Of a stretch of DNA of 64,000 bases, positions 1 through 64,000 are shown piece after piece; the stretch's first letter is position 1, and every line of letters begins with the position of its first letter. The DNA is taken from the NCBI GenBank assembly GCA_900319225.1, contig ONNV01000003.1:248001-312000 (forward strand), written 5' to 3'. The notes beneath the pieces are model-generated. The model did no database searches. It was given only the letters and a program-made list of their open reading frames with translations, and was not told where the DNA came from. Origin of the DNA: an uncultured Prevotellaceae bacterium. GTDB taxonomy: Bacteria > Bacteroidota > Bacteroidia > Bacteroidales > Bacteroidaceae. Both the position numbers and the translations under genes were made by a program.

Positions 1-936
1 CGGCAGGAACTTAAGGAACCAGCCGTCAAACTTGGTTGCACCCATATCCATTCCGCAGCTAAGGCCACGAACATCGCCGGGACGGTATTTCTTTACTATG
101 CTGCGCCAGAATTCCGTATCGGGCTTGCCTTTTGAGGCTTTTACAAACTCAGTAAGGATGGGTTCCAGTTCATCGACCCACCAGTCTATGCCGTAGGCAC
201 GGAGCTTGCGGGTGCGGTCCAGGATCGACTGCCAGTCATCGGGAGCACCTTTAAGCGTCACACTTGGTATTCCGCAAGACAGATAAATAACAATGTAGTC
301 AAAGTATGACTTACAAGTCTCCATGAGCGCAATCTGTGACACCATATGTTCATTGACACCGGTTGTAGAGAACCTCTCTGACATGATATCTGCAATATCA
401 CCCTTGGTGTTGTCACGTATCTGCACGTAGAAACTATCCACAATGGCCTCCCAATTGGCTTTTCCGCTCAACAGATCCTTGCCGCTCTGTACCACAAGGT
501 CAATCTTTCCCTCATGATCCACAAACAGGTCACGCAGCTCCTCAGGGTTGTCATTCACATAATGAGCGAATCCCTGACAGATCAGGAACCATATGGCATC
601 GGGGGTAAGTACCACGGGCCGATGATCGGCAAACGCATCAATCATGCCTCTAAAGAACGGATGCTGTCCGTATGATGCATACTTTCTGTCGCCTATGCCC
701 AATGCAACCACCCTCTGGTCATTACCCTTTATTTCACTCCTGTCCAGTATGGTGCTTATCAGCTGGCTGCTTTCTTGCATCCTCAGGCCTTCGCCGGTAG
801 GTTCCGGCAGGTCAGGGTCTACCTGGAAGGTTATGCTCCCTATTTCCTTACTGATAATGTCCTTTTTCTTGGCCTGCACACCCGATGCAACCAGAATTCC
901 AGCAAACAAACACAAACAAAATCCAATCGCTTTCAT
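1..936 (-). CDS. DUF4419 family secreted protein (3' end beyond window)
   Basis: The frame is open from an ATG at 936 to the window edge, giving 312 codons without a stop. Residues 1-22 form a signal peptide ending VQA before a Lys-rich stretch, so the protein is probably exported. It carries the features I associate with DUF4419: HPFFRGMIDAF near residue 92, HRPVVLTPD near 105, IWFLICQGFAHYVN near 115, and CGIPSVTLKGAPDDW near 225, followed by a Trp-rich stretch. The biochemical function of DUF4419 is not known to me. A REP-like palindrome separates the gene from the upstream gene that ends at 993. I see no good TAnnTTTG promoter before it, so it may be co-transcribed with that gene. Start choice: the ATG directly precedes the signal peptide. 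Confidence 0.8.
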   Translation of the reverse strand, partial: MKAIGFCLCLFAGILVASGVQAKKKDIISKEIGSITFQVDPDLPEPTGEGLRMQESSQLISTILDRSEIKGNDQRVVALGIGDRKYASYGQHPFFRGMIDAFADHRPVVLTPDAIWFLICQGFAHYVNDNPEELRDLFVDHEGKIDLVVQSGKDLLSGKANWEAIVDSFYVQIRDNTKGDIADIMSERFSTTGVNEHMVSQIALMETCKSYFDYIVIYLSCGIPSVTLKGAPDDWQSILDRTRKLRAYGIDWWVDELEPILTEFVKASKGKPDTEFWRSIVKKYRPGDVRGLSCGMDMGATKFDGWFLKFLP

Positions 937-952
937 ATCTGTAGTCTTTTTA

Positions 953-992
953 TGTGGAAAAGGGGACAGTCCCCTTTTCCACCTTTTCCACA
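953..992. repeat. REP-like palindrome, class A, with truncated second arm
   Basis: Positions 953-982 form a nearly perfect palindrome centred on GGGGACAGTCCCC with GTGGAAAA/TTTTCCAC arms. A second, truncated arm (CTTTTCCACA) at 983-992 abuts the stop codon of the gene ending at 993. The same core occurs at 4127, 12477, 12542, 25020, 25262, 39157 and 53954. It looks like a decayed REPIN. Confidence 0.85.
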
Positions 993-3900
993 TTATTTGT
1001 CACATACGGCACGGACAGAATAGCTATTTATCCTGTCACTGGACGATATATGTATCTTGGACTGACTGTACCTGCCCAAATCACTTACATCCTCTCCTCC
1101 GTCCAGTTCTATCTCATCAAGCGTTCCGAATTCAAACTCACTGAATTCCAGTACGACACAACCACTCCACATGAGTTGTTGCCGGGAACTTAAGTCTGAT
1201 GTCATATAATAGCCATCATCATAGTCTATATCCTCAAATAAGGATCCCCAGGAAGCAGAATTATATGGAAGGAATATGGAGTTACCGGTATATCCTGGAA
1301 CCTTGCTTGTTATACGATAGCCCTTGACTCCGTTTATGGAATCCTCAGTCCAGACACAATTATCATACAGTTCCTTATACTCCTCCTTGGTAGGCATACG
1401 CCATTTGCCTCCCCAGTTTGCCGTGGCCGCATCATCCTCAGCTTCCAGTCTGGTCTTGCCATCCACGTACGGACCATTTTGATCAATTGTATATTTGGAG
1501 AACCACCACTTGTTTTCATCCTTGAAGGCCTTCATATGTTTGTAGTTGTACTGTGAGTAATAGGTTTTGGGTGCGGTCTCACCCCATGCAAAACGTGCTC
1601 CGATTTCCTGGGGGCTGTCAGCACCTACATTGCAGTCTGCCCATAGCACGCTTAATCCCAGATCTACCATGACATTACGCTTGGGCTTTTTTACCGGATC
1701 GGGAGCAATTACCGGCTTGTTACCTGACGGATTATCATCCAATACAGGCCTTATTGTACAACCATTCCATCTTCTGTCAACACCTATTGCCTGACCTAGT
1801 GTCGCTGTCCAGTAACATAATTCAGCTCCCTTATTGCTTACCAATCCACCCTCAGAAGAATAACTCTCATGATCACTTATATAGCCAGCAGCAGGAAGGA
1901 ATATGCTGTTACCCTCATATCCCGATACATTACTGGTTATGATATATCCCTCAAGACGTCTTTCAACATAAAATTCGGTGCTGTCTATCACGATTGTAAC
2001 CGGCGTCCAGGTACATTTGGTCTTGAGTTCCCAAAGTTCATCGGCGGTAGGCGTACGCCAGCCTCCGCCCAGCAGTACGGTTGCCGCATCATCCTCCGGA
2101 TCAAGAATATCCTTGTAATCAAGCGGGTATTTGGGCCCTCCCAATTGACTGGGAGTGGTATAGAAATTATACTTGGACATCTGGTCTGTATATTCGCCGA
2201 ACTTGTATTTCTTGCCGTCATAAACACCGGCCTTGGGAGCGGTCTCACCCCAGGCAAAATATCCGCCAGCCTCATTTGGATCCGATGCTCCAAGATTGGC
2301 CGATGCCCACTTTACGCTGAGTCCCAAGTCAACAGCCTCAGGTACAGGCAGTGTTACCTTCACCTTCATCTGTGCCTTTCGTCCCTCACTCTCAGCAGTA
2401 ATTATGCATTCGCCCTGGCCTACTGCAGTAACAGACCCGTCACTGTTTGTTGCCACAATCTCCGGTGCCGATGAACTCCATATGATTGAAGTGGGCTTGA
2501 CCGGACGGCCCGACGGCATCATTAGAGCCTCCAGATTGTGAATCTCACCATAATGCAGGTCCAGTTTCTCATCTGACAAAGAGAGTGATTTAAACATATC
2601 ATCCGTAAGGGAGCGAACTGGACGGATGTTCAATCCCATGAATCTGGTTTCAAAGCCATTAGGTTTGCTATATTGGGACATTCTCAGCACCTCAACAGGC
2701 GACATCTCTGACAAGCTTCCCATCATTCCGTTTACAGTACCAATGGTACTGAAGCAACTTCCTCTGGTACCCCTGCCTGCAATCGATGTCCAGAGAGACA
2801 GTTGCTTGCCTCTGTCCATGGGCTCATTGCCGTTCATACGGCCTGAATACGGAATGAAAATGCTACATCCCTCAAATCCGGGAACATTGCTTGTAAAACG
2901 CATTCCGGCTACTCCATTTACGGTCGCGGTATCATATGTACAGTTTGACATCAATTCTACAAACTCATCGGTTGTAGGTATATGCCAGGCATCACCCAAC
3001 ATTACGGTAGCTGCATCATCGGTCGGCTCAAGACGGTTCAGATTGTCGGCCTTAAGTCCCTGATGAGACATACCGTCAATGGTATATTTATCCATACCTT
3101 GATCCTGTTGGAAAGTACAGTAACGGTAATTGTTCCAGGAGAAGAACTCCTTGGGCTCAATCTCGGCCCATGCATAATAGTCACCGTAACTTTCCGGGGC
3201 CGATGCTCCCAAATTGGATGTAGCCCACAGCACACTAAGCCCCAAATCCACATATTCATACTCATGAGGAGTTACAGTCACGGAGCATTCAGCAGTCTTT
3301 CCGTATGCAGTTACCTGTAACTTGCAACTACCCGGACCGGCAGCTACCAAAAGGCCGTTCTCAACAACTTTTATCACCTTTTCATCGGAGGATTTCCAGG
3401 TGCAGGCGCTGTTAACATTACGCTTTCCCATCATCACTTCCAGTCTGGTACTTGTACCCTGCTGTATTGACAGTTTCTTTGTTTCCAGAGTGATTTTGGA
3501 TACCTCTTTGCCAGACAACGGCATTACCATGCGAACCGACTGTTCTGCCCAATTGTTCTCGCTGTGCCATTCATCGGCTCCAAGCTTAAAGTTGAAACCG
3601 TAAGCGGCTTCACCATCCGGTTGCACTCCTGGTGTGGAGCTCCAATATGCAGCATATGCGTTATACGCTTCAACACGACTATTATTGAGCCAGCCGGCAG
3701 CCGGCAGGAATATGCTCCGGTCCGTATATCCTTTTATCTTACTTGTTACCTTATATCCCTCTATTCCATTCTGCTCGGTCCATTTCCAGGAGCAGTATCT
3801 GCGCAGTTCCTCCCACTCGGCCCTGATACCCATACGGCTGCCGTCGGTTGTCACGATTGCCATTGCATCGGGCCAACGGTAATACTCTCCGGCGGGTCTT

Positions 3901-4034
3901 TGATCTGATATGCCGGTATTCAACGTACTCCACTTTACACTCAGTCCCAGGTCAACATACTCCATGTCCTGGCCTGTTACGCCACAGCATATAGCACAGA
4001 ACAAAGCAATTACTGAAAGGCGGATAAATCTCAT
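993..4034 (-). CDS. Secreted four-repeat protein (Fib_succ_major/DUF1566-like) with two Ig-like domains
   Basis: 1013 residues from the ATG at 4034, which sits just before a signal peptide (residues 1-22, ending CGVTGQ) and after AGGA. An in-frame start further upstream would add 12 implausible residues. Four copies of a module begin VDLGLSV.W at about residues 27, 262, 567 and 790. Each continues with an AWGET-like loop, DDAAT, WR.PT..E and GYEGNSIFLPAAG-like motifs. This resembles the Fibrobacter succinogenes major paralogous domain found in many Prevotella and Bacteroides surface proteins. Two BIG2-like Ig domains lie at about 178-254 and 484-562 (WKSSD and WSSSAPEIV cores). It is probably a cell-surface or secreted binding protein, with no identifiable ligand. 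It has its own promoter at 4068-4098. Confidence 0.8.
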   Translation of the reverse strand: MRFIRLSVIALFCAICCGVTGQDMEYVDLGLSVKWSTLNTGISDQRPAGEYYRWPDAMAIVTTDGSRMGIRAEWEELRRYCSWKWTEQNGIEGYKVTSKIKGYTDRSIFLPAAGWLNNSRVEAYNAYAAYWSSTPGVQPDGEAAYGFNFKLGADEWHSENNWAEQSVRMVMPLSGKEVSKITLETKKLSIQQGTSTRLEVMMGKRNVNSACTWKSSDEKVIKVVENGLLVAAGPGSCKLQVTAYGKTAECSVTVTPHEYEYVDLGLSVLWATSNLGASAPESYGDYYAWAEIEPKEFFSWNNYRYCTFQQDQGMDKYTIDGMSHQGLKADNLNRLEPTDDAATVMLGDAWHIPTTDEFVELMSNCTYDTATVNGVAGMRFTSNVPGFEGCSIFIPYSGRMNGNEPMDRGKQLSLWTSIAGRGTRGSCFSTIGTVNGMMGSLSEMSPVEVLRMSQYSKPNGFETRFMGLNIRPVRSLTDDMFKSLSLSDEKLDLHYGEIHNLEALMMPSGRPVKPTSIIWSSSAPEIVATNSDGSVTAVGQGECIITAESEGRKAQMKVKVTLPVPEAVDLGLSVKWASANLGASDPNEAGGYFAWGETAPKAGVYDGKKYKFGEYTDQMSKYNFYTTPSQLGGPKYPLDYKDILDPEDDAATVLLGGGWRTPTADELWELKTKCTWTPVTIVIDSTEFYVERRLEGYIITSNVSGYEGNSIFLPAAGYISDHESYSSEGGLVSNKGAELCYWTATLGQAIGVDRRWNGCTIRPVLDDNPSGNKPVIAPDPVKKPKRNVMVDLGLSVLWADCNVGADSPQEIGARFAWGETAPKTYYSQYNYKHMKAFKDENKWWFSKYTIDQNGPYVDGKTRLEAEDDAATANWGGKWRMPTKEEYKELYDNCVWTEDSINGVKGYRITSKVPGYTGNSIFLPYNSASWGSLFEDIDYDDGYYMTSDLSSRQQLMWSGCVVLEFSEFEFGTLDEIELDGGEDVSDLGRYSQSKIHISSSDRINSYSVRAVCDK

Positions 4035-4067
4035 AAATCCTTTTAAAATTTTTATTTGACAACGGCA

Positions 4068-4098
4068 CAAAGTTATAATCTCACCATGCCTTGAACAA
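4068..4098 (-). promoter_or_regulatory. Bacteroidetes-type promoter of the four-repeat protein
   Basis: On the minus strand TAACTTTG (4075-4068) matches the -7 consensus TAnnTTTG exactly. TTG at 4098-4096 lies 20 bases upstream and fits the -33 TTTG/TTG element. The start codon is about 33 bases downstream of the -7 element. The match is to a published consensus; no transcript evidence is available. Confidence 0.6.
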
Positions 4099-4126
4099 GC
4101 AATATGCGTTGCAAAGATGTTGCAAA

Positions 4127-4156
4127 TGTGGAATTGGGGACAGTCCCCTTTTCCAC
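4127..4156. repeat. REP-like palindrome, class A, single copy
   Basis: A 30-base imperfect palindrome with GTGGAA/TTCCAC outer stem, a TT/TT internal mismatch and the GGGGACAGTCCCC centre. It is identical to the left arm at 12477-12506. It starts 3 bases beyond the radical SAM stop codon. The internal mismatch inside a stem is typical of REP hairpins. Confidence 0.88.
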
Positions 4157-4159
4157 ATT

Positions 4160-5236
4160 TTATGCGTTCTTAATCTTGAGATAGTTGCAGGAGAGCATCC
4201 GTCCATTTTCGCCACGCAGATGCATTGCGCCGCCCTGGCAGTAGCGCCAAACCTTGCAGCTGGCACATTCATCCTTTTTCATCCAGCTGCGGTCACGGTA
4301 TACCTTGAAACCGCGGTCCCATATCTGCCAGAAATCATCGGTATGCACGTTGCCCTGGTGATAATCGCCGCGCACGCTCAGGCAGCCCGATATAGAGCCG
4401 TCATTAAGGATGGAGGCTACGCTCACACCTGCTACGCAACGGAAAAGGTGGTCGCGTACCACACCCTCATACGGGCCCACGAATCCCTCGCATGAGTAGT
4501 TAAGGTCTATCCTGCCCTCTCGGCGTACGGCCGCAATGAAATTCATCAGGTCTACGTACTGCTTATCGGTCAGTTTGAGTTCGTCATCTGTAGCGCCTCG
4601 GCCCATGGGGGCTACCGTGAATATACGCCAGCGGGTCACGCCGCGGCTTATCAGGTACTCCTTGAAACGGTTCAGATATCCGTAGTTGCGCTGATTCACA
4701 CATGTGATGAGGTCCCAGGTGAGACCTTTATGCTCTTTGATATAGTCTATGGCTGCGTCGGCACGCTTAAAACTCAGTTCGCTGCCGCGCATCCAGTTGT
4801 GCTCATCCTCAAAACCGTCAAAACTCATGGCAATGGTGTCAAGGCCGGTTTCAACAAGTTCATTAAGCTTGTCACGGGTAAGCAGCATTCCGTTGGTTAC
4901 CATTCCCCACAGGAATCCGCGTTTCTTGATTTCGGCGCCCACCTGGACTATATCAGTACGTACCAGCGGCTCTCCGCCGGTGGTGATGACTACACAATGG
5001 CCACGGTCAAAATCCTTGGGGCAGCTGTCCAGAACACCCAGAAGGTCCTCTATGGGCGGGTCTGTAAGTCCGGCTGTCTTGCGGCAGTCACTTCCGCAAT
5101 GACGGCAACTAAGGTTACAACGCAGTGTGCATTCCCAGAACAGCTGGCTCAGCTTATGCTCCAGTATCTGTGTTCGTGTGGCTGCACGGCCAGTCTCAAA
5201 CAAGAGTCTTTGGGGGAGAGAGATCTTACAATTCAT
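4160..5236 (-). CDS. Radical SAM/SPASM enzyme of the rSAM/lipoprotein type (TIGR04133-like)
   Basis: 358 residues. The radical SAM cluster motif CxxxCxxC is C40-C44-C47 (CNLSCRHC), with an additional C36. TTGGEP at 85-90 is the SAM-binding GGE-type motif. The C-terminus has a SPASM-like auxiliary cluster region with C324, C327, C333 and C350, plus two more cysteines near 267 and 285. SPASM proteins modify peptides or proteins using extra Fe-S clusters. The upstream neighbour, 6 bases away, is a small lipoprotein with a YGPP motif. From memory this pair matches the TIGRFAM entries TIGR04133 (enzyme) and TIGR04134 (lipoprotein). The substrate is therefore probably that lipoprotein, which is inference. 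It would act in the cytoplasm before export. No classical peptide precursor is visible. Confidence 0.85.
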   Translation of the reverse strand: MNCKISLPQRLLFETGRAATRTQILEHKLSQLFWECTLRCNLSCRHCGSDCRKTAGLTDPPIEDLLGVLDSCPKDFDRGHCVVITTGGEPLVRTDIVQVGAEIKKRGFLWGMVTNGMLLTRDKLNELVETGLDTIAMSFDGFEDEHNWMRGSELSFKRADAAIDYIKEHKGLTWDLITCVNQRNYGYLNRFKEYLISRGVTRWRIFTVAPMGRGATDDELKLTDKQYVDLMNFIAAVRREGRIDLNYSCEGFVGPYEGVVRDHLFRCVAGVSVASILNDGSISGCLSVRGDYHQGNVHTDDFWQIWDRGFKVYRDRSWMKKDECASCKVWRYCQGGAMHLRGENGRMLSCNYLKIKNA

Positions 5237-5242
5237 CTTATA

Positions 5243-5581
5243 CTATTGTTGTCTGCTTTTGCGCAGTTTGTCAATTTCAGCATCCAGTGAGTCGGCCTGC
5301 TCACGCATACGCAGGTTTTCATCGGCCCTACGTTTCATCACCTCGGGCGGCCCGTAAATGAGCGCGCGTGACCTCCTGTCAAGCTCTTGCTTTAGGGAGT
5401 CTGACTTGATCTGCATCTCCCGGATTCTCTCCTGCGGATCTACCTTTACATCCTCCCGGTCAGTTGCCACGGCCTTCTTGCTCCTGCATGCTCCCAGCAG
5501 CGCTACCAGCGCTACCCCTACGGAGCAGACTGCAACAGCCCACGCCCTGGAGAGAATTATCCTTGTCTTACCGTGTGACAT
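5243..5581 (-). CDS. Small lipoprotein partner of the radical SAM enzyme (TIGR04134-like)
   Basis: 112 residues. A hydrophobic signal ends in a perfect lipobox L29-G-A-C32, followed by RSKK. The mature part is charged and helical: two segments with DSLKQELDRR and DSLDAEIDKL suggest a short coiled-coil hairpin. They flank the motif IYGPPEVM at 75-82. YGPP is the only non-helical, conserved-looking element and is my candidate for the site modified by the neighbouring radical SAM enzyme. It follows the propeller lipoprotein gene by 11 bases and precedes the enzyme by 6, so all are probably one transcript. Assignment to TIGR04134 rests on memory of the family and on the pairing. It could simply be an envelope anchor protein unmodified by the enzyme. 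Confidence 0.75.
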   Translation of the reverse strand: MSHGKTRIILSRAWAVAVCSVGVALVALLGACRSKKAVATDREDVKVDPQERIREMQIKSDSLKQELDRRSRALIYGPPEVMKRRADENLRMREQADSLDAEIDKLRKSRQQ

Positions 5582-5592
5582 AATATCTGAGT

Positions 5593-7029
5593 TTACGGTT
5601 TATACTTAACTTGTTGAGTCTCTACTTTATTATAGAACGTAGAAATCTCCTTCGCATTGTATAACTCTGATATATCGTATAACTCAGGAATGTTAAATGA
5701 CTTTATTGTAGTAAGATACTTGTCGGGGTCACGCTGCGGGAGCAGGAACGGTTTACCCACTGTTCCGTCAGGGCCGATATACGCTATGTAGGGGCGTCCG
5801 TACACCTGGTCGTCACGTTTGGATGCAAACACCACCCAACGGCTGTTGCTGCTCCAGCTATGATAGGTATCTGCACCGTAGGCGTTTATGCCGGGCAGCA
5901 TATCTATCGTGTTGTTTACAAGGTCAAGCATCCACAAATCACTCTCCTGATGCCATATGGGGAATGTTCCGTATTGAGCCACAGTAGCCATCAGCCAGCG
6001 GCCGTCGGGCGATGCCTTAAGATGACTGAAAGAGTAATTCTCACCTACTGACACCAGAGTCCTTACCTCATCACCCATCTTACCGGTCTCAGGGTCAAAC
6101 TCTACGGCTGCGATATCATAATGCATGTTCCTTATGCTGTCGGGCTGTGCAAAATGACGCGCACGGCAAAAGAATATATGTTTGCCGTCGGCCGAAAAGC
6201 AGGGGAACGTCTCCTGGAACTCATCGCCGGTTGTGGCCGGGCTGTCTGTCACAGTTAGGTTGTCCAGGTCTATCACTATAAGGTCGCTGCGTTTATCATA
6301 GACCTCCATTCTCAGGTCACGGCGGCTGTGCAGCACGAATGTGACATCGGCCGTGGTGAATACTCCATATCGGCCATCCTGGGATATGTCACCGTAAACC
6401 GCCGTTCCGGTCTTATCGGTCTTGGTGTTCAGCTTAATGATCCTGCCGTTACTGTTCAGTATGGTTCCGCCTTTGGAGCCTCTCAGGTGCATGAATGAAG
6501 TTCCGTTTTTGTTTGATGTATGGCAGTTCATGCAGCAGTAGGAGGCACTGCGGTTGTCACCCAGCAGTCTGGTACTGAAATTCTCAATATCCCTCTGCTC
6601 TATCTGGATGCTCTCCCAGACCTCATAGGCGGGCTCTATCAGGCGATAGCTCAGATACTTGTCTATACGGTCTCCCACCACGGTCCAGCAGAAAGAGGCT
6701 GAGAAATCATCTCCTTTCCTGCCGCGAGCCGATACGCAGACATCAAGCGTTCCGCCCTTCTCGGCCTCAAGCATGGAGTGCCAACGCTTTAAAGGGAACT
6801 TTACAAGGCCTTTCCTGCCATGAAAGACATATTCCTTCTGTTTACCCTTTACTGTCACCTTTATACGGCCGGCACCGTTTATCCTGAAATTAAGGGGCGC
6901 TATATTGTACGGGATGGTCACGTCCGAATAATCAGGGAACATCCCCTCAATGGCACTCTCTTCAACCTGCGAACATGATATAAGAATTGAGGCTATCGCT
7001 ATTAAGGCCCCCAACAGTTTATGTTTCAT
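5593..7029 (-). CDS. PD40/TolB-like beta-propeller lipoprotein with one CxxCH heme motif
   Basis: 478 residues from the ATG at 7029, chosen because it begins the signal peptide and lies 4 bases after the upstream stop. The lipobox is L-I-S-C19. Residues 30-150 look like a beta-rich N-terminal domain. C166-M-N-C169-H170 is a c-type heme attachment motif, preceded by C165. From about 195 onwards come WD40-like/PD40 blades (FSADGKHIFF, ASPDGRWLMA, SSNSRWVVFAS), as in TolB-type propellers. Relatives in Bacteroides are often labelled cytochrome c biogenesis or PD40 proteins. The protein would be tethered in the periplasm and could carry a heme or sense a redox state; neither is shown. It is in one unit with DUF6057, the small lipoprotein and the radical SAM enzyme. 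Confidence 0.75.
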   Translation of the reverse strand: MKHKLLGALIAIASILISCSQVEESAIEGMFPDYSDVTIPYNIAPLNFRINGAGRIKVTVKGKQKEYVFHGRKGLVKFPLKRWHSMLEAEKGGTLDVCVSARGRKGDDFSASFCWTVVGDRIDKYLSYRLIEPAYEVWESIQIEQRDIENFSTRLLGDNRSASYCCMNCHTSNKNGTSFMHLRGSKGGTILNSNGRIIKLNTKTDKTGTAVYGDISQDGRYGVFTTADVTFVLHSRRDLRMEVYDKRSDLIVIDLDNLTVTDSPATTGDEFQETFPCFSADGKHIFFCRARHFAQPDSIRNMHYDIAAVEFDPETGKMGDEVRTLVSVGENYSFSHLKASPDGRWLMATVAQYGTFPIWHQESDLWMLDLVNNTIDMLPGINAYGADTYHSWSSNSRWVVFASKRDDQVYGRPYIAYIGPDGTVGKPFLLPQRDPDKYLTTIKSFNIPELYDISELYNAKEISTFYNKVETQQVKYKP

Positions 7030-7033
7030 TTTA

Positions 7034-8761
7034 TTAATTCTCAGCATATGTAGTAATGGCCGTCAAGGTATAGTACCAGTATGTATCATGGAGTTCCTTA
7101 TGTGCTTTCAATGCCGATAAGTTCTTGTTTTTTATCTCCATGAATTTGAGGAACCTCTCCAGCACCTTATCAGATATATGGTATTTGCTTACCGTCCGTT
7201 TCAATGACTCCTCTGAGTCTACGTCAACAAGAAGAGCCTCCTGGTACAGTTCCGGAACATTGTAAAGACGCTCCAGACCACCCAGCCAGAACTTGTCAAA
7301 CAGATGTCTGAAATTGGCCATATCCTTATCCAGAAGGCTTGAACACATAAGATAATCTATGGCGCACCTGTTTCGGGGATTGTCTGTGGATATCACATAC
7401 AATGATGAGTGGATATCATTCAGGTCAAAGAAACGGTCATGATCGGACGTTCTTGACCTCAACACCAGATACTGCTTGGGGATACTGTCTTTCTGGATGC
7501 AGTCCATCATGTTTCCGGCCCATTCAGAATGGAATCGGGTCTTGGACAATATGTAAAGATATTTGGATGCCACCTGATAGTCTCCGGTTATGACCGATAT
7601 CTCTGACAGACGCCTCAGCATCCTGGTTGAATAATATCCCGGAGTAACTGTCTGGGCAAGCAGGGCGCAGTCTGTAGCTCGTGACACATCGCCCATCTCA
7701 AGCAGCGCATCGGTAAAATAAAACTTGGACAGATAAGGATCCTTTACTGATGTTGACAGGAACAGACCGTCCGACAGAAGTCCCTGGTCACACTTGAGCA
7801 GTGCATCGGGCAGAGTACCCTCACGCGCATATGAGAGATTGCGGTAATAGAGTCCGTATTGGGTGTCAAGATTGTCACTGGCCAGTTCTCTTACCTGGCC
7901 CCACTCTGACCTGTAGGCAAGGGTTCCTACCTTGACCGAGAACTCCAGCACATCATTGTAGATTGTGGATATCACCACTACAGAACAGGCAGCCGATATC
8001 ACAGCTGTAGCAACTCTGTATCTTATATGTGACGCCAATAGGCAGATTATGATACTTGCCGGTAACAGGAACAGCACCGGGGCTGCCGGAATTATGAAAC
8101 CGGTACTTATTGGATATAACAAAGCCTGCTTGGGATTAAGACGGTAGAACACCGCCAGCACCAGTACAATCAACATGCCCAGGATAACGGCGTTGACGTC
8201 AAATCTTTTCTTTCCTTTCTTGTGCATCAGGCAAGCCAGGGCAAACACCAGAACGTTACCGCCTGCCAGGACAAAGATCAACGGGATTAGCAATATGATC
8301 GCAACCAGTCTCCCTACCCGATTCCTGATATCACCCACCAGACATGCCATCCAGACTGATATAATCAATCCTACCAGAGAAGATACCGGATAGTTAGGCC
8401 ATACTATCAATGACCCGGCCACCAATACCGGTAACACCGTAACTGTAACACCATTATTATCACCACGCACAAGACGTGACAACCGGATAATTTCCATCCA
8501 CAGAAGGGCCAGGAGCAGGACCGTAATCAGCACTCCTGCGGTATTGCTGTAATAGAACTGCGTAAGCCAGTCACCTATAATTGATGCAGCTACAGCCGGG
8601 TTTGACAGGTACCAGGACAGGCGGTCATCGGCCCAGTAGAAAATACCTATCTGCTCTTTAAAACCTATTCTGTAAGGTGCTGCGATTAAAAGCACAACAG
8701 TCATGGCAAGAAACAGACATATTGCAATGCCTGTATCAGGAAAAGGACGTTTTCTGAACAT
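7034..8761 (-). CDS. DUF6057 family multi-pass membrane protein
   Basis: 575 residues from the ATG at 8761. That start places the first membrane helix at residue 8 and keeps the gene clear of the divergent rsmI. The N-terminal half has about nine hydrophobic segments (residues 10 to about 290). The C-terminal half is soluble and helical, with TPR-like alternation (DALLEMGDVSRATDCALL, GDYQVASKYLYIL). I recognise it as DUF6057 from its layout and neighbours; no function is known to me. It is the first gene of a four-gene minus-strand unit ending in the radical SAM enzyme. A perfect TAATTTTG element lies 20 bases upstream of the ATG. Confidence 0.7.
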   Translation of the reverse strand: MFRKRPFPDTGIAICLFLAMTVVLLIAAPYRIGFKEQIGIFYWADDRLSWYLSNPAVAASIIGDWLTQFYYSNTAGVLITVLLLALLWMEIIRLSRLVRGDNNGVTVTVLPVLVAGSLIVWPNYPVSSLVGLIISVWMACLVGDIRNRVGRLVAIILLIPLIFVLAGGNVLVFALACLMHKKGKKRFDVNAVILGMLIVLVLAVFYRLNPKQALLYPISTGFIIPAAPVLFLLPASIIICLLASHIRYRVATAVISAACSVVVISTIYNDVLEFSVKVGTLAYRSEWGQVRELASDNLDTQYGLYYRNLSYAREGTLPDALLKCDQGLLSDGLFLSTSVKDPYLSKFYFTDALLEMGDVSRATDCALLAQTVTPGYYSTRMLRRLSEISVITGDYQVASKYLYILSKTRFHSEWAGNMMDCIQKDSIPKQYLVLRSRTSDHDRFFDLNDIHSSLYVISTDNPRNRCAIDYLMCSSLLDKDMANFRHLFDKFWLGGLERLYNVPELYQEALLVDVDSEESLKRTVSKYHISDKVLERFLKFMEIKNKNLSALKAHKELHDTYWYYTLTAITTYAEN

Positions 8762-8781
8762 ATTTGGACTCAAAAGCACCG

Positions 8782-8789
8782 CAAAATTA
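8782..8789 (-). promoter_or_regulatory. -7 element for the DUF6057/rSAM unit
   Basis: TAATTTTG on the minus strand fits TAnnTTTG exactly, 20 bases before the ATG at 8761. TCTG at 8813-8810, 20 bases upstream, is a one-mismatch -33 element. It is one arm of a 9-base inverted repeat with the rsmI promoter. Confidence 0.5.
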
Positions 8790-8820
8790 GGAAAAAAGAA
8801 GTTCGTACGCAGAATTTCAC

Positions 8821-8828
8821 TAATTTTG
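8821..8828 (+). promoter_or_regulatory. -7 element for rsmI-hflX-fumarase
   Basis: TAATTTTG on the plus strand matches TAnnTTTG exactly, 28 bases before the rsmI ATG. No convincing TTTG -33 element is seen at the usual distance. It faces away from the DUF6057 promoter. Confidence 0.5.
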
Positions 8829-8856
8829 TGATTTGCAACGCACGCGCGCACACACG

Positions 8857-9558
8857 ATGGCAGGAAAGCTTTATCTGGTACCCACCCCTGTGGGAAATCT
8901 TGAGGACATAACCTTGAGGGCATTACGCATTCTAAAGGAGGTGGACCTTATACTGGCCGAGGATACCCGGACCAGTTCAGTTCTGCTTAACCATTATGAC
9001 ATCCATAAGCCGCTGCAGTCACACCATAAGTTCAACGAGCATGAGACATCAGGCCTGGTGGCAAGCCGCATACAGGCCGGTCAGTCCGTGGCGCTGATAA
9101 GTGACGCAGGTACGCCGGGCATATCGGACCCTGGGTTCATGCTGGTTCGTGAATGTGTACAGCAGGGCATTGAGGTGGAGTGCCTGCCTGGTGCCACGGC
9201 ATTCGTGCCGGCGCTGATAAACTCCGGACTTCCATGTGACAGGTTCCTGTTTGAGGGTTTCCTGCCACAGAAAAAAGGCCGTCAGAGCCGTATAGCCGCG
9301 CTTAAGGATGAGCCGCGCACCATCATCTTCTATGAGTCTCCGTTCCGTTTGGTAAAGGCGTTGGAGCAGTTCACAGAAGTCTTTGGTCCGGAGCGCCCGG
9401 TTTGCGTCTGCAGAGAGATATCAAAAATCCATGATGAGAGCGTACGCGGTACACTGGCCGATGTCCTGGCCCATTTCAAGGCCCATGAACCTAAAGGCGA
9501 GATTGTGATTGTACTTGGCGGAGCGCCCGATAAGAAGCACAACAAGCAGGAAGAATGA
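8857..9558 (+). CDS. rsmI: 16S rRNA (cytidine1402-2'-O)-methyltransferase RsmI
   Basis: 233 residues, the normal bacterial length being about 225-290. Family signatures are in order: LVPTPVGNLEDITLR at the N-terminus, AEDTRTSSVLL, ISDAGTPGISDPGF, and LPGATAFVPALINSGL (the tetrapyrrole-methylase fold SAM site). The enzyme methylates the ribose of C1402 in the decoding centre of 16S rRNA. The ATG at 8857 is chosen over an upstream TTG because the protein then starts MAGKLYLVPTP as relatives do. The last four bases overlap the hflX start (ATGA), so translation is probably coupled. Two ribosome-related proteins are paired here. Confidence 0.95.
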   Translation: MAGKLYLVPTPVGNLEDITLRALRILKEVDLILAEDTRTSSVLLNHYDIHKPLQSHHKFNEHETSGLVASRIQAGQSVALISDAGTPGISDPGFMLVRECVQQGIEVECLPGATAFVPALINSGLPCDRFLFEGFLPQKKGRQSRIAALKDEPRTIIFYESPFRLVKALEQFTEVFGPERPVCVCREISKIHDESVRGTLADVLAHFKAHEPKGEIVIVLGGAPDKKHNKQEE

Positions 9559-10829
9559 AAGAAGAGTTTCAAGTCATAACAGAGAAGAAAGCCGAGACCG
9601 CCATACTGGTAGGTATCATCACACAGGATCAGGACGAGCGCAAGACACAGGAGTATCTTGACGAGCTTGAGTTCCTGGCCGATACCGCCGGCGTTACAGT
9701 CATGCGCCGTTTCACACAGAAGATTCCACAGGCTCTTGCTGCCACATATGTGGGTAAAGGTAAACTGGAGGAGATGCGTGATTACATCAAGCAGATGGAG
9801 GATCTGGATGAGGAGGTGGGTATGGCCATCTTTGATGATGAGCTCACGGCCAAGCAGATGTCGGCCATAGAGAGCGTGATCGGGGTGAAAGTCCTGGACC
9901 GCACGTCTTTGATACTGGACATTTTTGCCATGCGTGCCCAGACAGCCCACGCCAAGACTCAGGTTGAGCTGGCACAGTACCGCTATCTGCTGCCCCGACT
10001 GCAGCGAATGTGGACTCACCTGGAGCGTCAGGGAGGTGGATCCGGTGCCGGCGGCGGTAAGGGTACGGTAGGTCTGCGCGGACCTGGTGAGACCCAGCTT
10101 GAGATGGACCGCCGAATCATCACCAAGCGCATTAGCTGGCTCAAGGAGCAGCTGGCCGATATAGACCGCCAGAAATCCACAATGCGCAAGAACCGCGGCC
10201 GTCTTATCCGCGTGGCGCTGGTAGGATACACCAACGTAGGCAAGTCCACCCTTATGAACCTGCTCTCCAAGAGCGACGTGTTTGCTGAGAACAAGCTCTT
10301 TGCAACACTTGACACCACGGTCCGTAAGGTTGTGGTTGACAACCTGCCGTTCCTGCTGTCCGATACCGTAGGATTCATACGCAAGCTGCCCACAGACCTT
10401 GTGGAGTCATTCAAGTCCACACTTGATGAGGTTCGTGAGGCAGACCTGCTCATTCACGTGGTGGACATATCGCACCCCGACTTTGAGGACCAGATGAAGG
10501 TGGTTGACAAGACCCTGGCCGACCTTGGTGCCGGTGATAAGCCCAAGATTGTTCTCTTTAACAAGACCGATGCCTACACCTGGGTGGAGAAGGAGGCCGA
10601 TGACCTTACCCCCGCCACGCGTGAGAACATCACCATCGATGAGCTGCAGCGCACCTGGATGGGTAGATTGAACGGCGAGTGCCTGTTTGTATCGGCACTT
10701 AAAAAGACCGGAATTGAGAATATGCGTAAAGTACTATACGATAGAGTAAAGCAGTTGCACGTGCAGAAGTACCCCTACAACGATTTCCTCTATCCCGATG
10801 TAGACGATAATAATCAAAACACAAAATAA
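9555..10829 (+). CDS. hflX: GTPase HflX (ribosome-associated)
   Basis: 424 residues. The HflX N-terminal domain is followed by the glycine-rich linker [20 protein letters not shown] at about 160-179 and [10 protein letters not shown]. The G domain follows: G1 GYTNVGKST at 224-232, G3 DTVGF at 270-274 and G4 NKTD at 336-339. HflX binds the 50S subunit and rescues or splits stalled and hibernating ribosomes. It overlaps rsmI by 4 bases, and the fumarase gene starts 3 bases after its stop. All motifs are intact. Confidence 0.96.
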
Positions 10830-10831
10830 AG

Positions 10832-12475
10832 ATGGCAAATTTCAAGTATGCGCCCATGTTCCAGCTGGGCAAGGATGAGACAGAGTACTATCTGCTCACC
10901 AAGGATTACGTAAGCGTAAGCGAGTTTGAGGGCAAACCCATTCTGAAGGTTCAGAAGGAGGGCCTCACAAAGATGGCCAATGCCGCATTCCGCGATGTAA
11001 GTTTCCTGCTGCGCCGCTCACACAACGAGCAGGTTGCCAAGATACTGCGTGACCCTGAGGCATCAGACAATGACAAGTACGTAGCTCTGACATTCCTTCG
11101 CAACGCCGAGGTATCGGCCAAAGGTAAGCTGCCTCTGTGCCAGGATACCGGTACCGCAATCATCCACGGTGAGAAGGGCCAGCAGGTATGGACCGGATTC
11201 TGCGATGAGGAAGCTCTGTCTGAGGGCGTATTCAAGACATACACTGAGGAGAACCTGCGTTACAGCCAGAACGCTCCCCTGGATATGTACAATGAGGTGA
11301 ACACCAAGTGCAACCTGCCCGCACAGATTGACATCGAGGCAACCGAGGGTATGGAGTACCGATTCCTGATGGTTACCAAGGGTGGCGGATCGGCCAACAA
11401 GACATATCTGTATCAGGAGACCAAGGCCCGCATCCAGAACCCCGGCACTCTGATTCCTTTCCTGGTTGAGAAGATGAAGAGCCTGGGTACAGCTGCCTGC
11501 CCTCCCTATCATATCGCATTCGTAATAGGCGGTACCAGTGCCGAGAAGAACCTGCTCACCGTCAAGCTGGCATCAACTCATTACTATGACTCACTGCCCA
11601 CCACAGGCGATGAGACCGGCCGCGCATTCCGCGATGTTGAGCTTGAGAAACAGCTGCTGCAGGAGGCTTACAAGATTGGTCTGGGCGCACAGTTCGGCGG
11701 TAAGTACATGGCACACGATGTACGCGTAATCCGTCTGCCGCGTCACGGTGCAAGCTGCCCCATAGGTCTGGGCGTAAGCTGCTCGGCCGACCGTAACATC
11801 AAGGCCAAGATCAACAAGGACGGTATCTGGATTGAGAAGATGGATGACAAACCATACGAGCTGATTCCTGAAGAGCTCCGTCAGGCCGGCGAGGGCGATG
11901 CCGTAAAGGTTGACCTGAACCGCCCCATGGCCGAGGTCTGCAAGCAGCTCTCACAGTATCCCGTAAGCACACGTCTGAGCCTTAACGGCACAATCATAGT
12001 AGGCCGTGACATAGCCCACGCCAAGATCAAGGCACGCCTTGATGCAGGTGAGCCCATGCCTCAGTACCTCAAGGAGCACCCCATCTACTACGCAGGTCCC
12101 GCCAAGACACCTGCAGGTATGGCTTGCGGCTCAATGGGTCCCACCACTGCCGGACGTATGGATCCCTACGTAGATGAGTTCCAGGATAACGGCGGATCAA
12201 TGATCATGCTGGCCAAGGGTAACCGCTCACAGGCCGTTACCGATGCCTGCAAGAAGCACGGAGGTTTCTACCTGGGTTCAATTGGCGGTCCCGCTGCCAT
12301 CCTTGCCCAGAACAACATCAAGTCAATCGAGTGCGTCGAGTACCCGGAACTTGGCATGGAGGCAATCTGGAAGATTGAGGTTGAGGACTTCCCGGCCTTT
12401 ATCCTGGTAGATGACAAGGGAAACGATTTCTTCAAGCAGCTCAAGCCCTGCGAAGGTTGCAGCATTTTGAAATAA
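10832..12475 (+). CDS. fumA: Class I [4Fe-4S] fumarate hydratase
   Basis: 547 residues, the same size as E. coli FumA/FumB. The three cluster cysteines are C103 in PLCQDTGT, C223 in GTAACPPYH and C317 in GVSCSADRN. They line up with E. coli C105, C224 and C318. The single chain fuses the alpha and beta halves. It interconverts fumarate and malate in the cytoplasm. In Bacteroidales this serves the reductive branch toward succinate, which fits an anaerobe using an oxygen-sensitive enzyme. It lies 3 bases after hflX, so it is probably in that transcript. A REPIN starts 2 bases after its stop codon. The choice between fumA and fumB naming is arbitrary. Confidence 0.95.
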
Positions 12476-12476
12476 A

Positions 12477-12571
12477 TGTGGAATTGGGGACAGTCCCCTT
12501 TTCCACATGCTAAAGTGGACGACAGTTGAAAAAATAATCACGTGGAAAAGGGGACTGTCCCCAATTCCACA
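12477..12571. repeat. REPIN: inverted pair of class A REP sequences
   Basis: Two perfect 30-base inverted copies (12477-12506 and 12542-12571) with core GGGGACAGTCCCC flank a 35-base spacer. Each arm is itself a hairpin. The element lies between the fumarase stop (12475) and the holB start (12586), so it is in the middle of a co-oriented gene series. It may trim or terminate the upstream message. Confidence 0.92.
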
Positions 12572-12585
12572 TTTTCAAAACAGTC

Positions 12586-13722
12586 ATGTTTTTTAGGGAC
12601 GTAATAGGACAGCAGGAGGTGATAGAGCGGCTGGTAAAGGACGCTCAAGCCGGGACTGTGCCCCACGCACTGCTGTTCTGTGGTCCTGAAGGAGTAGGCA
12701 AACTGCAAACAGCAATAGCGTTCAGTCGCTATTTGCTATGCAGGGATAAGGGTACCGCAGCGGAATCATGCGGTACCTGCCCTGCATGTGTCAAGATGGA
12801 CAAGCTGGTACACCCCGACCTGCATTTTGTCTTCCCCGTCATAAACAAGAGCAAGAGCGCAGGCCGGTCAACCGTATCGGATGACGAGATTGCCACCTGG
12901 CGCGATACAGTGCTTGAGCGGCAGTATTTTGGCTTTGAGGATTGGCTCACAGCCATTGATGCCGACAACAAGCAGGCGCGCATATTCGTGACCGAGAGTG
13001 AATCAATACTCTCCAAGCTGTCACTCAAGTCCGTTGAGGGCGGCTACAAGATCATGATAATCTGGCATGCCGAGAAGATGAACGCCGAGTGCGCCAACTC
13101 CATCCTCAAACTGCTTGAGGAGCCGCCTGCCGGAACAATATTCATTCTCACTACCGATGCTCCCGAGCAGATGCTTGAGACCATCATAAGCCGCACGCAG
13201 CGCATAGAATTCAAGCGCATACCGGAGCAGCTCATAGAGCAGCGTCTCACAGGCCCGGGATATATGCTGGATGCCGATACCGCAGCCAAGATAGCACACC
13301 TGAGTGGAGGCAGCTGGCTCAAGGCCATGAGCGCACTCAGGGTAAACGCCGAGAGCGATGAGTTCTTTGACTATTTTACCCGTCTTATGCGCCTGTCATA
13401 CGGCCGCAAACTCAAGGACCTCAAGCTCTGGGCCGATGGCATAGCAGGCGGCGGACGCGAGTGGCAGAAACGGTTCCTTGCCTACTGCCAGCGCATGATA
13501 CGTGAGAACTTTATCTGCAACTTCCACAACCCTGACCTCAACTACATGACTGAGCAGGAGCGGCAGTTCTCGGTAAAGTTCGCCCCGTTTGTGAATGAGA
13601 ACAATATCATCGGACTCATGGATGTGCTGTCCGATGCACAGAGAGATATAGAACAGAACGTAAATTCCAAGATGGTGTTCTTTGACCTTACACTCAAGAC
13701 CATCATGCTAATGAAACAATAA
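12586..13722 (+). CDS. holB: DNA polymerase III delta' subunit (clamp loader)
   Basis: 378 residues. The AAA+ fold begins DVIGQQEVIERL. The Walker-A-like loop GPEGVGKLQ at 33-41 lacks the usual Thr/Ser, as expected for the non-hydrolysing delta' stator. A zinc module is formed by C52, C62, C65 and C68. KLLEEPPAGTIFILTT and ISRTQRIEF form the sensor 1 region with the SRC-like motif, here SRT. It is part of the clamp loader that places the sliding clamp on DNA. ricT starts 1 base after its stop codon, the usual Bacteroidetes arrangement. The SRT sequence instead of SRC is a minor change. Confidence 0.9.
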   Translation: MFFRDVIGQQEVIERLVKDAQAGTVPHALLFCGPEGVGKLQTAIAFSRYLLCRDKGTAAESCGTCPACVKMDKLVHPDLHFVFPVINKSKSAGRSTVSDDEIATWRDTVLERQYFGFEDWLTAIDADNKQARIFVTESESILSKLSLKSVEGGYKIMIIWHAEKMNAECANSILKLLEEPPAGTIFILTTDAPEQMLETIISRTQRIEFKRIPEQLIEQRLTGPGYMLDADTAAKIAHLSGGSWLKAMSALRVNAESDEFFDYFTRLMRLSYGRKLKDLKLWADGIAGGGREWQKRFLAYCQRMIRENFICNFHNPDLNYMTEQERQFSVKFAPFVNENNIIGLMDVLSDAQRDIEQNVNSKMVFFDLTLKTIMLMKQ

Positions 13723-13723
13723 T

Positions 13724-14851
13724 ATGGATCAGGATTTCATACTCAATAACGGAAGCGGCGGAATCTGCTGCAAGGGTTGCGGCCGCGGAATGGGACAACT
13801 CCACTCTTTTGACTATCTGGCAGGCGTGCCGGGGGCCGATGAGGGCGATTATGTTGAGGTACAGTTCAAGAACACCCGCAAGGGTTTCTTTATCAACTCC
13901 AACAAACTGCCTCTGGAGAAAGGCGATATCGTAGCTGTGGAATCCAATCCCGGGCACGACATTGGAACCGTAACCATGACCGGACGTCTGGTTAAGCTCC
14001 AGATGAAAAAGGCCAACCTGCGCCCCGACATTGAGATCAAGCGCGTCTACCGCAAGGCGCGTGAGGTTGATATGGAGAAGTATGCCGAGGCCAAGGCACG
14101 CGAGCATGACACCATGATCCGCTCCCGCCAGATAGCCAAGGACCTGGGTCTGGAGATGAAGATAGGTGACGTGGAGTATCAGGGTGACGGACTCAAGGCC
14201 ATATTCTACTATATAGCCGATGGCCGCGTGGATTTCCGCCAGCTCATCAAGGTGCTGGCCGATGCATTCCATGTGCGTATTGAGATGAAACAGATAGGTG
14301 CCCGCCAGGAGGCAGGCCGCATAGGTGGCATCGGCCCCTGCGGCAGAGAGCTCTGCTGCGCCACCTGGATGACCAGCTTTGTATCAGTCTCAACCGGCGC
14401 CGCCCGTTTCCAGGACCTCTCCATGAACCCGCAGAAACTGGCCGGCCAGTGCGCCAAGCTCAAGTGCTGCCTCAACTATGAGGTCGATGCCTACGTCGAG
14501 GCCCAGAAGGGATTCCCCTCACGCGACATCCCCTTGGAGACAATGGACAGCACCTACTACTTCTTCAAGGCCGATATCCTGAACGGACAGCTATCCTACT
14601 CTACCGATAAGGTGTTTGCCGCCAACGTGGAGACAATCACCCCCGCTCGCGCGCTTGAAATCATAGGCATGAACCGCAAGGGCCAGAAACCCCTGAGCCT
14701 TGATGAGAATGCCGTCCACACCGATTCCCGCATAGAGAACGATATCCTCACCGACGGCGATCTGTCCCGCTTTGACAAAAAGAAAAAGAAGAAAAAGCAT
14801 CACAACCGCCCGCACGGCCCACGCCCCGACAACCGTCCCCCCAAGGAATAA
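13724..14851 (+). CDS. ricT: PSP1-domain protein RicT (YaaT family)
   Basis: 375 residues. N-terminal cysteines are C15, C16 and C19 (GGICCKGCGRG). The PSP1 domain occupies roughly 25-250 with GPCGRELCCATW and GQCAKLKCCLNYE, the cysteine-rich motifs of RicT/YaaT. In Bacillus the Ric complex carries Fe-S clusters and modulates RNase Y and sporulation signalling; the role in Bacteroidales is not established. The C-terminal tail is Lys/His/Pro rich (FDKKKKKKKHHNRPHG) and probably disordered. In many relatives gldH follows this gene. Here the next objects are a REPIN and hairpins and then the convergent rodA, so gldH is absent at this place. Confidence 0.9.
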   Translation: MDQDFILNNGSGGICCKGCGRGMGQLHSFDYLAGVPGADEGDYVEVQFKNTRKGFFINSNKLPLEKGDIVAVESNPGHDIGTVTMTGRLVKLQMKKANLRPDIEIKRVYRKAREVDMEKYAEAKAREHDTMIRSRQIAKDLGLEMKIGDVEYQGDGLKAIFYYIADGRVDFRQLIKVLADAFHVRIEMKQIGARQEAGRIGGIGPCGRELCCATWMTSFVSVSTGAARFQDLSMNPQKLAGQCAKLKCCLNYEVDAYVEAQKGFPSRDIPLETMDSTYYFFKADILNGQLSYSTDKVFAANVETITPARALEIIGMNRKGQKPLSLDENAVHTDSRIENDILTDGDLSRFDKKKKKKKHHNRPHGPRPDNRPPKE

Positions 14852-14854
14852 AAA

Positions 14855-14955
14855 GGGGCACAAAAGGGACGGTTCTATCTGTGCCCTTAAGAAGGATTTG
14901 AAATCAGTTGATTATAATCAAAAGGGCACAGATAGAACCGTCCCTTTTGTGCCCC
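14855..14955. repeat. REPIN: inverted pair of class B REP sequences
   Basis: Perfect 34-base inverted arms (14855-14888, 14922-14955) contain GGGACGGTTCTATCTGTG and end in GGGGCAC/GTGCCCC. The spacer is 33 bases. Each arm can fold on itself through GGGCACA/TGTGCCC. The element starts 4 bases after the ricT stop. The same class is seen at 61109-61208. Confidence 0.92.
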
Positions 14956-15042
14956 TCCGCACCGAGCCTTCCCCGTGCGTATCGCTAATCCGCAGATCGG
15001 ATTCCAGCTGCACACACCAGCACGGTCCCCAGCTGCAGTTCA

Positions 15043-15163
15043 GTAAAACTAAGACCTCGCGAGCAAAGCTAGCGAGGTCTTAGTTTTACCCGGCCTGGAA
15101 GGCCGGCAGAGTGGAGCGGTATGGAATACCGCGGAACGGGTTTGGGGCGTCGCCGCCCCAAAC
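15043..15163. other. Array of four consecutive hairpins between convergent ricT and rodA
   Basis: Stem-loops in order: 15043-15060/15072-15089, a perfect 18-bp stem with A-rich start and T-rich end; 15090-15106 (CCGGCC-TGGAA-GGCCGG); 15116-15132 (GCGGTA-TGGAA-TACCGC); and 15140-15163 (GTTTGGGGCG-TCGC-CGCCCCAAAC). Hairpins two and three share the loop TGGAA. The first could serve as a bidirectional terminator for the two converging genes. The other three have no U-run and are unexplained. The remainder of the 14956-15182 stretch has no supportable gene. Confidence 0.8.
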
Positions 15164-15182
15164 TAAAAAAAGGTAAAAAAAA

Positions 15183-16640
15183 TCAATAATTAGCCGACCG
15201 CTCGCAATCGATCCTAAGGAACATAGCCAAAAGAATGGTAAATCCCCAAAGAGATGACCCACCATAGCTGAAGAAAGGAAGCGGAATGCCGATAACCGGG
15301 GTAATACCCAGCACCATACCTATATTAATAAATAGGTGGAACAGCAGGATACTTATCACCGAGTACCCATACACCCGCCCGAACACCGACGCTTGCCGCT
15401 CGGCCAGCACAATAAGCCTAAGCAGCAGCCCCAGATAGAGCAGCAGCACAAACACTGAGCCTATGAATCCCTGCTCCTCGCCCACCGTGCAGAATATAAA
15501 GTCAGTATCCTGCTCAGGTACATACTTGAGCTTGGTCTGGGTACCTTTCATGAATCCCTTGCCGGTAAATCCGCCTGATCCGATGGCAATGAGTGACTGG
15601 TTCACGTTATAGCCGGCGCCCTTGGGATCATCCTCCAGGCCCAGGATCACGTTGATACGGGTACGCTGGTGAGGCTGCAGTATCTCATTGAACGCGTAGT
15701 CTACCGAGAACAGGAATCCCACCGATCCAATGGCGAACACAGCTATCCAGATGTAACGTCGGGCCATATCCTTTAAGGCACGGAATATGATATGGACGCT
15801 TGTTATTATAATAAGAAGCACCTGCAGGTAGGTGACGTTGAATGCAAAGATGGAGAGTGAAAAAGCCAGTCCCACCAGCATTCCTACCACGCCCTCCAGG
15901 AATATGGTAAGTGCAAATTTCTTGTCATTGGACATGATGCGAACCATAAGCGCCTCAACCAGTTGCACGATGGTGAGCACCAACCATGTACCCAGCTTGA
16001 ACGGCTGCTCGCCAAAGCTTACCGGGCTGTACTTGATCTCAAGTATAAAGAACAGTATGGCACAGAAACCTGTCAGCAACACGCTGCCTGTCATTCCCTC
16101 CCTGAAAAGCACCAGCAGGAAAGCCAGATAAACCAGGGCCGATCCGGTCTCATTCTGCAGGACTATGAACACCATGGGCAGCAGGAATATACCGCAGGCG
16201 CGGAACAGGTCCTTGGGGTCATTGGCATTGAAATCATAGCGGTCCACATATTTGGCCAATGCAAGCGCCGTGGCAAATTTGGAGAACTCGGCAGGTTGCA
16301 GCTTTACAGGACCCAGGCTAAGCCATGAGTGGGAGCCCTTGGTGTCACCCGCCACAAAGATGGTGATGACCAGCAGCAACAGCAACGCTATATAGACCAC
16401 ATAGGCATAAGAGCTTAGGGTGTTCTGGTTAAAGAGCATTATAATGCCTCCCAGCACAAATGACAGGAGTATCCATACCAACTGCTTGCCGGGACGTGTG
16501 GAGAATGAGAACAGGTCAACATTCTCAACATTGGCACTTGCGCCGCAAATGCTGAACCATCCGCACACCATTATGCACAGGACCAGCAGAACGGTCAGCC
16601 AGTCCAGTTTGCCAATTATGTCAACGCTCCTCCTCCCCAT
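15183..16640 (-). CDS. rodA: Rod-shape peptidoglycan glycosyltransferase RodA
   Basis: 485 residues with about ten membrane helices. It belongs to the SEDS family (FtsW/RodA/SpoVE). Family traits include LGPVKLQPAEFSKFATALA, GAGYNVNQSLIAIGSGGFTGKG, EQDTDFIFCTVGEEQGF and the terminal GIPLPFFSYGGSS. It polymerises glycan strands from lipid II during side-wall elongation and works with the class B PBP encoded next to it. Its ATG at 16640 overlaps the end of mrdA by 20 bases, suggesting translational coupling. It is longer than E. coli RodA (370) through an extended central loop and helix region, which I believe is common in Bacteroidetes. Confidence 0.95.
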   Translation of the reverse strand: MGRRSVDIIGKLDWLTVLLVLCIMVCGWFSICGASANVENVDLFSFSTRPGKQLVWILLSFVLGGIIMLFNQNTLSSYAYVVYIALLLLLVITIFVAGDTKGSHSWLSLGPVKLQPAEFSKFATALALAKYVDRYDFNANDPKDLFRACGIFLLPMVFIVLQNETGSALVYLAFLLVLFREGMTGSVLLTGFCAILFFILEIKYSPVSFGEQPFKLGTWLVLTIVQLVEALMVRIMSNDKKFALTIFLEGVVGMLVGLAFSLSIFAFNVTYLQVLLIIITSVHIIFRALKDMARRYIWIAVFAIGSVGFLFSVDYAFNEILQPHQRTRINVILGLEDDPKGAGYNVNQSLIAIGSGGFTGKGFMKGTQTKLKYVPEQDTDFIFCTVGEEQGFIGSVFVLLLYLGLLLRLIVLAERQASVFGRVYGYSVISILLFHLFINIGMVLGITPVIGIPLPFFSYGGSSLWGFTILLAMFLRIDCERSANY

Positions 16641-18465
16641 AGTCTATTACACGATTGGAATAATCATCAGCCTTACGCTGGCTGGCCTCTGACAGACCGC
16701 CTTTTATGTACTGCTCCATCATAAGTGCGCCGATAGGCACGCCGTAAACAGCACCGAATCCGCCGTTCTCTACATAGACCGCGATGGCAATCTGCGGGTC
16801 CTCCATAGGTGCAAAACCCATGAATACCGAGTGGTCTATACCACGGTTCTGGGCAGTTCCGGTCTTGCCGCATACCTGATAATCGGGGTTGTTGGCGGCA
16901 CGGCAGGTTCCGTCAATGACCGACTGGCGCATGCCCTGTATCACTGTCTCGTAATTCTTTCTGTCAACACCCACATAATGGCGTGTGATGTAGAGTGAAT
17001 CAAGCTTCTCTCCGTCAATCTCCTTGGCCACATGCGGTGCTATGTAATAGCCGCGGTTGGCTATGGTAGCACCCAGGTTGGCAATCTGGAGCGGCGTAAG
17101 GGTAACCTCACCCTGTCCTATGGAGTTACTTATTGTGGTAAGTCCGTTCCAGGAGCGGTTGTAATGACGGTCATAATAGTCTGAGTTGGGTATCATGCCA
17201 CGGGCCTCACCGGGCAGGTCAACTCCAAGTGTATAGCCGAATCCCATGTCCACCATATAGTCTTTCCAGACCGTGAGGGCTTTCTGCGGCGTGCCGTATT
17301 TGGCAGCGCCTATCATATAGTAGTATGCCCAGCAGAAATAGCCGTTACATGAGGTGGCAATGGCAAAGTCAAGTGACAGGGGTGATGAATGCTCATGGCA
17401 GCCTACCCTGAGCCCGCGGAACACGAATCCGCCCTGACAGGGATACTGAGTACGTGAGTCAATGATTCCCTCCTGCAGGAAAGTGAGTGCCTGTGATGTC
17501 TTGAATGTGGAACCCGGAGGATAGGTACCCTGTATGGGGCGGTTAAGCAGCGGTTTGTCAGGTCTGGCAGCCAGCTCCTGATAGTGCTCTCCGCGGTGAC
17601 GGCCTGACAGCTCCGAGGGGTTGAACGTGGGTGATGACACCATACACAGAACCTCACCCGTCTTGGGATCCAGGGCAACGATACTGCCTATCTTGTTCTG
17701 CATGAGCCTCTCTCCCAGCATCTGCAGCTCTATGTCAAGGCCCAGCTTTATGTTCTTGCCCGGCACTGATTCCTTATCAAAATCGCCGTTGTAGTAACTG
17801 CCCTGGATACGTCCGTAAGCATCCTTAAGCAGCACCTCAACACCTTTCTGACCACGCAGCTGGCTCTCGTAGTATTTCTCTACACCCTGCTTGCCTATCA
17901 CGTCTCCCTGGCTGTACCAGCTGTCATTCTCAATCTCGCTCTTGGATACCTCACCCAGGTCACCAAGCAGATGTGCCGCAGCCTCATAGTTGTATTTACG
18001 CTGCTGACGCTGGTTGATGCCAAACCCGCGGAACCGGTACAGGTTCTCTCTCAGGTCCGATATCTCATCAAAAGAGAGCTGAGCCATAAAGACCTGCTCC
18101 GTGTATGGGGAGTATCCGGGATTCTTACGCAGGTTCCGGATATCGGCCATACGGCTCTCAAAGAAATCACGGGTTATATCCATTGCCCGGCAGAATGCCA
18201 GCGTGTCCAGATCCTTTACGTTACGCATCACCACCATCACGTCAAATGACGGCTGGTTGCTCACTATCATACGGCCTTCACGGTCATATATGACGCCGCG
18301 TGTGGGGTATACGGTGCGGTAATAAAGGGCGTTGTTATCGGCCGAGTAGCGGTAACGGGTATCTATTATCTGGATTTGGAACAGGCGTATCACATATATC
18401 AGCACCACGGCCACGACCATTATGCCTATGAGATACTTCCTGTTGTCAAACTTGTGGTTCTTCAC
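16621..18465 (-). CDS. mrdA: Penicillin-binding protein 2 (MrdA), elongasome transpeptidase
   Basis: 614 residues with one N-terminal membrane anchor (about 11-30). The dimerisation domain begins YYRTVYPTRGVIYDREGR. Transpeptidase motifs: S319-T-F-K322 (active-site serine in GSTFKTS), S372-C-N374 and K534-T-G-T537. It cross-links peptidoglycan in side-wall growth and is a beta-lactam target. The start is a GTG at 18465, 8 bases after the mreD stop, which gives VKNHKFDNRKYLIG as in relatives. It overlaps rodA at its 3' end. Confidence 0.96.
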   Translation of the reverse strand: MKNHKFDNRKYLIGIMVVAVVLIYVIRLFQIQIIDTRYRYSADNNALYYRTVYPTRGVIYDREGRMIVSNQPSFDVMVVMRNVKDLDTLAFCRAMDITRDFFESRMADIRNLRKNPGYSPYTEQVFMAQLSFDEISDLRENLYRFRGFGINQRQQRKYNYEAAAHLLGDLGEVSKSEIENDSWYSQGDVIGKQGVEKYYESQLRGQKGVEVLLKDAYGRIQGSYYNGDFDKESVPGKNIKLGLDIELQMLGERLMQNKIGSIVALDPKTGEVLCMVSSPTFNPSELSGRHRGEHYQELAARPDKPLLNRPIQGTYPPGSTFKTSQALTFLQEGIIDSRTQYPCQGGFVFRGLRVGCHEHSSPLSLDFAIATSCNGYFCWAYYYMIGAAKYGTPQKALTVWKDYMVDMGFGYTLGVDLPGEARGMIPNSDYYDRHYNRSWNGLTTISNSIGQGEVTLTPLQIANLGATIANRGYYIAPHVAKEIDGEKLDSLYITRHYVGVDRKNYETVIQGMRQSVIDGTCRAANNPDYQVCGKTGTAQNRGIDHSVFMGFAPMEDPQIAIAVYVENGGFGAVYGVPIGALMMEQYIKGGLSEASQRKADDYSNRVIDYGEEER

Positions 18466-18472
18466 CGCAGAA

Positions 18473-18985
18473 TCAACGTTTGGTGCCTGAACTTGAAGTC
18501 AAACGCTCAGCTACAATCATGAATATGAATGTAAGCAACGTGCTGAATATCACCTTAAGCACCAGGACTGACCAATCGCCCAGCGGAATGCTGCGCAGCA
18601 GGAAATAGGTTGTGTGGTGCAGGACAGTCATGAGCAGCAGATATCCTGCAAACGGACGGCTGCCCATGGTAGCTGAGCTGGGAATGAGCTGCTCATACCG
18701 CTCAGTCTGTACGAACACCTTTACTATTCCGGGCTGCACCATGGCCAGCAGCGTGGCGGATGCGGCATTAAGACCCGGGGTACCGGAGAACATATCCAGA
18801 ACAAGTCCCAGTGAGAACGCCCAGAGCAGCATGCCTGTGCGTTTCATGTAACTGTCAAACCTTACTATCAGCCAGATATAGAACAGCGGAGTGACATATC
18901 CGAACAGCGATATCCTGTTAAGGAACAGGATCTGCATCAAGGCAACAAACACGAATGTGCCGAATCTGCGCATAAACGTATCCAT
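18473..18985 (-). CDS. mreD: Rod shape-determining protein MreD
   Basis: 170 residues with about five or six membrane helices and little else. It is identified by size, hydrophobic pattern (LNRISLFGYVTPLFYIWLIV, GLVLDMFSGTPGLNAASATL) and place between mreC and mrdA. MreD bridges MreC and the wall synthases in the inner membrane. The gaps are 6 bases to mreC and 7 to mrdA. Confidence 0.9.
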   Translation of the reverse strand: MDTFMRRFGTFVFVALMQILFLNRISLFGYVTPLFYIWLIVRFDSYMKRTGMLLWAFSLGLVLDMFSGTPGLNAASATLLAMVQPGIVKVFVQTERYEQLIPSSATMGSRPFAGYLLLMTVLHHTTYFLLRSIPLGDWSVLVLKVIFSTLLTFIFMIVAERLTSSSGTKR

Positions 18986-18991
18986 GCTCTC

Positions 18992-19801
18992 TTACTTTAA
19001 CTGTTGCTGTAAATCAATTATCTCCGGATCAACGGTCTTGGAATGGATGTAAACCCATCCCAGATCCGACATATCCACTGCCAGGCTGACCAGGATCTTC
19101 AGCGTATATCCGTTGCTTAAGCGCTGGACATCGGCCACCGTACCTATCGTGATATTCTCGGGGAATACCGATGAGAAACCGGTAGTAACCACCGTATCAC
19201 CTACCTCAACATTGGAGTGATAGGGCACATCCTTAAGTTGGGCTGTGTATGGGTCACCACCGGACCATTCCAGGAATCCGAAATTATCGGTTCCTTTTAT
19301 CTTGCTGCTTATGCTTGTGTTGCCGTTCAGTATGGGCATCACTACCGAGTAGCTCTTACCTGAAGCCATTATGACTCCAATCACACCGGTAGAGTTGTAA
19401 ACGCCCATTCCCTTGCCTACGCCGTCATAGCTGCCCTTGTTAACGGTCATGTAGTTGTCATCCTTACGGACCGAGTTGTCAATGACACGTGCAGCTATTA
19501 CGCCGTCCCGTGACATATTGCGTGCGCTGTCCACGGTCTGACTGTCAGTCAGCTCATACAGCATGCTGCGCAGACGGGCATTCTCCTCAACCAGGAGAGT
19601 ATTCTCGCGGCGGAGGTTGAAATAGACGTCAACATTTGAGAAGAGCTCATAGATTGAGCCCGACACTGAGTTGGCAGAGGTCACAAACGCCAGCTTCTGC
19701 CGGTCATTGAAACCGAACAGAAGCACCAGCGACAGGATCTCCAGGAGAATGAACAGGAAAACGTAGCTGTACTTTACTAGATAGTCAAGTAGGGAACGCA
19801 T
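18992..19801 (-). CDS. mreC: Rod shape-determining protein MreC
   Basis: 269 residues: one membrane helix (about 11-31), a coiled coil around 60-90 (ENTLLVEENARLRSMLYEL), then the MreC beta domain with GVIAARVIDNS, MTVNKGSYDGVGKGMGVY, GVIGVIMASGKSYSVVMPIL and GDTVVTTGFSSVFPENITIG. It organises the elongasome in the periplasm and binds PBP2. It is co-transcribed with mreB (10-base gap) and mreD. Confidence 0.95.
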   Translation of the reverse strand: MRSLLDYLVKYSYVFLFILLEILSLVLLFGFNDRQKLAFVTSANSVSGSIYELFSNVDVYFNLRRENTLLVEENARLRSMLYELTDSQTVDSARNMSRDGVIAARVIDNSVRKDDNYMTVNKGSYDGVGKGMGVYNSTGVIGVIMASGKSYSVVMPILNGNTSISSKIKGTDNFGFLEWSGGDPYTAQLKDVPYHSNVEVGDTVVTTGFSSVFPENITIGTVADVQRLSNGYTLKILVSLAVDMSDLGWVYIHSKTVDPEIIDLQQQLK

Positions 19802-19811
19802 CCTGACAGTA

Positions 19812-20834
19812 TTATCTCATCAGGAATGAGAAACGGTCAACGTTCTTGAGAGCTACGCCTGTACCCTTGGCAACGCTGAGCAGAGGCTCGCTTGCCACAT
19901 GGAACTCGATACCGATCTTATCGGCCAGACGCTTGCTGATACCGCGAAGCATAGAGCCGCCACCTGACAGGTAGATACCGTTGTTGAGGATATCGGCATA
20001 CAGTTCAGGAGGAGTATTCTCCAAAGCGTTCAGGACTGCAGACTCAATCTTGGCGATTGAGCGGTCCAGGCAGTGTGCAATCTCCTGATAGCATACAGGA
20101 ATCTGCATGGGCAGTGCTGTTATCTTGTTAGGTCCGCTTACGATATAATCCTCAGGGGCATCATCACCAAGCTCGGTAAGAGCGGCACCTACGTTAATCT
20201 TGATACGCTCGGCCATACGCTCTGAGATCTTGACGTTGTGCTGACGTCCCATATACTCCTGGATATCGGCGGTGAAGTCATCACCGGCTACCTTTACGGA
20301 GTTGTTTGAAACCAGGCCTCCAAGTGATATTACGGCAATCTCAGTTGTACCGCCACCTATGTCAACGATCATGTTGCCCTCAGGTGCCAGCACGTCAATG
20401 CCGATACCAATTGCGGCAGCCATAGGCTCAAAAACCATGTAAACCTCACGTCCGCCGGCATGCTCGGCGCTGTCACGTACGGCACGGAGCTCAACCTCAG
20501 TACTGCCTGAGGGTACGCCGATAACCATCTTGAGTGACGGAGAGAAGAGTCTGCGGCCGGTATCAACCATACCTATCAGGCCGCGCATCATCTGCTCGCA
20601 GGCATCAAAGTCTGCAATCACGCCGTTTCTCAAAGGACGTACCACGCGGATATCCTTGTTGGTCTTCTCATACATCATCTTGGCCTGATTACCTACTGCC
20701 ACCATTTTATCGGTGCGGTTATCCAGGGCCACAATTGAAGGTTCGTTTACGACAATCTTGTCATTGTGCATTATGATGGTATTGGCAGTGCCAAGGTCCA
20801 TCGATAATTCCTGTGTTAATGAAAACAGTCCCAC
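19812..20834 (-). CDS. mreB: Rod shape-determining actin-like protein MreB
   Basis: 340 residues. Actin-fold signatures are DLGTANT near 13-19, GVPSGSTEVE, FEPMAAAIG, VDIGGGTTEIAVISLGG and GIYLSGGGSMLRGI. It forms membrane filaments that guide side-wall synthesis. The start is a GTG at 20834, giving VGLFSLTQELSMDLG, which matches relatives in length. The gene follows purH by 26 bases and probably shares its transcript, as in other Bacteroidales. Confidence 0.97.
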   Translation of the reverse strand: MGLFSLTQELSMDLGTANTIIMHNDKIVVNEPSIVALDNRTDKMVAVGNQAKMMYEKTNKDIRVVRPLRNGVIADFDACEQMMRGLIGMVDTGRRLFSPSLKMVIGVPSGSTEVELRAVRDSAEHAGGREVYMVFEPMAAAIGIGIDVLAPEGNMIVDIGGGTTEIAVISLGGLVSNNSVKVAGDDFTADIQEYMGRQHNVKISERMAERIKINVGAALTELGDDAPEDYIVSGPNKITALPMQIPVCYQEIAHCLDRSIAKIESAVLNALENTPPELYADILNNGIYLSGGGSMLRGISKRLADKIGIEFHVASEPLLSVAKGTGVALKNVDRFSFLMR

Positions 20835-20860
20835 TTAAGTATCTGTTATAGGTTAGTAAA

Positions 20861-22384
20861 TCAATGCTTGAAATGACGGAAACCGGTCATTACCATAGTC
20901 ATGTCATGCTGCTCGCAGTAATCGATTGACTCCTGGTCACGAACGGAACCACCCGGATGAACCACGTTCTTGACGCCAGCCTTGTCTGCCAGCTCAACGC
21001 AGTCAGGGAACGGGAAGAATGCGTCACTTGCCATAGCTGCGCCGTCCAGAGTGAATCCGAATCCGTGTGCCTTCTCTACGGCCTGCTTGAGCGCATCCAC
21101 ACGTGATGTCTGGCCCACACCGCTTGCAAGCAGCTGCTTGCCGCGTGCAAATACGATAGAGTTGCTCTTGCTGTTCTTAACTATCTTGTTGGCAAACAGC
21201 ATATCCTCAATCTCTGAGTCAGAGGGCTTGCGTGATGTAACAAGCTTGAGGTCATCGGGGGTCTCAATCTTGGTATCTTTATCCTGTACCAGCACGCCGT
21301 TCAGGGCTGAACGAACCAGCTTTACAGGGAGTTTCTGCTCCTTGCGAACCAGTATGATGCGGTTCTTCTTCTGACCCAGGATCTCCAGGGCGTCAAAATC
21401 ATAATCGGGAGCTATGATAACTTCAAAGAAAATCTTGTTTATCTCCTCGGCTGTAGCCTTGTCAATGGGGGCATTGGCCACCAGAACACCGCCGAATGCA
21501 GATACAGGGTCACCTGCCAGTGCATCCTTCCAAGCCTCAAGCAGTGTGGGGCGTGAAGCTACGCCGCAAGCGTTGTTGTGCTTGAGTATGGCGAATGTGG
21601 TCTCATTGAACTCATCAATCAGGTCAACGGCTGCATTGATGTCAAGCAGGTTGTTGTAAGAGATCTCCTTACCGTGAACCTGGTCAAACATAGCATCCAG
21701 GTCACCGTGGAACACACCCTTCTGGTGGGGGTTCTCACCGTAACGCATAGCCTTGTGGCCATCCAAAGCCAGACGGAAATGATCCTCATCATCACCGGCG
21801 AACCAGTTGTAGATGCAGCTGTCATAGTAGGATGAAACGGCGAATGCCTCCTTGGCGAACCAGCGGCGCTCCTCAAGGGTGGTCTCTGCGCCACGCTCGT
21901 TAAGGATGTCAAGCAGGGGCTTGTACTGATCCTTGCTGGCTACGATCACTGAATCCTTGAAGTTCTTGGCACCGGCACGGATAAGTGAGATGCCGCCTAT
22001 GTCAATCTTCTCAATAATGTCCGCATCCTCAGCACCTGACTTTACGGTATCCTCAAACGGATAAAGGTCCACAATTACCAGGTCAATCTCAGGGATATCA
22101 TAGCTGGCCATCTGAGCCATATCGTTCTCCTCCTCACGGCGACCCAGGATGCCTCCGAAAATTTTGGGGTGGAGGGTCTTAACGCGACCGCCCAGGATTG
22201 AGGGATAACCTGTAAGTTCCTCTACTGCCTGGCAAGGTACGCCAAGTGACTCGATAAAGCGCTGTGTTCCGCCGGTAGAAATGAGTTTTACACCCTCCTG
22301 ATGGAGTTTGTTGATAATCTCATCCAGGCCATCCTTGTGGAAGACCGATATTAGAGCTGATGAAATTCTTTTAGTTTCGGACAT
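20861..22384 (-). CDS. purH: Bifunctional purine synthesis protein PurH (AICAR transformylase/IMP cyclohydrolase)
   Basis: 507 residues, the usual length. The N-terminal cyclohydrolase (MGS-like) domain has LISTGGTQRFIESLG and GGRVKTLHPKIFGGILGRR. The transformylase domain has the AILKHNNACGVASRP and DAFFPFPDCVELADKAGVKNVVHPGGSVRD motifs. It catalyses the last two steps to IMP in the cytoplasm. It begins the shape cluster transcript. The 194-base gap to the divergent DUF362 gene must hold its promoter, but I see no exact TAnnTTTG element for it. Confidence 0.97.
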   Translation of the reverse strand: MSETKRISSALISVFHKDGLDEIINKLHQEGVKLISTGGTQRFIESLGVPCQAVEELTGYPSILGGRVKTLHPKIFGGILGRREEENDMAQMASYDIPEIDLVIVDLYPFEDTVKSGAEDADIIEKIDIGGISLIRAGAKNFKDSVIVASKDQYKPLLDILNERGAETTLEERRWFAKEAFAVSSYYDSCIYNWFAGDDEDHFRLALDGHKAMRYGENPHQKGVFHGDLDAMFDQVHGKEISYNNLLDINAAVDLIDEFNETTFAILKHNNACGVASRPTLLEAWKDALAGDPVSAFGGVLVANAPIDKATAEEINKIFFEVIIAPDYDFDALEILGQKKNRIILVRKEQKLPVKLVRSALNGVLVQDKDTKIETPDDLKLVTSRKPSDSEIEDMLFANKIVKNSKSNSIVFARGKQLLASGVGQTSRVDALKQAVEKAHGFGFTLDGAAMASDAFFPFPDCVELADKAGVKNVVHPGGSVRDQESIDYCEQHDMTMVMTGFRHFKH

Positions 22385-22578
22385 GTTGTATTATGTTTTT
22401 TCGGTTTTCTGTTTTACCTCGCGAAATTAGCGATTTTCGGGGAGCATCACAATATATATAGCGACAAAATTCTAACCAATATGCACTTATATTAAAAAAC
22501 TTCATTCATCGGTCCAATTCGGAACATTTTTAATACTTTAGCAACCAGTTATACACAATCTTTCATTTTACTGACCTT

Positions 22579-23526
22579 ATGGATAGAAGAGATTTTCTCA
22601 AGACTCTGGCTGCTGCCGGAGCACTTGTAAGCGTGAAAACCAGCGGTATGATGGACGTAATGGCATCAACCGTACCGTCTGCCGGAAACGCCGCCGCATC
22701 TGACACTGCAGATCTGGCCGCCATCATGAACGGAGAGCCCGCTGCGATGCTTGAGGCTGCAATGAAGGAACTTGGCGGAATAGGACGATTCGTCAAGAAG
22801 GGTGACAAGATTGTCATCAAGCCCAACATCGGATGGGACCGCACCCCTGAGCTTGCCGGCAACACCAACCCTGACCTCATTACCGCACTCATCAAGATGT
22901 GCCAGGAGGCCGGAGCTGCCGAGATCAAGGTGTTTGACCACACCTGTGACAACTGGAGCCGTTGCTATGACCACAGCGGAATTGAGGCTGCCGTAAAGAA
23001 AGCCGGTGCCACCATGGTCTACGCACATGAGCAGTCATCATACCAGCAGGTAGACATTCCTAACGGCAAGACTCTCAAGAGCGCCCAGGTTCACAAAGCC
23101 ATCATAGAGTGTGACAAATGGATCAACGTACCGGTTCTCAAGAACCATGGCGGAGCCCTCATGACCTGCGCCATGAAGAACCACATGGGTATCGTTTGGG
23201 ACCGCCGCGCATTCCATTCACGCGGTCTGCACCAGTGCATTGCCGATATCTGCACCTACAAGCCCGCAGTCCTGCATATTGTTGACGCTTACCGCACCGT
23301 TGCCACCAACGGCCCGCAGGGACGCAGCGCCAGCGACGTGGTACTCACCAAGGCCCTGTTCGCATCAACCGATATCGTAGCCGTTGATACCGCAGCCGGC
23401 AAGTTCTTCACCCAGATAAACAAGAGCATCAATTTTGATGACATAGAGCATATTCCCGATGGCCAGAAGCTGGGACTGGGCACCATGAACCTGGAGTCTA
23501 TCAACGTTAAGAGAGTAAGACTCTAA
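22579..23526 (+). CDS. Tat-exported DUF362 domain protein
   Basis: 315 residues. The N-terminus MDRRDFLKTLAAAGALVS carries a twin-arginine motif and hydrophobic stretch. The DUF362 domain follows (VIKPNIGWDRTPE near 82, VPVLKNHGGALMTCAMKNHMG near 190, VDTAAGKFF near 275). DUF362 proteins often accompany ferredoxins. Together with the membrane ferredoxin 4 bases downstream it probably forms an envelope electron-transfer pair; the donor and acceptor are unknown. The gene runs divergently from purH. The upstream TACTTTAG (22534-22541) misses the -7 consensus at one position. Confidence 0.82.
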   Translation: MDRRDFLKTLAAAGALVSVKTSGMMDVMASTVPSAGNAAASDTADLAAIMNGEPAAMLEAAMKELGGIGRFVKKGDKIVIKPNIGWDRTPELAGNTNPDLITALIKMCQEAGAAEIKVFDHTCDNWSRCYDHSGIEAAVKKAGATMVYAHEQSSYQQVDIPNGKTLKSAQVHKAIIECDKWINVPVLKNHGGALMTCAMKNHMGIVWDRRAFHSRGLHQCIADICTYKPAVLHIVDAYRTVATNGPQGRSASDVVLTKALFASTDIVAVDTAAGKFFTQINKSINFDDIEHIPDGQKLGLGTMNLESINVKRVRL

Positions 23527-23530
23527 GACT

Positions 23531-25018
23531 ATGCTGCGTAAGATCAGAACCGCGGTGGCAGTAGCTGTCATCGCATTGCTCACGTTCGGATTCCTGGACT
23601 TTACCGGAATCATCAATGACCCATGGCTGCAGAGAATCCAGTTCGGCCCTGCCCTGCTGTCACTCAGCACGGTTACACTGGTTTGTCTCATTGCAGGCAC
23701 CCTGATATTCGGCCGCATCTACTGCTCTGTGATATGCCCGCTGGGAATATTCCAGGACTTCTTTAACTGGCTGTCAAGAAAATTTGACAAGAAAAAGAAA
23801 TACGGCTTTAAGCCTGAGCAGCCGTGGCTGCGCTGGGGAGTCCTGGCTGCGCTTATCATAGCCTGGCTTCTGGGATTCACCTTCCTGGTAGGTCTGGTTG
23901 AGCCTTACAGCGCATACGGCCGCATAGCCGACGAACTGTTCAAGCCGGTCTATCTTTTTGGCAACAACATCCTTGCAGCCATCTCTGAGAAGATGGGCAG
24001 TTACAGTTTCTTCAAGGTGCTCATATCACTCAAGTCAGTATCGGCACTGGTGGTATCACTGCTTACCCTGCTCATTATAGGACACATATCATACCATCAC
24101 GGACGCACCTGGTGCAACACCATCTGCCCGGTTGGCACGCTGTTAGGATTTTTCTCAAGATTCTCACTCCTGCGCATGCGTATAGACAAGGACAAGTGCA
24201 ACCACTGCCTGGCCTGCCAGCGCAAGTGCAAGGCATTCTGCATAGACTCTGTAGACCAGAAAATTGACTACTCCCGTTGTGTGGATTGTTTTGACTGCAT
24301 AGACGCATGCCGCCAGAAAGCCATCAGCTACGGTCCGGTCAAATGCGGCAAACCCGCCCGCAAGGATGACAGCGTGGATGAATCAAAACGTCAGTTCCTC
24401 AAATCAACACTGGTGCTGGCTGCGCTTGCTCCCGCCGCACTAGAGGCCAAGGTTACCGGCCGTAAGGATACCCGCGTACCCATGTCACCTCCCGGCTCAT
24501 TAAGCCACAAGAACCTGCTTCAGCATTGCACTTCATGCCATCTGTGCGTAAGCAAATGCCCCAGCCATGTGCTTAAACCCGCCGGCATGGAATACGGACT
24601 GGGCGGCATCATGCAGCCCGTCATGAAATTTGACCAGGGTTACTGCAACTATGACTGCAACCTCTGCAGCCAGATCTGCCCCGCCGGAGCCATCAAGCCC
24701 CTTACGGTTGAGGAGAAGCACCGCACACAGCCCGGACGCGTGGTATTCAACAAGGATATCTGCGTGGTGAACGTAAACCGCACCAGTTGCGGAGCCTGCG
24801 CCGAGCACTGCCCCGTACAGGCCATCCACATGGTACCGTTTGAGGGAGGACTCACCATACCTGACACCAACCCGGAGCTCTGCGTAGGTTGCGGTGGCTG
24901 TGAGTTCATCTGCCCCGTCAAGGCCGTCCACATAGAGGGCAACCCCGTCCATCTTGAGGCCAAAGCCCCCGAGCAGGACACCGTAATTGAAACCACCGAC
25001 TTCGACTTCGGCTTCTGA
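23531..25018 (+). CDS. Membrane polyferredoxin (NapH-like plus NapG-like fusion) with internal Tat-like motif
   Basis: 495 residues. Four membrane helices lie at about 9-27, 41-61, 103-122 and 170-188. Two CxxxCP motifs (C65/C69, C195/C199) are of NapH/RdxA type. Two ferredoxin clusters follow: C223, C226, C229, C233 and C250, C253, C256, C260. At 286-291 KRQFLK precedes a hydrophobic stretch (STLVLAALAPAALEA), resembling an internal Tat signal. Four more cluster motifs come after it: C333-C343, C372-C383, C411-C427 and C451-C461. The layout looks like a cytoplasm-facing NapH part joined to an exported NapG-like part, carrying about six [4Fe-4S] clusters. It starts 4 bases after the DUF362 gene. 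A function in moving electrons across the membrane is inferred. Confidence 0.85.
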   Translation: MLRKIRTAVAVAVIALLTFGFLDFTGIINDPWLQRIQFGPALLSLSTVTLVCLIAGTLIFGRIYCSVICPLGIFQDFFNWLSRKFDKKKKYGFKPEQPWLRWGVLAALIIAWLLGFTFLVGLVEPYSAYGRIADELFKPVYLFGNNILAAISEKMGSYSFFKVLISLKSVSALVVSLLTLLIIGHISYHHGRTWCNTICPVGTLLGFFSRFSLLRMRIDKDKCNHCLACQRKCKAFCIDSVDQKIDYSRCVDCFDCIDACRQKAISYGPVKCGKPARKDDSVDESKRQFLKSTLVLAALAPAALEAKVTGRKDTRVPMSPPGSLSHKNLLQHCTSCHLCVSKCPSHVLKPAGMEYGLGGIMQPVMKFDQGYCNYDCNLCSQICPAGAIKPLTVEEKHRTQPGRVVFNKDICVVNVNRTSCGACAEHCPVQAIHMVPFEGGLTIPDTNPELCVGCGGCEFICPVKAVHIEGNPVHLEAKAPEQDTVIETTDFDFGF

Positions 25019-25019
25019 A

Positions 25020-25291
25020 TGTGAAATTGGGGACAGTCCCCTTTTCCACTAACATTCGGGCGTAAATAGAAAGAGGACCTTGTGCCTCTGAAAGTCTCGC
25101 ACCCACGCGAGACCAGTGGGAGGGGCCCGCGACAAAAAATATCGATTCTGGAACGATCAGTTTCGGAATCGATATATTTTGTTGTGGGAGGGCCGGCCGA
25201 AGGCCGCTTTCGAGAGGTACAAGGTCCTCTTTCTATTTACGCCCGCTTACGTATTCTTTATGTGGAAAAGGGGACTGTCCCCAATTTCACA
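25020..25291. mobile_element. Composite palindrome: REPIN with an apparent 187-bp inverted-repeat element in its loop
   Basis: Outer arms 25020-25049 and 25262-25291 are perfect 30-base inverted class A REP sequences. Inside, 25058-25083 and 25219-25244 are perfect 26-base inverted repeats (GGGCGTAAATAGAAAGAGGA at the start). Further nested stems: CCTCTGAAAG/CTTTCGAGAGG (25085-25094, 25207-25217), TCTCGC/GCGAGA (25095-25112), and a 17-base pair with one mismatch (25132-25148, 25166-25182). Removing 25058-25244 leaves a 25-base spacer, close to the other REPINs. No open frame of note is present. The element sits between two converging genes, 2 bases after one stop and 4 before the other. Confidence 0.85.
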
Positions 25292-25294
25292 TTT

Positions 25295-26446
25295 TCACTT
25301 GTCGTTGTAGAGAATGAGGACCGGATTTGAGTCCTCTTTCATGCGAGGGAACATCTTCTGGAAGCGCTCCTCCTGGAACACCATGCCCGCATCAAAGAAT
25401 CCCACCATAGTACCGTTATAGCAGCTTACCAGATACGGGAACTGCTCCACGTTGACTGCGTTGTAATTAAATATATCAGAATACGGATACATCCTGTAGA
25501 AGCTCCAATCATCCTTATTTACCAGGACCATTACCAGATTGGCTCCATAATTAGTTGCCACAAAGTACAGGAAACGCTCAGTCTCCAGGTATCCGCACTT
25601 GGTGTACTCCATCTGAGGATTGATAAAGACCTTGCTATTGTTCTTAAGGTCATCAGGTATGACTATATCGGTGGTCATCCTGCAGTTTACTGAGAGCGAA
25701 TCATCAGCAAGATGATAGAACAGGTCATTATCCTCAACCCCCATGAATCCTATTACATCAGGAGATATATGATTCAGGTAAGGGTTGTTTATGCTTACGT
25801 GGAGGAAATTCTCATCATAGGTAACGATCTGCTTCTTAAACCTGCCCTGAGCATCAACCTGCCACAGGCCGCGGCGGTATTCCTTACCCCTGTAATGGAT
25901 AGGGTTGGTAAGCAGGAAATCACCGTTGGGCAGTACCGCAAAATCAGTTACATAATCTGCCATGAGAACCTTACGGTGGTATGTACCGTCAAACCCGTAT
26001 ATTACCAGCGCATCGGACTGGTTGTCAAAAATAATCAGTTCTCCGGTTGAAGGCTGTATGTCAAAACACGCAATGGTCCTATAGCCGCCTGACCCGTTAC
26101 CCTGACGGCAGAATCGGCCCAGATACTTACCCTGACGGTTAAAGAAGAACAGGGTTCCGGTAGAACGGACAATTATGGTGTCACCCTTGAACTTGACCTC
26201 ATCCACTGACTGAACATAGCTGTCAGGGCCCGAATTCTCAAGATAAATGGTGTCAATAGATCCAAAAAGTCTTGAAACCAACGGGTACTCCGTGGGGTCA
26301 TCTTCCAGAATCGGGACATTGATCTCATGGAGGCAGTCGTAGCACACTTTCTTATTGCCTTTGCAGCCAACTGCAAGCAGGACAAGCATTAAAGCAAATG
26401 CAGGCAGACCCGCCCTGAACAACGATATTGACAGTCTTTTACTCAT
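25295..26446 (-). CDS. 6-bladed beta-propeller lipoprotein
   Basis: 383 residues from the ATG at 26446. This start is chosen because it begins the signal peptide and lies 9 bases from its own -7 element. The lipobox is A-V-G-C28. The body contains repeating propeller strands typical of the Bacteroidales 6-bladed family: VDEVKFKGDTIIVRSTGTLFF, LGRFCRQGNGSGGYRTI, ADYVTDFAVLPNGDFLLTNP. These lipoproteins are abundant in the order and mostly without assigned function. A second member is at 45621-46811. It is transcribed alone, bounded by the symporter terminator upstream and the composite palindrome downstream. Confidence 0.82.
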   Translation of the reverse strand: MSKRLSISLFRAGLPAFALMLVLLAVGCKGNKKVCYDCLHEINVPILEDDPTEYPLVSRLFGSIDTIYLENSGPDSYVQSVDEVKFKGDTIIVRSTGTLFFFNRQGKYLGRFCRQGNGSGGYRTIACFDIQPSTGELIIFDNQSDALVIYGFDGTYHRKVLMADYVTDFAVLPNGDFLLTNPIHYRGKEYRRGLWQVDAQGRFKKQIVTYDENFLHVSINNPYLNHISPDVIGFMGVEDNDLFYHLADDSLSVNCRMTTDIVIPDDLKNNSKVFINPQMEYTKCGYLETERFLYFVATNYGANLVMVLVNKDDWSFYRMYPYSDIFNYNAVNVEQFPYLVSCYNGTMVGFFDAGMVFQEERFQKMFPRMKEDSNPVLILYNDK

Positions 26447-26454
26447 TACGACTG

Positions 26455-26488
26455 CAAAGTTATACAACTCTACTGATAAATTAACAAA
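26455..26488 (-). promoter_or_regulatory. Promoter of the 26446 beta-propeller lipoprotein
   Basis: TAACTTTG (26462-26455) matches TAnnTTTG; TTTG (26488-26485) is the -33 element at 22 bases. It lies between the symporter terminator and the start codon. The -7 element is only 8 bases from the ATG, so the message would have a very short or no leader. Confidence 0.6.
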
Positions 26489-26497
26489 AATTTGCCT

Positions 26498-26532
26498 AAA
26501 AAAAGGGCCGGTCCCAATTAGGAACCGACCCT
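26498..26532 (-). terminator. Intrinsic terminator after the GPH symporter
   Basis: The hairpin 26504-26532 pairs AGGGCCGGT with ACCGACCCT (one G-T pair). On the minus strand it is followed by a run of seven U. It lies 25 bases after the symporter stop codon. Confidence 0.85.
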
Positions 26533-26556
26533 TCACAATATTAGGATTCCGGTATA

Positions 26557-27954
26557 TTATTTGCCTGAATGCTTGGCCTCAATAGCCTTGTTCATCTCAT
26601 CAAGCTTCTCATCGGTAAGAGGATACTTGTAGATAAGATAAGCAACAATTATAAGCAGGATGGCAGGAATGATTGTGGTGAACCACAGGATTGCATTCTG
26701 TACAGTGGGTGAATAGTTGTTCAGCTCAGTGTAGTAAGCGTTAACGGGAGCGCTTATGAATGATGCCAGGAACACTACAACGAATACACCCAGAACCAGC
26801 TGGAGGCACTTGTTAGCCTTGAACTCCTGCCACATCTCACCGAATGAAACCGGCTTCTCAGGTGTGGTGGTGATGTTCTCCTTGCTGCCCATGAAGCAGA
26901 GGGTGAGCAGGATGAAACCTACTATTGCAAAGATGCAGGTAACGGTGAACCAAGCCTTGGGATCTGTAGGCAGAGCTGACTCCTCGCTGGCAAGGTTGAA
27001 TCCGATCATACCCATTACCAGAGGAGTGATCCAACCTGCGATTGAGAAACCGGCCTTGAAGGCAACACCTGCAAGAGCGTTTACGGTAGCGGCGGGACGG
27101 TTACCGGTACGGTACTCGGCCTCAGTTACGACCTCAGGAACCAGAGCCCACATGAGTGAACCAACCAGCAGACCTACACCGGTCATGATCTTGGCGATCT
27201 GGATCACGGTCTTGCACTCGGCAACGTTGAAGAACTTACCAACGGTGAACAGGATTGCGAAACCTACAAAACCTACGCAGAGCAGCAGGTAGTAAAGACC
27301 CTTCTTTCCGAACCATCTCTTGAGGATAGGCAGTGAAGGCAGGATGATGAATGCGGGGATGGTACCGATAGCCATGAAGATAGCCTGGTTCCAGTTGATG
27401 GCTGAGTGAACGCACATAGCCAGACCTATGGGGAAACCGGCCTGAACTACGATCTGACCGATATTGGCGCATACCATACGGGTTGATGTGAGGATAAGTA
27501 CCTCATCGTTGTCACGGGTCATAGAGGCCATGATTGAGCCGTAAGGTATATTCACTACAGAGTAGATCATGCTAAGCAGGGTGTAGCTTACGGTAGCATA
27601 AACAATCTTCATGCTCATGGACCATGTAGCTACTGTGGGAAGCATCAGGAAGCAGGCGGCAACAGTAAGGGGTATGCCACCGTAAAGAAGATAAGTACGA
27701 TACTTTCCAAGCTTGGGATTGTGGTTATCAATGTATTTTCCAACTACAGGGCTCCAGAAGCAGTCAAGGAGTCTGACTCCAAGGATAAGACCGCTTACAA
27801 AAGCAGGGTTGATTTTGAGTACTGTGCACAGGTACAGCATCAGGAAACATGCAACCGTCTGGAAAATAAGATTCTGGGCAAGGTCACCTGAACCGAATCC
27901 GATTCTCTGGGCCCAACTCAGTTTGTAATAACCGTTGTTAACTTCGTTTGCCAT
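26557..27954 (-). CDS. GPH-family (glycoside-pentoside-hexuronide:cation) sugar symporter, MFS_2
   Basis: 465 residues with about twelve membrane helices. GPH signatures: GSGDLAQNLIF near 22, LLDCFWSPVVGKYIDNHNPK (DxxxDP-type loop) and GKYRTYLLYGGIPL. It would bring in a sugar or glycoside with Na+ or H+. The substrate cannot be read from the sequence, and no glycosidase or polysaccharide utilisation genes lie beside it. It is monocistronic: a -7 element at 28008-28015 and a strong terminator at 26498-26532. Confidence 0.9.
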   Translation of the reverse strand: MANEVNNGYYKLSWAQRIGFGSGDLAQNLIFQTVACFLMLYLCTVLKINPAFVSGLILGVRLLDCFWSPVVGKYIDNHNPKLGKYRTYLLYGGIPLTVAACFLMLPTVATWSMSMKIVYATVSYTLLSMIYSVVNIPYGSIMASMTRDNDEVLILTSTRMVCANIGQIVVQAGFPIGLAMCVHSAINWNQAIFMAIGTIPAFIILPSLPILKRWFGKKGLYYLLLCVGFVGFAILFTVGKFFNVAECKTVIQIAKIMTGVGLLVGSLMWALVPEVVTEAEYRTGNRPAATVNALAGVAFKAGFSIAGWITPLVMGMIGFNLASEESALPTDPKAWFTVTCIFAIVGFILLTLCFMGSKENITTTPEKPVSFGEMWQEFKANKCLQLVLGVFVVVFLASFISAPVNAYYTELNNYSPTVQNAILWFTTIIPAILLIIVAYLIYKYPLTDEKLDEMNKAIEAKHSGK

Positions 27955-28007
27955 AAAAATGAGTTTATTGATTAATAATTATTGGTTAAGTCTAAATTTT
28001 CAGCCCA

Positions 28008-28015
28008 CAAACTTA
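28008..28015 (-). promoter_or_regulatory. -7 element for the GPH symporter
   Basis: TAAGTTTG on the minus strand matches TAnnTTTG. It is 53 bases upstream of the ATG at 27954. No TTTG at -33 is seen. Confidence 0.45.
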
Positions 28016-28070
28016 CAAAAAAATCGTTTGCTCCAGCCATTTAAGGTCTTATTATGTACATGGTACGGCA

Positions 28071-29720
28071 TCATTCACCCGTCTCCATATACTTTACCGC
28101 CCGCAGTATGGTCTCATCCAGCTCCTGGATGACCTGATAATAGGCGTTCATGCCCCAGATAAGACGTGCTATGCTGGCCTTGAGCTGTGTCTTGAATATG
28201 GGCAGGCTCTCGTTGTACTGCTCCTCATCAAAATCAACCTTGGCGTCACTGGCCTTGTCCTGGAAAAGCTTAAGCACGTCATTGCCCACCTCAAAACCGC
28301 GGTTATAGTCAGCGAATGTCCTGTAACGGCGCTGCAGCATACGTCTGTTACGCTCTGTGTACTGCATGGAGGTGTTCAGGACCACGTTCTTGGCTGTCAC
28401 CTTACGGTAATACTGGTTGGTACGGGTTGTATCCAGCGGTACGAATATATCGGGCATGATACCGCCTCCGCCATATACGGTACGGCGCTCTATCATGGTG
28501 CTGTACTTGAGTGAATCGGGGAAATGTATGCTGTCCCTGTTGGTAAGTTCTCCATGGTTAAGACGCTCCAGAATGTCATCACCGTAATCCACATCCTTGC
28601 CGTAAGGTTTCTGGATGCATCGGCCCACGGGAGTATAATACTTGGCTACGGTAAGACGTATCAGCGAGCCGTCATGGAACTCAATGGGACGCTGGACCAG
28701 GCCCTTGCCGAATGAGCGGCGGCCTACGATCGTAGCACGGTCCCAATCCTGTACTGCGCCCGATACAATCTCGCTGGCCGATGCCGAGTACTCATCAACC
28801 AGCACCACCACCTTACCGTCACGGAAACGGCCTCGTCCGTCGGCCATATAGGCGCTGCGGGGTGAGCGTCGGCCCTCGGTGTAAACCACCATCTGGTCAC
28901 GGTTAAGGAACTCATTGGCTATACCCACGGCAGCCATCAGCAGGCCACCTCCGTTACCCTGCAGGTCCAGGATAAGTGACTGTGCACCCTGACGGCGCAG
29001 GTCAGAGAGTTTCTCCTCAAACTCCTGCACCGTGGTGGCTCCAAAGCTGGATATCTTTATGTATCCTATGCCCGGACGGATCATGTATCCGGCATCGACG
29101 GTATTTACGGGTATCTTGTCACGTGTAACCGTGAAATGTATCAGTTCATCCACTCCGCGGCGGTTTATGCCCAATACCACCTTGGTGCCTTTGGGGCCGC
29201 GCAGACGTTTCATTATGCTCTCCTGTGACATCTTGACTCCGGCAATGGCCGTGTCATTCACGGTCACAATACGGTCTCCGGCCAATATGCCCACCTTCTC
29301 CGACGGTCCGTCTGGTATGGGCTGTACTATGAACAGCGTATCCTCAACCATATTGAACTGCACGCCTATGCCCTCAAATGATCCCATCAGGGTCTCGTTT
29401 GACTTGTCATTCTCCTCGGGGGTAAGGTATGTAGAGTGCGGGTCAAGCTCCTCAAGCATGCCTCTTATGGCGCTCTCAACTATCTTTTTCTCATCAACAT
29501 CCTCCACATAAAGGGCCGATATGGCACCCTCGGCTACCAGCAGTTTCTGCAACTCGGCATCAATTGAGGTAGCCTGCTGCTGCATCTGGGGTTGACGCTG
29601 TATCTGGGGTTGCATCTGGGGTTGACGCTGCTGGATCTGCGGCTGTCCTATACGTCCCGGCTGGGCCATAAGAGCCTGTGTAATGCAGAATGCTATGATC
29701 AGTGTATATATCTTTCTCAT
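28071..29720 (-). CDS. S41 family C-terminal processing peptidase with PDZ domain
   Basis: 549 residues from the ATG at 29720; an upstream TTG would overlap coaD. A signal peptide (to about residue 19, ALMA) is followed by a Gln/Pro/Met-rich repeat (about 25-50). The PDZ domain lies at about 110-190 (GIGVQFNMVEDTLFIVQPIP, VGILAGDRIVTVNDTAIAG). The protease domain has GNGGGLL, the catalytic serine in YSASASEIVSGA and the lysine in RSFGKGLVQ. It cleaves periplasmic proteins from their C-terminus. It follows coaD by 5 bases, in the parE-coaD-protease order common in Bacteroidales. Confidence 0.93.
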   Translation of the reverse strand: MRKIYTLIIAFCITQALMAQPGRIGQPQIQQRQPQMQPQIQRQPQMQQQATSIDAELQKLLVAEGAISALYVEDVDEKKIVESAIRGMLEELDPHSTYLTPEENDKSNETLMGSFEGIGVQFNMVEDTLFIVQPIPDGPSEKVGILAGDRIVTVNDTAIAGVKMSQESIMKRLRGPKGTKVVLGINRRGVDELIHFTVTRDKIPVNTVDAGYMIRPGIGYIKISSFGATTVQEFEEKLSDLRRQGAQSLILDLQGNGGGLLMAAVGIANEFLNRDQMVVYTEGRRSPRSAYMADGRGRFRDGKVVVLVDEYSASASEIVSGAVQDWDRATIVGRRSFGKGLVQRPIEFHDGSLIRLTVAKYYTPVGRCIQKPYGKDVDYGDDILERLNHGELTNRDSIHFPDSLKYSTMIERRTVYGGGGIMPDIFVPLDTTRTNQYYRKVTAKNVVLNTSMQYTERNRRMLQRRYRTFADYNRGFEVGNDVLKLFQDKASDAKVDFDEEQYNESLPIFKTQLKASIARLIWGMNAYYQVIQELDETILRAVKYMETGE

Positions 29721-29725
29721 ATTGT

Positions 29726-30181
29726 TCAAAAATAGGGTTTGAATGTTTCTATAACCAGGTTATCCACCCCACGGCCATACAGGTGCAACTCACGTACCAG
29801 GCTGCTGCTTACATGCTGCATCTCCTTGCTTGCCACAAGCAGCACGGTCTCAACGCCGTCTATGGCACGGTTTATATCGGCCAGATTACGCTCTTTGTCA
29901 TAATCCGATACTGAGCGGATGCCACGCAGCAGGGCATCGCAGCCTGCCTCACGCAGGGCATCCACGGTAAGGCCCTTGTACTCAGTCACCTTTACGCGGG
30001 GCTCATCCTTGTAGAAATCACTTATGGCCTGTTTACGTACGGCGGCGCTTAGCAGAGGCTTCTTCTCATCATTGACGCCTACGGCAATCACCACCTGGGT
30101 GGCCAGACGCAGCGCACGCTCCACCAGGTCGGCGTGTCCTATCGTGAAAGGGTCAAAAGAGCCCGGAAAAAACAGTTTCAT
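29726..30181 (-). CDS. coaD: Phosphopantetheine adenylyltransferase CoaD
   Basis: 151 residues from the ATG at 30181, so that the protein begins MKLFFPGSFDPFTIGH. T-x-G-H (TIGH) is the nucleotidyltransferase motif. LLRGIRSVSDYDKERNLADIN and VSSSLVREL complete the family pattern. It makes dephospho-CoA from 4'-phosphopantetheine and ATP, the penultimate step of CoA synthesis. The gene lies 12 bases after parE and 5 before the protease. Confidence 0.96.
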   Translation of the reverse strand: MKLFFPGSFDPFTIGHADLVERALRLATQVVIAVGVNDEKKPLLSAAVRKQAISDFYKDEPRVKVTEYKGLTVDALREAGCDALLRGIRSVSDYDKERNLADINRAIDGVETVLLVASKEMQHVSSSLVRELHLYGRGVDNLVIETFKPYF

Positions 30182-30193
30182 ACTACAATCCAA

Positions 30194-32152
30194 TTAGAAT
30201 TTCTCACCTTCATCCTCATCCACGATATCCTCCTCTACCACAAGGTTATCAATGATAAAGTTCTGACGCTCCATGGTGTTCTTGCCCATATAGAATGAGA
30301 GCAGGTCATCCACGGCATCGGTTTTCTTAAGGGTTACCAGCTCCAGACGCATGTCGGGGCCGATAAAGTTCTTGAACTCATCGGGCGATATCTCACCGAG
30401 TCCTTTGAATCGGGTTATTTCAGGGTTGGGTGACAGCTTCTCAATGGCCTGGCGGCGCTCCTCCTCAGTGTAGCAGTAGATGGTCTCAAACTCACCCTTC
30501 TCTGTCACGATTCCGTCCACATGACCGGCCGGGCCCTTTTTCTTCTTGCGTTTGTTACGTACGCGGAACAGCGGGGTCTGCAGGATGTAGACATGGCCCT
30601 TCCTGATAAGTTCCGGGAAGAACTGCAGGAAGAATGTTATCATCAAAAGACGTATGTGCATGCCGTCCACATCGGCATCGGTAGCTACTATTATCTTGTT
30701 GTAACGCAGGTCGTCCAGTCCCTCCTCTATGTTCAGGGCTGCCTGCAGCAGGTTGAACTCCTCATTCTCATAAACCACCTTCTTGGTGAGTCCGTAGCAG
30801 TTAAGCGGCTTACCGCGCAGGCTGAATACAGCCTGTGTGTTCACGTCACGGCTCTTGGTGATGGATCCGCTGGCGGAGTCACCCTCAGTTATGAATATGC
30901 AGCTCTCCTCCTGGCGGTCACCGCGGGCATCGTTCAGGTGGATGCGGCAGTCGGCCAGTTTGCGGTTGTGAAGGTTGGCCTTCTTGGCGCGCTCACGTGC
31001 CTGCTTGGTTATGCCGGCTATCTCCTTACGCTCCTTCTCTGATTCCAGGATCTTCTTGAGCAGCACATCGGCTATCTCAGGCTCCTTATGCAGCAGGTCA
31101 TCAACCTCCTTCTTTATGAAATCACCCACGAACTTGTTGAGTGACACGCCTCCGTTAGGGCTCATGGTGGTAGAACCCAGCTTGATCTTGGTCTGGCTCT
31201 CAAACACAGGCTCCTCAACGTTAAGGGCAATCGCGGCAACTATACCGTTACGTACGTCACCCAGTTCAAAGTTCTTACCGTAGAACTCCTTTATGGTACG
31301 TGCTATATGCTCCTTGAATGCGCTCTGGTGGGTACCGCCCTGTGATGTGTACTGACCGTTCACGAATGAGTAGTACTCCTCACCGTACTGGTTGGTATGG
31401 GTGAACGCTATCTCTATGTCAGTACCCTGCAGGTGGATTATGGGATAGAGGCTCTGGGCGCTCATACGCTCTCCCAACAGGTCCTCCAGACCGTTGCGTG
31501 ACATGAACCTCTGGCCATTGTACATGATGGTAAGGCCGGTATTCAGGTAGGTGTAGTTACGCAGCATGGTCTCTATTATGGCAGGACGGAACTGGTAACC
31601 GGTAAAGAGCTGGTCATCGGGCTCAAACTTTACGCAGGTTCCGTGCTCATCGGCACTGGGCTGGGTCTCATCGGACTGCAGCTTGCCGCGCTCAAACTTT
31701 AGGGTGCGAACCTTACCGTCACGCCAGCTGCTTACCTCAAAGTGCAGGCTCAGCGCATTCACGGCCTTAAGGCCCACACCGTTCAGGCCCACGCTCTTCT
31801 TGAAAGCCTTGCTGTCAAACTTACCGCCGGTATTGAGGATGCTGACAGCCTCCAGCAGCTTACCCTGAGGGATTCCACGGCCATAGTCACGCACCACCAC
31901 ACGGCCGGTATCGACCAGGTCAATCTCGATGCGCTTGCCCGTGTTCATGCGGAACTCATCCACACTGTTGTCTATTATCTCCTTTAGCAGCACATAGATA
32001 CCGTCATCGGCCTGAGATCCGTCACCCAGTTTACCGATATACATACCGGGACGCATACGGATATGCTCCATATCGTCCATGTGGCGGATATTATCCTCAT
32101 TGTACTGCACCTGTGGTGCCGCGGGGTCAAATAATTCCTCTGAGTCTGCCAT
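30194..32152 (-). CDS. parE: DNA topoisomerase IV subunit B (ParE)
   Basis: 652 residues. GHKL ATPase motifs: [35 protein letters not shown]. The TOPRIM domain has EGDSASG and [10 protein letters not shown]. The protein ends shortly after [15 protein letters not shown], without a GyrB-type insertion. Together with ParC it decatenates chromosomes. It could in principle be a GyrB, but the length, the [19 protein letters not shown] variant and the coaD/protease neighbours match the Bacteroidales ParE locus. parC is not in the window. Confidence 0.9.
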
Positions 32153-32198
32153 ATATCTGTATTATACTGTTTTCTGTCAATAATTAAATCCACCTGGG

Positions 32199-33341
32199 TC
32201 AGATGCTCTTGTAGAACACAGCCCTGCGGCGTACTATCTTTACATCCTTAAAGTAATCCCACTGGGACTGGACCTTTATGTTATCCTCCAGCTCCGGGTT
32301 GGACTCGCCGTAAACTATACCGGCCTCCTTGGACTGTTTGGTAAGCAGCCCGAAAGGCACTGCACTCACACCCTTGTTCTGATACTCGGGCTTGACTGCC
32401 ACAAAAAGCATCTCAAGCACCTCAGGGTGTTTCCATTTCAGGGCCTTGATTATATGCCACCAGCCAAACGGGAACAGACGTCCCTGCGCTTTCTGCAGCG
32501 CACGGGCAAGTGAGTACATAGCCAGCGTACCGGCCACCATATTGTCATCCTTGTCAAGCACGAACACCGCCAGACGCTTATCCAGAAGCGGCACATAACG
32601 GCGTGCAAAATCCTCAATCTGCTTATCGGAGAAAGCCGAGTATCCGTACAGAGGAGCAAAAGACTCGTTCACCAGATGGAACAGCTTGCGGGCGTATATC
32701 CTGGCCTCGGCATTCTTACTGTGGCTGAACCGGGCCACATGCAGGTTGTATCGGTCAAGCACTATATCGGTAAGACGCGCCATTTTCTCAGGCACCCCGT
32801 AATTGGGGACATGACGCTCCACCCATTTGGCCGATGGCTGCAACCCCAGCCTCTCCATATGCTGCGGATAATAGGGGTAGTTGTAGATGGTAGCCATGGT
32901 ACCGATAAGGTCAAAACCATCGGTCAGCATACCCTCCGGGTCAAAATCAGTAAAACCGAACGGGCCCTCCAGCCTGTCCATTCCACGCTCCCTGCCCCAT
33001 GCGGCTACCGCATCAAGCAGCGCTCCCGATACCCTGATGTCATCAATAAAATCTATCCATCCGAACCTAACGGTCTTTACCTTCCATACCTCATTGGCCT
33101 TACCGTTTATGATGGCGGCCACACGACCCACCACCTTGCCGTCCATGAGAGCCAGAAAAGGCTGGGCCTCACAGAACTCCAACGCGGCGTTCCTGGATGG
33201 TTTGAAAGTATTGACGGTATCCCTTATCAGGTCAGGAACCGCATAGGGATGGTTCCTGTACAGCTGCACATTGAACCGCGCAAAACGGCGCAGGTCCCTG
33301 CCGCTCCTTACGGGTATGACGGATATTCTCTTATCGGACAT
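32199..33341 (-). CDS. GNAT-fold N-acyltransferase-like protein
   Basis: 380 residues from the ATG at 33341, preceded by GGAG. A GTG 9 bases upstream is an alternative. An N-terminal region (VIPVRSGRDLRRFARFNVQLYRNHPYAVPD) and a C-terminal segment EMLFVAVKPEYQNKGVSAVPFGLL resemble the acetyl-CoA binding site of GNAT proteins (QxxGx). LEGPFGFTDFDPEGMLTDGF is typical of the long Bacteroidales GNAT-like family. The substrate is unknown. It stands alone between parE and the tRNA locus. Confidence 0.75.
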   Translation of the reverse strand: MSDKRISVIPVRSGRDLRRFARFNVQLYRNHPYAVPDLIRDTVNTFKPSRNAALEFCEAQPFLALMDGKVVGRVAAIINGKANEVWKVKTVRFGWIDFIDDIRVSGALLDAVAAWGRERGMDRLEGPFGFTDFDPEGMLTDGFDLIGTMATIYNYPYYPQHMERLGLQPSAKWVERHVPNYGVPEKMARLTDIVLDRYNLHVARFSHSKNAEARIYARKLFHLVNESFAPLYGYSAFSDKQIEDFARRYVPLLDKRLAVFVLDKDDNMVAGTLAMYSLARALQKAQGRLFPFGWWHIIKALKWKHPEVLEMLFVAVKPEYQNKGVSAVPFGLLTKQSKEAGIVYGESNPELEDNIKVQSQWDYFKDVKIVRRRAVFYKSI

Positions 33342-33392
33342 TATCTCCACACAAATTCAATTCAGCGAAGATACAAAATTACCCCCACAATT

Positions 33393-33462
33393 AGCCCTAG
33401 ATGGCCCACAAAAAATAAAAGCTCAAAACCTCGGTCCCAGGTTCAAGCCCCAGATGTCCACA
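33393..33462 (+). repeat. Two fragments resembling the 3' end of the neighbouring tRNA-Met, inverted to it
   Basis: 33393-33413 is identical, in reverse complement, to the tRNA-Met 3' end and flank (33492-33512). 33432-33462 is a second, diverged copy covering the T arm (GGTTCAAGCCCCAG) and acceptor end. Neither has D or anticodon arms, so neither is a gene. They lie beyond the tRNA terminator, in the opposite orientation to the intact tRNA. Confidence 0.8.
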
Positions 33463-33465
33463 TAC

Positions 33466-33489
33466 AAAAAAAACCGCTTTCGGCGGTTT
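33466..33489 (-). terminator. Intrinsic terminator of tRNA-Met
   Basis: The stem AAACCGC/GCGGTTT (33471-33477, 33483-33489), loop of 5, is followed on the minus strand by eight U (33473-33466). It starts 7 bases after the tRNA 3' end. The T-rich plus-strand side may make it bidirectional. Confidence 0.88.
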
Positions 33490-33495
33490 CTTTTG

Positions 33496-33569
33496 TGGGC
33501 CATCTAGGGCTTGAACCTAGGACCTCCAGATTATGAGTCTGTTGCTCTAACCAACTGAGCTAAAAGCCC
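33496..33569 (-). tRNA. tRNA-Met (anticodon CAT)
   Basis: 74 bases, all arms present. The acceptor is GGGCTTT/ATGGCCC with a T-T mismatch and a T-G pair. The D arm is GCTC/GAGC. The anticodon loop is CTCATAA with an A-G mismatch at the top of its stem. The T arm is CTAGG/CCTAG with loop TTCAAGC. CCA is not encoded. The D-loop and GGGC start suggest elongator rather than initiator Met. An Ile2 tRNA (lysidine-modified CAT) cannot be fully excluded. It has its own promoter and terminator. Confidence 0.93.
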
Positions 33570-33613
33570 GGAGAAAGAATCATCGGCCCTGGGCCGACTG
33601 CTTCATTCGGGTG

Positions 33614-33644
33614 CAAAAGTACTTCATTAACCCGAATTTGCAAA
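33614..33644 (-). promoter_or_regulatory. Consensus promoter of tRNA-Met
   Basis: TTTG (33644-33641), exactly 19 bases, then TACTTTTG (33621-33614): a full match to the Bacteroidetes -33/-7 consensus. Transcription would start near 33607, about 38 bases before the mature tRNA. The leader contains the palindrome TCGGCCCTGGGCCGA (33583-33597). Confidence 0.8.
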
Positions 33645-33684
33645 GTTTTGAGCCAAAAAATTCCGTCGCCCCACTTATCTTGAT

Positions 33685-33692
33685 TACTTTTG
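33685..33692 (+). promoter_or_regulatory. -7 element for ribF
   Basis: TACTTTTG matches TAnnTTTG, 20 bases before the ribF ATG at 33713. The -33 position holds TCCG and does not match. It runs divergently from the tRNA promoter. Confidence 0.5.
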
Positions 33693-33712
33693 TAATCCAA
33701 AAGCAAGCCCGT

Positions 33713-34618
33713 ATGACCATACCCGATCCGCAAAACACCAGATACGCCGCCACGATAGGTTTCTTTGACGGAGTACATCTGGGTCACGTGCACCTGCTGC
33801 GCCAGCTTATGGATGCCGCAGCCAAGCGCGGTCTTAAGAGTATGGCCATCACATTCCCGGAGCATCCGCGTCAGATCCTGCAGTCTGATTACCGCCCGCG
33901 CCTGCTCTCCACCCCGGAGGACAAGATGAAACTGCTTGAGGCAACAGGTATTGACTACTGTTTCCCGCTCCATTTCACCACGGCTCTGGCCGCGATGGAT
34001 GCCCGCAGTTTCATGACTGATTTCCTGCAGAAACGTCTGGGTGTGGATATGCTGCTGGTAGGCCATGACCACCATTTTGGCCATGACACCAACCTGGGCA
34101 TTGATGATTACAGGCGTATAGGCAGTGAGATTGGCATGGAGGTCATTCCGGCCGATGCATTCCTGTACAAGGATTCACCCATAAGCAGCTCCCGCATACG
34201 CCGTGAGCTCGTAGCCGGAAACGTAAAGGATGCGGGTGAGATGCTGGGATACCGATACACCATAAGCGGCACCGTGATACACGGTTTGCAGAACGGCCGC
34301 AAGATGGGATTCCCCACCGCAAATCTGGGCCCCTACTGCGAGTTCATGCAGATCCCGGCCGACGGCGTCTATGCCGCTCTTGCCAGGATTGACGGTGAGA
34401 CATGGCCCGCCATGCTCAACATAGGGTTCCGCCCCACGTTTGAGGGTAAGGCCCGTACCATCGAGGCTCACATCCTGGATTTTGACCGTGACATCTATTT
34501 CCACGAGCTTACACTGGAATTCGTGGAGTTCCTGCGCCCGGAGCGCCGTTTCAGCTCACCTCAGGAGCTGGCTGCACAGCTTGAGGCAGACCGCAACAAA
34601 GTAAGACAAACCCTTTAA
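33713..34618 (+). CDS. ribF: Bifunctional riboflavin kinase/FAD synthetase RibF
   Basis: 301 residues from the ATG at 33713, chosen because TIGFFDGVHLGH then falls near residue 14 as in relatives. The FAD synthetase domain contains GFFDGVHLGH and ISSSRIRREL. The C-terminal riboflavin kinase domain has GTVIHGLQNGRKMGFPTANL and DGVYAAL, with NIGFRPTF. It converts riboflavin to FMN and FAD. A CPBP protease gene follows after 9 bases, with no obvious functional link. Confidence 0.96.
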   Translation: MTIPDPQNTRYAATIGFFDGVHLGHVHLLRQLMDAAAKRGLKSMAITFPEHPRQILQSDYRPRLLSTPEDKMKLLEATGIDYCFPLHFTTALAAMDARSFMTDFLQKRLGVDMLLVGHDHHFGHDTNLGIDDYRRIGSEIGMEVIPADAFLYKDSPISSSRIRRELVAGNVKDAGEMLGYRYTISGTVIHGLQNGRKMGFPTANLGPYCEFMQIPADGVYAALARIDGETWPAMLNIGFRPTFEGKARTIEAHILDFDRDIYFHELTLEFVEFLRPERRFSSPQELAAQLEADRNKVRQTL

Positions 34619-34627
34619 GCCACCTAT

Positions 34628-35383
34628 ATGGAGAAAATCAAAAAGACTCTCGTTACCCTGGGTCTCTGGTTGGGATTCCAGCTGATAGTTACGGCCGTAT
34701 TCTACGCCATATCCATCTTAAGACATATTGATTTTGACACATTGGTGGCACCTGCCCTGCTCATATCCGATGCACTGATTGCCGTTTCACTGATTGTAAT
34801 CAGATACTGCAAGGTAAAGGATATGTTTACCCTGATTCCCAAGGATGCATTCACCATATCGGTAATAATGGCTTTAAGCGCACTCTTTGTGGTGGACATG
34901 CTGTCACAGAACCTTGACATACCCGATCTCTTTGAGGATCAGTTCACGGAGATGACCAAGACGCTGACCGGTTTTCTGGGCATCTGTATAGTAGGTCCCA
35001 TAATGGAGGAGATCATGATGCGGCGTGTCATAATGACTGAGATATCTAAGGCAACCGGCCATGTGTGGTGGGGAATCATCATATCGGCCGCCATATTCGC
35101 GGTCATTCACGGCAATCCCATACAGATAGTGTTTGCCCTGCCCGCAGGAATCATATTCGGTTGGCTCTACTACAAGACAGGCAGCCTGACGGTACCCATA
35201 TCGATACATATCATCAACAACACCATATCCTTCTTTACCTTAAAGTACAGTCTGGACTTTAAGATAAACATCTCCACCACCTTGGGTGTAACGGTATTCC
35301 TGGTGCTTGTTATTATAACCCTCTGTTCAATAGTCTGGCTGAACAGATTCTACTCCGGTAAGGAGGAGGTTACAGAGCAATAG
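34628..35383 (+). CDS. CPBP family intramembrane metalloprotease (CAAX-like)
   Basis: 251 residues with about seven or eight membrane helices. The motifs of the ABI/CPBP family are present: EE of GPIMEEIMMRR near residue 121, FAVIHGNP (His) near 158, and HIINNTISF near 196. Some members process prenylated or bacteriocin-related peptides, but no such substrate is near. The gene end overlaps the convergent argB by 14 bases. Confidence 0.88.
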   Translation: MEKIKKTLVTLGLWLGFQLIVTAVFYAISILRHIDFDTLVAPALLISDALIAVSLIVIRYCKVKDMFTLIPKDAFTISVIMALSALFVVDMLSQNLDIPDLFEDQFTEMTKTLTGFLGICIVGPIMEEIMMRRVIMTEISKATGHVWWGIIISAAIFAVIHGNPIQIVFALPAGIIFGWLYYKTGSLTVPISIHIINNTISFFTLKYSLDFKINISTTLGVTVFLVLVIITLCSIVWLNRFYSGKEEVTEQ

Positions 35384-36143
35384 TAGTTCCTGTAAGTTTG
35401 TCAAGTGACTCGGCCTTGGTTATCAGGACCGATGACACTCCCGCCTGCAGTGCGTTGAAAGCGTTCTGTATCTTGGGAATCATACCGCCGCTTATGGTGC
35501 CGTCCTGTACCAGACGCGGGAAATCATAGTATGATATATAGGGAATCACGCTGTTGTCATCATCCTCATGCATGAGCACACCCGGTTTCTCAAAGCAGAA
35601 TATCAGGGTTACCTTGAACAGGCGTGCCAATGCCTTGGCGGCCTCACCGGCTATGGTATCGGCATTGGTATTGAGCAGCTGGCCCTTTCCGTCATGTGTA
35701 AGCGGAGCCAGCACGGGAACTATACCCTTCTCAATGATCGATGCAAGGAACTCGGCATTCACCTCCTTGGGGTCACCTACAAATCCGTAGTCAATCTCCT
35801 TGACGGGGCGCTTATCGGAGCGCATCACGTTGCAGTCTGTACCGGTCAGACCGATGGCGTTGATACCCTCGGCCTGCAGTTTGGCCACGATATTCTTGTT
35901 TACCAGACCACCGTAGACCATTGTCACTACGTCAAGCATATCGGCATCGGTTATACGGCGTCCGTCAACCATCTTGCTCTCTATGCCCAGACGGGTGGCC
36001 ATGGCTGTTGCGGAACGGCCTCCGCCGTGTACCAGCAGTTTCTTACCGGGTATGGCCTTGAAATCAGTGAGCAGACGCTCCAATGTCTCGGGCTGCTCAA
36101 CAATCTTGCCGCCCACCTTTACTATGACAAGTGACTCTTTCAT
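35370..36143 (-). CDS. argB: N-acetylglutamate (or N-succinylglutamate) kinase ArgB
   Basis: 257 residues. Amino acid kinase fold: VIVKVGGKIVE at the N-terminus, LLVHGGGRSATAMATRLG, NTNADTIAGEAAKAL and SGGMIPKIQNAF. It phosphorylates N-acylglutamate in arginine synthesis. In Bacteroides fragilis the pathway uses succinylated intermediates, so the true substrate may be N-succinylglutamate; this cannot be told from sequence. It lies 4 bases after aroK. No other arg genes are in the window. Confidence 0.93.
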   Translation of the reverse strand: MKESLVIVKVGGKIVEQPETLERLLTDFKAIPGKKLLVHGGGRSATAMATRLGIESKMVDGRRITDADMLDVVTMVYGGLVNKNIVAKLQAEGINAIGLTGTDCNVMRSDKRPVKEIDYGFVGDPKEVNAEFLASIIEKGIVPVLAPLTHDGKGQLLNTNADTIAGEAAKALARLFKVTLIFCFEKPGVLMHEDDDNSVIPYISYYDFPRLVQDGTISGGMIPKIQNAFNALQAGVSSVLITKAESLDKLTGTTIAL

Positions 36144-36147
36144 ATGG

Positions 36148-36684
36148 TCAGTCTTTATTAAGATTCAAAAGGTTTTCAATGTATTCTATTGTCTCAGATA
36201 TCTGGTCACGGCTCTCCAGACGGTCACCGGGGCAGATGTACTGTGCCCGCAGGTATCCCGGCTCACGGCGCTTGGTCTCGGACTCTATGAACAGGGCCAA
36301 CTCATCATCGGTCTTGGATGCTATGAGCGGACGCTGTGAACGGGCGGTCTTGAGACGGCTGAGCAGGGTTTCATTACTGCATTTAAGATAAACTGTCTGT
36401 CCCTGAGAGAGCATGTAATCCATGTTATCGCCTATGAGTGGGGTAGATCCGCCGCATGATACTATCACGTTGTCAAACTCACCCACCTCACGCAGCAGAC
36501 GGCTCTCAATCTCACGGAACCCCTGCTCACCGCGTGTGGCGAATATCTGGCTCACGCTCTTCATGAAGCGTGACTCTATGTACTGGTCCAGGTCTATGAA
36601 TGACACGCCCAGATGCGCGGCCAACGCCTTGCCCAGGGTTGTCTTGCCGGCTCCCATGAAGCCCATCAGGAAGACCCTAACCAT
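36148..36684 (-). CDS. aroK: Shikimate kinase AroK
   Basis: 178 residues, normal size. Walker A GFMGAGKTTLG at 8-18, shikimate-binding DLDQYIE and RGEQGFREIESRLL, SCGGSTP, and the lid RPLIAS. It makes shikimate 3-phosphate in the chorismate pathway. It starts 2 bases after the topA stop and precedes argB by 4 bases, so topA-aroK-argB are probably one transcript. Confidence 0.95.
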   Translation of the reverse strand: MVRVFLMGFMGAGKTTLGKALAAHLGVSFIDLDQYIESRFMKSVSQIFATRGEQGFREIESRLLREVGEFDNVIVSCGGSTPLIGDNMDYMLSQGQTVYLKCSNETLLSRLKTARSQRPLIASKTDDELALFIESETKRREPGYLRAQYICPGDRLESRDQISETIEYIENLLNLNKD

Positions 36685-36686
36685 AC

Positions 36687-39017
36687 TTATTTCTTGGTCT
36701 TGAATATACGGCGCTTGGGGGCGGAACCGGTCTTCTCAATCTGGCGCTTTATGATCTCCTGGCACTCCTCCTCAGTGAGTGTGGTGGGATCAGAGCTCTT
36801 GGGAATCTTGTAGTTGCTTCCCTGATAAGCTATGTAAGCACCGTAACGGCCGTTCATGATCTCCATGTCAGGATTGCCCGGGAATGTCTTGAGCACCTTT
36901 TTGGACTCACTCTCACGCTTGGTTACAATCAGCTTCACAGCCTCGTCAAGTGTGATGGTAAGAGGATCGGCCACACCGCCTATGGATACATAGAACTTGT
37001 CATGACGGATGTAAGGACCGAAACGGCCTGTACCTACGCTCACCTCCTGGCCCTCAAACTCACCCAGTGTACGCGGCAGACGGAACAGCTCCAGAGCCTC
37101 ATCCAGTGTGATGGTCTCAATTGTCTGACCCTTTTTCATCTGTGCAAAACGGGGCTTGTCCTCATCCTCGGCGCTGCCTATCTGTACGATGGGGCCGTAA
37201 CGGCCAATCTTTACCGATACAGGCTTGCCCGATATGGGATCGGTACCCAGGATACGCTCGCCAACCTTGTGCTCGTTCTTGAGCGTCATGGCGCTGTTTA
37301 CGGCCGGGCTGAACTTGTCATAGAAGGTGCTGATTACGCTCTTCCACTGCTTGTCACCCTCAGCTATATCATCAAACTCCTTCTCCACCTGAGCGGTGAA
37401 GTTGTAGTTCATAATATCAGGGAAATACTCTATCAGGAAGTCATTTACCACCATACCTATGTCTGTAGGTACAAGTTTTGACTTCTCTGTTCCGTAAACC
37501 TCAGTTACGGTCTGCTCCTTTATCTCACCGTTCTCCAGACGCAGCATGTCGCACTCGCGCTTGCTGCCCTCAATATCCTCACGCAGCACATACTCACGCT
37601 GCTGGATGGTACCGATTGTAGGAGCGTATGTTGACGGACGTCCTATACCCAGCTCCTCCATCTTATGTACAAGAGCGGCCTCATTGAAACGCTGCGGATG
37701 CTGTGTGAAACGCTCAAAAGCCGATATCTGGTTGAACTCCAGGTTCTGGCCCTTCTTGAACTCCGGCAGGCCCTGTACCTCCTGTGAATCGGCCGAGTCA
37801 TCATCACGGCTCTCACGGTAAACGCGCAGGAAACCGTCAAACTTGATTGTCTCGCCGGTAACGGTGAACTCACCGTCAATCTTGGGTGATGTGATGGAAA
37901 CAGTGGTCTTCTCTATCTCGGCATCGGCCATCTGGGATGCGATGGTGCGTTTCCAGATAAGCTCATAGAGGCGTTTCTCAGGGGCTGTACCGTCTATTGA
38001 GTGGTTCTCCATATATGTAGGACGGATAGCCTCATGAGCCTCCTGTGCGCCCTTGGCTTTCTGGGTGTACTGACGGCTCTTTACATACTCGTCACCCATG
38101 GACTCGGATATGACCTTACGGCATGAGTCTATGCAGAGGGTTGACAGGTTCACGGAGTCAGTACGCATGTATGTGATCTTACCGGACTCATACAGACGCT
38201 GTGCAAGCATCATGGTCTGCATTACGGTAAATCCGAACTTTCGGGTTGCCTCCTGCTGCATGGTCGATGTGGTGAACGGGGCTGCAGGCAGTTTCTTGAG
38301 CGGCTTGGTGGTGATGTCCTTTACCTTGAACTCTGCACCGTTGCACTTCTCAAGGAATGCATAGGCCTCTTTCTTGGTCTTGAATCGGCCGTTATACTCG
38401 GCGCGGACCTCACTGCCGCCTTCCAGACGGAATGTACCTACTACGCGGTATGAAGCCTCGGGGACAAAGTTCTTGATCTCACGCTCACGCTCTACTATAA
38501 GACGTACGGCAACAGACTGCACACGTCCGGCAGAGAGTGACGGCTTAACCTTACGCCACAGGATGGGTGACAGCTTGAAACCTACTATGCGGTCCAGGAC
38601 ACGGCGTGCCTGCTGGGCGTATACCAGGTTGGTATCTATATCACGCGGGGTCTCAATGGCGTGGAGTATGGCGTTCTTGGTAATCTCGTGGAATACTATA
38701 CGTTTGGTGTTCTCAGGCTTGAGTCCCAGGGTCTCAAACAGATGCCAGCTTATGGCCTCTCCCTCACGGTCCTCATCGGATGCCAGCCAGACCATCTGGG
38801 CTTTAGCGGCTGCGTCCTTGAGTTCGCTTACAACCTTCTTCTTATCGGTAGGGATCTCATATATGGGTTCAAACGTGTCTATGTTTATGCTCAGGTCCTT
38901 TTTCTTGAGATCACAGATGTGTCCGTAACTTGACATTACCTTGTAATCCGGTCCCAAAAACTTCTCGATTGTCTTGGCCTTGGCCGGAGACTCAACAATT
39001 ACCAGATTTTTCTGCAT
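36687..39017 (-). CDS. topA: DNA topoisomerase I TopA
   Basis: 776 residues. The TOPRIM domain begins NLVIVESPAKAKTIEKFLG with WLASDEDREGEAISWHL. The active-site tyrosine is in GKITYMRTDSVNLS. The C-terminal third has no Cys4 zinc fingers like those of E. coli. Instead it has three repeats around GRYGPIVQIG, GRFGPYIRH and GRYGAYIAY (TOPRIM C-terminal repeats). The tail is basic (APKRRIFKTKK). It relaxes negative supercoils. A perfect -7 element lies at 39053-39060. Confidence 0.96.
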   Translation of the reverse strand: MQKNLVIVESPAKAKTIEKFLGPDYKVMSSYGHICDLKKKDLSINIDTFEPIYEIPTDKKKVVSELKDAAAKAQMVWLASDEDREGEAISWHLFETLGLKPENTKRIVFHEITKNAILHAIETPRDIDTNLVYAQQARRVLDRIVGFKLSPILWRKVKPSLSAGRVQSVAVRLIVEREREIKNFVPEASYRVVGTFRLEGGSEVRAEYNGRFKTKKEAYAFLEKCNGAEFKVKDITTKPLKKLPAAPFTTSTMQQEATRKFGFTVMQTMMLAQRLYESGKITYMRTDSVNLSTLCIDSCRKVISESMGDEYVKSRQYTQKAKGAQEAHEAIRPTYMENHSIDGTAPEKRLYELIWKRTIASQMADAEIEKTTVSITSPKIDGEFTVTGETIKFDGFLRVYRESRDDDSADSQEVQGLPEFKKGQNLEFNQISAFERFTQHPQRFNEAALVHKMEELGIGRPSTYAPTIGTIQQREYVLREDIEGSKRECDMLRLENGEIKEQTVTEVYGTEKSKLVPTDIGMVVNDFLIEYFPDIMNYNFTAQVEKEFDDIAEGDKQWKSVISTFYDKFSPAVNSAMTLKNEHKVGERILGTDPISGKPVSVKIGRYGPIVQIGSAEDEDKPRFAQMKKGQTIETITLDEALELFRLPRTLGEFEGQEVSVGTGRFGPYIRHDKFYVSIGGVADPLTITLDEAVKLIVTKRESESKKVLKTFPGNPDMEIMNGRYGAYIAYQGSNYKIPKSSDPTTLTEEECQEIIKRQIEKTGSAPKRRIFKTKK

Positions 39018-39052
39018 GATATTCTATTAATGGTTAAGCCCTAAGGGCGCGG

Positions 39053-39060
39053 CAAAAGTA
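39053..39060 (-). promoter_or_regulatory. -7 element for topA-aroK-argB
   Basis: TACTTTTG on the minus strand matches TAnnTTTG, 35 bases before the topA ATG. The -33 position is TTTT. Confidence 0.5.
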
Positions 39061-39081
39061 GAACAAAAAACAGATATAGAA

Positions 39082-39119
39082 AAGGTGGAAAGAGATAAAA
39101 TATTCACTCTTTCCACCTT
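39082..39119. other. Long AT-rich hairpin upstream of topA
   Basis: A 13-base perfect stem AAGGTGGAAAGAG/CTCTTTCCACCTT with a 12-base loop. It lies 22 bases upstream of the topA -7 element. On the minus strand it is followed by a T-rich but interrupted stretch, so it may end the transcript of the barrel gene before topA starts. Its GTGGAAA/TTTCCAC part recalls the class A REP arms without the core. Confidence 0.6.
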
Positions 39120-39156
39120 ATTAATTATAAATTAATAAAAAAAGACGAGCTGCAAC

Positions 39157-39206
39157 AGGGACAGTCCCCCTGTGTCATTTCAAAATGTCACAGGGGGACT
39201 GTCCCT
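39157..39206. repeat. REP-like palindrome, class A variant, compact
   Basis: A 50-base near-perfect palindrome: 18-base arms 39157-39174 and 39189-39206 containing GGGACAGTCCCC/GGGGACTGTCCC, with TGTCATTT/AAAATGTCA continuing the stem inward. It lies 10 bases beyond the stop of the barrel gene. The core matches class A, while the flanking arms (CTGTG) are a separate subtype. Confidence 0.85.
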
Positions 39207-39216
39207 AATGGGTCAT

Positions 39217-40860
39217 TCAAAACCTGTAGGTAGCGCCAACAAGTATGCTAGGCTTTATAGCGCGATACCCTGCATAGTAATACCAGTCGCCACCCGCAAG
39301 ACGGCTGCCGGTAAGATAGAATGACAGGTTGGGGCGGAAATCATAGTCAACCGTAAGGGCCAGGTCATTGATCATGGGCATACGCTCACCCGCCTGCTTG
39401 CGGAATGTCATCATGCGGTATGTGAGCATGGCGTCCAGTCCCGGCATTATATTCACCTTACCGAACAGCGATCCGTCAAACACCGGCTTGAATGCCAGGT
39501 TTCCGGGCTTATAATGACCTGTATATCCGTTGATTGTCATATCCATCTTAACCTGGGCGCGGTCAGCGAACTGCATATCGGCATCCACACGCAGATAGAA
39601 TACATCCAGTGCTTCCTGATCCAGCATTGAGGATACTATAAGACTGTCACTTACGGTCTGGAAAAGCTCATCGGCAGTATGGCGGTAACCTCCCTTACCG
39701 GAGAGTGTGAGCCATGTACCCTGGCTGTATGATGCGCCTATCCATGCGTCAAACAGAGTGTAGCCGTCCTTAATGCGCTTGGCCTCAGACCAGTAAGGTG
39801 ACAAACCTGCAAGCGTGCGCATGCTGTTGTCAATAATACCGCCGGTAACGCCCGATGTAAGACTGACACTCTCGTTTACGCTGTATGACGCGGTTACCAT
39901 GGGTGACATGAGGAACTTGCAGCCGGCTCCGTTACGGAAATCCAGGTTAAGTCCCAGGTTGGCATCCAGGTTACCCCATGAGTTCTTCCAATACGGAGTG
40001 ATGGTGACGGCGGTAAAGTCTGAGTAGTTGCAACCGTACACGCCCTGCCAGTCATACGCGGCACTCTTCTGGCGGTATTCCAGTCCGCCTATACCTCCAA
40101 TTGCACGGACAGGCATTGAGATTCCGGCCTCAAGACGCAGCAGACGCTCGCTGTTGTCCCTTCTGGTACCGGCCAGTTTAAGACCGTTACGGGAGAGCCA
40201 CTCCATTCCCAGGCTGGCATGCCACCCTATGCTGTCAATCTCTCCGGCACCCCATACGCCCAGACTCTCACGTCCTGTGTTCTGCATCAGCTTGCTTATA
40301 TCCTCCATGGCGGGAGTAAGGGCTGTACCGGGTCTGTAATTGAAATGGGAGTGACCCAGCGATGCATCGGCACCAAGGGTGAACTGATCAAAACGGTGTG
40401 AGTAATCCACATCAAGATCACCGTTCATCATCCTTGATTTCCATTTGCCGTCAGGCTTGGTAGCCCACGCATCCATCAGTCCGTAGACCTTGAGCTCATC
40501 ACGGTCCGATATACGCCAGTTAAAGTCCAGCAGGCCGTCATGCACGTTCCTAAGGCCCCAGCCAAAGCGTACCAGACCCTGGTATCGGGCCACGGTTACA
40601 TCATCCGAGCTCTCTAAGAACGCACCCATGGGAGCACGCTTGAGGCTCTGCATGGGATTGGGCTCGGTAAGGTAGCTCACCTGGACAGCCTTGCGCTCCG
40701 ATACCGGTTTCTGCGGTACCGGCATTATCTTCTCTGTCTTGGTGACGGTGGGGTTATATGCACCCTCAATGGTCAGTGACCTGGAGGGGAGTCCGTCCTG
40801 TCCATATGCTGCCGTACAGCATACAGCACCCAATATTGCCAGTATAGTATTTCTCATCAT
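39217..40860 (-). CDS. Outer-membrane beta-barrel protein (TonB-receptor-like barrel)
   Basis: 547 residues. Signal peptide to about 20 (CCTAAYG before QDG). There is no plug domain. From about residue 85 the sequence alternates hydrophobic and polar residues in many amphipathic strands (LVRFGWGLRNVHDGLLDFNW, LKVYGLMDAWATK). It ends VGATYRF with the terminal Phe of outer-membrane proteins. The cargo is unknown. It starts 5 bases after the stop of a large TPR protein, a pairing I have seen in other Bacteroidetes. The TPR protein may assist assembly or form a complex with it, which is inference. Confidence 0.75.
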   Translation of the reverse strand: MMRNTILAILGAVCCTAAYGQDGLPSRSLTIEGAYNPTVTKTEKIMPVPQKPVSERKAVQVSYLTEPNPMQSLKRAPMGAFLESSDDVTVARYQGLVRFGWGLRNVHDGLLDFNWRISDRDELKVYGLMDAWATKPDGKWKSRMMNGDLDVDYSHRFDQFTLGADASLGHSHFNYRPGTALTPAMEDISKLMQNTGRESLGVWGAGEIDSIGWHASLGMEWLSRNGLKLAGTRRDNSERLLRLEAGISMPVRAIGGIGGLEYRQKSAAYDWQGVYGCNYSDFTAVTITPYWKNSWGNLDANLGLNLDFRNGAGCKFLMSPMVTASYSVNESVSLTSGVTGGIIDNSMRTLAGLSPYWSEAKRIKDGYTLFDAWIGASYSQGTWLTLSGKGGYRHTADELFQTVSDSLIVSSMLDQEALDVFYLRVDADMQFADRAQVKMDMTINGYTGHYKPGNLAFKPVFDGSLFGKVNIMPGLDAMLTYRMMTFRKQAGERMPMINDLALTVDYDFRPNLSFYLTGSRLAGGDWYYYAGYRAIKPSILVGATYRF

Positions 40861-40865
40861 AAATA

Positions 40866-43800
40866 TCAGTCAAGTCTGTCTTCAATCATCTGTGCTATAT
40901 CATCATTCTCTGTGTAGTTGGATTTAAGTGAAAGCAGGTATTGGCGTGCCTCCACATCCTTACCCTGTGACTTGTAGATGTCACTGAGCAGTATAAAGCT
41001 GCGGGCCAGCCAGTACATGTGCGGGGTGCCCTCCTTTATGAAATCCATAACCACCTTCTCGGCACCGGCGGCATCACCGCCGTCAAACAGCAGCTGGGCA
41101 AGCAGGTAGTCAGACTCGGCACCATACTGTGAGCGGGTATCCTTGGAGAGATCCTCCAGCAGCCCACGGGCATCACTCCTGTGGCTGCCACCCAGCAGAG
41201 CCTTGGCCTTGCGGTATTTGACCTCAGTAATCTGGTCGGCGGGGAGCTGTGCCTGCAGTGCCTTATCGGCATACATGAGCACCGCATCATCCTCATCTAT
41301 CTTTCCGGCGCTGCTTACTATGCAGTAGAGGCTGCGTCTCTGGCGGTCCACATTGGTGGTCTTGTCATACAGGCGGATATAGGTATCCATGGCTGTCTCC
41401 CAGTCACCCACTGACCATGCCATTGATGCCGCATGATCCAGTGCGCTCTCCGAGAAACGGCTGTTCTCATTGGCGGCCACACGCATAAAGCTCTCATATG
41501 CGTTGTCATAATCATTCTCCTCCTCAAGCAGCAGGCCCTGATAGTACCATGCATTCACTACAAAGGCACCGTTGGGGAACTGAGCCAGGTAATCCTTGAA
41601 ACGGGCCTTGGCATCGGCTTTCTGACCGCGGCTGAACAGGCCCTCGGCTGCGGTGTACATGAGTGAGTCACGCTCCGTAGCTGCAATGGGAGCCGCACCC
41701 TGTATATTCTGGGTATACTCAACATATGCATTCACGTCACCCTTCTCCACGTAGATGGATTTGAGGTCAACCAGCGCCGTACGGGCCTCATCACTGCCGG
41801 GATAGTTGGCAATGACCTCCTTATAGGCCTTGATGGCATCATCGTAGCGGTCAGTCTGGTAGTAGATAAGGGCGGTCTCGGCTGCGGCCTTACGTGCCAG
41901 GTCAGTTGACGGGAAATCACTTATTATGCGTCCGAACACCTTCACGGCCTGCTCGGGTTTGTCAGTCTGCTGGTAGGCGCGTCCCTCCTCATACAGGGCC
42001 GATGCCAGATAAGCCGACTGCGGATAACCCTCAATGAGACGCTCCAGATCCATTATCTTACCGTTATAGTTACGCTGCAGACCGCTTACCAGAGCTATCT
42101 GGTAGAGTGCATAGTCTCCAACTGAGCGGTTCAGGTTGATTGCCATGCTGTAGTACTCCTTGGCCTGGTCATACTGGCGGCGGTAGAACATGCAGTCCGC
42201 AGCACGCAGGCTTGCATCGGCCACGATATCACTGCCCAGTCCGGCACGTGACGATGCCTCTATCACATTCCTCATATAGCGGTATGACAGGTCATACTCC
42301 TTACGGTCAAACATCATGTAACCCATGGCGTAATTAGCCAGTCCGTTGCAGAGCGTAACCTTGTTCTGGGTGTATGCCAGATAACGCAGGTAGTCAGTCT
42401 CGGCACGTGACATATCGGACAGTCTGTAGAAAGCCTCACCGCGCCAGAACGTGGCCTCAAGAGCCAGGTCATGACCGTAACGGTCCAGCGCTATCACCTG
42501 GGTGAGCAGGTCCGGCACATTGTCATACTGTCCGGCAGCCATCAGGTCCATGGCCTTGTTGTAGAGCAGCTGCATCTTGGCTGCCAGTATCGAGGCTCCG
42601 GGGTTCTTGATCTTGTCTATCGATGCCAGCGCCACATCATAGCTGGTGGTGCTCATATAGACATCCACAAGGTAACTGCTTACCTGGTCGGCATATTTTG
42701 AACCGGGAAACTCATTGAGGAAACGCTCAAATGACGTGACGGACTCAGCAAACGGTGAGTATGACGTCTCATGGATTATCATGGCGTAGTTGTAAAGGGC
42801 CTGCTCCCTTACTGACGGATTGCCGGGCAGTGAAGCGGCACGCTCAAACCAGATACGGGCCAGATTCTTGTCCTTCATCTCCAGTGCAGCCAAACCTATA
42901 TGCAGGGCTGCGTTCTGTGCCATCTGGTCATCGGCATCGGCCACCTTTGAGAGATACTCAACGGCACCCTCCATATTGCCGGTGTTGAAACAGGCCAGAC
43001 CCAGCAGGTACATGTCATGACGTGCATCGGCACTTATGTCCTGAGCCACATAACTGGTAAGCAGATCTGCGGCCTTGGCGTAATCACCCTTGCGGTACCA
43101 GTACTCACCCAGTATGCGCTCGGCCTCGGCCTCAAGCACGGGATCATCGCTCTCGCTTACCATTCTCTGGGCGGTCTCAAATGCGGTCTTGTGGTCACCG
43201 TTTCCCTGCAGGTCGATATCGGCCAGATAGAGCTGTGCCTCACCGGCATGGGTGCCCTCAAGTGAGTTTTCAAAGCCCTCACGTGCCTTATCGGTCTTGC
43301 CGTTCACATAATCCACGTATGCGTTGTAGAACACTATGTCATCATCCTCATCGGGAGCATCTACCATACGCTCCAGTATGCTCAGCTGCAGGTAACCCTC
43401 CTGGGTACGGCCGCAACGTATCAGCGATATGGCATTATGGCGTACCAGACGGCGGCAGTCGCGTTCATCAAGCAGCAGCGGGTCACACTCATCAAAGCAC
43501 TCGATTGCCTGCTGATACTCATGGACCGAGAAGTGCGCCGACCCCATAAGAGCCAGCATCCTGTTGTTGTATATGGACTGCGGATACCTGCTCATGAACG
43601 TCTCAATGGCAGGCATAGCGGTAGTCAGGTCACGCTCGGCGGCTATAACCACCTGCATGAACTCAATCTCCTCTGTCTTGACCGGGCTCTCCGGTACGGC
43701 AACCTTAGCCCACTCATCCAGCACTGAGCCGGCAGCGCTGTAATCACCCTGGCTGAACAGGGTACGGCACTCGTCCAGCAGACGTGACCCGGTATCGGTA

Positions 43801-43880
43801 AGACGTCCCTGGGCAGCCACATCCGTGCCAAGTCCTGCTGCCAGCAACAGGCAAGCGGGCACAATAAGTATCTTTCTCAT
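40866..43880 (-). CDS. Large periplasmic TPR-repeat protein
   Basis: 1004 residues from the ATG at 43880, where a signal peptide starts (MRKILIVPACLLLAAGLG, cleaved after VAAQ). The rest is almost wholly tetratricopeptide-like helix pairs from about 30 to 1000, for example AHFSVHEYQQAIECFDE, GEYWYRKGDYAKAADLL, LIYYQTDRYDDAIKAYKEVI. Some units resemble BamD/YbgF-type TPRs that bind C-terminal peptides of envelope proteins. Its place between ybeY and the barrel gene suggests an envelope scaffold for that barrel. No catalytic domain is seen. Confidence 0.82.
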   Translation of the reverse strand: MRKILIVPACLLLAAGLGTDVAAQGRLTDTGSRLLDECRTLFSQGDYSAAGSVLDEWAKVAVPESPVKTEEIEFMQVVIAAERDLTTAMPAIETFMSRYPQSIYNNRMLALMGSAHFSVHEYQQAIECFDECDPLLLDERDCRRLVRHNAISLIRCGRTQEGYLQLSILERMVDAPDEDDDIVFYNAYVDYVNGKTDKAREGFENSLEGTHAGEAQLYLADIDLQGNGDHKTAFETAQRMVSESDDPVLEAEAERILGEYWYRKGDYAKAADLLTSYVAQDISADARHDMYLLGLACFNTGNMEGAVEYLSKVADADDQMAQNAALHIGLAALEMKDKNLARIWFERAASLPGNPSVREQALYNYAMIIHETSYSPFAESVTSFERFLNEFPGSKYADQVSSYLVDVYMSTTSYDVALASIDKIKNPGASILAAKMQLLYNKAMDLMAAGQYDNVPDLLTQVIALDRYGHDLALEATFWRGEAFYRLSDMSRAETDYLRYLAYTQNKVTLCNGLANYAMGYMMFDRKEYDLSYRYMRNVIEASSRAGLGSDIVADASLRAADCMFYRRQYDQAKEYYSMAINLNRSVGDYALYQIALVSGLQRNYNGKIMDLERLIEGYPQSAYLASALYEEGRAYQQTDKPEQAVKVFGRIISDFPSTDLARKAAAETALIYYQTDRYDDAIKAYKEVIANYPGSDEARTALVDLKSIYVEKGDVNAYVEYTQNIQGAAPIAATERDSLMYTAAEGLFSRGQKADAKARFKDYLAQFPNGAFVVNAWYYQGLLLEEENDYDNAYESFMRVAANENSRFSESALDHAASMAWSVGDWETAMDTYIRLYDKTTNVDRQRRSLYCIVSSAGKIDEDDAVLMYADKALQAQLPADQITEVKYRKAKALLGGSHRSDARGLLEDLSKDTRSQYGAESDYLLAQLLFDGGDAAGAEKVVMDFIKEGTPHMYWLARSFILLSDIYKSQGKDVEARQYLLSLKSNYTENDDIAQMIEDRLD

Positions 43881-43884
43881 TCTG

Positions 43885-44313
43885 TCAGAATTGTTTCTTA
43901 TACCACATATCCAGGGCGCGGTTCTCGGCAGCCTCCATGATTGCACGTTCACCGCGTCCCTTGTCATTGATGCCGCACAGGTGCAGCACCCCGTGAATGA
44001 TCACTCTCATCAGTTCCTTATCCATAGACGTACGGAACTTGGAACTGTTACTCTCTACAGTGTCCAGACTTATGTACATGTCACCGCTCACAATACCCGG
44101 CTCACTGTAATCAAACGTAATGATATCGGTATAATAGTCATGTCCCAGGAACTGGTTGTTGACCTCAAGTATACGCTCGTCATTACAGAATATATAGTTC
44201 AGGTTACCCACCTTACGGCCGTCATAAGTGGCAGCCACGGCGGCAATCCAAGCCTTGACCGCCTTCTTGTCCAGACGGGGCAGCTTTACGTTTTCAGTTA
44301 TGAACTCTATCAT
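43885..44313 (-). CDS. ybeY: Endoribonuclease YbeY (rRNA maturation)
   Basis: 142 residues from the ATG at 44313. The UPF0054 core is RVIIHGVLHLCGINDKGRGE. Zinc ligands H107 and H111 are present, but the third position of HGxxHxxxxxH, His in E. coli, is D117. From memory other Bacteroidetes YbeY proteins also differ here, so it is probably a lineage feature with Asp as ligand. It processes 16S rRNA 3' ends and takes part in ribosome quality control. It lies 4 bases before the TPR gene. Confidence 0.9.
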   Translation of the reverse strand: MIEFITENVKLPRLDKKAVKAWIAAVAATYDGRKVGNLNYIFCNDERILEVNNQFLGHDYYTDIITFDYSEPGIVSGDMYISLDTVESNSSKFRTSMDKELMRVIIHGVLHLCGINDKGRGERAIMEAAENRALDMWYKKQF

Positions 44314-44326
44314 GATATCTGTTTGG

Positions 44327-45553
44327 TTATGCAAAGAAAAGATATGCCAGCAGTATGGCAGCCAGTATTCCGGCCAGGTCAGCCAGCAATCCGCAGCCCA
44401 CGGCATAACGGGTATTCTTAATGTTCACGCTGCCAAAGTATACCGCCAGTATGTAGAAGGTGGTATCAGTTGAGCCCTGGAACAGACATGCCAGACGGCC
44501 GGTAAACGAATCCGCTCCGTATGTGGTCATGGCATCGATCATAAGGCCGCGGGCACCTCCGCCTGAGAGCGGTTTCATGAACGCGGTAGGCAGGGCTCCC
44601 ACAAACTGGCTGTCCAGTCCGCATTTCTCAACGCACCAGCCTATTCCGTCCACCACAGCATCCATCGCTCCCGATGCACGGAACACGCCTATGCCCACCA
44701 GAATGGCTATCAGGTAGGGTATTATCTTGACAGCTGTGGTAAAGCCGTCCTTGGCTCCCTCCACAAACGCCTCATAAACGTTGATTTTGGCCTTTATGCC
44801 CGATATCAGGAAACCTATTATCACCAGCATCAGGATTATGTTGGCTGCACTTGTGGATACCGGTCCAATCTTTACGGCAGGGAGTTGTGAGAATCCCCAG
44901 ATTATGAGCGCCACTATCAGGCTCAGTCCGCCCACGAACGCAATCAGCACCTTGTCAAAACGTATCTTCTGCATCAGGCAGGTAACCAGCAGGCCCACAA
45001 GCGTTGAGAAGAATGTAGCCAGCAGTATGGGGATGAATACATCGGCCGGCTGTGCGGCGCCCATCTGAGCGCGGTATACCAGCACGCTTACCGGAATTAT
45101 GGTCAGGCCCGATGTGTTGAGCACCAGGAACATTATCATGGCGTCCGATGCCACATCCTTCTTCTGGTTCAGCTCCTGCATACGCTCCATGGCCTTGAGT
45201 CCCATCGGGGTGGCGGCATTGTCCAGACCCAGCATGTTGGCTGCGATATTCATGAAAATATGGCCGTATGCCGGATCGTTCTTGGGCAGTGAGGGGAACA
45301 GACGTGAGAACACCGGGCTCAGCCAGCGGGCAAACGTACCCACCAGTCCGCCTTTCTCACCGATTTTCATTATACCCAGCCAGAGTGACAGAACTCCGGT
45401 CAGTCCAAGTGATATCTCAAAGCCCGTCTTGGCCGATGAGAAAGTAGAGTCCATTATATCCTGGAACACACTTGCATCTCCCATGCAGAGCCGTACCACA
45501 GCCACTGCAAATGCAATAAGAAAGAATGAAACCCAGATCCAGTTAAGTACCAT
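44327..45553 (-). CDS. SpmA-SpmB fusion (nucleoside recognition/Gate domain membrane protein)
   Basis: 408 residues with about ten membrane helices. The N-terminal half matches SpmA (NIAANMLGLDNAATPMGLKA, LNTSGLTIIPVSVLVYRA). The C-terminal half matches SpmB (EAFVEGAKDGFTTAVKIIPY, FMKPLSGGGARGLM, QGSTDTTFYILAVYFGSV). In Bacillus the two are separate spore-core dehydration proteins. Here they are fused in a non-spore-former, so a general transport role is likely; the substrate is unknown. It precedes ybeY by 13 bases. Confidence 0.88.
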   Translation of the reverse strand: MVLNWIWVSFFLIAFAVAVVRLCMGDASVFQDIMDSTFSSAKTGFEISLGLTGVLSLWLGIMKIGEKGGLVGTFARWLSPVFSRLFPSLPKNDPAYGHIFMNIAANMLGLDNAATPMGLKAMERMQELNQKKDVASDAMIMFLVLNTSGLTIIPVSVLVYRAQMGAAQPADVFIPILLATFFSTLVGLLVTCLMQKIRFDKVLIAFVGGLSLIVALIIWGFSQLPAVKIGPVSTSAANIILMLVIIGFLISGIKAKINVYEAFVEGAKDGFTTAVKIIPYLIAILVGIGVFRASGAMDAVVDGIGWCVEKCGLDSQFVGALPTAFMKPLSGGGARGLMIDAMTTYGADSFTGRLACLFQGSTDTTFYILAVYFGSVNIKNTRYAVGCGLLADLAGILAAILLAYLFFA

Positions 45554-45620
45554 ACGCGTCCCTTGTTATTTGCGCGAAGATACCATTTTTTACGCGGACT
45601 GCGAGCACGCAGCGGGGATA

Positions 45621-46811
45621 TTATTCAAACTCCACCCGCAGTATCAGCAAGTCGCCGTCTGACAGGGTGTTACGTGTCATGTAGCGGGAGATGTCACGGT
45701 ATAGGGATTTCTGCCTGTCATCAAGTTTGTCCTGACTTGATTTAAGGACCTGATAAATATCCTTGGATATACGGAAATAGACGCTTTCACCGTCAGAATA
45801 AGTGGGTATAAGATAATAGATCAGATTCTGCCATACGTCATCAGCGGTTACGTCAGAGGCATTCTCCACGTCAACAAACCGCTTTGGAACGAATGATTTG
45901 TAAAGAGTCTTGTAACGTTTGTCAAACAGGCAGGTCTTGGTTCCGTTTACTGATGAAAAATACTCAAACACCAGATATCTATCGGTTTCAGCCAGACTGC
46001 AGAATCCATAGTCATAACCTCCTTTTGCCAGATCGGAACTCATATCAAGGGCATTCTGATGCAGACCTTCATGTTTCTTATAAAAACTTGAGGGTATGGG
46101 ATTCTCGGCCACGAATTCAAATCTGGGAGTGAACTCTCCGTCTGACAGCGAGTAGATGGTGTAGTCATGTGACATGATAAACCTGAGGGAGTCCCTGAAC
46201 ACGTAAGACGTGGGATTGAGTCCGAAAGATGAGCTGTTGTACTTGAAGAACTCATCCAGCTCCAGGAAACTGCCGGTCCGTTTAATTTCCTTGTCATACA
46301 CGTATACGTAATCATCCCTGAAATTGGAAAGTCCTATAAAACCGTCGCCCAGTCCATACACATAATCAGCCCCGTCCTCAAACGTCAGCTTGGAGACATA
46401 TTTTCCCTTTTCATCGTAAGAAACAAGGGTTCCGTCCCCATCATCAAAACAGTAAACCCTATTGTCCTGTGAAAAGACATTCTCAACAGAATTCAGTTCT
46501 CCCGGACCACGTCCCTGGATTGAGCGGTCAACCACCTTCTTACCTTTCAGGTCATACATAAGCAGGCGTTTGGCGTACCTGTGCACAAAGACATAACGGT
46601 TGGCGGTCATGGTCATCCTGGACTGGTTTATGTATGACCATGAGTCATCCACATCCAGATTCACCACCGATATGGATTTTATCTTCTCATCCACGCTGCC
46701 CGCACAGGTGCTCAAATCAATACGGTCCACACCTGTTACGGTTTCAACACTCTTTTGGCCGCATGCCGCAAACAGGAGTGACATTGCCACGAGCAACTCT
46801 TTTCTTTTCAT
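45621..46811 (-). CDS. 6-bladed beta-propeller lipoprotein
   Basis: 396 residues. Lipobox F-A-A-C17 after a short hydrophobic signal. Propeller strands of the Bacteroidales 6-bladed family include SRMTMTANRYVFVHRYAKRL, QGRGPGELNSVENVFSQDNR and YVYGLGDGFIGLSNF. It starts 9 bases after the macroglobulin-like gene and is probably co-transcribed with it. The two may act together at the cell surface, but nothing in the sequence shows the partner or ligand. The downstream gap to the SpmAB gene is 67 bases with no clear terminator. Confidence 0.8.
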   Translation of the reverse strand: MKRKELLVAMSLLFAACGQKSVETVTGVDRIDLSTCAGSVDEKIKSISVVNLDVDDSWSYINQSRMTMTANRYVFVHRYAKRLLMYDLKGKKVVDRSIQGRGPGELNSVENVFSQDNRVYCFDDGDGTLVSYDEKGKYVSKLTFEDGADYVYGLGDGFIGLSNFRDDYVYVYDKEIKRTGSFLELDEFFKYNSSSFGLNPTSYVFRDSLRFIMSHDYTIYSLSDGEFTPRFEFVAENPIPSSFYKKHEGLHQNALDMSSDLAKGGYDYGFCSLAETDRYLVFEYFSSVNGTKTCLFDKRYKTLYKSFVPKRFVDVENASDVTADDVWQNLIYYLIPTYSDGESVYFRISKDIYQVLKSSQDKLDDRQKSLYRDISRYMTRNTLSDGDLLILRVEFE

Positions 46812-46820
46812 CTCTTTCTA

Positions 46821-49800
46821 TTATTCAACGGTAATGACTGCCGATGTGGTGGTAGCGCGGAAAGCGGGAGCGTAGAGGCACTGCATCACGGCGTTTCCTA
46901 CGGTGAAACGGCCCGGTTTCTGTACGTTCACCTCATACTCAATCACGTAACTGCCCTTGCTGAGACGGTCAATATAGAATACCGTACGGGTATTGCCCGG
47001 AGCTGCATAATAACCTATGTCATCACGCCAGTTGTAACGGTATCCGGCTCTGGTGCTTACAGGCTCCACTGCCGCGGCTCGCATATCGGACAGCTGCAGG
47101 TACTCAAGGTTACGGTCTGTGGTAAGTTCAAACTGAACCTTAAGCAGGTCTCCCACATGCAGTTTAGTTCCGGACTTGACCTCCTCAAGACGGTCTCCCT
47201 CTGATCCGCGTATTACACGCCAGATGGTACGCTTAAGCTGCATTCCGTTCTCAGTATGCTCAATCTTGTCCAGATCCTCGGTAAACGAGCGGTAAACGGC
47301 ACCCCAGCTTATGCCAGGAGTCTTGCTCTCAACCTTTATATCGGCCTTGTCACGTCCTATGGGACCGTCCCATGTCCTGGTGGTATAACCCGCCGTTGCC
47401 TTGGAATCCGATGCACGCAGCGCATCCTTTCCTACGTATATGGTGATGTCCGGATCAGACTCCAGTTGGACATCGGACCCTGTAGCCATAAGTGCCACCA
47501 CTGCGGCGGCTGTTGCGGCCGATGAGCACCAACCGGTGGTCTGACGCTGTTTGAGCAGCCATCGGGCAGCCTCCACGGCCTGGGTCTTGTTACCGGTGGC
47601 AAGCAGGGTGCGGATAATGAGTGACTGAGTCTCAATGGGAGCCTCATGCCACAGCAGTCCGCCCTCATTGTCACGCCAGTAACGGCCCATCTCATCGCTG
47701 TAGAGGGAGCGTTCCAGCAGTGTGGCGGCTATATGCTGTGCCTGCTCATTCTTACCCTCACGTGCCATAAGCAGAGCCAGCTGCGCACGGAACCAGAGGT
47801 TCAGGTCATAGGTCTCCTTTTTATCGGCCAGACTCATGTAATAGTTGTAGCTATCACGGGTGTTTGCACTGAACTTATAATCCCTGTAATAGGAACGCAT
47901 CATGAGATAGCTCAGTTCACTGTAACCCAGAGACTCAGGCTTGTGCTCCGCTTTATACAGTTTGTAGAAATATCCGTCCATAAAGTCAAGAGCCCTCTGT
48001 ATAGTCTCTTTCACCCGCGGAGTGACATCCAGTATACCGTTCTCAATAAGCAGACCCAATCCCTGCAGTATCTCATCGGTGACATGAAGGCTTGATGATC
48101 TGTCCTCTATCCAGGGCCAACCGCCGTCGGCTATCTGGGCGTCCATCAGTTTTGTGATGGCCTGCTCCAGGGACTGGGCGGTCTCTTCATCTGACAACGC
48201 GCTTGCCAGATTGCGCAGACGGTCACGCTCACTGTTGCTGTTTAGCAGCCACGGAGTCTCCTCAAGCAGTGTGCCGGTCAGTTTCTGATTCTTTTCAAGC
48301 TGTGTCTGCCACTCCGATGCGGGCAGTGCGGCCCACTCGTCAAGCATCTCACGTATTGCCGGGTACCGGGAACTGAGATCCTGTGATATGGCGGCACCCA
48401 TAAGGCTGTGCATGAGGCGCAGGTTACTGGGATCATCCAAACGTATCATTGAAGGCAGAGCCTGGATTGCATACCATATAGGCATGGAGCTGTACTCAAG
48501 GGTAAGCTGCTCATCGGCCATAGTGGTGGAGCGGGGCTTGTCAAGATCGGCAAAACGGAAAGTACGGGTCTCATCACCGTTGTTAAAGAGTGACAGAGCC
48601 TGGGTTACCTGTGTGCGGTTGGAGAGCACGGGGATGGTCTCCTCCATTCCGTCACTGTGACCCTTGGTACTGGCAGTGAGCCTGTAGGTCACGGCGGTAA
48701 GTCCGGCAGGCACCTTAACGGTAAATGACGTGCCTGTGCTGCCGCCGGCAGGAATGGAGACACTCTTCTTCAGAGCCCCCTCAATGATACCCAGAGCGCT
48801 GCCGGTTACGGCATCGGTGAAAGTGAGTATGACATCGGCCTTGACCGGCTGGTCAGTAAGGTTGCTCACCTTGACCGTGAACTCCATACGGTCTCCCTGA
48901 CGCAGGAATCTGGGAGCGGCAGGCTCAACCATTATCTTCTTGCGGGTAACCATGGCGGTGTCTACGCGGCCCGAACTGAGAGAGTCAGTGAATGCTATGC
49001 CCTGAATCTTCCACTCTGTAAGCAGCTGCGGGGCGCGGAAACGGTATGTGGCAGCTCCGGTAGAGTCTGTAACCATATACCCGAACAGACCTGTGGGATT
49101 AAGGTCGGAACGTATACTTACTGACTCCTGCTCCTTCACTCCGGCTACTACCCCCTGAACGGAGCGTGCACTGCCCTGGATGGAATTATCGGTATCCATA
49201 ACTTCCAGGTCAAGCACTGTCGCCTCCAGTCCGTCATCTATTCCGGTCTGACGGGCCAGGTCACTCTGCTTGTCATAAGCCTTGACCTTTCTTATCATAG
49301 CCGCCGTCAGTTGCACCAGACTCACACTCTTGGGATTATAACGGAACGGATCTATAAGAGTACCCGTAACGGCACGTTTACCCTTATATTCATATTCCTG
49401 ACCGAAAGAGTGATGCCAAGGAACATACTGATTGAAATAGATATGTCTGTTTTCCAGCATGTTCCAATATCTGATATATGTCGATCCGAACGGCTGGAAC
49501 TGAATGCGGTTCACTCCGTAAACATCCAGTGCACGGTCATACATGTCAACCATTACGGCTGCCTGGACCGGATTGCCCTGCCAATCTGTGACACGGATCT
49601 TCCACTCCTCATCAGTATCAGGCTCCAGCACGCTGCGGAATGTCTCCAGCTCCATCCTGAGCTGACGTTTCCTGTCAGGAACCTCAAACTCATATCTGGC
49701 ATTATTCACTACTCCTTCATACAGTATGCAGGTGGTGACAACGAACTCTCCTATCAGTTCATCAGTTACCGGAATCTCAATAGTCTGCTGGCGGCCGTCA

Positions 49801-52800
49801 CTTACCAGCATGCCCTGGTCATACAGGCCGTATTTGTTGGCAACCATATAGTGGATAACCGCACCCTTACGGTTGCTGCCCAGTCTGATCCTGGCTGTAT
49901 CGCCTGGCTCAACCTTACTGCCACCTGCCTGGAATCCCCATAACAGTCTGTTCTGCGGTACAAAAGCGTAATCATCCTCACGGCACAATACGAATTCGGC
50001 TGTCTGCTCACAGCCCTCTGCGTTTGCCGTTACGCGGTAGACACCTGACTGCAGTCCGTCAAGTATCAGTTTTGATGTTTCCCAGTCATCCTTGTCAAAC
50101 GGAACCACACCCTCAAAGATGACCTTTTCAATTACATCTTCACCCTTAAAGTCAAAGTCATAACGCGGGAAACGCTCCTTAAGGTTCTGGTTATCGGCAC
50201 TGGCCTGCAGTTCCTTTATTGTCTTGTTATAGTGTTCATCCTTAAGGATCTCAAACGGAAGCGGCAATCCGGGAGTCTCAAGCCAGCTAAGCCTGCTCAC
50301 TTTAACGTTAATGCGTGCCGATGACAGCCCGTTGTTATTTTCAAAATTGAAATAGAAAGTATTCTCACCCTTGCTGTTCAGGGCACCCTGATCTGACCAT
50401 ATATCGATATAACGTTCCGGTTTCTGGTCGGCATCGAACCTGGTCTGAGCATCATGCGTCTCACCGTTGATATCGGTTACTGATACCCTTACCTGAACAT
50501 GGCTGCTGTTATTAATCATCCACTCTGACGGTACCGTGACATTGAAACTGAATGAACCGTCAGGTGCCGTATGAACCTCTCCCGCTCCTATCCTTATATT
50601 ACCCCTATCATCAGGGATGCAGAACGGGTGACATGAATATGAACTTACACCGGCATACCACCTTACGGTTGCCCCGTCCAAAGGAACCCCGGTATATGAA
50701 TTGACCTTACCTGTAATGGTGACAGGCTGATCATATTTTACCTCATCAGAGCAATTATTGAGTCTTACCTCAAATTTGGGCTGACGGAAAGATTCCACAT
50801 TGATACTTACGTATCCGTCAAAATCATAGTCACTGTCATCAACACTATACACTTCTATGTCATATCTGCCGGGCCTGCAGTTGGCAGGTATCCTGAAAGA
50901 ACCCTTGAAAACGCCCATACTGTCAGTGACAAGGGAGTCAACACCCTCTTCCTCACTCTCGGCTGCTTCAAATTCGACCTCAAGTTTTACTCCGGCCAGA
51001 ACATGACCCTTCTCTCCGTCCTTTGCATAGACCACACCGCTGTATTGGATCATATCTCCGGGCAGATATGTGTATCGGTCAGTATAGACCTTGGCAAACT
51101 CACGACTTGGCATATCGCTTATCCAGGGAATGTTGAATGTCTCATTACCCCTGTTACCCTGTGACTCAAGCTCAATACGGTAACGGTCATTTTTCATGCC
51201 CTCAATCCTGATTGCACCGTCAGCTCCTGTAATGCCGCTCGTAACCATCCTTACCTGCTCATCCTGGTTGTTGATTCTCCAAACGGAGTATTTGCAGTCC
51301 GGGACAGGCTTGCCGGTACGGGTATTCACCGCAACTCCGCAAAGCGTGCCGTTATCCTGTACCATTTTCATGAACCTTATGCCGTTGCACTCCAGATACT
51401 GGTACGATATGCAGTCTCCGCTGTTAAAGTACGGACCCGTGGATGCCATAAGATAGTAGCAGCCCTGCATAACGGGTGACATGCCGAATATGGCGTTATG
51501 CTGCAGATAATCACCCGGATCATTCAGGCTCATACTCCACTCCACAACCGCATTGCATTGATTGAGTTGTGACAACAGGGTTACCTCATCAATGAAATTG
51601 GTCAGCCTGCCGGGAACCTCAACTATCTTAAAGTAGGCAGTCTTGACATTGGTATAATACAAGCGGGCTATATTGCGCTCTCCAGGCAGCAGGTCCTGCG
51701 TGAGTTCTATCCTTATGTCCTTGTGCTCAATCAAATCCTTGATGCCCATGCACTCATACGCACCCTCGCTCTTGGGCCATTTCTTCTGGGCTGCAATGCA
51801 GATGTCACGGGCCTGACGCCGCATATTCCGGGCCTTTTCATCGGACATTCTAAGGATGTTGTCCTCAATCTTAAGGGCAGCCATACTGTAAAGCATGGTG
51901 CTGAACTTGACCTTTTTTGAGTAGGACTCTGCAAGCGCAACCGTTCCCTTGAGCCACTCCTCATCATTGCGGTTCCACTCACCGTCTGTGTCCAGATAAT
52001 CATCAAGCACCCTCATTCGCCTTATATCAATAGTGCAGCGGATATCGGGTTTGGCACCGTAATTGTGCTGGATAAGACGTCTGAGCACATAGAACTGCCA
52101 CAGGTCCGGATCATCGGGGGTAAGGTGACGGGTAGCCTCCAGATAATCCTGCATGGTGCCGTAAAGGCGGGGGTCATCAAAGAAAGTCCTCTTGCCCAAT
52201 GTCAGGTCAGTGTCTGTTATGACCACCATGGCGTTGTCCATTAGCATATCCACCAGCATGGGACGCAGTTTCTGGCCGGCCTTGTTTCCACCCGGGAAAA
52301 ACTCCAGGTAGTATCCTGATGACACATCACCCGCCAGATTTATGGACTGGTCCAGATGGTAACAGATGGTATCACATATCATCTTAGGTGTCCAGTGCTC
52401 CAAGGGAGGATTGACCTCATCGGTAGGATTGTTGTAGCCGCCAAACATGTTCCAATACTGCATGTATCCCTTGGCCAGGAATGCATGACAGATGGCTTTA
52501 TGTTCCTTTACCTTGAGTTTGGGCAGGAGTGTCTTGAACAGTTCTATACCGGATTTGACGCCGTTCTCACTGTATGTCTGCTCCATCTGGGTAAGATAAG
52601 CTGTACTCTTAAGCATCTCGCGGCCGTTATTCTCCTTGGCCGCCATGTCCCAGATATTATTGATCTCTTTTGCAGCACTCTCCGGAAGGTCCTCTTTCAT
52701 AAACTTTTCCACCTTCTTCCATGCGCGTGAATACTTATCCGCGCTGGCAGTCGCAGTAGTCAGTGTCATAATGATAATCAGAAACGATATTCTCAAAAGG

Positions 52801-52808
52801 TTTCTCAT
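46821..52808 (-). CDS. Alpha-2-macroglobulin family protein lacking the thioester motif
   Basis: 1995 residues from the ATG at 52808 (signal peptide to about 22; AGAGAG upstream). An N-terminal helical region with TPR character is followed by MG domains. MG2-like YTDRYTYLPGDMIQYSGVVY is near 590, and the A2M signature (GLFGYMVTDSTGAATYRF, LLTEWKIQGIAF) near 1250-1290. A helical toroid domain lies at about 1440-1780, and a receptor-binding-like beta domain at the end. In the toroid the place of the usual CxEQ thioester reads MIRLDDPSNLRLMHSL, so covalent protease trapping is impossible. It is exported, with no lipobox. It is co-transcribed with a propeller lipoprotein. Confidence 0.88.
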   Translation of the reverse strand: MRNLLRISFLIIIMTLTTATASADKYSRAWKKVEKFMKEDLPESAAKEINNIWDMAAKENNGREMLKSTAYLTQMEQTYSENGVKSGIELFKTLLPKLKVKEHKAICHAFLAKGYMQYWNMFGGYNNPTDEVNPPLEHWTPKMICDTICYHLDQSINLAGDVSSGYYLEFFPGGNKAGQKLRPMLVDMLMDNAMVVITDTDLTLGKRTFFDDPRLYGTMQDYLEATRHLTPDDPDLWQFYVLRRLIQHNYGAKPDIRCTIDIRRMRVLDDYLDTDGEWNRNDEEWLKGTVALAESYSKKVKFSTMLYSMAALKIEDNILRMSDEKARNMRRQARDICIAAQKKWPKSEGAYECMGIKDLIEHKDIRIELTQDLLPGERNIARLYYTNVKTAYFKIVEVPGRLTNFIDEVTLLSQLNQCNAVVEWSMSLNDPGDYLQHNAIFGMSPVMQGCYYLMASTGPYFNSGDCISYQYLECNGIRFMKMVQDNGTLCGVAVNTRTGKPVPDCKYSVWRINNQDEQVRMVTSGITGADGAIRIEGMKNDRYRIELESQGNRGNETFNIPWISDMPSREFAKVYTDRYTYLPGDMIQYSGVVYAKDGEKGHVLAGVKLEVEFEAAESEEEGVDSLVTDSMGVFKGSFRIPANCRPGRYDIEVYSVDDSDYDFDGYVSINVESFRQPKFEVRLNNCSDEVKYDQPVTITGKVNSYTGVPLDGATVRWYAGVSSYSCHPFCIPDDRGNIRIGAGEVHTAPDGSFSFNVTVPSEWMINNSSHVQVRVSVTDINGETHDAQTRFDADQKPERYIDIWSDQGALNSKGENTFYFNFENNNGLSSARINVKVSRLSWLETPGLPLPFEILKDEHYNKTIKELQASADNQNLKERFPRYDFDFKGEDVIEKVIFEGVVPFDKDDWETSKLILDGLQSGVYRVTANAEGCEQTAEFVLCREDDYAFVPQNRLLWGFQAGGSKVEPGDTARIRLGSNRKGAVIHYMVANKYGLYDQGMLVSDGRQQTIEIPVTDELIGEFVVTTCILYEGVVNNARYEFEVPDRKRQLRMELETFRSVLEPDTDEEWKIRVTDWQGNPVQAAVMVDMYDRALDVYGVNRIQFQPFGSTYIRYWNMLENRHIYFNQYVPWHHSFGQEYEYKGKRAVTGTLIDPFRYNPKSVSLVQLTAAMIRKVKAYDKQSDLARQTGIDDGLEATVLDLEVMDTDNSIQGSARSVQGVVAGVKEQESVSIRSDLNPTGLFGYMVTDSTGAATYRFRAPQLLTEWKIQGIAFTDSLSSGRVDTAMVTRKKIMVEPAAPRFLRQGDRMEFTVKVSNLTDQPVKADVILTFTDAVTGSALGIIEGALKKSVSIPAGGSTGTSFTVKVPAGLTAVTYRLTASTKGHSDGMEETIPVLSNRTQVTQALSLFNNGDETRTFRFADLDKPRSTTMADEQLTLEYSSMPIWYAIQALPSMIRLDDPSNLRLMHSLMGAAISQDLSSRYPAIREMLDEWAALPASEWQTQLEKNQKLTGTLLEETPWLLNSNSERDRLRNLASALSDEETAQSLEQAITKLMDAQIADGGWPWIEDRSSSLHVTDEILQGLGLLIENGILDVTPRVKETIQRALDFMDGYFYKLYKAEHKPESLGYSELSYLMMRSYYRDYKFSANTRDSYNYYMSLADKKETYDLNLWFRAQLALLMAREGKNEQAQHIAATLLERSLYSDEMGRYWRDNEGGLLWHEAPIETQSLIIRTLLATGNKTQAVEAARWLLKQRQTTGWCSSAATAAAVVALMATGSDVQLESDPDITIYVGKDALRASDSKATAGYTTRTWDGPIGRDKADIKVESKTPGISWGAVYRSFTEDLDKIEHTENGMQLKRTIWRVIRGSEGDRLEEVKSGTKLHVGDLLKVQFELTTDRNLEYLQLSDMRAAAVEPVSTRAGYRYNWRDDIGYYAAPGNTRTVFYIDRLSKGSYVIEYEVNVQKPGRFTVGNAVMQCLYAPAFRATTTSAVITVE

Positions 52809-52893
52809 AAGCTCTCTTTTTAAAATGTACTCTTTCCTGTTTTTGGATATAAAACCGGGAAAGAGGCAAAATGCGTCCCCGTGCGCTGCAAAA

Positions 52894-53916
52894 TTACTCA
52901 AACAAGCCGCCCGGCATGGACTCGTAACGTGAACGGCCCAGATGCTTGTATGCCAGGTCTGTCACCTCACGGCCACGGGGAGTACGCTTAAGGAATCCCT
53001 CCTGGATAAGGAACGGCTCATATACATCCTCTATGGTACCGGCATCCTCACTAAGTGCGGTTGCAATGGTACCCAGGCCTACCGGACCACCCTTGAACTT
53101 GTCAATGATGGTGGTAAGGATGCGGTTGTCAATCTCATCCAGTCCGTATTTGTCTATGTTGAGCGCCTCAAGGGCTATATTGGCTATTGAGAGAGTTATG
53201 CGCCCTGATCCCTTGACCTGTGCAAAGTCACGCACACGGCGCAGCAGGGCATTGGCAATACGGGGCGTTCCGCGGCTGCGACCCGCTATCTCAGCGGCAG
53301 CATCCACGTCACAAGGTATGCCCAGTATACCGGCAGAACGGAGTATGATTTTCTGCAATGTCTTGGCATCATAATACTCCAGATGCATGTTTATTCCGAA
53401 TCGGGCACGTAACGGAGCGGTAAGCAGACCGCTGCGGGTTGTGGCACCTATCAGGGTAAACGGATTAAGGTCTATCTGTATGCTTCGGGCGCTGGGACCC
53501 TTGTCTATCATGATGTCTATGCGGTAATCCTCCATGGCCGAGTAGAGATACTCCTCAACCACGGGCGACAGACGGTGAATCTCATCGATAAACAGCACAT
53601 CCTTGGGCTCCAGTGAGGTAAGGATACCTGCCAGGTCACCCGGCTTGTCCAGCACCGGACCCGATGTGATCTTGAAGCCCACGCCAAGCTCATTGGCAAT
53701 GATGTTGCTCAGGGTTGTCTTTCCCAGTCCGGGAGGGCCGTGCAGCAACGTGTGGTCAAGTGACTCGCCACGCTGGCGGGCCGCCTCGACAAAGACGCGC
53801 AGGTTATCCACGACCTTGCCCTGTCCGGCAAAATCATCAAACCTGAGCGGCCTCAAAGCATTATCCAGCTCCTTGTCGCTCGTTAATTGCTGTGCTCGTA
53901 TATCAAACTCTTCCAT
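52894..53916 (-). CDS. ruvB: Holliday junction branch-migration ATPase RuvB
   Basis: 340 residues. Begins [19 protein letters not shown]. Walker [10 protein letters not shown] at 60-68, Walker [12 protein letters not shown], sensor [17 protein letters not shown], and the C-terminal winged helix ending [17 protein letters not shown]. It drives branch migration with RuvA; neither ruvA nor ruvC is in the window. The 86 bases downstream lead to the macroglobulin gene. A REPIN lies upstream, between it and hisS. Confidence 0.97.
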
Positions 53917-53953
53917 CTTGCACCAAGAATCAACTCACCAAATTTTCCAGTTG

Positions 53954-54040
53954 CACCGGGGACTGTCCCTTTTGGTCACCTGATAATCTCAGAATTAGTC
54001 ACTTCGTCTAGCACGTGCCAAAAGGGACTGTCCCCGTGTG
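53954..54040. repeat. REPIN: inverted pair of class A-like REP sequences
   Basis: Arms 53954-53979 and 54015-54040 share GGGGAC(T/A)GTCCCTTTTGG and are inverted around a 35-base spacer. They differ at several positions, so this is the most diverged pair. It is also the only one not beside a stop codon: it sits 47 bases beyond hisS, past the hisS terminator. Confidence 0.82.
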
Positions 54041-54051
54041 TCTGAGCGCTG

Positions 54052-54078
54052 AAAAGAAAAATACGCAGAACCTGCGTA
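54052..54078 (-). terminator. Intrinsic terminator after hisS
   Basis: The stem TACGCAG/CTGCGTA (54062-54068, 54072-54078) with a 3-base loop is followed on the minus strand by TTTTTCTTTTC. It starts 9 bases after the hisS stop. Confidence 0.85.
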
Positions 54079-54087
54079 AACTCAAAA

Positions 54088-55443
54088 TCAATTAACCGCC
54101 TCAACAAGAGCCGAAGCCTCAATCAACTGTTGCTCGCCGCTCTCCATATTCTTGAGAGTCACCTTGCCCTGAGCAAGCTCCTCGCTCCCCACAATAGCCA
54201 CAAACGGAACCGCACCCGCATTAGCATAAGACATCTGCTTCTTCATCTTAGCCGCATCAGGATAAATCTCGGCCGATACCCCAGCCCTGCGCAGCTGTGT
54301 AAGCAGCCCCATGCAGAACTGAGCCTCCTGCTCGCCCAGATTCAGGAACAGCACCTTTACGCCGCCCTGTGTCTCCTTGGGATAGAGGTCCAGTTGAGTC
54401 AGCACGTCATAGATACGGTCAGCACCGAATGATATGCCCACGCCGCTCACACCCGGAAGTCCGAATATGCCGGTAAGGTTGTCATAACGTCCGCCACCGC
54501 TTATGGAGCCAATCTCAACATCCAGGGCCTTCACCTCAAATATGGCTCCTGTATAGTAGTTAAGACCACGTGCCAGGGTGAGGTCAAGCTCCAGCTGGTT
54601 CTTAAGACCCAGCCTGGTTGCACCGTCCAGAATGAAACGGCACTCCTCCACGCCCTTGAGTCCGGTCTCGCTGCCGGCCAGTACAGTGGCAATGGTATCC
54701 AGTTTATCGCTGTTGCTTCCGGTCAGTTTGATGATGGGCTGCAGTTTGTCAATTGCATCCTGCGGCAGGCCCTTATCGGCCAACTCGGCATTCACTCCGT
54801 CAAGTCCTATCTTGTCCAGCTTGTCTATGGCTACCGTGATATCCACAATCTTATCGGATTGACCGATGGATTCAGCAATTCCTGCCAGAATCTTGCGGTT
54901 GTTCAGCTTGATTGCCACGCGGACTCCGAACTTGCTGAACACCATGTCTATCATCTGGATCAGCTCAATCTCATAGAGCAGCGAGTCACTGCCTACCACA
55001 TCTGCGTCACACTGATAGAACTCACGGTAACGGCCCTTCTGAGGACGGTCAGCACGCCATACCGGCTGTATCTGGAAACGCTTGAAGGGGAACTGCAGCT
55101 CCTCACGGTGCATCACCACGAAACGGGCAAACGGAACGGTCAGGTCATAACGGAGTCCCTTCTCGCAGAACTTGGATGCCAGACGGAGGCTGTTGCGTGA
55201 GAGCAGTTCCTCATCGGTCAGGCCACTCATGTAGTCACCTGAGTTCTGGATCTTGAACAGCAGTTTGTCACCCTCCTCGCCATACTTGCCCATCAGGGTG
55301 GAGAGGTTCTCCATAGACGGGGTCTCTATCTGGCTGTATCCGAACAGACGGAATACGCTGCGGATTGTATCAAAGATATAGTTACGGCGCGCCATCTCCA
55401 CCGGAGTGAAGTCACGCGTACCTTTGGGAATTGACGGTTTCAT
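54088..55443 (-). CDS. hisS: Histidyl-tRNA synthetase HisS
   Basis: 451 residues, class II synthetase. Motif 2 region [22 protein letters not shown], histidine-binding [15 protein letters not shown], motif 3 GGGRYDNL...GISFGADRI, and a C-terminal anticodon domain ([15 protein letters not shown] onward). It charges tRNA-His. It is 4 bases downstream of the Zn metallopeptidase and is the last gene of the unit, closed by a clear terminator. Confidence 0.96.
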
Positions 55444-55447
55444 TGTA

Positions 55448-56161
55448 TCAGCGTCTTCTTGATGAATAAATCATTATGTAGTAAATGAGTGTGCCCAGCG
55501 AACTTACTGCAGCTACCACGTAGGTGTATGCGGCGGCCTTGAGTGCTTCACGGGCACCATCCATGGTTTCACGTCCCGCAACAGATGATTTCTGCAGCCA
55601 TGCAAGGGCGCGGCTGCTGGCATCGATCTCAACCGGAAGGGTCACGAAACTGAACAGGGTGGTCATGCCGAACAGCACGATTCCTGCCAGCATCAGTGCC
55701 GGGAACGTCTCAATCATGAATATACCCAGTATCAGCACCCAGGTAACTATCTGCGATGAGAACTGGACCACGGGTACCAAAGCCGAGCGCAGCTTTACCG
55801 GGGCATATTGTGCGGCATGCTGTACTGCATGTCCGCATTCATGCGCAGCCACTGCAGCCGCCATGATGCTCCTGCCGTAATAGACATCGCGGCTCAGGTT
55901 GACCGTACCGTCCACCGGATTGTAGTGGTCAGTGAGTTTACCTTCCACGCAGGTGACCTTCACGTCACTGATGCCGTAACTTTGGAGCATGCGGCATGCT
56001 ACCTCATACCCGGTACTGCCGTCACGGGTAGGAACCTGGGAGTATTTGTTGAACTTGCGTTTCAGGTTACCATGCACTGAGAAACTGAGGATGGCTATCA
56101 CAATGAACAGCACCCAGTAGAAAGCGTAGGGAGAAATTGTTGCGCCTGCAGTAGGATCCAT
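55448..56161 (-). CDS. Membrane zinc metallopeptidase (YugP family)
   Basis: 237 residues. Four membrane helices (about 10-30, 125-150, 155-180, 215-235). The HEXXH-like motif is H107-E-C-G-H111 in [12 protein letters not shown], followed by [14 protein letters not shown] which supplies the third ligand region. It belongs to the neutral zinc metallopeptidase family PF04298. The substrate is unknown. Its ATG shares one base with the purA stop codon. The mix of peptidase, purA and hisS in one unit is common in Bacteroidales. Confidence 0.9.
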
Positions 56162-57435
56162 TATTCGCGAACAATTGTCTGGTTACGGTCAGGACCTACT
56201 GACACAATGCTTACGGGAGTCTCAAGGAACTCTTCCAGGAATGAGATGTAGTTGTTGAACTCCTCGGGGAATTCATCCTCATCATGAACCTTGGTCAGGT
56301 CTGTCTTCCAGCCCGGAAGCTCCTCATAAACGGGCTCTACGCCCTCGCAGTCAAACGGGAACTCATCAGTCTGTGTGCCGTCGGGCAGTTTGTAAGCCAC
56401 GCAAGCCTTGATGGTGGGGAATACGTCAAGTACGTCACTCTTCATCAGGATCAGGTTGGTTACACCGTTCAGGCGTACTGCATAACGCAGGGCAACCAGG
56501 TCAACCCAACCGCAACGGCGGCGACGGCCTGTTACTGCACCGAACTCCTGACCGCGGTCAGAGAGCTTCTCGCCATCGGCATCAAACAGCTCTGTGGGGA
56601 ACGGACCGCTACCTACACGTGTGCAGTAGGCTTTCATGATTCCGTAAACCTTACCGATATTGCGCGGAGCGACACCCAGACCGGTGCAGGCACCTGCGCA
56701 GATGGTGTTTGATGATGTTACGAACGGATATGAACCAAAGTCTATGTCAAGCATTGTACCCTGGGCACCCTCGCAGAGGATGGTCTTACCCTCACGCAGC
56801 AGGTTAGCTACAAAGTGCTCGCTGTCCACGAACTTGAACTGTTTCATGTACTCTATACCCTCACGCCATGCCTTCTCAAGGGGAGCCAGGTCATACTCAA
56901 AGTTCAGGCTCTTGAGAGTGCGCTCATGGGCTGCGCGTGCGGCTGCATAACGCTCCTCAAAGTCAGGACGCAGCAGGTCACCTACGCGCACACCTGTACG
57001 GGCCACCTTGTCGGTATATGTGGGGCCGATGCCACGACCTGTGGTACCAACCTTGTTGGATCCCTTTGATGCCTCAAGGGCACTGTCCATAAGACGGTGT
57101 GTAGGCAGTATCAGATGTGCCTTCTTGGATATGAGCAGACGGCTCTTAAGGTCTATGCCAGCAGCCTCAAGAGCCTCGGCCTCAGCCTTGAAGAGGGCTG
57201 CATCCAGTACCATACCGTTGCCAATGATATTCTGCTTGTTACCCTGGAATACACCTGAAGGGATGGACTTGAGCACGAACTTCTTGTTATCAAAGATAAG
57301 TGTATGGCCGGCGTTGGGACCACCCTGGAAACGGGCTACCACATCATAACGCGGAGTCAGCACATCCACTACCTTACCCTTGCCTTCATCACCCCACTGC
57401 AATCCCAGCAGGACATCAATCTTTTCTGTTTTCAT
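56161..57435 (-). CDS. purA: Adenylosuccinate synthetase PurA
   Basis: 424 residues. LLGLQWGDEGKGK at the N-terminus (P-loop with catalytic Asp), GPNAGHT, GTTGRGIGPTY, EGAQGTMLDIDFGSYPFVTSSN and GRRRRCGWVDL. It joins IMP and aspartate with GTP on the way to AMP, complementing purH elsewhere in the window. Its ATG overlaps the fur stop (4 bases). Confidence 0.97.
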   Translation of the reverse strand: MKTEKIDVLLGLQWGDEGKGKVVDVLTPRYDVVARFQGGPNAGHTLIFDNKKFVLKSIPSGVFQGNKQNIIGNGMVLDAALFKAEAEALEAAGIDLKSRLLISKKAHLILPTHRLMDSALEASKGSNKVGTTGRGIGPTYTDKVARTGVRVGDLLRPDFEERYAAARAAHERTLKSLNFEYDLAPLEKAWREGIEYMKQFKFVDSEHFVANLLREGKTILCEGAQGTMLDIDFGSYPFVTSSNTICAGACTGLGVAPRNIGKVYGIMKAYCTRVGSGPFPTELFDADGEKLSDRGQEFGAVTGRRRRCGWVDLVALRYAVRLNGVTNLILMKSDVLDVFPTIKACVAYKLPDGTQTDEFPFDCEGVEPVYEELPGWKTDLTKVHDEDEFPEEFNNYISFLEEFLETPVSIVSVGPDRNQTIVRE

Positions 57436-57920
57436 TTCTTGTCTTTATCTTTTTTGTTCAATCTATTCTGTTTTCTCTTTATGGCTGCCGAGCACTTGCT
57501 GCACAATCCGTACACGGTAAGTGACCAGCCTGCCATGGTAAACCTGCGCTTGCGCATGCTCTCAATCTGACGGCGTACCGAGTCATCGGTAACATCGGTC
57601 ACACTGCCGCAGCTTGTGCAGGTAAGCCTTATGGTGCTCCTGTTTTTCCAGCACTTCTCATACCGGACCAGACCGCTAAGGCATATCTTTCTTACCAAAC
57701 CGGCATCCTCAAGCAGTCCCAGGCCGTTGTAAACCGTAGCGCGGCATACCCTGAAATTCTGCCGGGACTCCATTATCTCCTGGAGAGTCTCAGGAGTGAA
57801 CGGACCATCGGTCTGCAACACTGCATCCAGAACGGCCCTGCGCTCGGGAGTGTTCCTGAGATTCTGCAGACGCAAATGCTCTGCCAGCATCTCACGCATC
57901 TCCTGGTTCCTGTCACTCAT
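57432..57920 (-). CDS. Fur-family regulator lacking the usual histidine cluster
   Basis: 162 residues. Winged helix with RNTPERRAVLDAVLQTDGPF and CRATVYNGLGLLEDAGLV. The structural zinc site is C101/C104 and C140/C143. The HHH stretch that normally precedes the first CxxC reads KNRSTIRLTC, so the common regulatory metal site is incomplete. The C-terminal tail is Lys/Asn rich. From memory Porphyromonas gingivalis has a divergent Fur (Har/PgFur) that responds to heme, so a non-iron signal is possible. Which metal or ligand it senses is open. It overlaps the AlkD-like gene and purA by 4 bases each. Confidence 0.85.
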   Translation of the reverse strand: MSDRNQEMREMLAEHLRLQNLRNTPERRAVLDAVLQTDGPFTPETLQEIMESRQNFRVCRATVYNGLGLLEDAGLVRKICLSGLVRYEKCWKNRSTIRLTCTSCGSVTDVTDDSVRRQIESMRKRRFTMAGWSLTVYGLCSKCSAAIKRKQNRLNKKDKDKK

Positions 57921-58471
57921 CCCTCAGCTACAAATCCCAGTGCGGTTCTGGCCGCCTGGGCGCACATCAGGTCAGAACCGTTGATGGCGGCCTGAGCCTG
58001 GTCTTTCAATTCCTGAACATAACGCGGACCCATCTCACGCCCTGCGCGCAGCATATGAGCCAGCGTAAGGAAACCGCAATATCGGGTCATGTCGTTATCT
58101 GAAGCTATCCAGCGGAAAGCCGCCTCAGATGCTCCTTTCATCCGGCTGAAAAGGTACATGCTGCATACCTCAGCCAGGTCAGGATACTTAATCTGCTCTA
58201 TCCAGAGGTCTGCCAGATCCGTCTGGAACTGGTCCTCGGGGTAGATAAGCGCCGCAAGAATCCTGCACTCGCGGATATCCTCTTTCCAGAGCGCAACCGC
58301 AAGTTCAGGATCTTTACCCTGCTCTGATGCTATCTGTTTAAGTCCCGGCAATCCAACACCGAAATTAAGCTTATAACCCATGCCGGCCTCCCTCATGTCT
58401 GCAGAGGCTATGCCGTTCATGTTAAGTCTCAGTTTCTGCTTAATCTCCAGAATACTTTCCCGGGTTGTCAT
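57917..58471 (-). CDS. AlkD-like HEAT-repeat protein (DNA alkylation repair family)
   Basis: 184 residues, all helical. The pattern fits AlkD-like HEAT repeats: LPGLKQIASEQGKDPELAVALWKEDIRECRIL, then LADLWIEQIKYPDLAEVCSMYLF and AFRWIASDNDMTRYCGFLTLAHML. AlkD removes alkylated purines without base flipping. The family also has non-catalytic members, and this one is shorter than AlkD (about 237). Repair activity is therefore uncertain. Its stop overlaps the fur start. Confidence 0.7.
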   Translation of the reverse strand: MTTRESILEIKQKLRLNMNGIASADMREAGMGYKLNFGVGLPGLKQIASEQGKDPELAVALWKEDIRECRILAALIYPEDQFQTDLADLWIEQIKYPDLAEVCSMYLFSRMKGASEAAFRWIASDNDMTRYCGFLTLAHMLRAGREMGPRYVQELKDQAQAAINGSDLMCAQAARTALGFVAEG

Positions 58472-58496
58472 TATAGTTCAGTGGCGTCTAAAAAGT

Positions 58497-58925
58497 TTAT
58501 TTGGCGAGATGGCGTTTCTTAAACTGATGAGGGGCCTCGCCCTTCTCCTTGAAGAATGCCGCATAGAACGACTGGCGGTTTGAGAACCCTGACATCGTTC
58601 CAATCTCCTCCATTGTCTTGTCCAGGTAACGCTTGTCAGTGAGGTAATGCACTGCGTCGCGTACTCTGAATTCATTCACCAGACTGGAATAGTTCATTCC
58701 GAATCTTGAATTGATCACGGCCGACAGGTATCTGGGGTTGGTATTCAGATCCTCGGCCAGCTGCTTTGCCGAATAATCCGGATCGCGGTACTTCTTCTGT
58801 GCAACCACGATTGTCAGGATACCGTCATACAGCTCATCGGCAAGTTCTGCACGGATAAGGCCCCTGTAACCAGCTTCCTTTTCGGCCTTTTCCCTGATTT
58901 TGTAAGGCTTAGTGTTAGTTTCCAT
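58497..58925 (-). CDS. AraC-type DNA-binding protein (helix-turn-helix only)
   Basis: 142 residues. The AraC HTH occupies about 40-138: DYSAKQLAEDLNTNPRYLSAVINSRFGMNY, then EIGTMSGFSNRQSFYAAFFKEKGEAPHQFKK. Only about 40 residues precede it (KIREKAEKEAGYRGLI), so there is no cupin or other sensor domain. It may need a partner or act constitutively. It is separated from the AlkD-like gene by 25 bases and runs divergently from dnaG. Confidence 0.88.
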   Translation of the reverse strand: METNTKPYKIREKAEKEAGYRGLIRAELADELYDGILTIVVAQKKYRDPDYSAKQLAEDLNTNPRYLSAVINSRFGMNYSSLVNEFRVRDAVHYLTDKRYLDKTMEEIGTMSGFSNRQSFYAAFFKEKGEAPHQFKKRHLAK

Positions 58926-59044
58926 AATGTAAATTTACGTCACAAAATAAATGATTTTCCCGCAGAGTACGCACGCGCAAACGTCAATATTATTTAAAAA
59001 AGGCACAACTGCCCGAACATGACTTCCAAACCATGGATTTTTTG

Positions 59045-59052
59045 TAATTTTG
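59045..59052 (+). promoter_or_regulatory. -7 element for dnaG
   Basis: TAATTTTG matches TAnnTTTG, 23 bases before the dnaG ATG. No TTTG at -33. The 150-base gap to the divergent AraC-type gene otherwise holds nothing I can support. Confidence 0.5.
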
Positions 59053-59075
59053 GCATCAATACACCTACCCCCTGA

Positions 59076-61109
59076 ATGATAGACCAGCTCACAATAGAAA
59101 AGATACTCGATGCTGCCAACATTGTTGATGTGGTATCGGAATTCGTGACCCTGCGCCGCCGCGGTGTCAACTATGTGGGACTGTGTCCGTTCCATAACGA
59201 GAAGACCCCGTCATTCTACGTCTCTCCGTCCAAGGGGATCTGCAAGTGTTTCAGTTGCGGCAAGGGCGGCAACGCCATCCATTTCCTTATGGAGCATGAG
59301 CAGATGTCATTCCAGGATGCTGCCGAGTGGCTGGCAAACAAATACGGAATTCCGTTCCGCAAACGTGAGCTCACCGAGAGTGAGAAAGCCCTGCAGAACG
59401 AGCGCGAGTCACTGTTCATCACCAATCAGTTTGCACTGGATTTCTTTAAGGACACCCTGCTCAACACTGACAAGGGCCGAGCCATAGGTCTGGCCTATTT
59501 CCGCAAGCGCGGATTCCGTGATGACATACTTGAAAAGTTCTATCTTGGTTACTGTCCCGATGAGCCCGATGCGCTGGCACGTACCGCTCTGGCCAAAGGC
59601 TACACCAAGGAGAACCTGATTAAGACAGGACTCTGCTACGCGAAAGACGACAACGGAGCCTTGCGTGACCGTTTCCGCGGCCGCGTGATATTCCCGGTCC
59701 ACTCCATATCGGGCAAGGTGGTGGCATTTGGAGGCCGCATAATGAGCGCCGAATCCAAGGTAGCCAAATACGTGAACTCGCCCGAGTCAGTGATATACTC
59801 CAAAAGCCGTGAGCTCTACGGACTCTATCAGGCCAAGCAGGCCATAGTACGCAAGGACCGCTGTTTCCTGGTTGAGGGTTATGCCGATGTCATAAGCATG
59901 TTCCAGAGCGGAGTGGAGAACGTGGTCGCATCCAGCGGCACGTCGCTCACACCCGGCCAGATACGTCTGATACACCGTTTCACCAATAACATAACCGTAC
60001 TTTATGACGGTGACAAGGCCGGCATCAAAGCCTCTCTGCGCGGCATTGACATGCTGCTGGCCGAGGGCATGAACGTAAAGGTCCTGCTGCTGCCCGACGG
60101 CGAGGACCCCGACAGCTTTGCACAGGGCCGCGGCGCCACCGCGTTCCAGCAGTACATTGACACCCATCAGGTAGATTTCATCCGCTTCAAGGTGAACCTG
60201 CTTATGGAGGATGCGGCCGATGACCCCTACAGTCGCAGTGAGCTTATCAAGAGCATAACACAGAGCATATCGGTCATACAGGATCCCATTGTACGCTCAG
60301 TCTATATAACTGAGTGCAGCCAGATAATGAAGATTGATGAGCGTCTGCTCATTAATGACGTGAACCGCCGTCAGCGCGAGCAGGCACAGGCCGCTGCACA
60401 GCCCACGCGCCCAGCCCAATCACCCGATGAAAACGGACAAAATCCTGAACCCACAGAGGTGGAAACAGATAATCCCGACGCTCCCGCAGAGCCCGCACCC
60501 GAGCCGGAGATATCGGCCGAGGATAAGCTGCGTCAGGATATACGCGCGCTCAAACGTGAAGGTCTGGGCCCCATGATGGAAAAGGAGCGTCTGCTGTCAC
60601 AGCTCATTGTAAGATACGGCGGCAAGGTGATGTGCACCTATCAGGATGATGAGGGTCAGGAGCTGGATATGACCGTAGGGCAGTTCATAGTAGGCTCACT
60701 CCAGAATGACGGACTTGAATTCCGCCATCCGGTCTACAAGCGTTTTGTGGAGATCATGGCAGAACATCTTGAGGATAAGGATTTTAATTCCCAGAAGTTC
60801 TTCATGTCCCACCCCGAGACATTCGTAAGTCTGACCGCTGCCAGCCTCATGGAGGAGCGCTACCAGCTAAGCAACATATTCAAGGACAGCAAACCCGCTG
60901 ATGATGAGACGCAGCTGCTCAAGCTGACACGCCATATCATGGCCGATTACCAGATGGAGGTGGTTCGGCTGGAGATAAAGGATGTGGAGAAAAAGATCCA
61001 GGAGGCTGAGGTTGGGGATCTGGCCGAATTGCAGACCCGGTACCAGCAGCTTCTTATGGCTCGCGCCCAGCTGTCTAAGGAATTGGGGGAGCGAATAATC
61101 AATCTTTAG
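59076..61109 (+). CDS. dnaG: DNA primase DnaG
   Basis: 677 residues. The zinc-binding domain has C37, H40, C58 and C61 (CPFHNEKTPSFYVS, KCFSCGKGG). The TOPRIM/RNA polymerase core has VAFGGRIM, VEGYADVISM, SSGTSLT and LYDGDKAGIKA. A Pro/Glu/Ala-rich linker lies at about 440-490 (PTEVETDNPDAPAEPAPEPE). The C-terminal helicase-binding region follows. It synthesises RNA primers at the replication fork. Its TAG stop overlaps the first base of a class B REPIN. Confidence 0.97.
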   Translation: MIDQLTIEKILDAANIVDVVSEFVTLRRRGVNYVGLCPFHNEKTPSFYVSPSKGICKCFSCGKGGNAIHFLMEHEQMSFQDAAEWLANKYGIPFRKRELTESEKALQNERESLFITNQFALDFFKDTLLNTDKGRAIGLAYFRKRGFRDDILEKFYLGYCPDEPDALARTALAKGYTKENLIKTGLCYAKDDNGALRDRFRGRVIFPVHSISGKVVAFGGRIMSAESKVAKYVNSPESVIYSKSRELYGLYQAKQAIVRKDRCFLVEGYADVISMFQSGVENVVASSGTSLTPGQIRLIHRFTNNITVLYDGDKAGIKASLRGIDMLLAEGMNVKVLLLPDGEDPDSFAQGRGATAFQQYIDTHQVDFIRFKVNLLMEDAADDPYSRSELIKSITQSISVIQDPIVRSVYITECSQIMKIDERLLINDVNRRQREQAQAAAQPTRPAQSPDENGQNPEPTEVETDNPDAPAEPAPEPEISAEDKLRQDIRALKREGLGPMMEKERLLSQLIVRYGGKVMCTYQDDEGQELDMTVGQFIVGSLQNDGLEFRHPVYKRFVEIMAEHLEDKDFNSQKFFMSHPETFVSLTAASLMEERYQLSNIFKDSKPADDETQLLKLTRHIMADYQMEVVRLEIKDVEKKIQEAEVGDLAELQTRYQQLLMARAQLSKELGERIINL

Positions 61110-61208
61110 GGGCACAAAGGGGACGGTTCTATCTGTGCCCTTTTGGAGCTGATTCAAATTTGCAGAATAAAAAAAAGGGCACAGATAGAACCGTCCCCTT
61201 TGCGCCCC
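61109..61208. repeat. REPIN: inverted pair of class B REP sequences
   Basis: Arms 61109-61144 and 61173-61208 contain GGGGACGGTTCTATCTGTG in inverted orientation with one mismatch near the ends (GCGCCCC against GTGCCCC). The spacer is 28 bases. It starts on the last base of the dnaG stop codon and lies between converging dnaG and folE. Its arms read ACAAAGGGG where the 14855 copy reads ACAAAAGGG, in both arms. Confidence 0.9.
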
Positions 61209-61237
61209 ACGCAGGTGCGATAGTATTGTTTAGATTT

Positions 61238-61831
61238 TTATTTGCGGGAGATGAGGTTCATGAACTCCTCGCGGGTCTTGGCCTGGTTGAATGCTCCGGT
61301 AAAATCAGATGTGGTTGTAACGGAGTTCTGTTTCTCTACGCCGCGCATCTGCATGCACATATGGCTGGCCTCTATGACAACCATAACGCCAAGCGGCTGT
61401 AGGGTATTCTGAATACAATCCTTGATCTGGGATGTCATGCGTTCCTGTACCTGGAGACGGCGTGCAAAAACATCAACCACACGAGCTATCTTGCTGAGTC
61501 CGGTAATGTAGCCGTTGGGGATATAAGCCACGTGAGCCTTGCCGTAGAACGGCAGCATATGGTGCTCACAGAGTGAGTAAAAGTCAATATCTTTTACTAT
61601 CACCATCTGTCTGTAATCCTCCTTGAACATGGCAGATTTAAGTATTGCCGACGGGTCCATCTCATAACCGCTGGTAAAATCCAGCAGAGTCTTGGCCACA
61701 CGCAGCGGAGTGCGCACCAGGCCCTCACGGCCTGCATCGGGCTCTATAAGTTTAAGAATCTCCTCGTAGTGATGCTTGAGCGCAAGGAATTTCTCCGAGT
61801 TCTCATCGGAGTATGGTATCAGTGAACTCAT
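61238..61831 (-). CDS. folE: GTP cyclohydrolase I FolE
   Basis: 197 residues. Zinc and catalytic motif [18 protein letters not shown], then [21 protein letters not shown] and the final [13 protein letters not shown] with the third zinc cysteine. It makes dihydroneopterin triphosphate, the first step of folate synthesis. The ATG overlaps the stop of the SPOR gene by 4 bases, so they are translationally coupled. Confidence 0.97.
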
Positions 61832-62277
61832 AACGGAACGGTAATCTCCTGATTGCGTAAAATGATCATGCCCTTGTAAGGCGTTTCTTTTCTGAGTTTG
61901 CGCAGGGTCTCGAAGGCCTCCTCATAATAGAGGAAATCGCCCACCGTGCAACGCCAGCGCGGGTTGCGGAACTCTGTATGCACAGGCAGGTCTGGATAAT
62001 GTGAGCGAATATACTTATCCACCTCATTGGCCCTCTCTTTCGATGCACGTGTATTGTTTCCGGCAAAGACCTGGACACGGTATCCGATGGCTTTTATCTT
62101 GGTACCAGACTGAAGCTGGGATACCTTACCGATAAGACTGTCCAGACGCACATCACGCTCGATGCGTATCTGACCCTTGCCCGGGACATCCCTCTCCAGC
62201 TCCTGGACCAGCGTCGTTTGGGCGCTGGCCAGAGCCGTAAAGAGAGCCAGGAATACTGTTAATCCTGTCTTTTTCAT
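61828..62277 (-). CDS. Exported SPOR-domain protein
   Basis: 149 residues. Signal peptide to about 20 (ALASA before QTT). The SPOR domain occupies about 63-149: [26 protein letters not shown], then [24 protein letters not shown] domains bind glycan strands lacking stem peptides, often at the division site. It lies between tpiA (10-base gap) and folE (4-base overlap), an order I know from other Bacteroides. No lipobox. Confidence 0.9.
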
Positions 62278-62287
62278 ATTGTTTTAA

Positions 62288-63049
62288 TTACTTTTTCCAA
62301 GCATCGATAATTCCCTTGAAATCAGCTACCTTCAATGAGGCGCCGCCAATCAAGCCACCATCGATGTCAACCTTTGAGAACAGCTCAGGAGCGTTTGAAG
62401 CCTTGCATGAGCCACCGTAAAGGATTGAAGTATCCTCAGCAACCTGCTTGCCATACTTGTCGGCAATCACTGAGCGGATATAAGCGTGAATCTCCTCAGC
62501 CTGATCGGCAGTAGCGGTCTTACCGGTACCGATAGCCCAGATAGGCTCGTAGGCGATTGTGATGTTCTTGAACTCATCGGCTGAGAGGTTGAATACTGAA
62601 CCCTCAAGCTCAGCCTTAACGATCTGGTTCTGGATACCCTTCTCGCGCTCGTCGAGTGACTCACCGATGCAGAAGATTACCTTAAGACCGTTGGCAAGAG
62701 CCAGCAGAACCTTCTCCTTAAGGATATCATATGTCTCGTGATAGTACTCACGACGCTCTGAGTGACCCAGGATTACATACTCAGCACCAGTTGACTTAAC
62801 CATGGCAGCTGATACCTCACCGGTATAAGCACCAGACTCCTTGTCAGCGCAGTTCTCGGCAGAAAGACCGATAACCTTGTGGTCAATGATATCAGAGATC
62901 TTTGCAAGATGGATGAACGGGGTGCCGATGATAACGTCGCAGTTGGGTTTGTCAGCAGCCAATACCTCATTCAGCTCTGTAGCAAGAGCAATACCTTCCT
63001 GGAGAGTCTTGTTCATCTTCCAGTTTCCGGCAACAATTTTCTTTCTCAT
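62288..63049 (-). CDS. tpiA: Triose-phosphate isomerase TpiA
   Basis: 253 residues. [10 protein letters not shown] (catalytic Lys), the catalytic His in [12 protein letters not shown], the catalytic Glu in [16 protein letters not shown], and phosphate loop [13 protein letters not shown] with [10 protein letters not shown]. It interconverts glyceraldehyde 3-phosphate and dihydroxyacetone phosphate in glycolysis. It follows the DoxX-like gene by 26 bases. Confidence 0.97.
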
Positions 63050-63075
63050 TTCAAATAGTATTAAAAACGTTATTG

Positions 63076-64000
63076 TTATTGTATCATTCTCTTAAGTCTG
63101 TCTATCAGCACCACCATGAACAGCGGCAGCAGGAACAGAACGCATACCGCCCACGGGGTACGCAACGGATCCGGATCCGGCAGCTGGCCCACCTTGATTA
63201 CGTCAAGCGGTCCTGACAACTCCTCATCGCTAGGTATACGGACGTCACTCCACTTGTTCACTATCACTCCGTTCCTGAGCAGTATGAGGCCGGGATTGGA
63301 ACGTACCATGGTCTGCAGCGGAATCTCATCACAGAACAGGAACGGGATCTCGGCCCCGGCATTCTCGGTCCACTGCTTTATGACATCCTCACTTGACGAG
63401 GTCAGTCCTATTATCTTATATCCGTAATGACCGCAATAGTCAAATACGTCATCAATCAAATCAAGATTGCTCTCACTTGCATTCTCCAGATGGGCCGATA
63501 CCAACAGGAACGTGTAGCTGCTGTCTGACAGCAGGTCTGCGGTCAGGTCATTCATATCGGCATCCATGACTGAGAAGTCCGCCATGGCGGGATTTCTGTT
63601 CTCCAGAACCTCAGTGCGCAGGTCCGTGCCAACCTTGTAGGCCCTGAAATCCAGAACCGGCAGGCTGTTGATATTGGCCGTCATGAACCTTACGGCTATC
63701 AGGGTGACGATAAGTGTTATCACCCAGTGGCGTCTGCCCTCAACAAACGGCACGATGGCCTTGCGTTTGATGAATACCAGCAGAGCCAGCAGAAGCAGGA
63801 ATATGTTCTTGTAGAATGTCTCCCAGTTGGTAAGTACCAGAGCATCGCCAAAACAGCCGCACTCCTCGACAGGATTGTTGAGCGCAATATAGAGGGTGAA
63901 CGGGGTGAGCAGCACCATCATTACAAGTACCACCAGAGACGTGCCCTTGGGGAACGCGCCCACCAGCAAGTATGCTCCTACAAGAATCTCCAAACCGGCC
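63076..64000 (-). CDS. DoxX-like membrane protein, BT_3928 family (5' end beyond window)
   Basis: The frame runs open to the right window edge, so the true start is outside; about 308 codons are visible. Membrane helices are at the visible N-terminus, around 50-70 and 90-110 residues in, and one at the C-terminus ([17 protein letters not shown]). VEECGCFGD is typical of DoxX/MauE-type proteins with a conserved cysteine pair. The central soluble part ([17 protein letters not shown]... [11 protein letters not shown]) resembles a thioredoxin-like fold, with no CxxC seen. In Bacteroides the equivalent gene also sits next to tpiA. The role is probably in envelope redox chemistry; this is inference. 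Confidence 0.78.

Follow-up and report, generated by a model that had tools for sequence, protein, structure and literature searches.

REPs tagged by GTAG or CGTC, together with REPINs and BIMEs, are short palindromes that occur in high copy, form inverted pairs, lie mostly between genes and are linked to RAYT transposases (Di Nocera 2013 PMC3733652; Nunvar 2010 PMC2817692). Adjacency to stop codons is already known for such REPs, which lie close behind stops and have termini able to supply a stop codon (Di Nocera 2013 PMC3733652; Nunvar 2010 PMC2817692). The sections of Di Nocera 2013 (PMC3733652) that deal with the TIRYT/TIRtron describe RAYT-like genes flanked by inverted repeats that share GGGGWSAS, some of which form repeat families. 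In the classification of Quentin 2018 (PMC6006769), subclass 2.1 is characterised by NHVH, W[EQ] or FQ, YIELNP or Y[IV]HLNP, a length of about 238 aa and an SS tail with a distal tail domain, and was reported without REPs; subclass 2.6, found in Bacteroidetes, has NH[LIV]H, WQ, YIH[QN]NP, a length of about 179 aa and a median HuH–Y spacing of 82, and is associated with atypical structures that have copies in the host genome. For Group 3 TnpA-REP/REP pairs, Corneloup 2021 (PMC8266576) found that the transposase reads loop bases together with a perfect stem.

The elements considered here are a transposase-linked hairpin repeat of a gut-type bacterium, present in hundreds of copies, mostly directly behind stop codons, and mobile-looking. 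They are REP/REPIN-like without being canonical, in that their arms vary whereas a GGGG-initial loop stays constant. We regard it as highly probable that they represent a loop-marked variant of the non-autonomous mobile elements associated with RAYTs (TnpA-REP, HUH-Y1).

Hairpin repeats in the window and in the genome

The window, i.e. the whole stretch of 64,000 nt that was analysed, contains palindromes at all eight loci listed in an earlier note (953, 4127, 12477, 14855, 25020, 39157, 53954 and 61109). All eight lie outside gene calls and, measured from element edge to nearest stop, seven have an edge within 10 nt of a stop codon, as had been claimed; the description of the palindromes as related holds for the core and fails for the arms, which belong to different families. 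No strand is assigned to any of the elements. Family F1 occurs as single palindromes at 952..983 (arms GTGGAA/TTCCAC, loop GGGGACAGTCCCC) and at 4126..4157, separated by 9 and 2 nt, respectively, from the stops of minus-strand genes that end at 993 and 4160. It also occurs as inverted pairs: that at 12476..12572 (units 12476-12508 and about 12540-12572) begins 0 nt behind the TAA of a fumarase-like gene (10832-12475), and that at 25019..25292, whose units are separated by another palindromic insert (25057-25245), lies between two converging genes, with its edges 0 and 2 nt from their stops. Inverted pairs of family F2 are found at 14855..14955 (arms GGGCACA/TGTGCCC, loop core GGGACGGTTC), where gene 13724-14851 ends in a TAA 3 nt ahead of the element, and at 61109..61208, where the first base doubles as the last letter of the dnaG TAG (59076-61109), giving an edge distance of -1 and confirming the shared base. 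A compact inverted pair of F4 type at 39147..39216, with the outer arm ATGACCCA on one side, lies 0 nt behind the TGA of a minus-strand gene (39217-40860). The diverged inverted pair at 53949..54045 (loop core GGGACAGTCCC) is the sole window locus without a stop within 10 nt, the stop being at 42 nt and a start at 32 nt. Rfam, searched over the window at gathering thresholds, matched one tRNA only.

The genome analysed comprises 2.53 Mb at 85% completeness and is dense, with a coding density of 87-91% by our own gene calls. The genome-wide motif search proposed in the earlier note found copies far beyond control: 219 of the core GGGGACRGTYC (1 for the reversed control), 165 of GGGACRGTTCT (control 3) and 68 of GGGGACWGTCCCC, which has a symmetric loop (control 0). 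Because of these counts, the window palindromes cannot be attributed to chance. In a 712-kb sample, 53 of 55 loci lie outside gene calls, so that the claim of an entirely non-coding location, true of the window, breaks down genome-wide for the two sampled loci inside gene calls. The element is thus a short palindromic unit in high copy and mostly extragenic, as REPs and REPINs are. Its occurrence is patchy, and core copies range from 1 to 219 per genome among 19 genomes of the genus.

In each unit, a loop of 13-17 nt that starts with GGGG (GGGGACGGTTC.. or GGGGACAGTCCCC) is enclosed by a stem of some 8 bp whose sequence is free, and units stand alone or are joined in inverted pairs folding as a single long hairpin, in the manner of REPs and REPINs. 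The arms vary yet are complementary: 66.3% of cells are paired among 78 distinct units of this genome, and 68.8% among 145 distinct units at RAYT loci, compared to at most 55.9% and 45.0%, respectively, for shuffled arms, a control that ignores relatedness. Pairing was counted per column, scoring of stems by the longest perfect run being unusable for 52 of 113 units. Folding of 49 loci gave a median of -53.0 kcal/mol vs -18.9 kcal/mol for shuffles. At the hairpin foot, GTAG was found in 1 of 104 units and GTRG in 4, CGTC at the 5' foot in none and GACG at the 3' foot in 4, which rules out a canonical GTAG or CGTC REP. A U-tract terminator is likewise ruled out, a T run following just 3 of 48 stop-adjacent ends.

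Placement behind stop codons

Within 10 nt of a stop lie 38 of the 53 intergenic loci of the sample, where 3.2 would be expected from random intergenic placement and 21.1 from random placement in the same gap. The gene caller sometimes places starts too far downstream, which inflates the gaps; a conservative version using the most upstream starts shrinks the excess without removing it, raising the same-gap mean to 22.8 (maximum 31 in 5000 draws) and changing the count for elements with at least 100 nt of other gap sequence from 16 of 18 (1.3 expected) to 11 of 13 (0.9 expected). The preference for stop codons that the earlier note had proposed, and had suggested checking by distance to the nearest stop, therefore withstands both nulls, and it recurs between species.

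There is an even chance, in our estimate, that selection alone is responsible, with broad insertion and survival of those copies that break neither a gene nor an upstream signal. The dense genome, the intergenic position of nearly all sampled loci, the occurrence of just 3-4 of them within 10 nt of a start and the same pattern in other REP classes (Di Nocera 2013 PMC3733652) are consistent with this; however, the clustering within gaps exceeds the gap-size effect even under the conservative null. More tentatively, placement could be set at insertion, by target choice, if insertion beside a stop is favoured by the RAYT or by gene-end DNA being single-stranded. The 11 of 13 elements with room to spare point in this direction, as do five of six elements in long convergent gaps, which are no more than 10 nt away from a stop in a setting with no promoter to spare, and the fact that a given stop can be followed by one family in one species and by another family in another. 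Against target choice, stop usage at the elements (22 TGA, 21 TAA, 5 TAG) is similar to that of all genes (228, 306 and 36, respectively) and element ends away from stops have no fixed trinucleotide, which together rule out a stop trinucleotide as the target motif; moreover, conserved 3'-UTR structures, as at the P0005 junction, leave little tolerated room, and long gaps may contain unrecognised genes or later insertions.

Few orthologous gaps could be obtained from gene calls (32 against G010/G005, 3 of them with an element of this genome), and junctions were therefore read gene by gene. Behind the same stop, sister species have different families or nothing, depending on the species (for dnaG, different families in 6/19). 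The type of element at 12476..12572 is absent from the other 16 orthologous fumarase-like junctions read, a comparison that excludes the last three rows, and the element at 39147..39216 has a clean empty site in sister species, so that both filled and empty homologous sites are seen between species, an indirect sign of movement. It is accordingly very unlikely that the hairpins are non-mobile and maintained by selection as 3'-end signals of the host, whether as terminators or as mRNA stabilisers: their position and strong folding would suit such a role, but the patchy distribution, the exchange or absence of families at one and the same stop, the scarcity of T runs and the bracketing of RAYT genes by the same units, described below, all argue against it.

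The RAYT gene and its hairpin loops

The absence of a RAYT from the window is upheld, no Y1 transposase having been found there; the one RAYT/Y1 gene matched in the genome lies on contig C11 (locus L016). Inverted pairs carrying the GGGGACRGTYC core stand on either side of it, the arrangement of a flanked transposase gene that the earlier note had suggested looking for. Core units stand on both sides at six RAYT loci of the genus (L016 and five sister loci), with arms peculiar to each, and other sister RAYT loci have variant GGGG loops; a RAYT gene bracketed by cognate units, i.e. a REPtron, is found at these six and at further loci. Because the RAYTs of this genome and of sister species are bracketed by same-core inverted pairs, the reading of the elements as RAYT-tied REPs or REPINs is supported, and the proposal of REP elements mobilised by RAYTs needs amending in that these are not ordinary GTAG REPs.

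The protein has the HuH motif NHVH and the Y motif YIHQNP, of a Y1 fold that is RAYT-like rather than IS200, and further displays FQ, WSSW, a HuH–Y spacing of 58, a helical tail and a length of about 265. It scores 49.4 bits against PF01797 and 51.8 bits against NF047646, the latter under its cut-off of 80, and among solved structures its model is matched best by 4er8, the complex of a RAYT with a REP hairpin.

Four loop classes, assigned by eye, require 3 changes on the RAYT tree, the minimum possible (shuffled mean 12.6; 0 of 200 shuffles as low, with relatedness ignored in these shuffles too), class B not forming a single clade. Judged from the sequences, each RAYT lineage appears to keep its hairpin loop constant while the stem drifts. 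Around Bacteroidota-like RAYTs the core occurs 52 times in 46.8 kb near the gene vs 17 times in 175.8 kb far from it, and around Bacillota-like RAYTs 27 times in 22.2 kb vs 17 times in 90.3 kb, at least two exact cores being nearby in just 15 of 55 and 6 of 25 loci, respectively. The chances are balanced that these belong to a loop-tagged REP superfamily spanning Bacteroidota and Bacillota, in which RAYTs from a class for which no REPs have been reported would read a conserved GGGG-initial loop while stems drift freely, many arm families could be served by a single transposase lineage and RAYT clades would be marked by changes of loop, and which would settle at stop codons, where its arms could even provide the stop for one converging gene or for both.

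The single RAYT of this genome is of the GGTTC loop class, and the 68 symmetric-loop copies have no matching symmetric-loop RAYT here. No RAYT match was found in G007 (97% complete, 61 core copies) or G008 (50 copies); G016 and G018 have RAYTs, just 2 copies each of this core and different loops. The symmetric-loop and G007 copies might suggest MITEs of another transposase family, with a secondary RAYT link, but at nine labelled sister-species loci, one with GGGGACTGTCCCC (G032, L357), RAYTs are flanked by symmetric loops built in the same way, and on a search that covered RAYT/Y1 transposases we consider this reading most improbable.

As elements of the RAYT kind, the hairpins would be bound in single-stranded form by the RAYT, which would recognise the loop from its sequence and the stem from its shape, and the RAYT would cut and join single-stranded DNA in the manner of IS200/IS605 TnpA, thereby seeding copies. 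Copies would be retained where they disturb neither the reading frame nor upstream signals, i.e. directly behind stops, with an arm often abutting or supplying the stop; an insertion preference for the stop-adjacent place may contribute, and the hairpins may also affect the mRNA. If this is true, RAYTs of a large class would have a cognate repeat population, the GGGG motif found at their ends would be explained, and nature would provide many RAYT-hairpin pairs with independently varying stem and loop, a direct route to what the enzyme reads. Sister genomes with other families or empty sites behind the same stops would make landing versus survival at stops testable.

Comparison with known systems

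The elements share with GTAG/CGTC REPs their high-copy palindromes, pairs, stop adjacency, termini supplying the stop and RAYT link, and differ in the absence of the GTAG foot from all but one unit and of 5' CGTC from every unit, as well as in their long constant loop and free stem. The TIRYT consensus GGGGWSAS is fitted by GGGGACAG and missed by one letter by GGGGACGG; as far as the TIRYT sections of the source describe them, those are moderately abundant terminal repeats, whereas here there are 219 copies, paired hairpins and swappable arms, a separation made by description. This loop class was not found in the literature among the matches listed for core strings in full text and for REP, REPIN, RAYT, TIRYT and Prevotella-palindrome topics, a scope of main texts; judged from title and abstract, none of the papers listed for the core strings deals with bacterial repeats. 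Group 3 pairs have 3-4 loop nucleotides and a GTAG motif, in contrast to the 13-17-nt loop without GTAG seen here.

The RAYT was compared with the two subclasses by description. We take subclasses 2.1 and 2.6 to be Bertels groups 1 and 5, respectively. With 2.6 it shares the YIH[QN]NP motif, the Bacteroidetes host and atypical structures copied in the host genome, and it differs in FQ, in length (about 265 vs 179 aa) and in spacing (58 vs 82). With 2.1 it agrees in NHVH, FQ, WSSW, length, HuH–Y spacing and helical tail, and disagrees in YIHQNP and in having repeats; from its sequence the RAYT resembles subclass 2.1, a candidate assignment to a class reported without REPs.

Repeat families and the build of the unit

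The palindromes that an earlier note described at eight loci in the window, seven of them at stop codons, reading them as REP/REPIN elements of a RAYT (TnpA-REP Y1 transposase), are present at all eight. They share the core GGGAC[AG]GT[CT]C and differ in their arms, by which we coined the family names F1–F5. F1 (arms ATGTGGAA..TTCCACAT) occupies positions 952, 4126, 12476 and 25019, and F2 (GGGGCACA..TGTGCCC) positions 14855 and 61109, while a compact F4-type pair lies at 39147 and a diverged pair at 53949; F3 (GGGGGCCA..TGGCCCC) and F5 (TAACGC.., 21-bp units) occur elsewhere in the genome, outside these loci. Genome-wide there are 68 copies of GGGGACWGTCCCC (control 0), 165 of GGGACRGTTCT (control 3) and 219 of GGGGACRGTYC (control 1), so that the extra copies for which the earlier note proposed a search do exist. 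The last word occurs 1 to 219 times per genome among 19 genomes of the genus, and 0 to 6 times in 12 genomes of the order's other families, which as a group are not above controls.

The 8-nt arms of 78 distinct units from this genome pair in 66.3% of cells, compared to 24–52% when slid and a mean of 50.8% (maximum 55.9%) with shuffled right arms; for 145 distinct units at RAYT loci the values are 68.8%, 33–44% and 41.3% (maximum 45.0%). The constancy of the core in these sets is by choice, because the core was used to find the units, and the unbiased support for the loop is the words repeated beside RAYTs and the fit of loop class to the RAYT tree. GTAG stands at the hairpin foot in 1 of 104 units and a terminator-like T run behind 3 of 48 element ends; the median folding energy of 49 loci is -53.0 vs -18.9 kcal/mol for shuffles.

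Eight clustered units with both loop types and their own arms lie between two divergent genes at G000:C9:151857-152366, and at G000:C5:279351-279853 the first three of six units fall inside an 802-aa gene call, ~50–60 nt apart, as if a coding repeat. The F1 pair of the locus at 25020 encloses a different repeat (window positions 25057-25245), in which hairpins are nested in a 33-bp inverted repeat. At Rfam gathering thresholds the window contains a single match, a tRNA gene (33496-33569, minus strand).

The RAYT gene and its loop classes

A Y1 gene flanked by the same motif, for which the earlier note also proposed a search, was found at G000:C11:93980-94780, and is the only Y1 gene in the assembled genome. 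It scores 49.4 bits against PF01797 and 51.8 against NF047646, the latter under the model's cut-off, and is bracketed by F3-like inverted pairs. One of these (~1042-1110 of the locus, L016) extends into the 3' end of its reading frame, giving the protein a short tail (KGTVLFGPKLKNGAK). The modelled RAYT protein (mean pLDDT 83.3) combines a Y1 core with a helical tail; its best PDB match is 4er8, followed by ISDra2 TnpA and IS608 TnpA.

Of 37 genus genomes, 23 have a RAYT match with an E-value no higher than 0.001, though a few of these are weak. Core units stand on both sides of the gene at six genus loci (L016, L090, L092, L094, L096 and L097), and each locus has arms of its own; L091, L093, L095, L098, L099, L100 and L109 have one exact core or none, and several of these carry variant loops (GGGGTCGTTT, GGGGACAGGTC, GGGGCCTGACCCC, GGGGTCTGACCCC). 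At least two GGGG-loop hairpins lie near the gene in 25 of 29 members of a second RAYT set, a count without chance control in which some matches look accidental. Loop class was assigned by eye for 26 of 28 RAYTs, two of these 26 from other locus readings because the hairpin scan showed none there. On the RAYT tree the class changes three times, the minimum possible (shuffled mean 12.6, 0/200 as low); classes S, R and T each form a single clade, and class B does not. We infer RAYT activity, reading of the loop by the RAYT and any effect on mRNA.

Two relatives, G007 (97% complete, 61 core copies) and G008 (50 copies), gave no RAYT by family or protein search, and their copies are either orphan populations or reflect assembly gaps. 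The symmetric-loop copies of G000 have no matching RAYT class in this incomplete assembly.

Outside the genus, record titles divide the best 80 of 410 RAYT loci of named genomes into a Bacteroidota-like group of 55 and a Bacillota-like group of 25. Up to 450 nt from the gene, the core occurs 52 times in 46.8 kb and 27 times in 22.2 kb, respectively; beyond 1 kb it occurs 17 times in each group, over 175.8 kb and 90.3 kb. The reversed core gives 3 and 0 near, and 7 and 0 far. At least two exact cores lie near the RAYT in 15/55 and 6/25 of these loci, and the exact core is therefore absent from most, while GGGGAC occurs at least twice in 30/55 and 15/25 (reversed, 10 and 5). Desulfoscipio L185 and Mesobacillus L180 are examples.

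Placement at stop codons

Genes were called with our own ORF/dicodon script on 712 kb (C5 1-400000 and C9 1-312000), where 113 core matches less 8 armless ones left 105 units in 56 loci, reduced to 55 without one armless locus and to 53 without two inside gene calls (27 in tandem, 22 in convergent and 4 in divergent gaps). The earlier note held that its claim would fall without an excess at stops; in this sample the excess is present, with 38 of 53 loci no more than 10 nt from a stop, where random intergenic placement gives 3.2 (maximum 11 over 2000 draws). Re-placement within the same gap gives 21.1 (maximum 29 over 5000), or 22.8 (maximum 31 over 5000) when each gene is given its most upstream start; 3 loci, or 4 with those starts, are at most 10 nt from a start. 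In gaps with ≥100 nt of additional sequence, 11 of 13 elements come this close to a stop vs 0.9 under uniform placement, and 10 of 22 convergent loci have both ends no more than 10 nt from one. In stretches of G010, where matches were left unfiltered and 8 loci falling in gene calls were excluded, 21 of the remaining 29 are at most 10 nt from a stop, with same-gap nulls of 3.8 and 6.2; in those of G005, 2 of 4 are. The stop overlaps the element at 11 of 53 loci (15 ends), either within the arm (ATGACCCA, TAACGC) or finished by the element's first base (TA|G). Stop usage at elements (22 TGA, 21 TAA, 5 TAG) resembles that of all genes (228, 306, 36).

For five genes of the window, the sequence behind the stop was compared by eye in genus relatives. 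Units with differing arms and loops follow dnaG in 6 of 19 genomes (G000, G002, G006, G007, G009, G032), and 9 of the remaining 13 junctions are short gaps. P0002 has units within ~6 nt of its stop in G000, G011 and G031 among 20 genomes, one ~22 nt off in G005 and a fragment in G009; P0004 has units in 5 of 18 (G000, G006, G011, G012, G017), and P0005, among 21, in G000 and G002, while its unit in G031 is degenerate. In G006, G009, G010 and G011 the TGA of P0005 is followed directly by CTTTTTATTAAT, and the G000 element sits between these. No target duplication is visible at the two clean sites. Behind the fumarase-like gene a unit occurs in G000 alone of 17 genomes, exactly after the TAA, and seven others carry different repeats at the same place, palindromes of short tandem words: TTGAGAATT..AATTCTCAA at L220, L222 and L226 (G005, G031, G014), GTTGGCGTTGGC at L221 and L225 (G032, G011) and CAACAGCCAACAG at L223 and L227 (G007, G012). 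These are a second class of stop-side repeats. Of 94 junctions (180 nt), 12 gave a REP-type hairpin in a strict automatic search, which misses imperfect units evident by eye, vs 11 of 1880 for shuffled sequence; nine of the 12 start within 10 nt of the stop, and one, at 138 nt, is probably chance. As the cause of stop placement, we weight selection slightly over targeting.

Relation to published REP systems

Stop-side placement is already known, since Di Nocera 2013 (PMC3733652) places REPs close behind stops, with TAG supplied by their GTAG ends; it also describes GGGGWSAS repeats borne by TIRYT genes. Nunvar 2010 (PMC2817692) gives GT(A/G)G heads for all REPs of that study, Quentin 2018 (PMC6006769) a subclass 2.1 without REPs and a subclass 2.6 with atypical structures, and Corneloup 2021 (PMC8266576) a demonstration of loop reading in group 3. 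A loop-tagged build linked to this kind of RAYT was not found in the main text of the papers searched on REP/RAYT repeats, and it is this build and its tie to the RAYT, rather than the placement at stops, that may be new.
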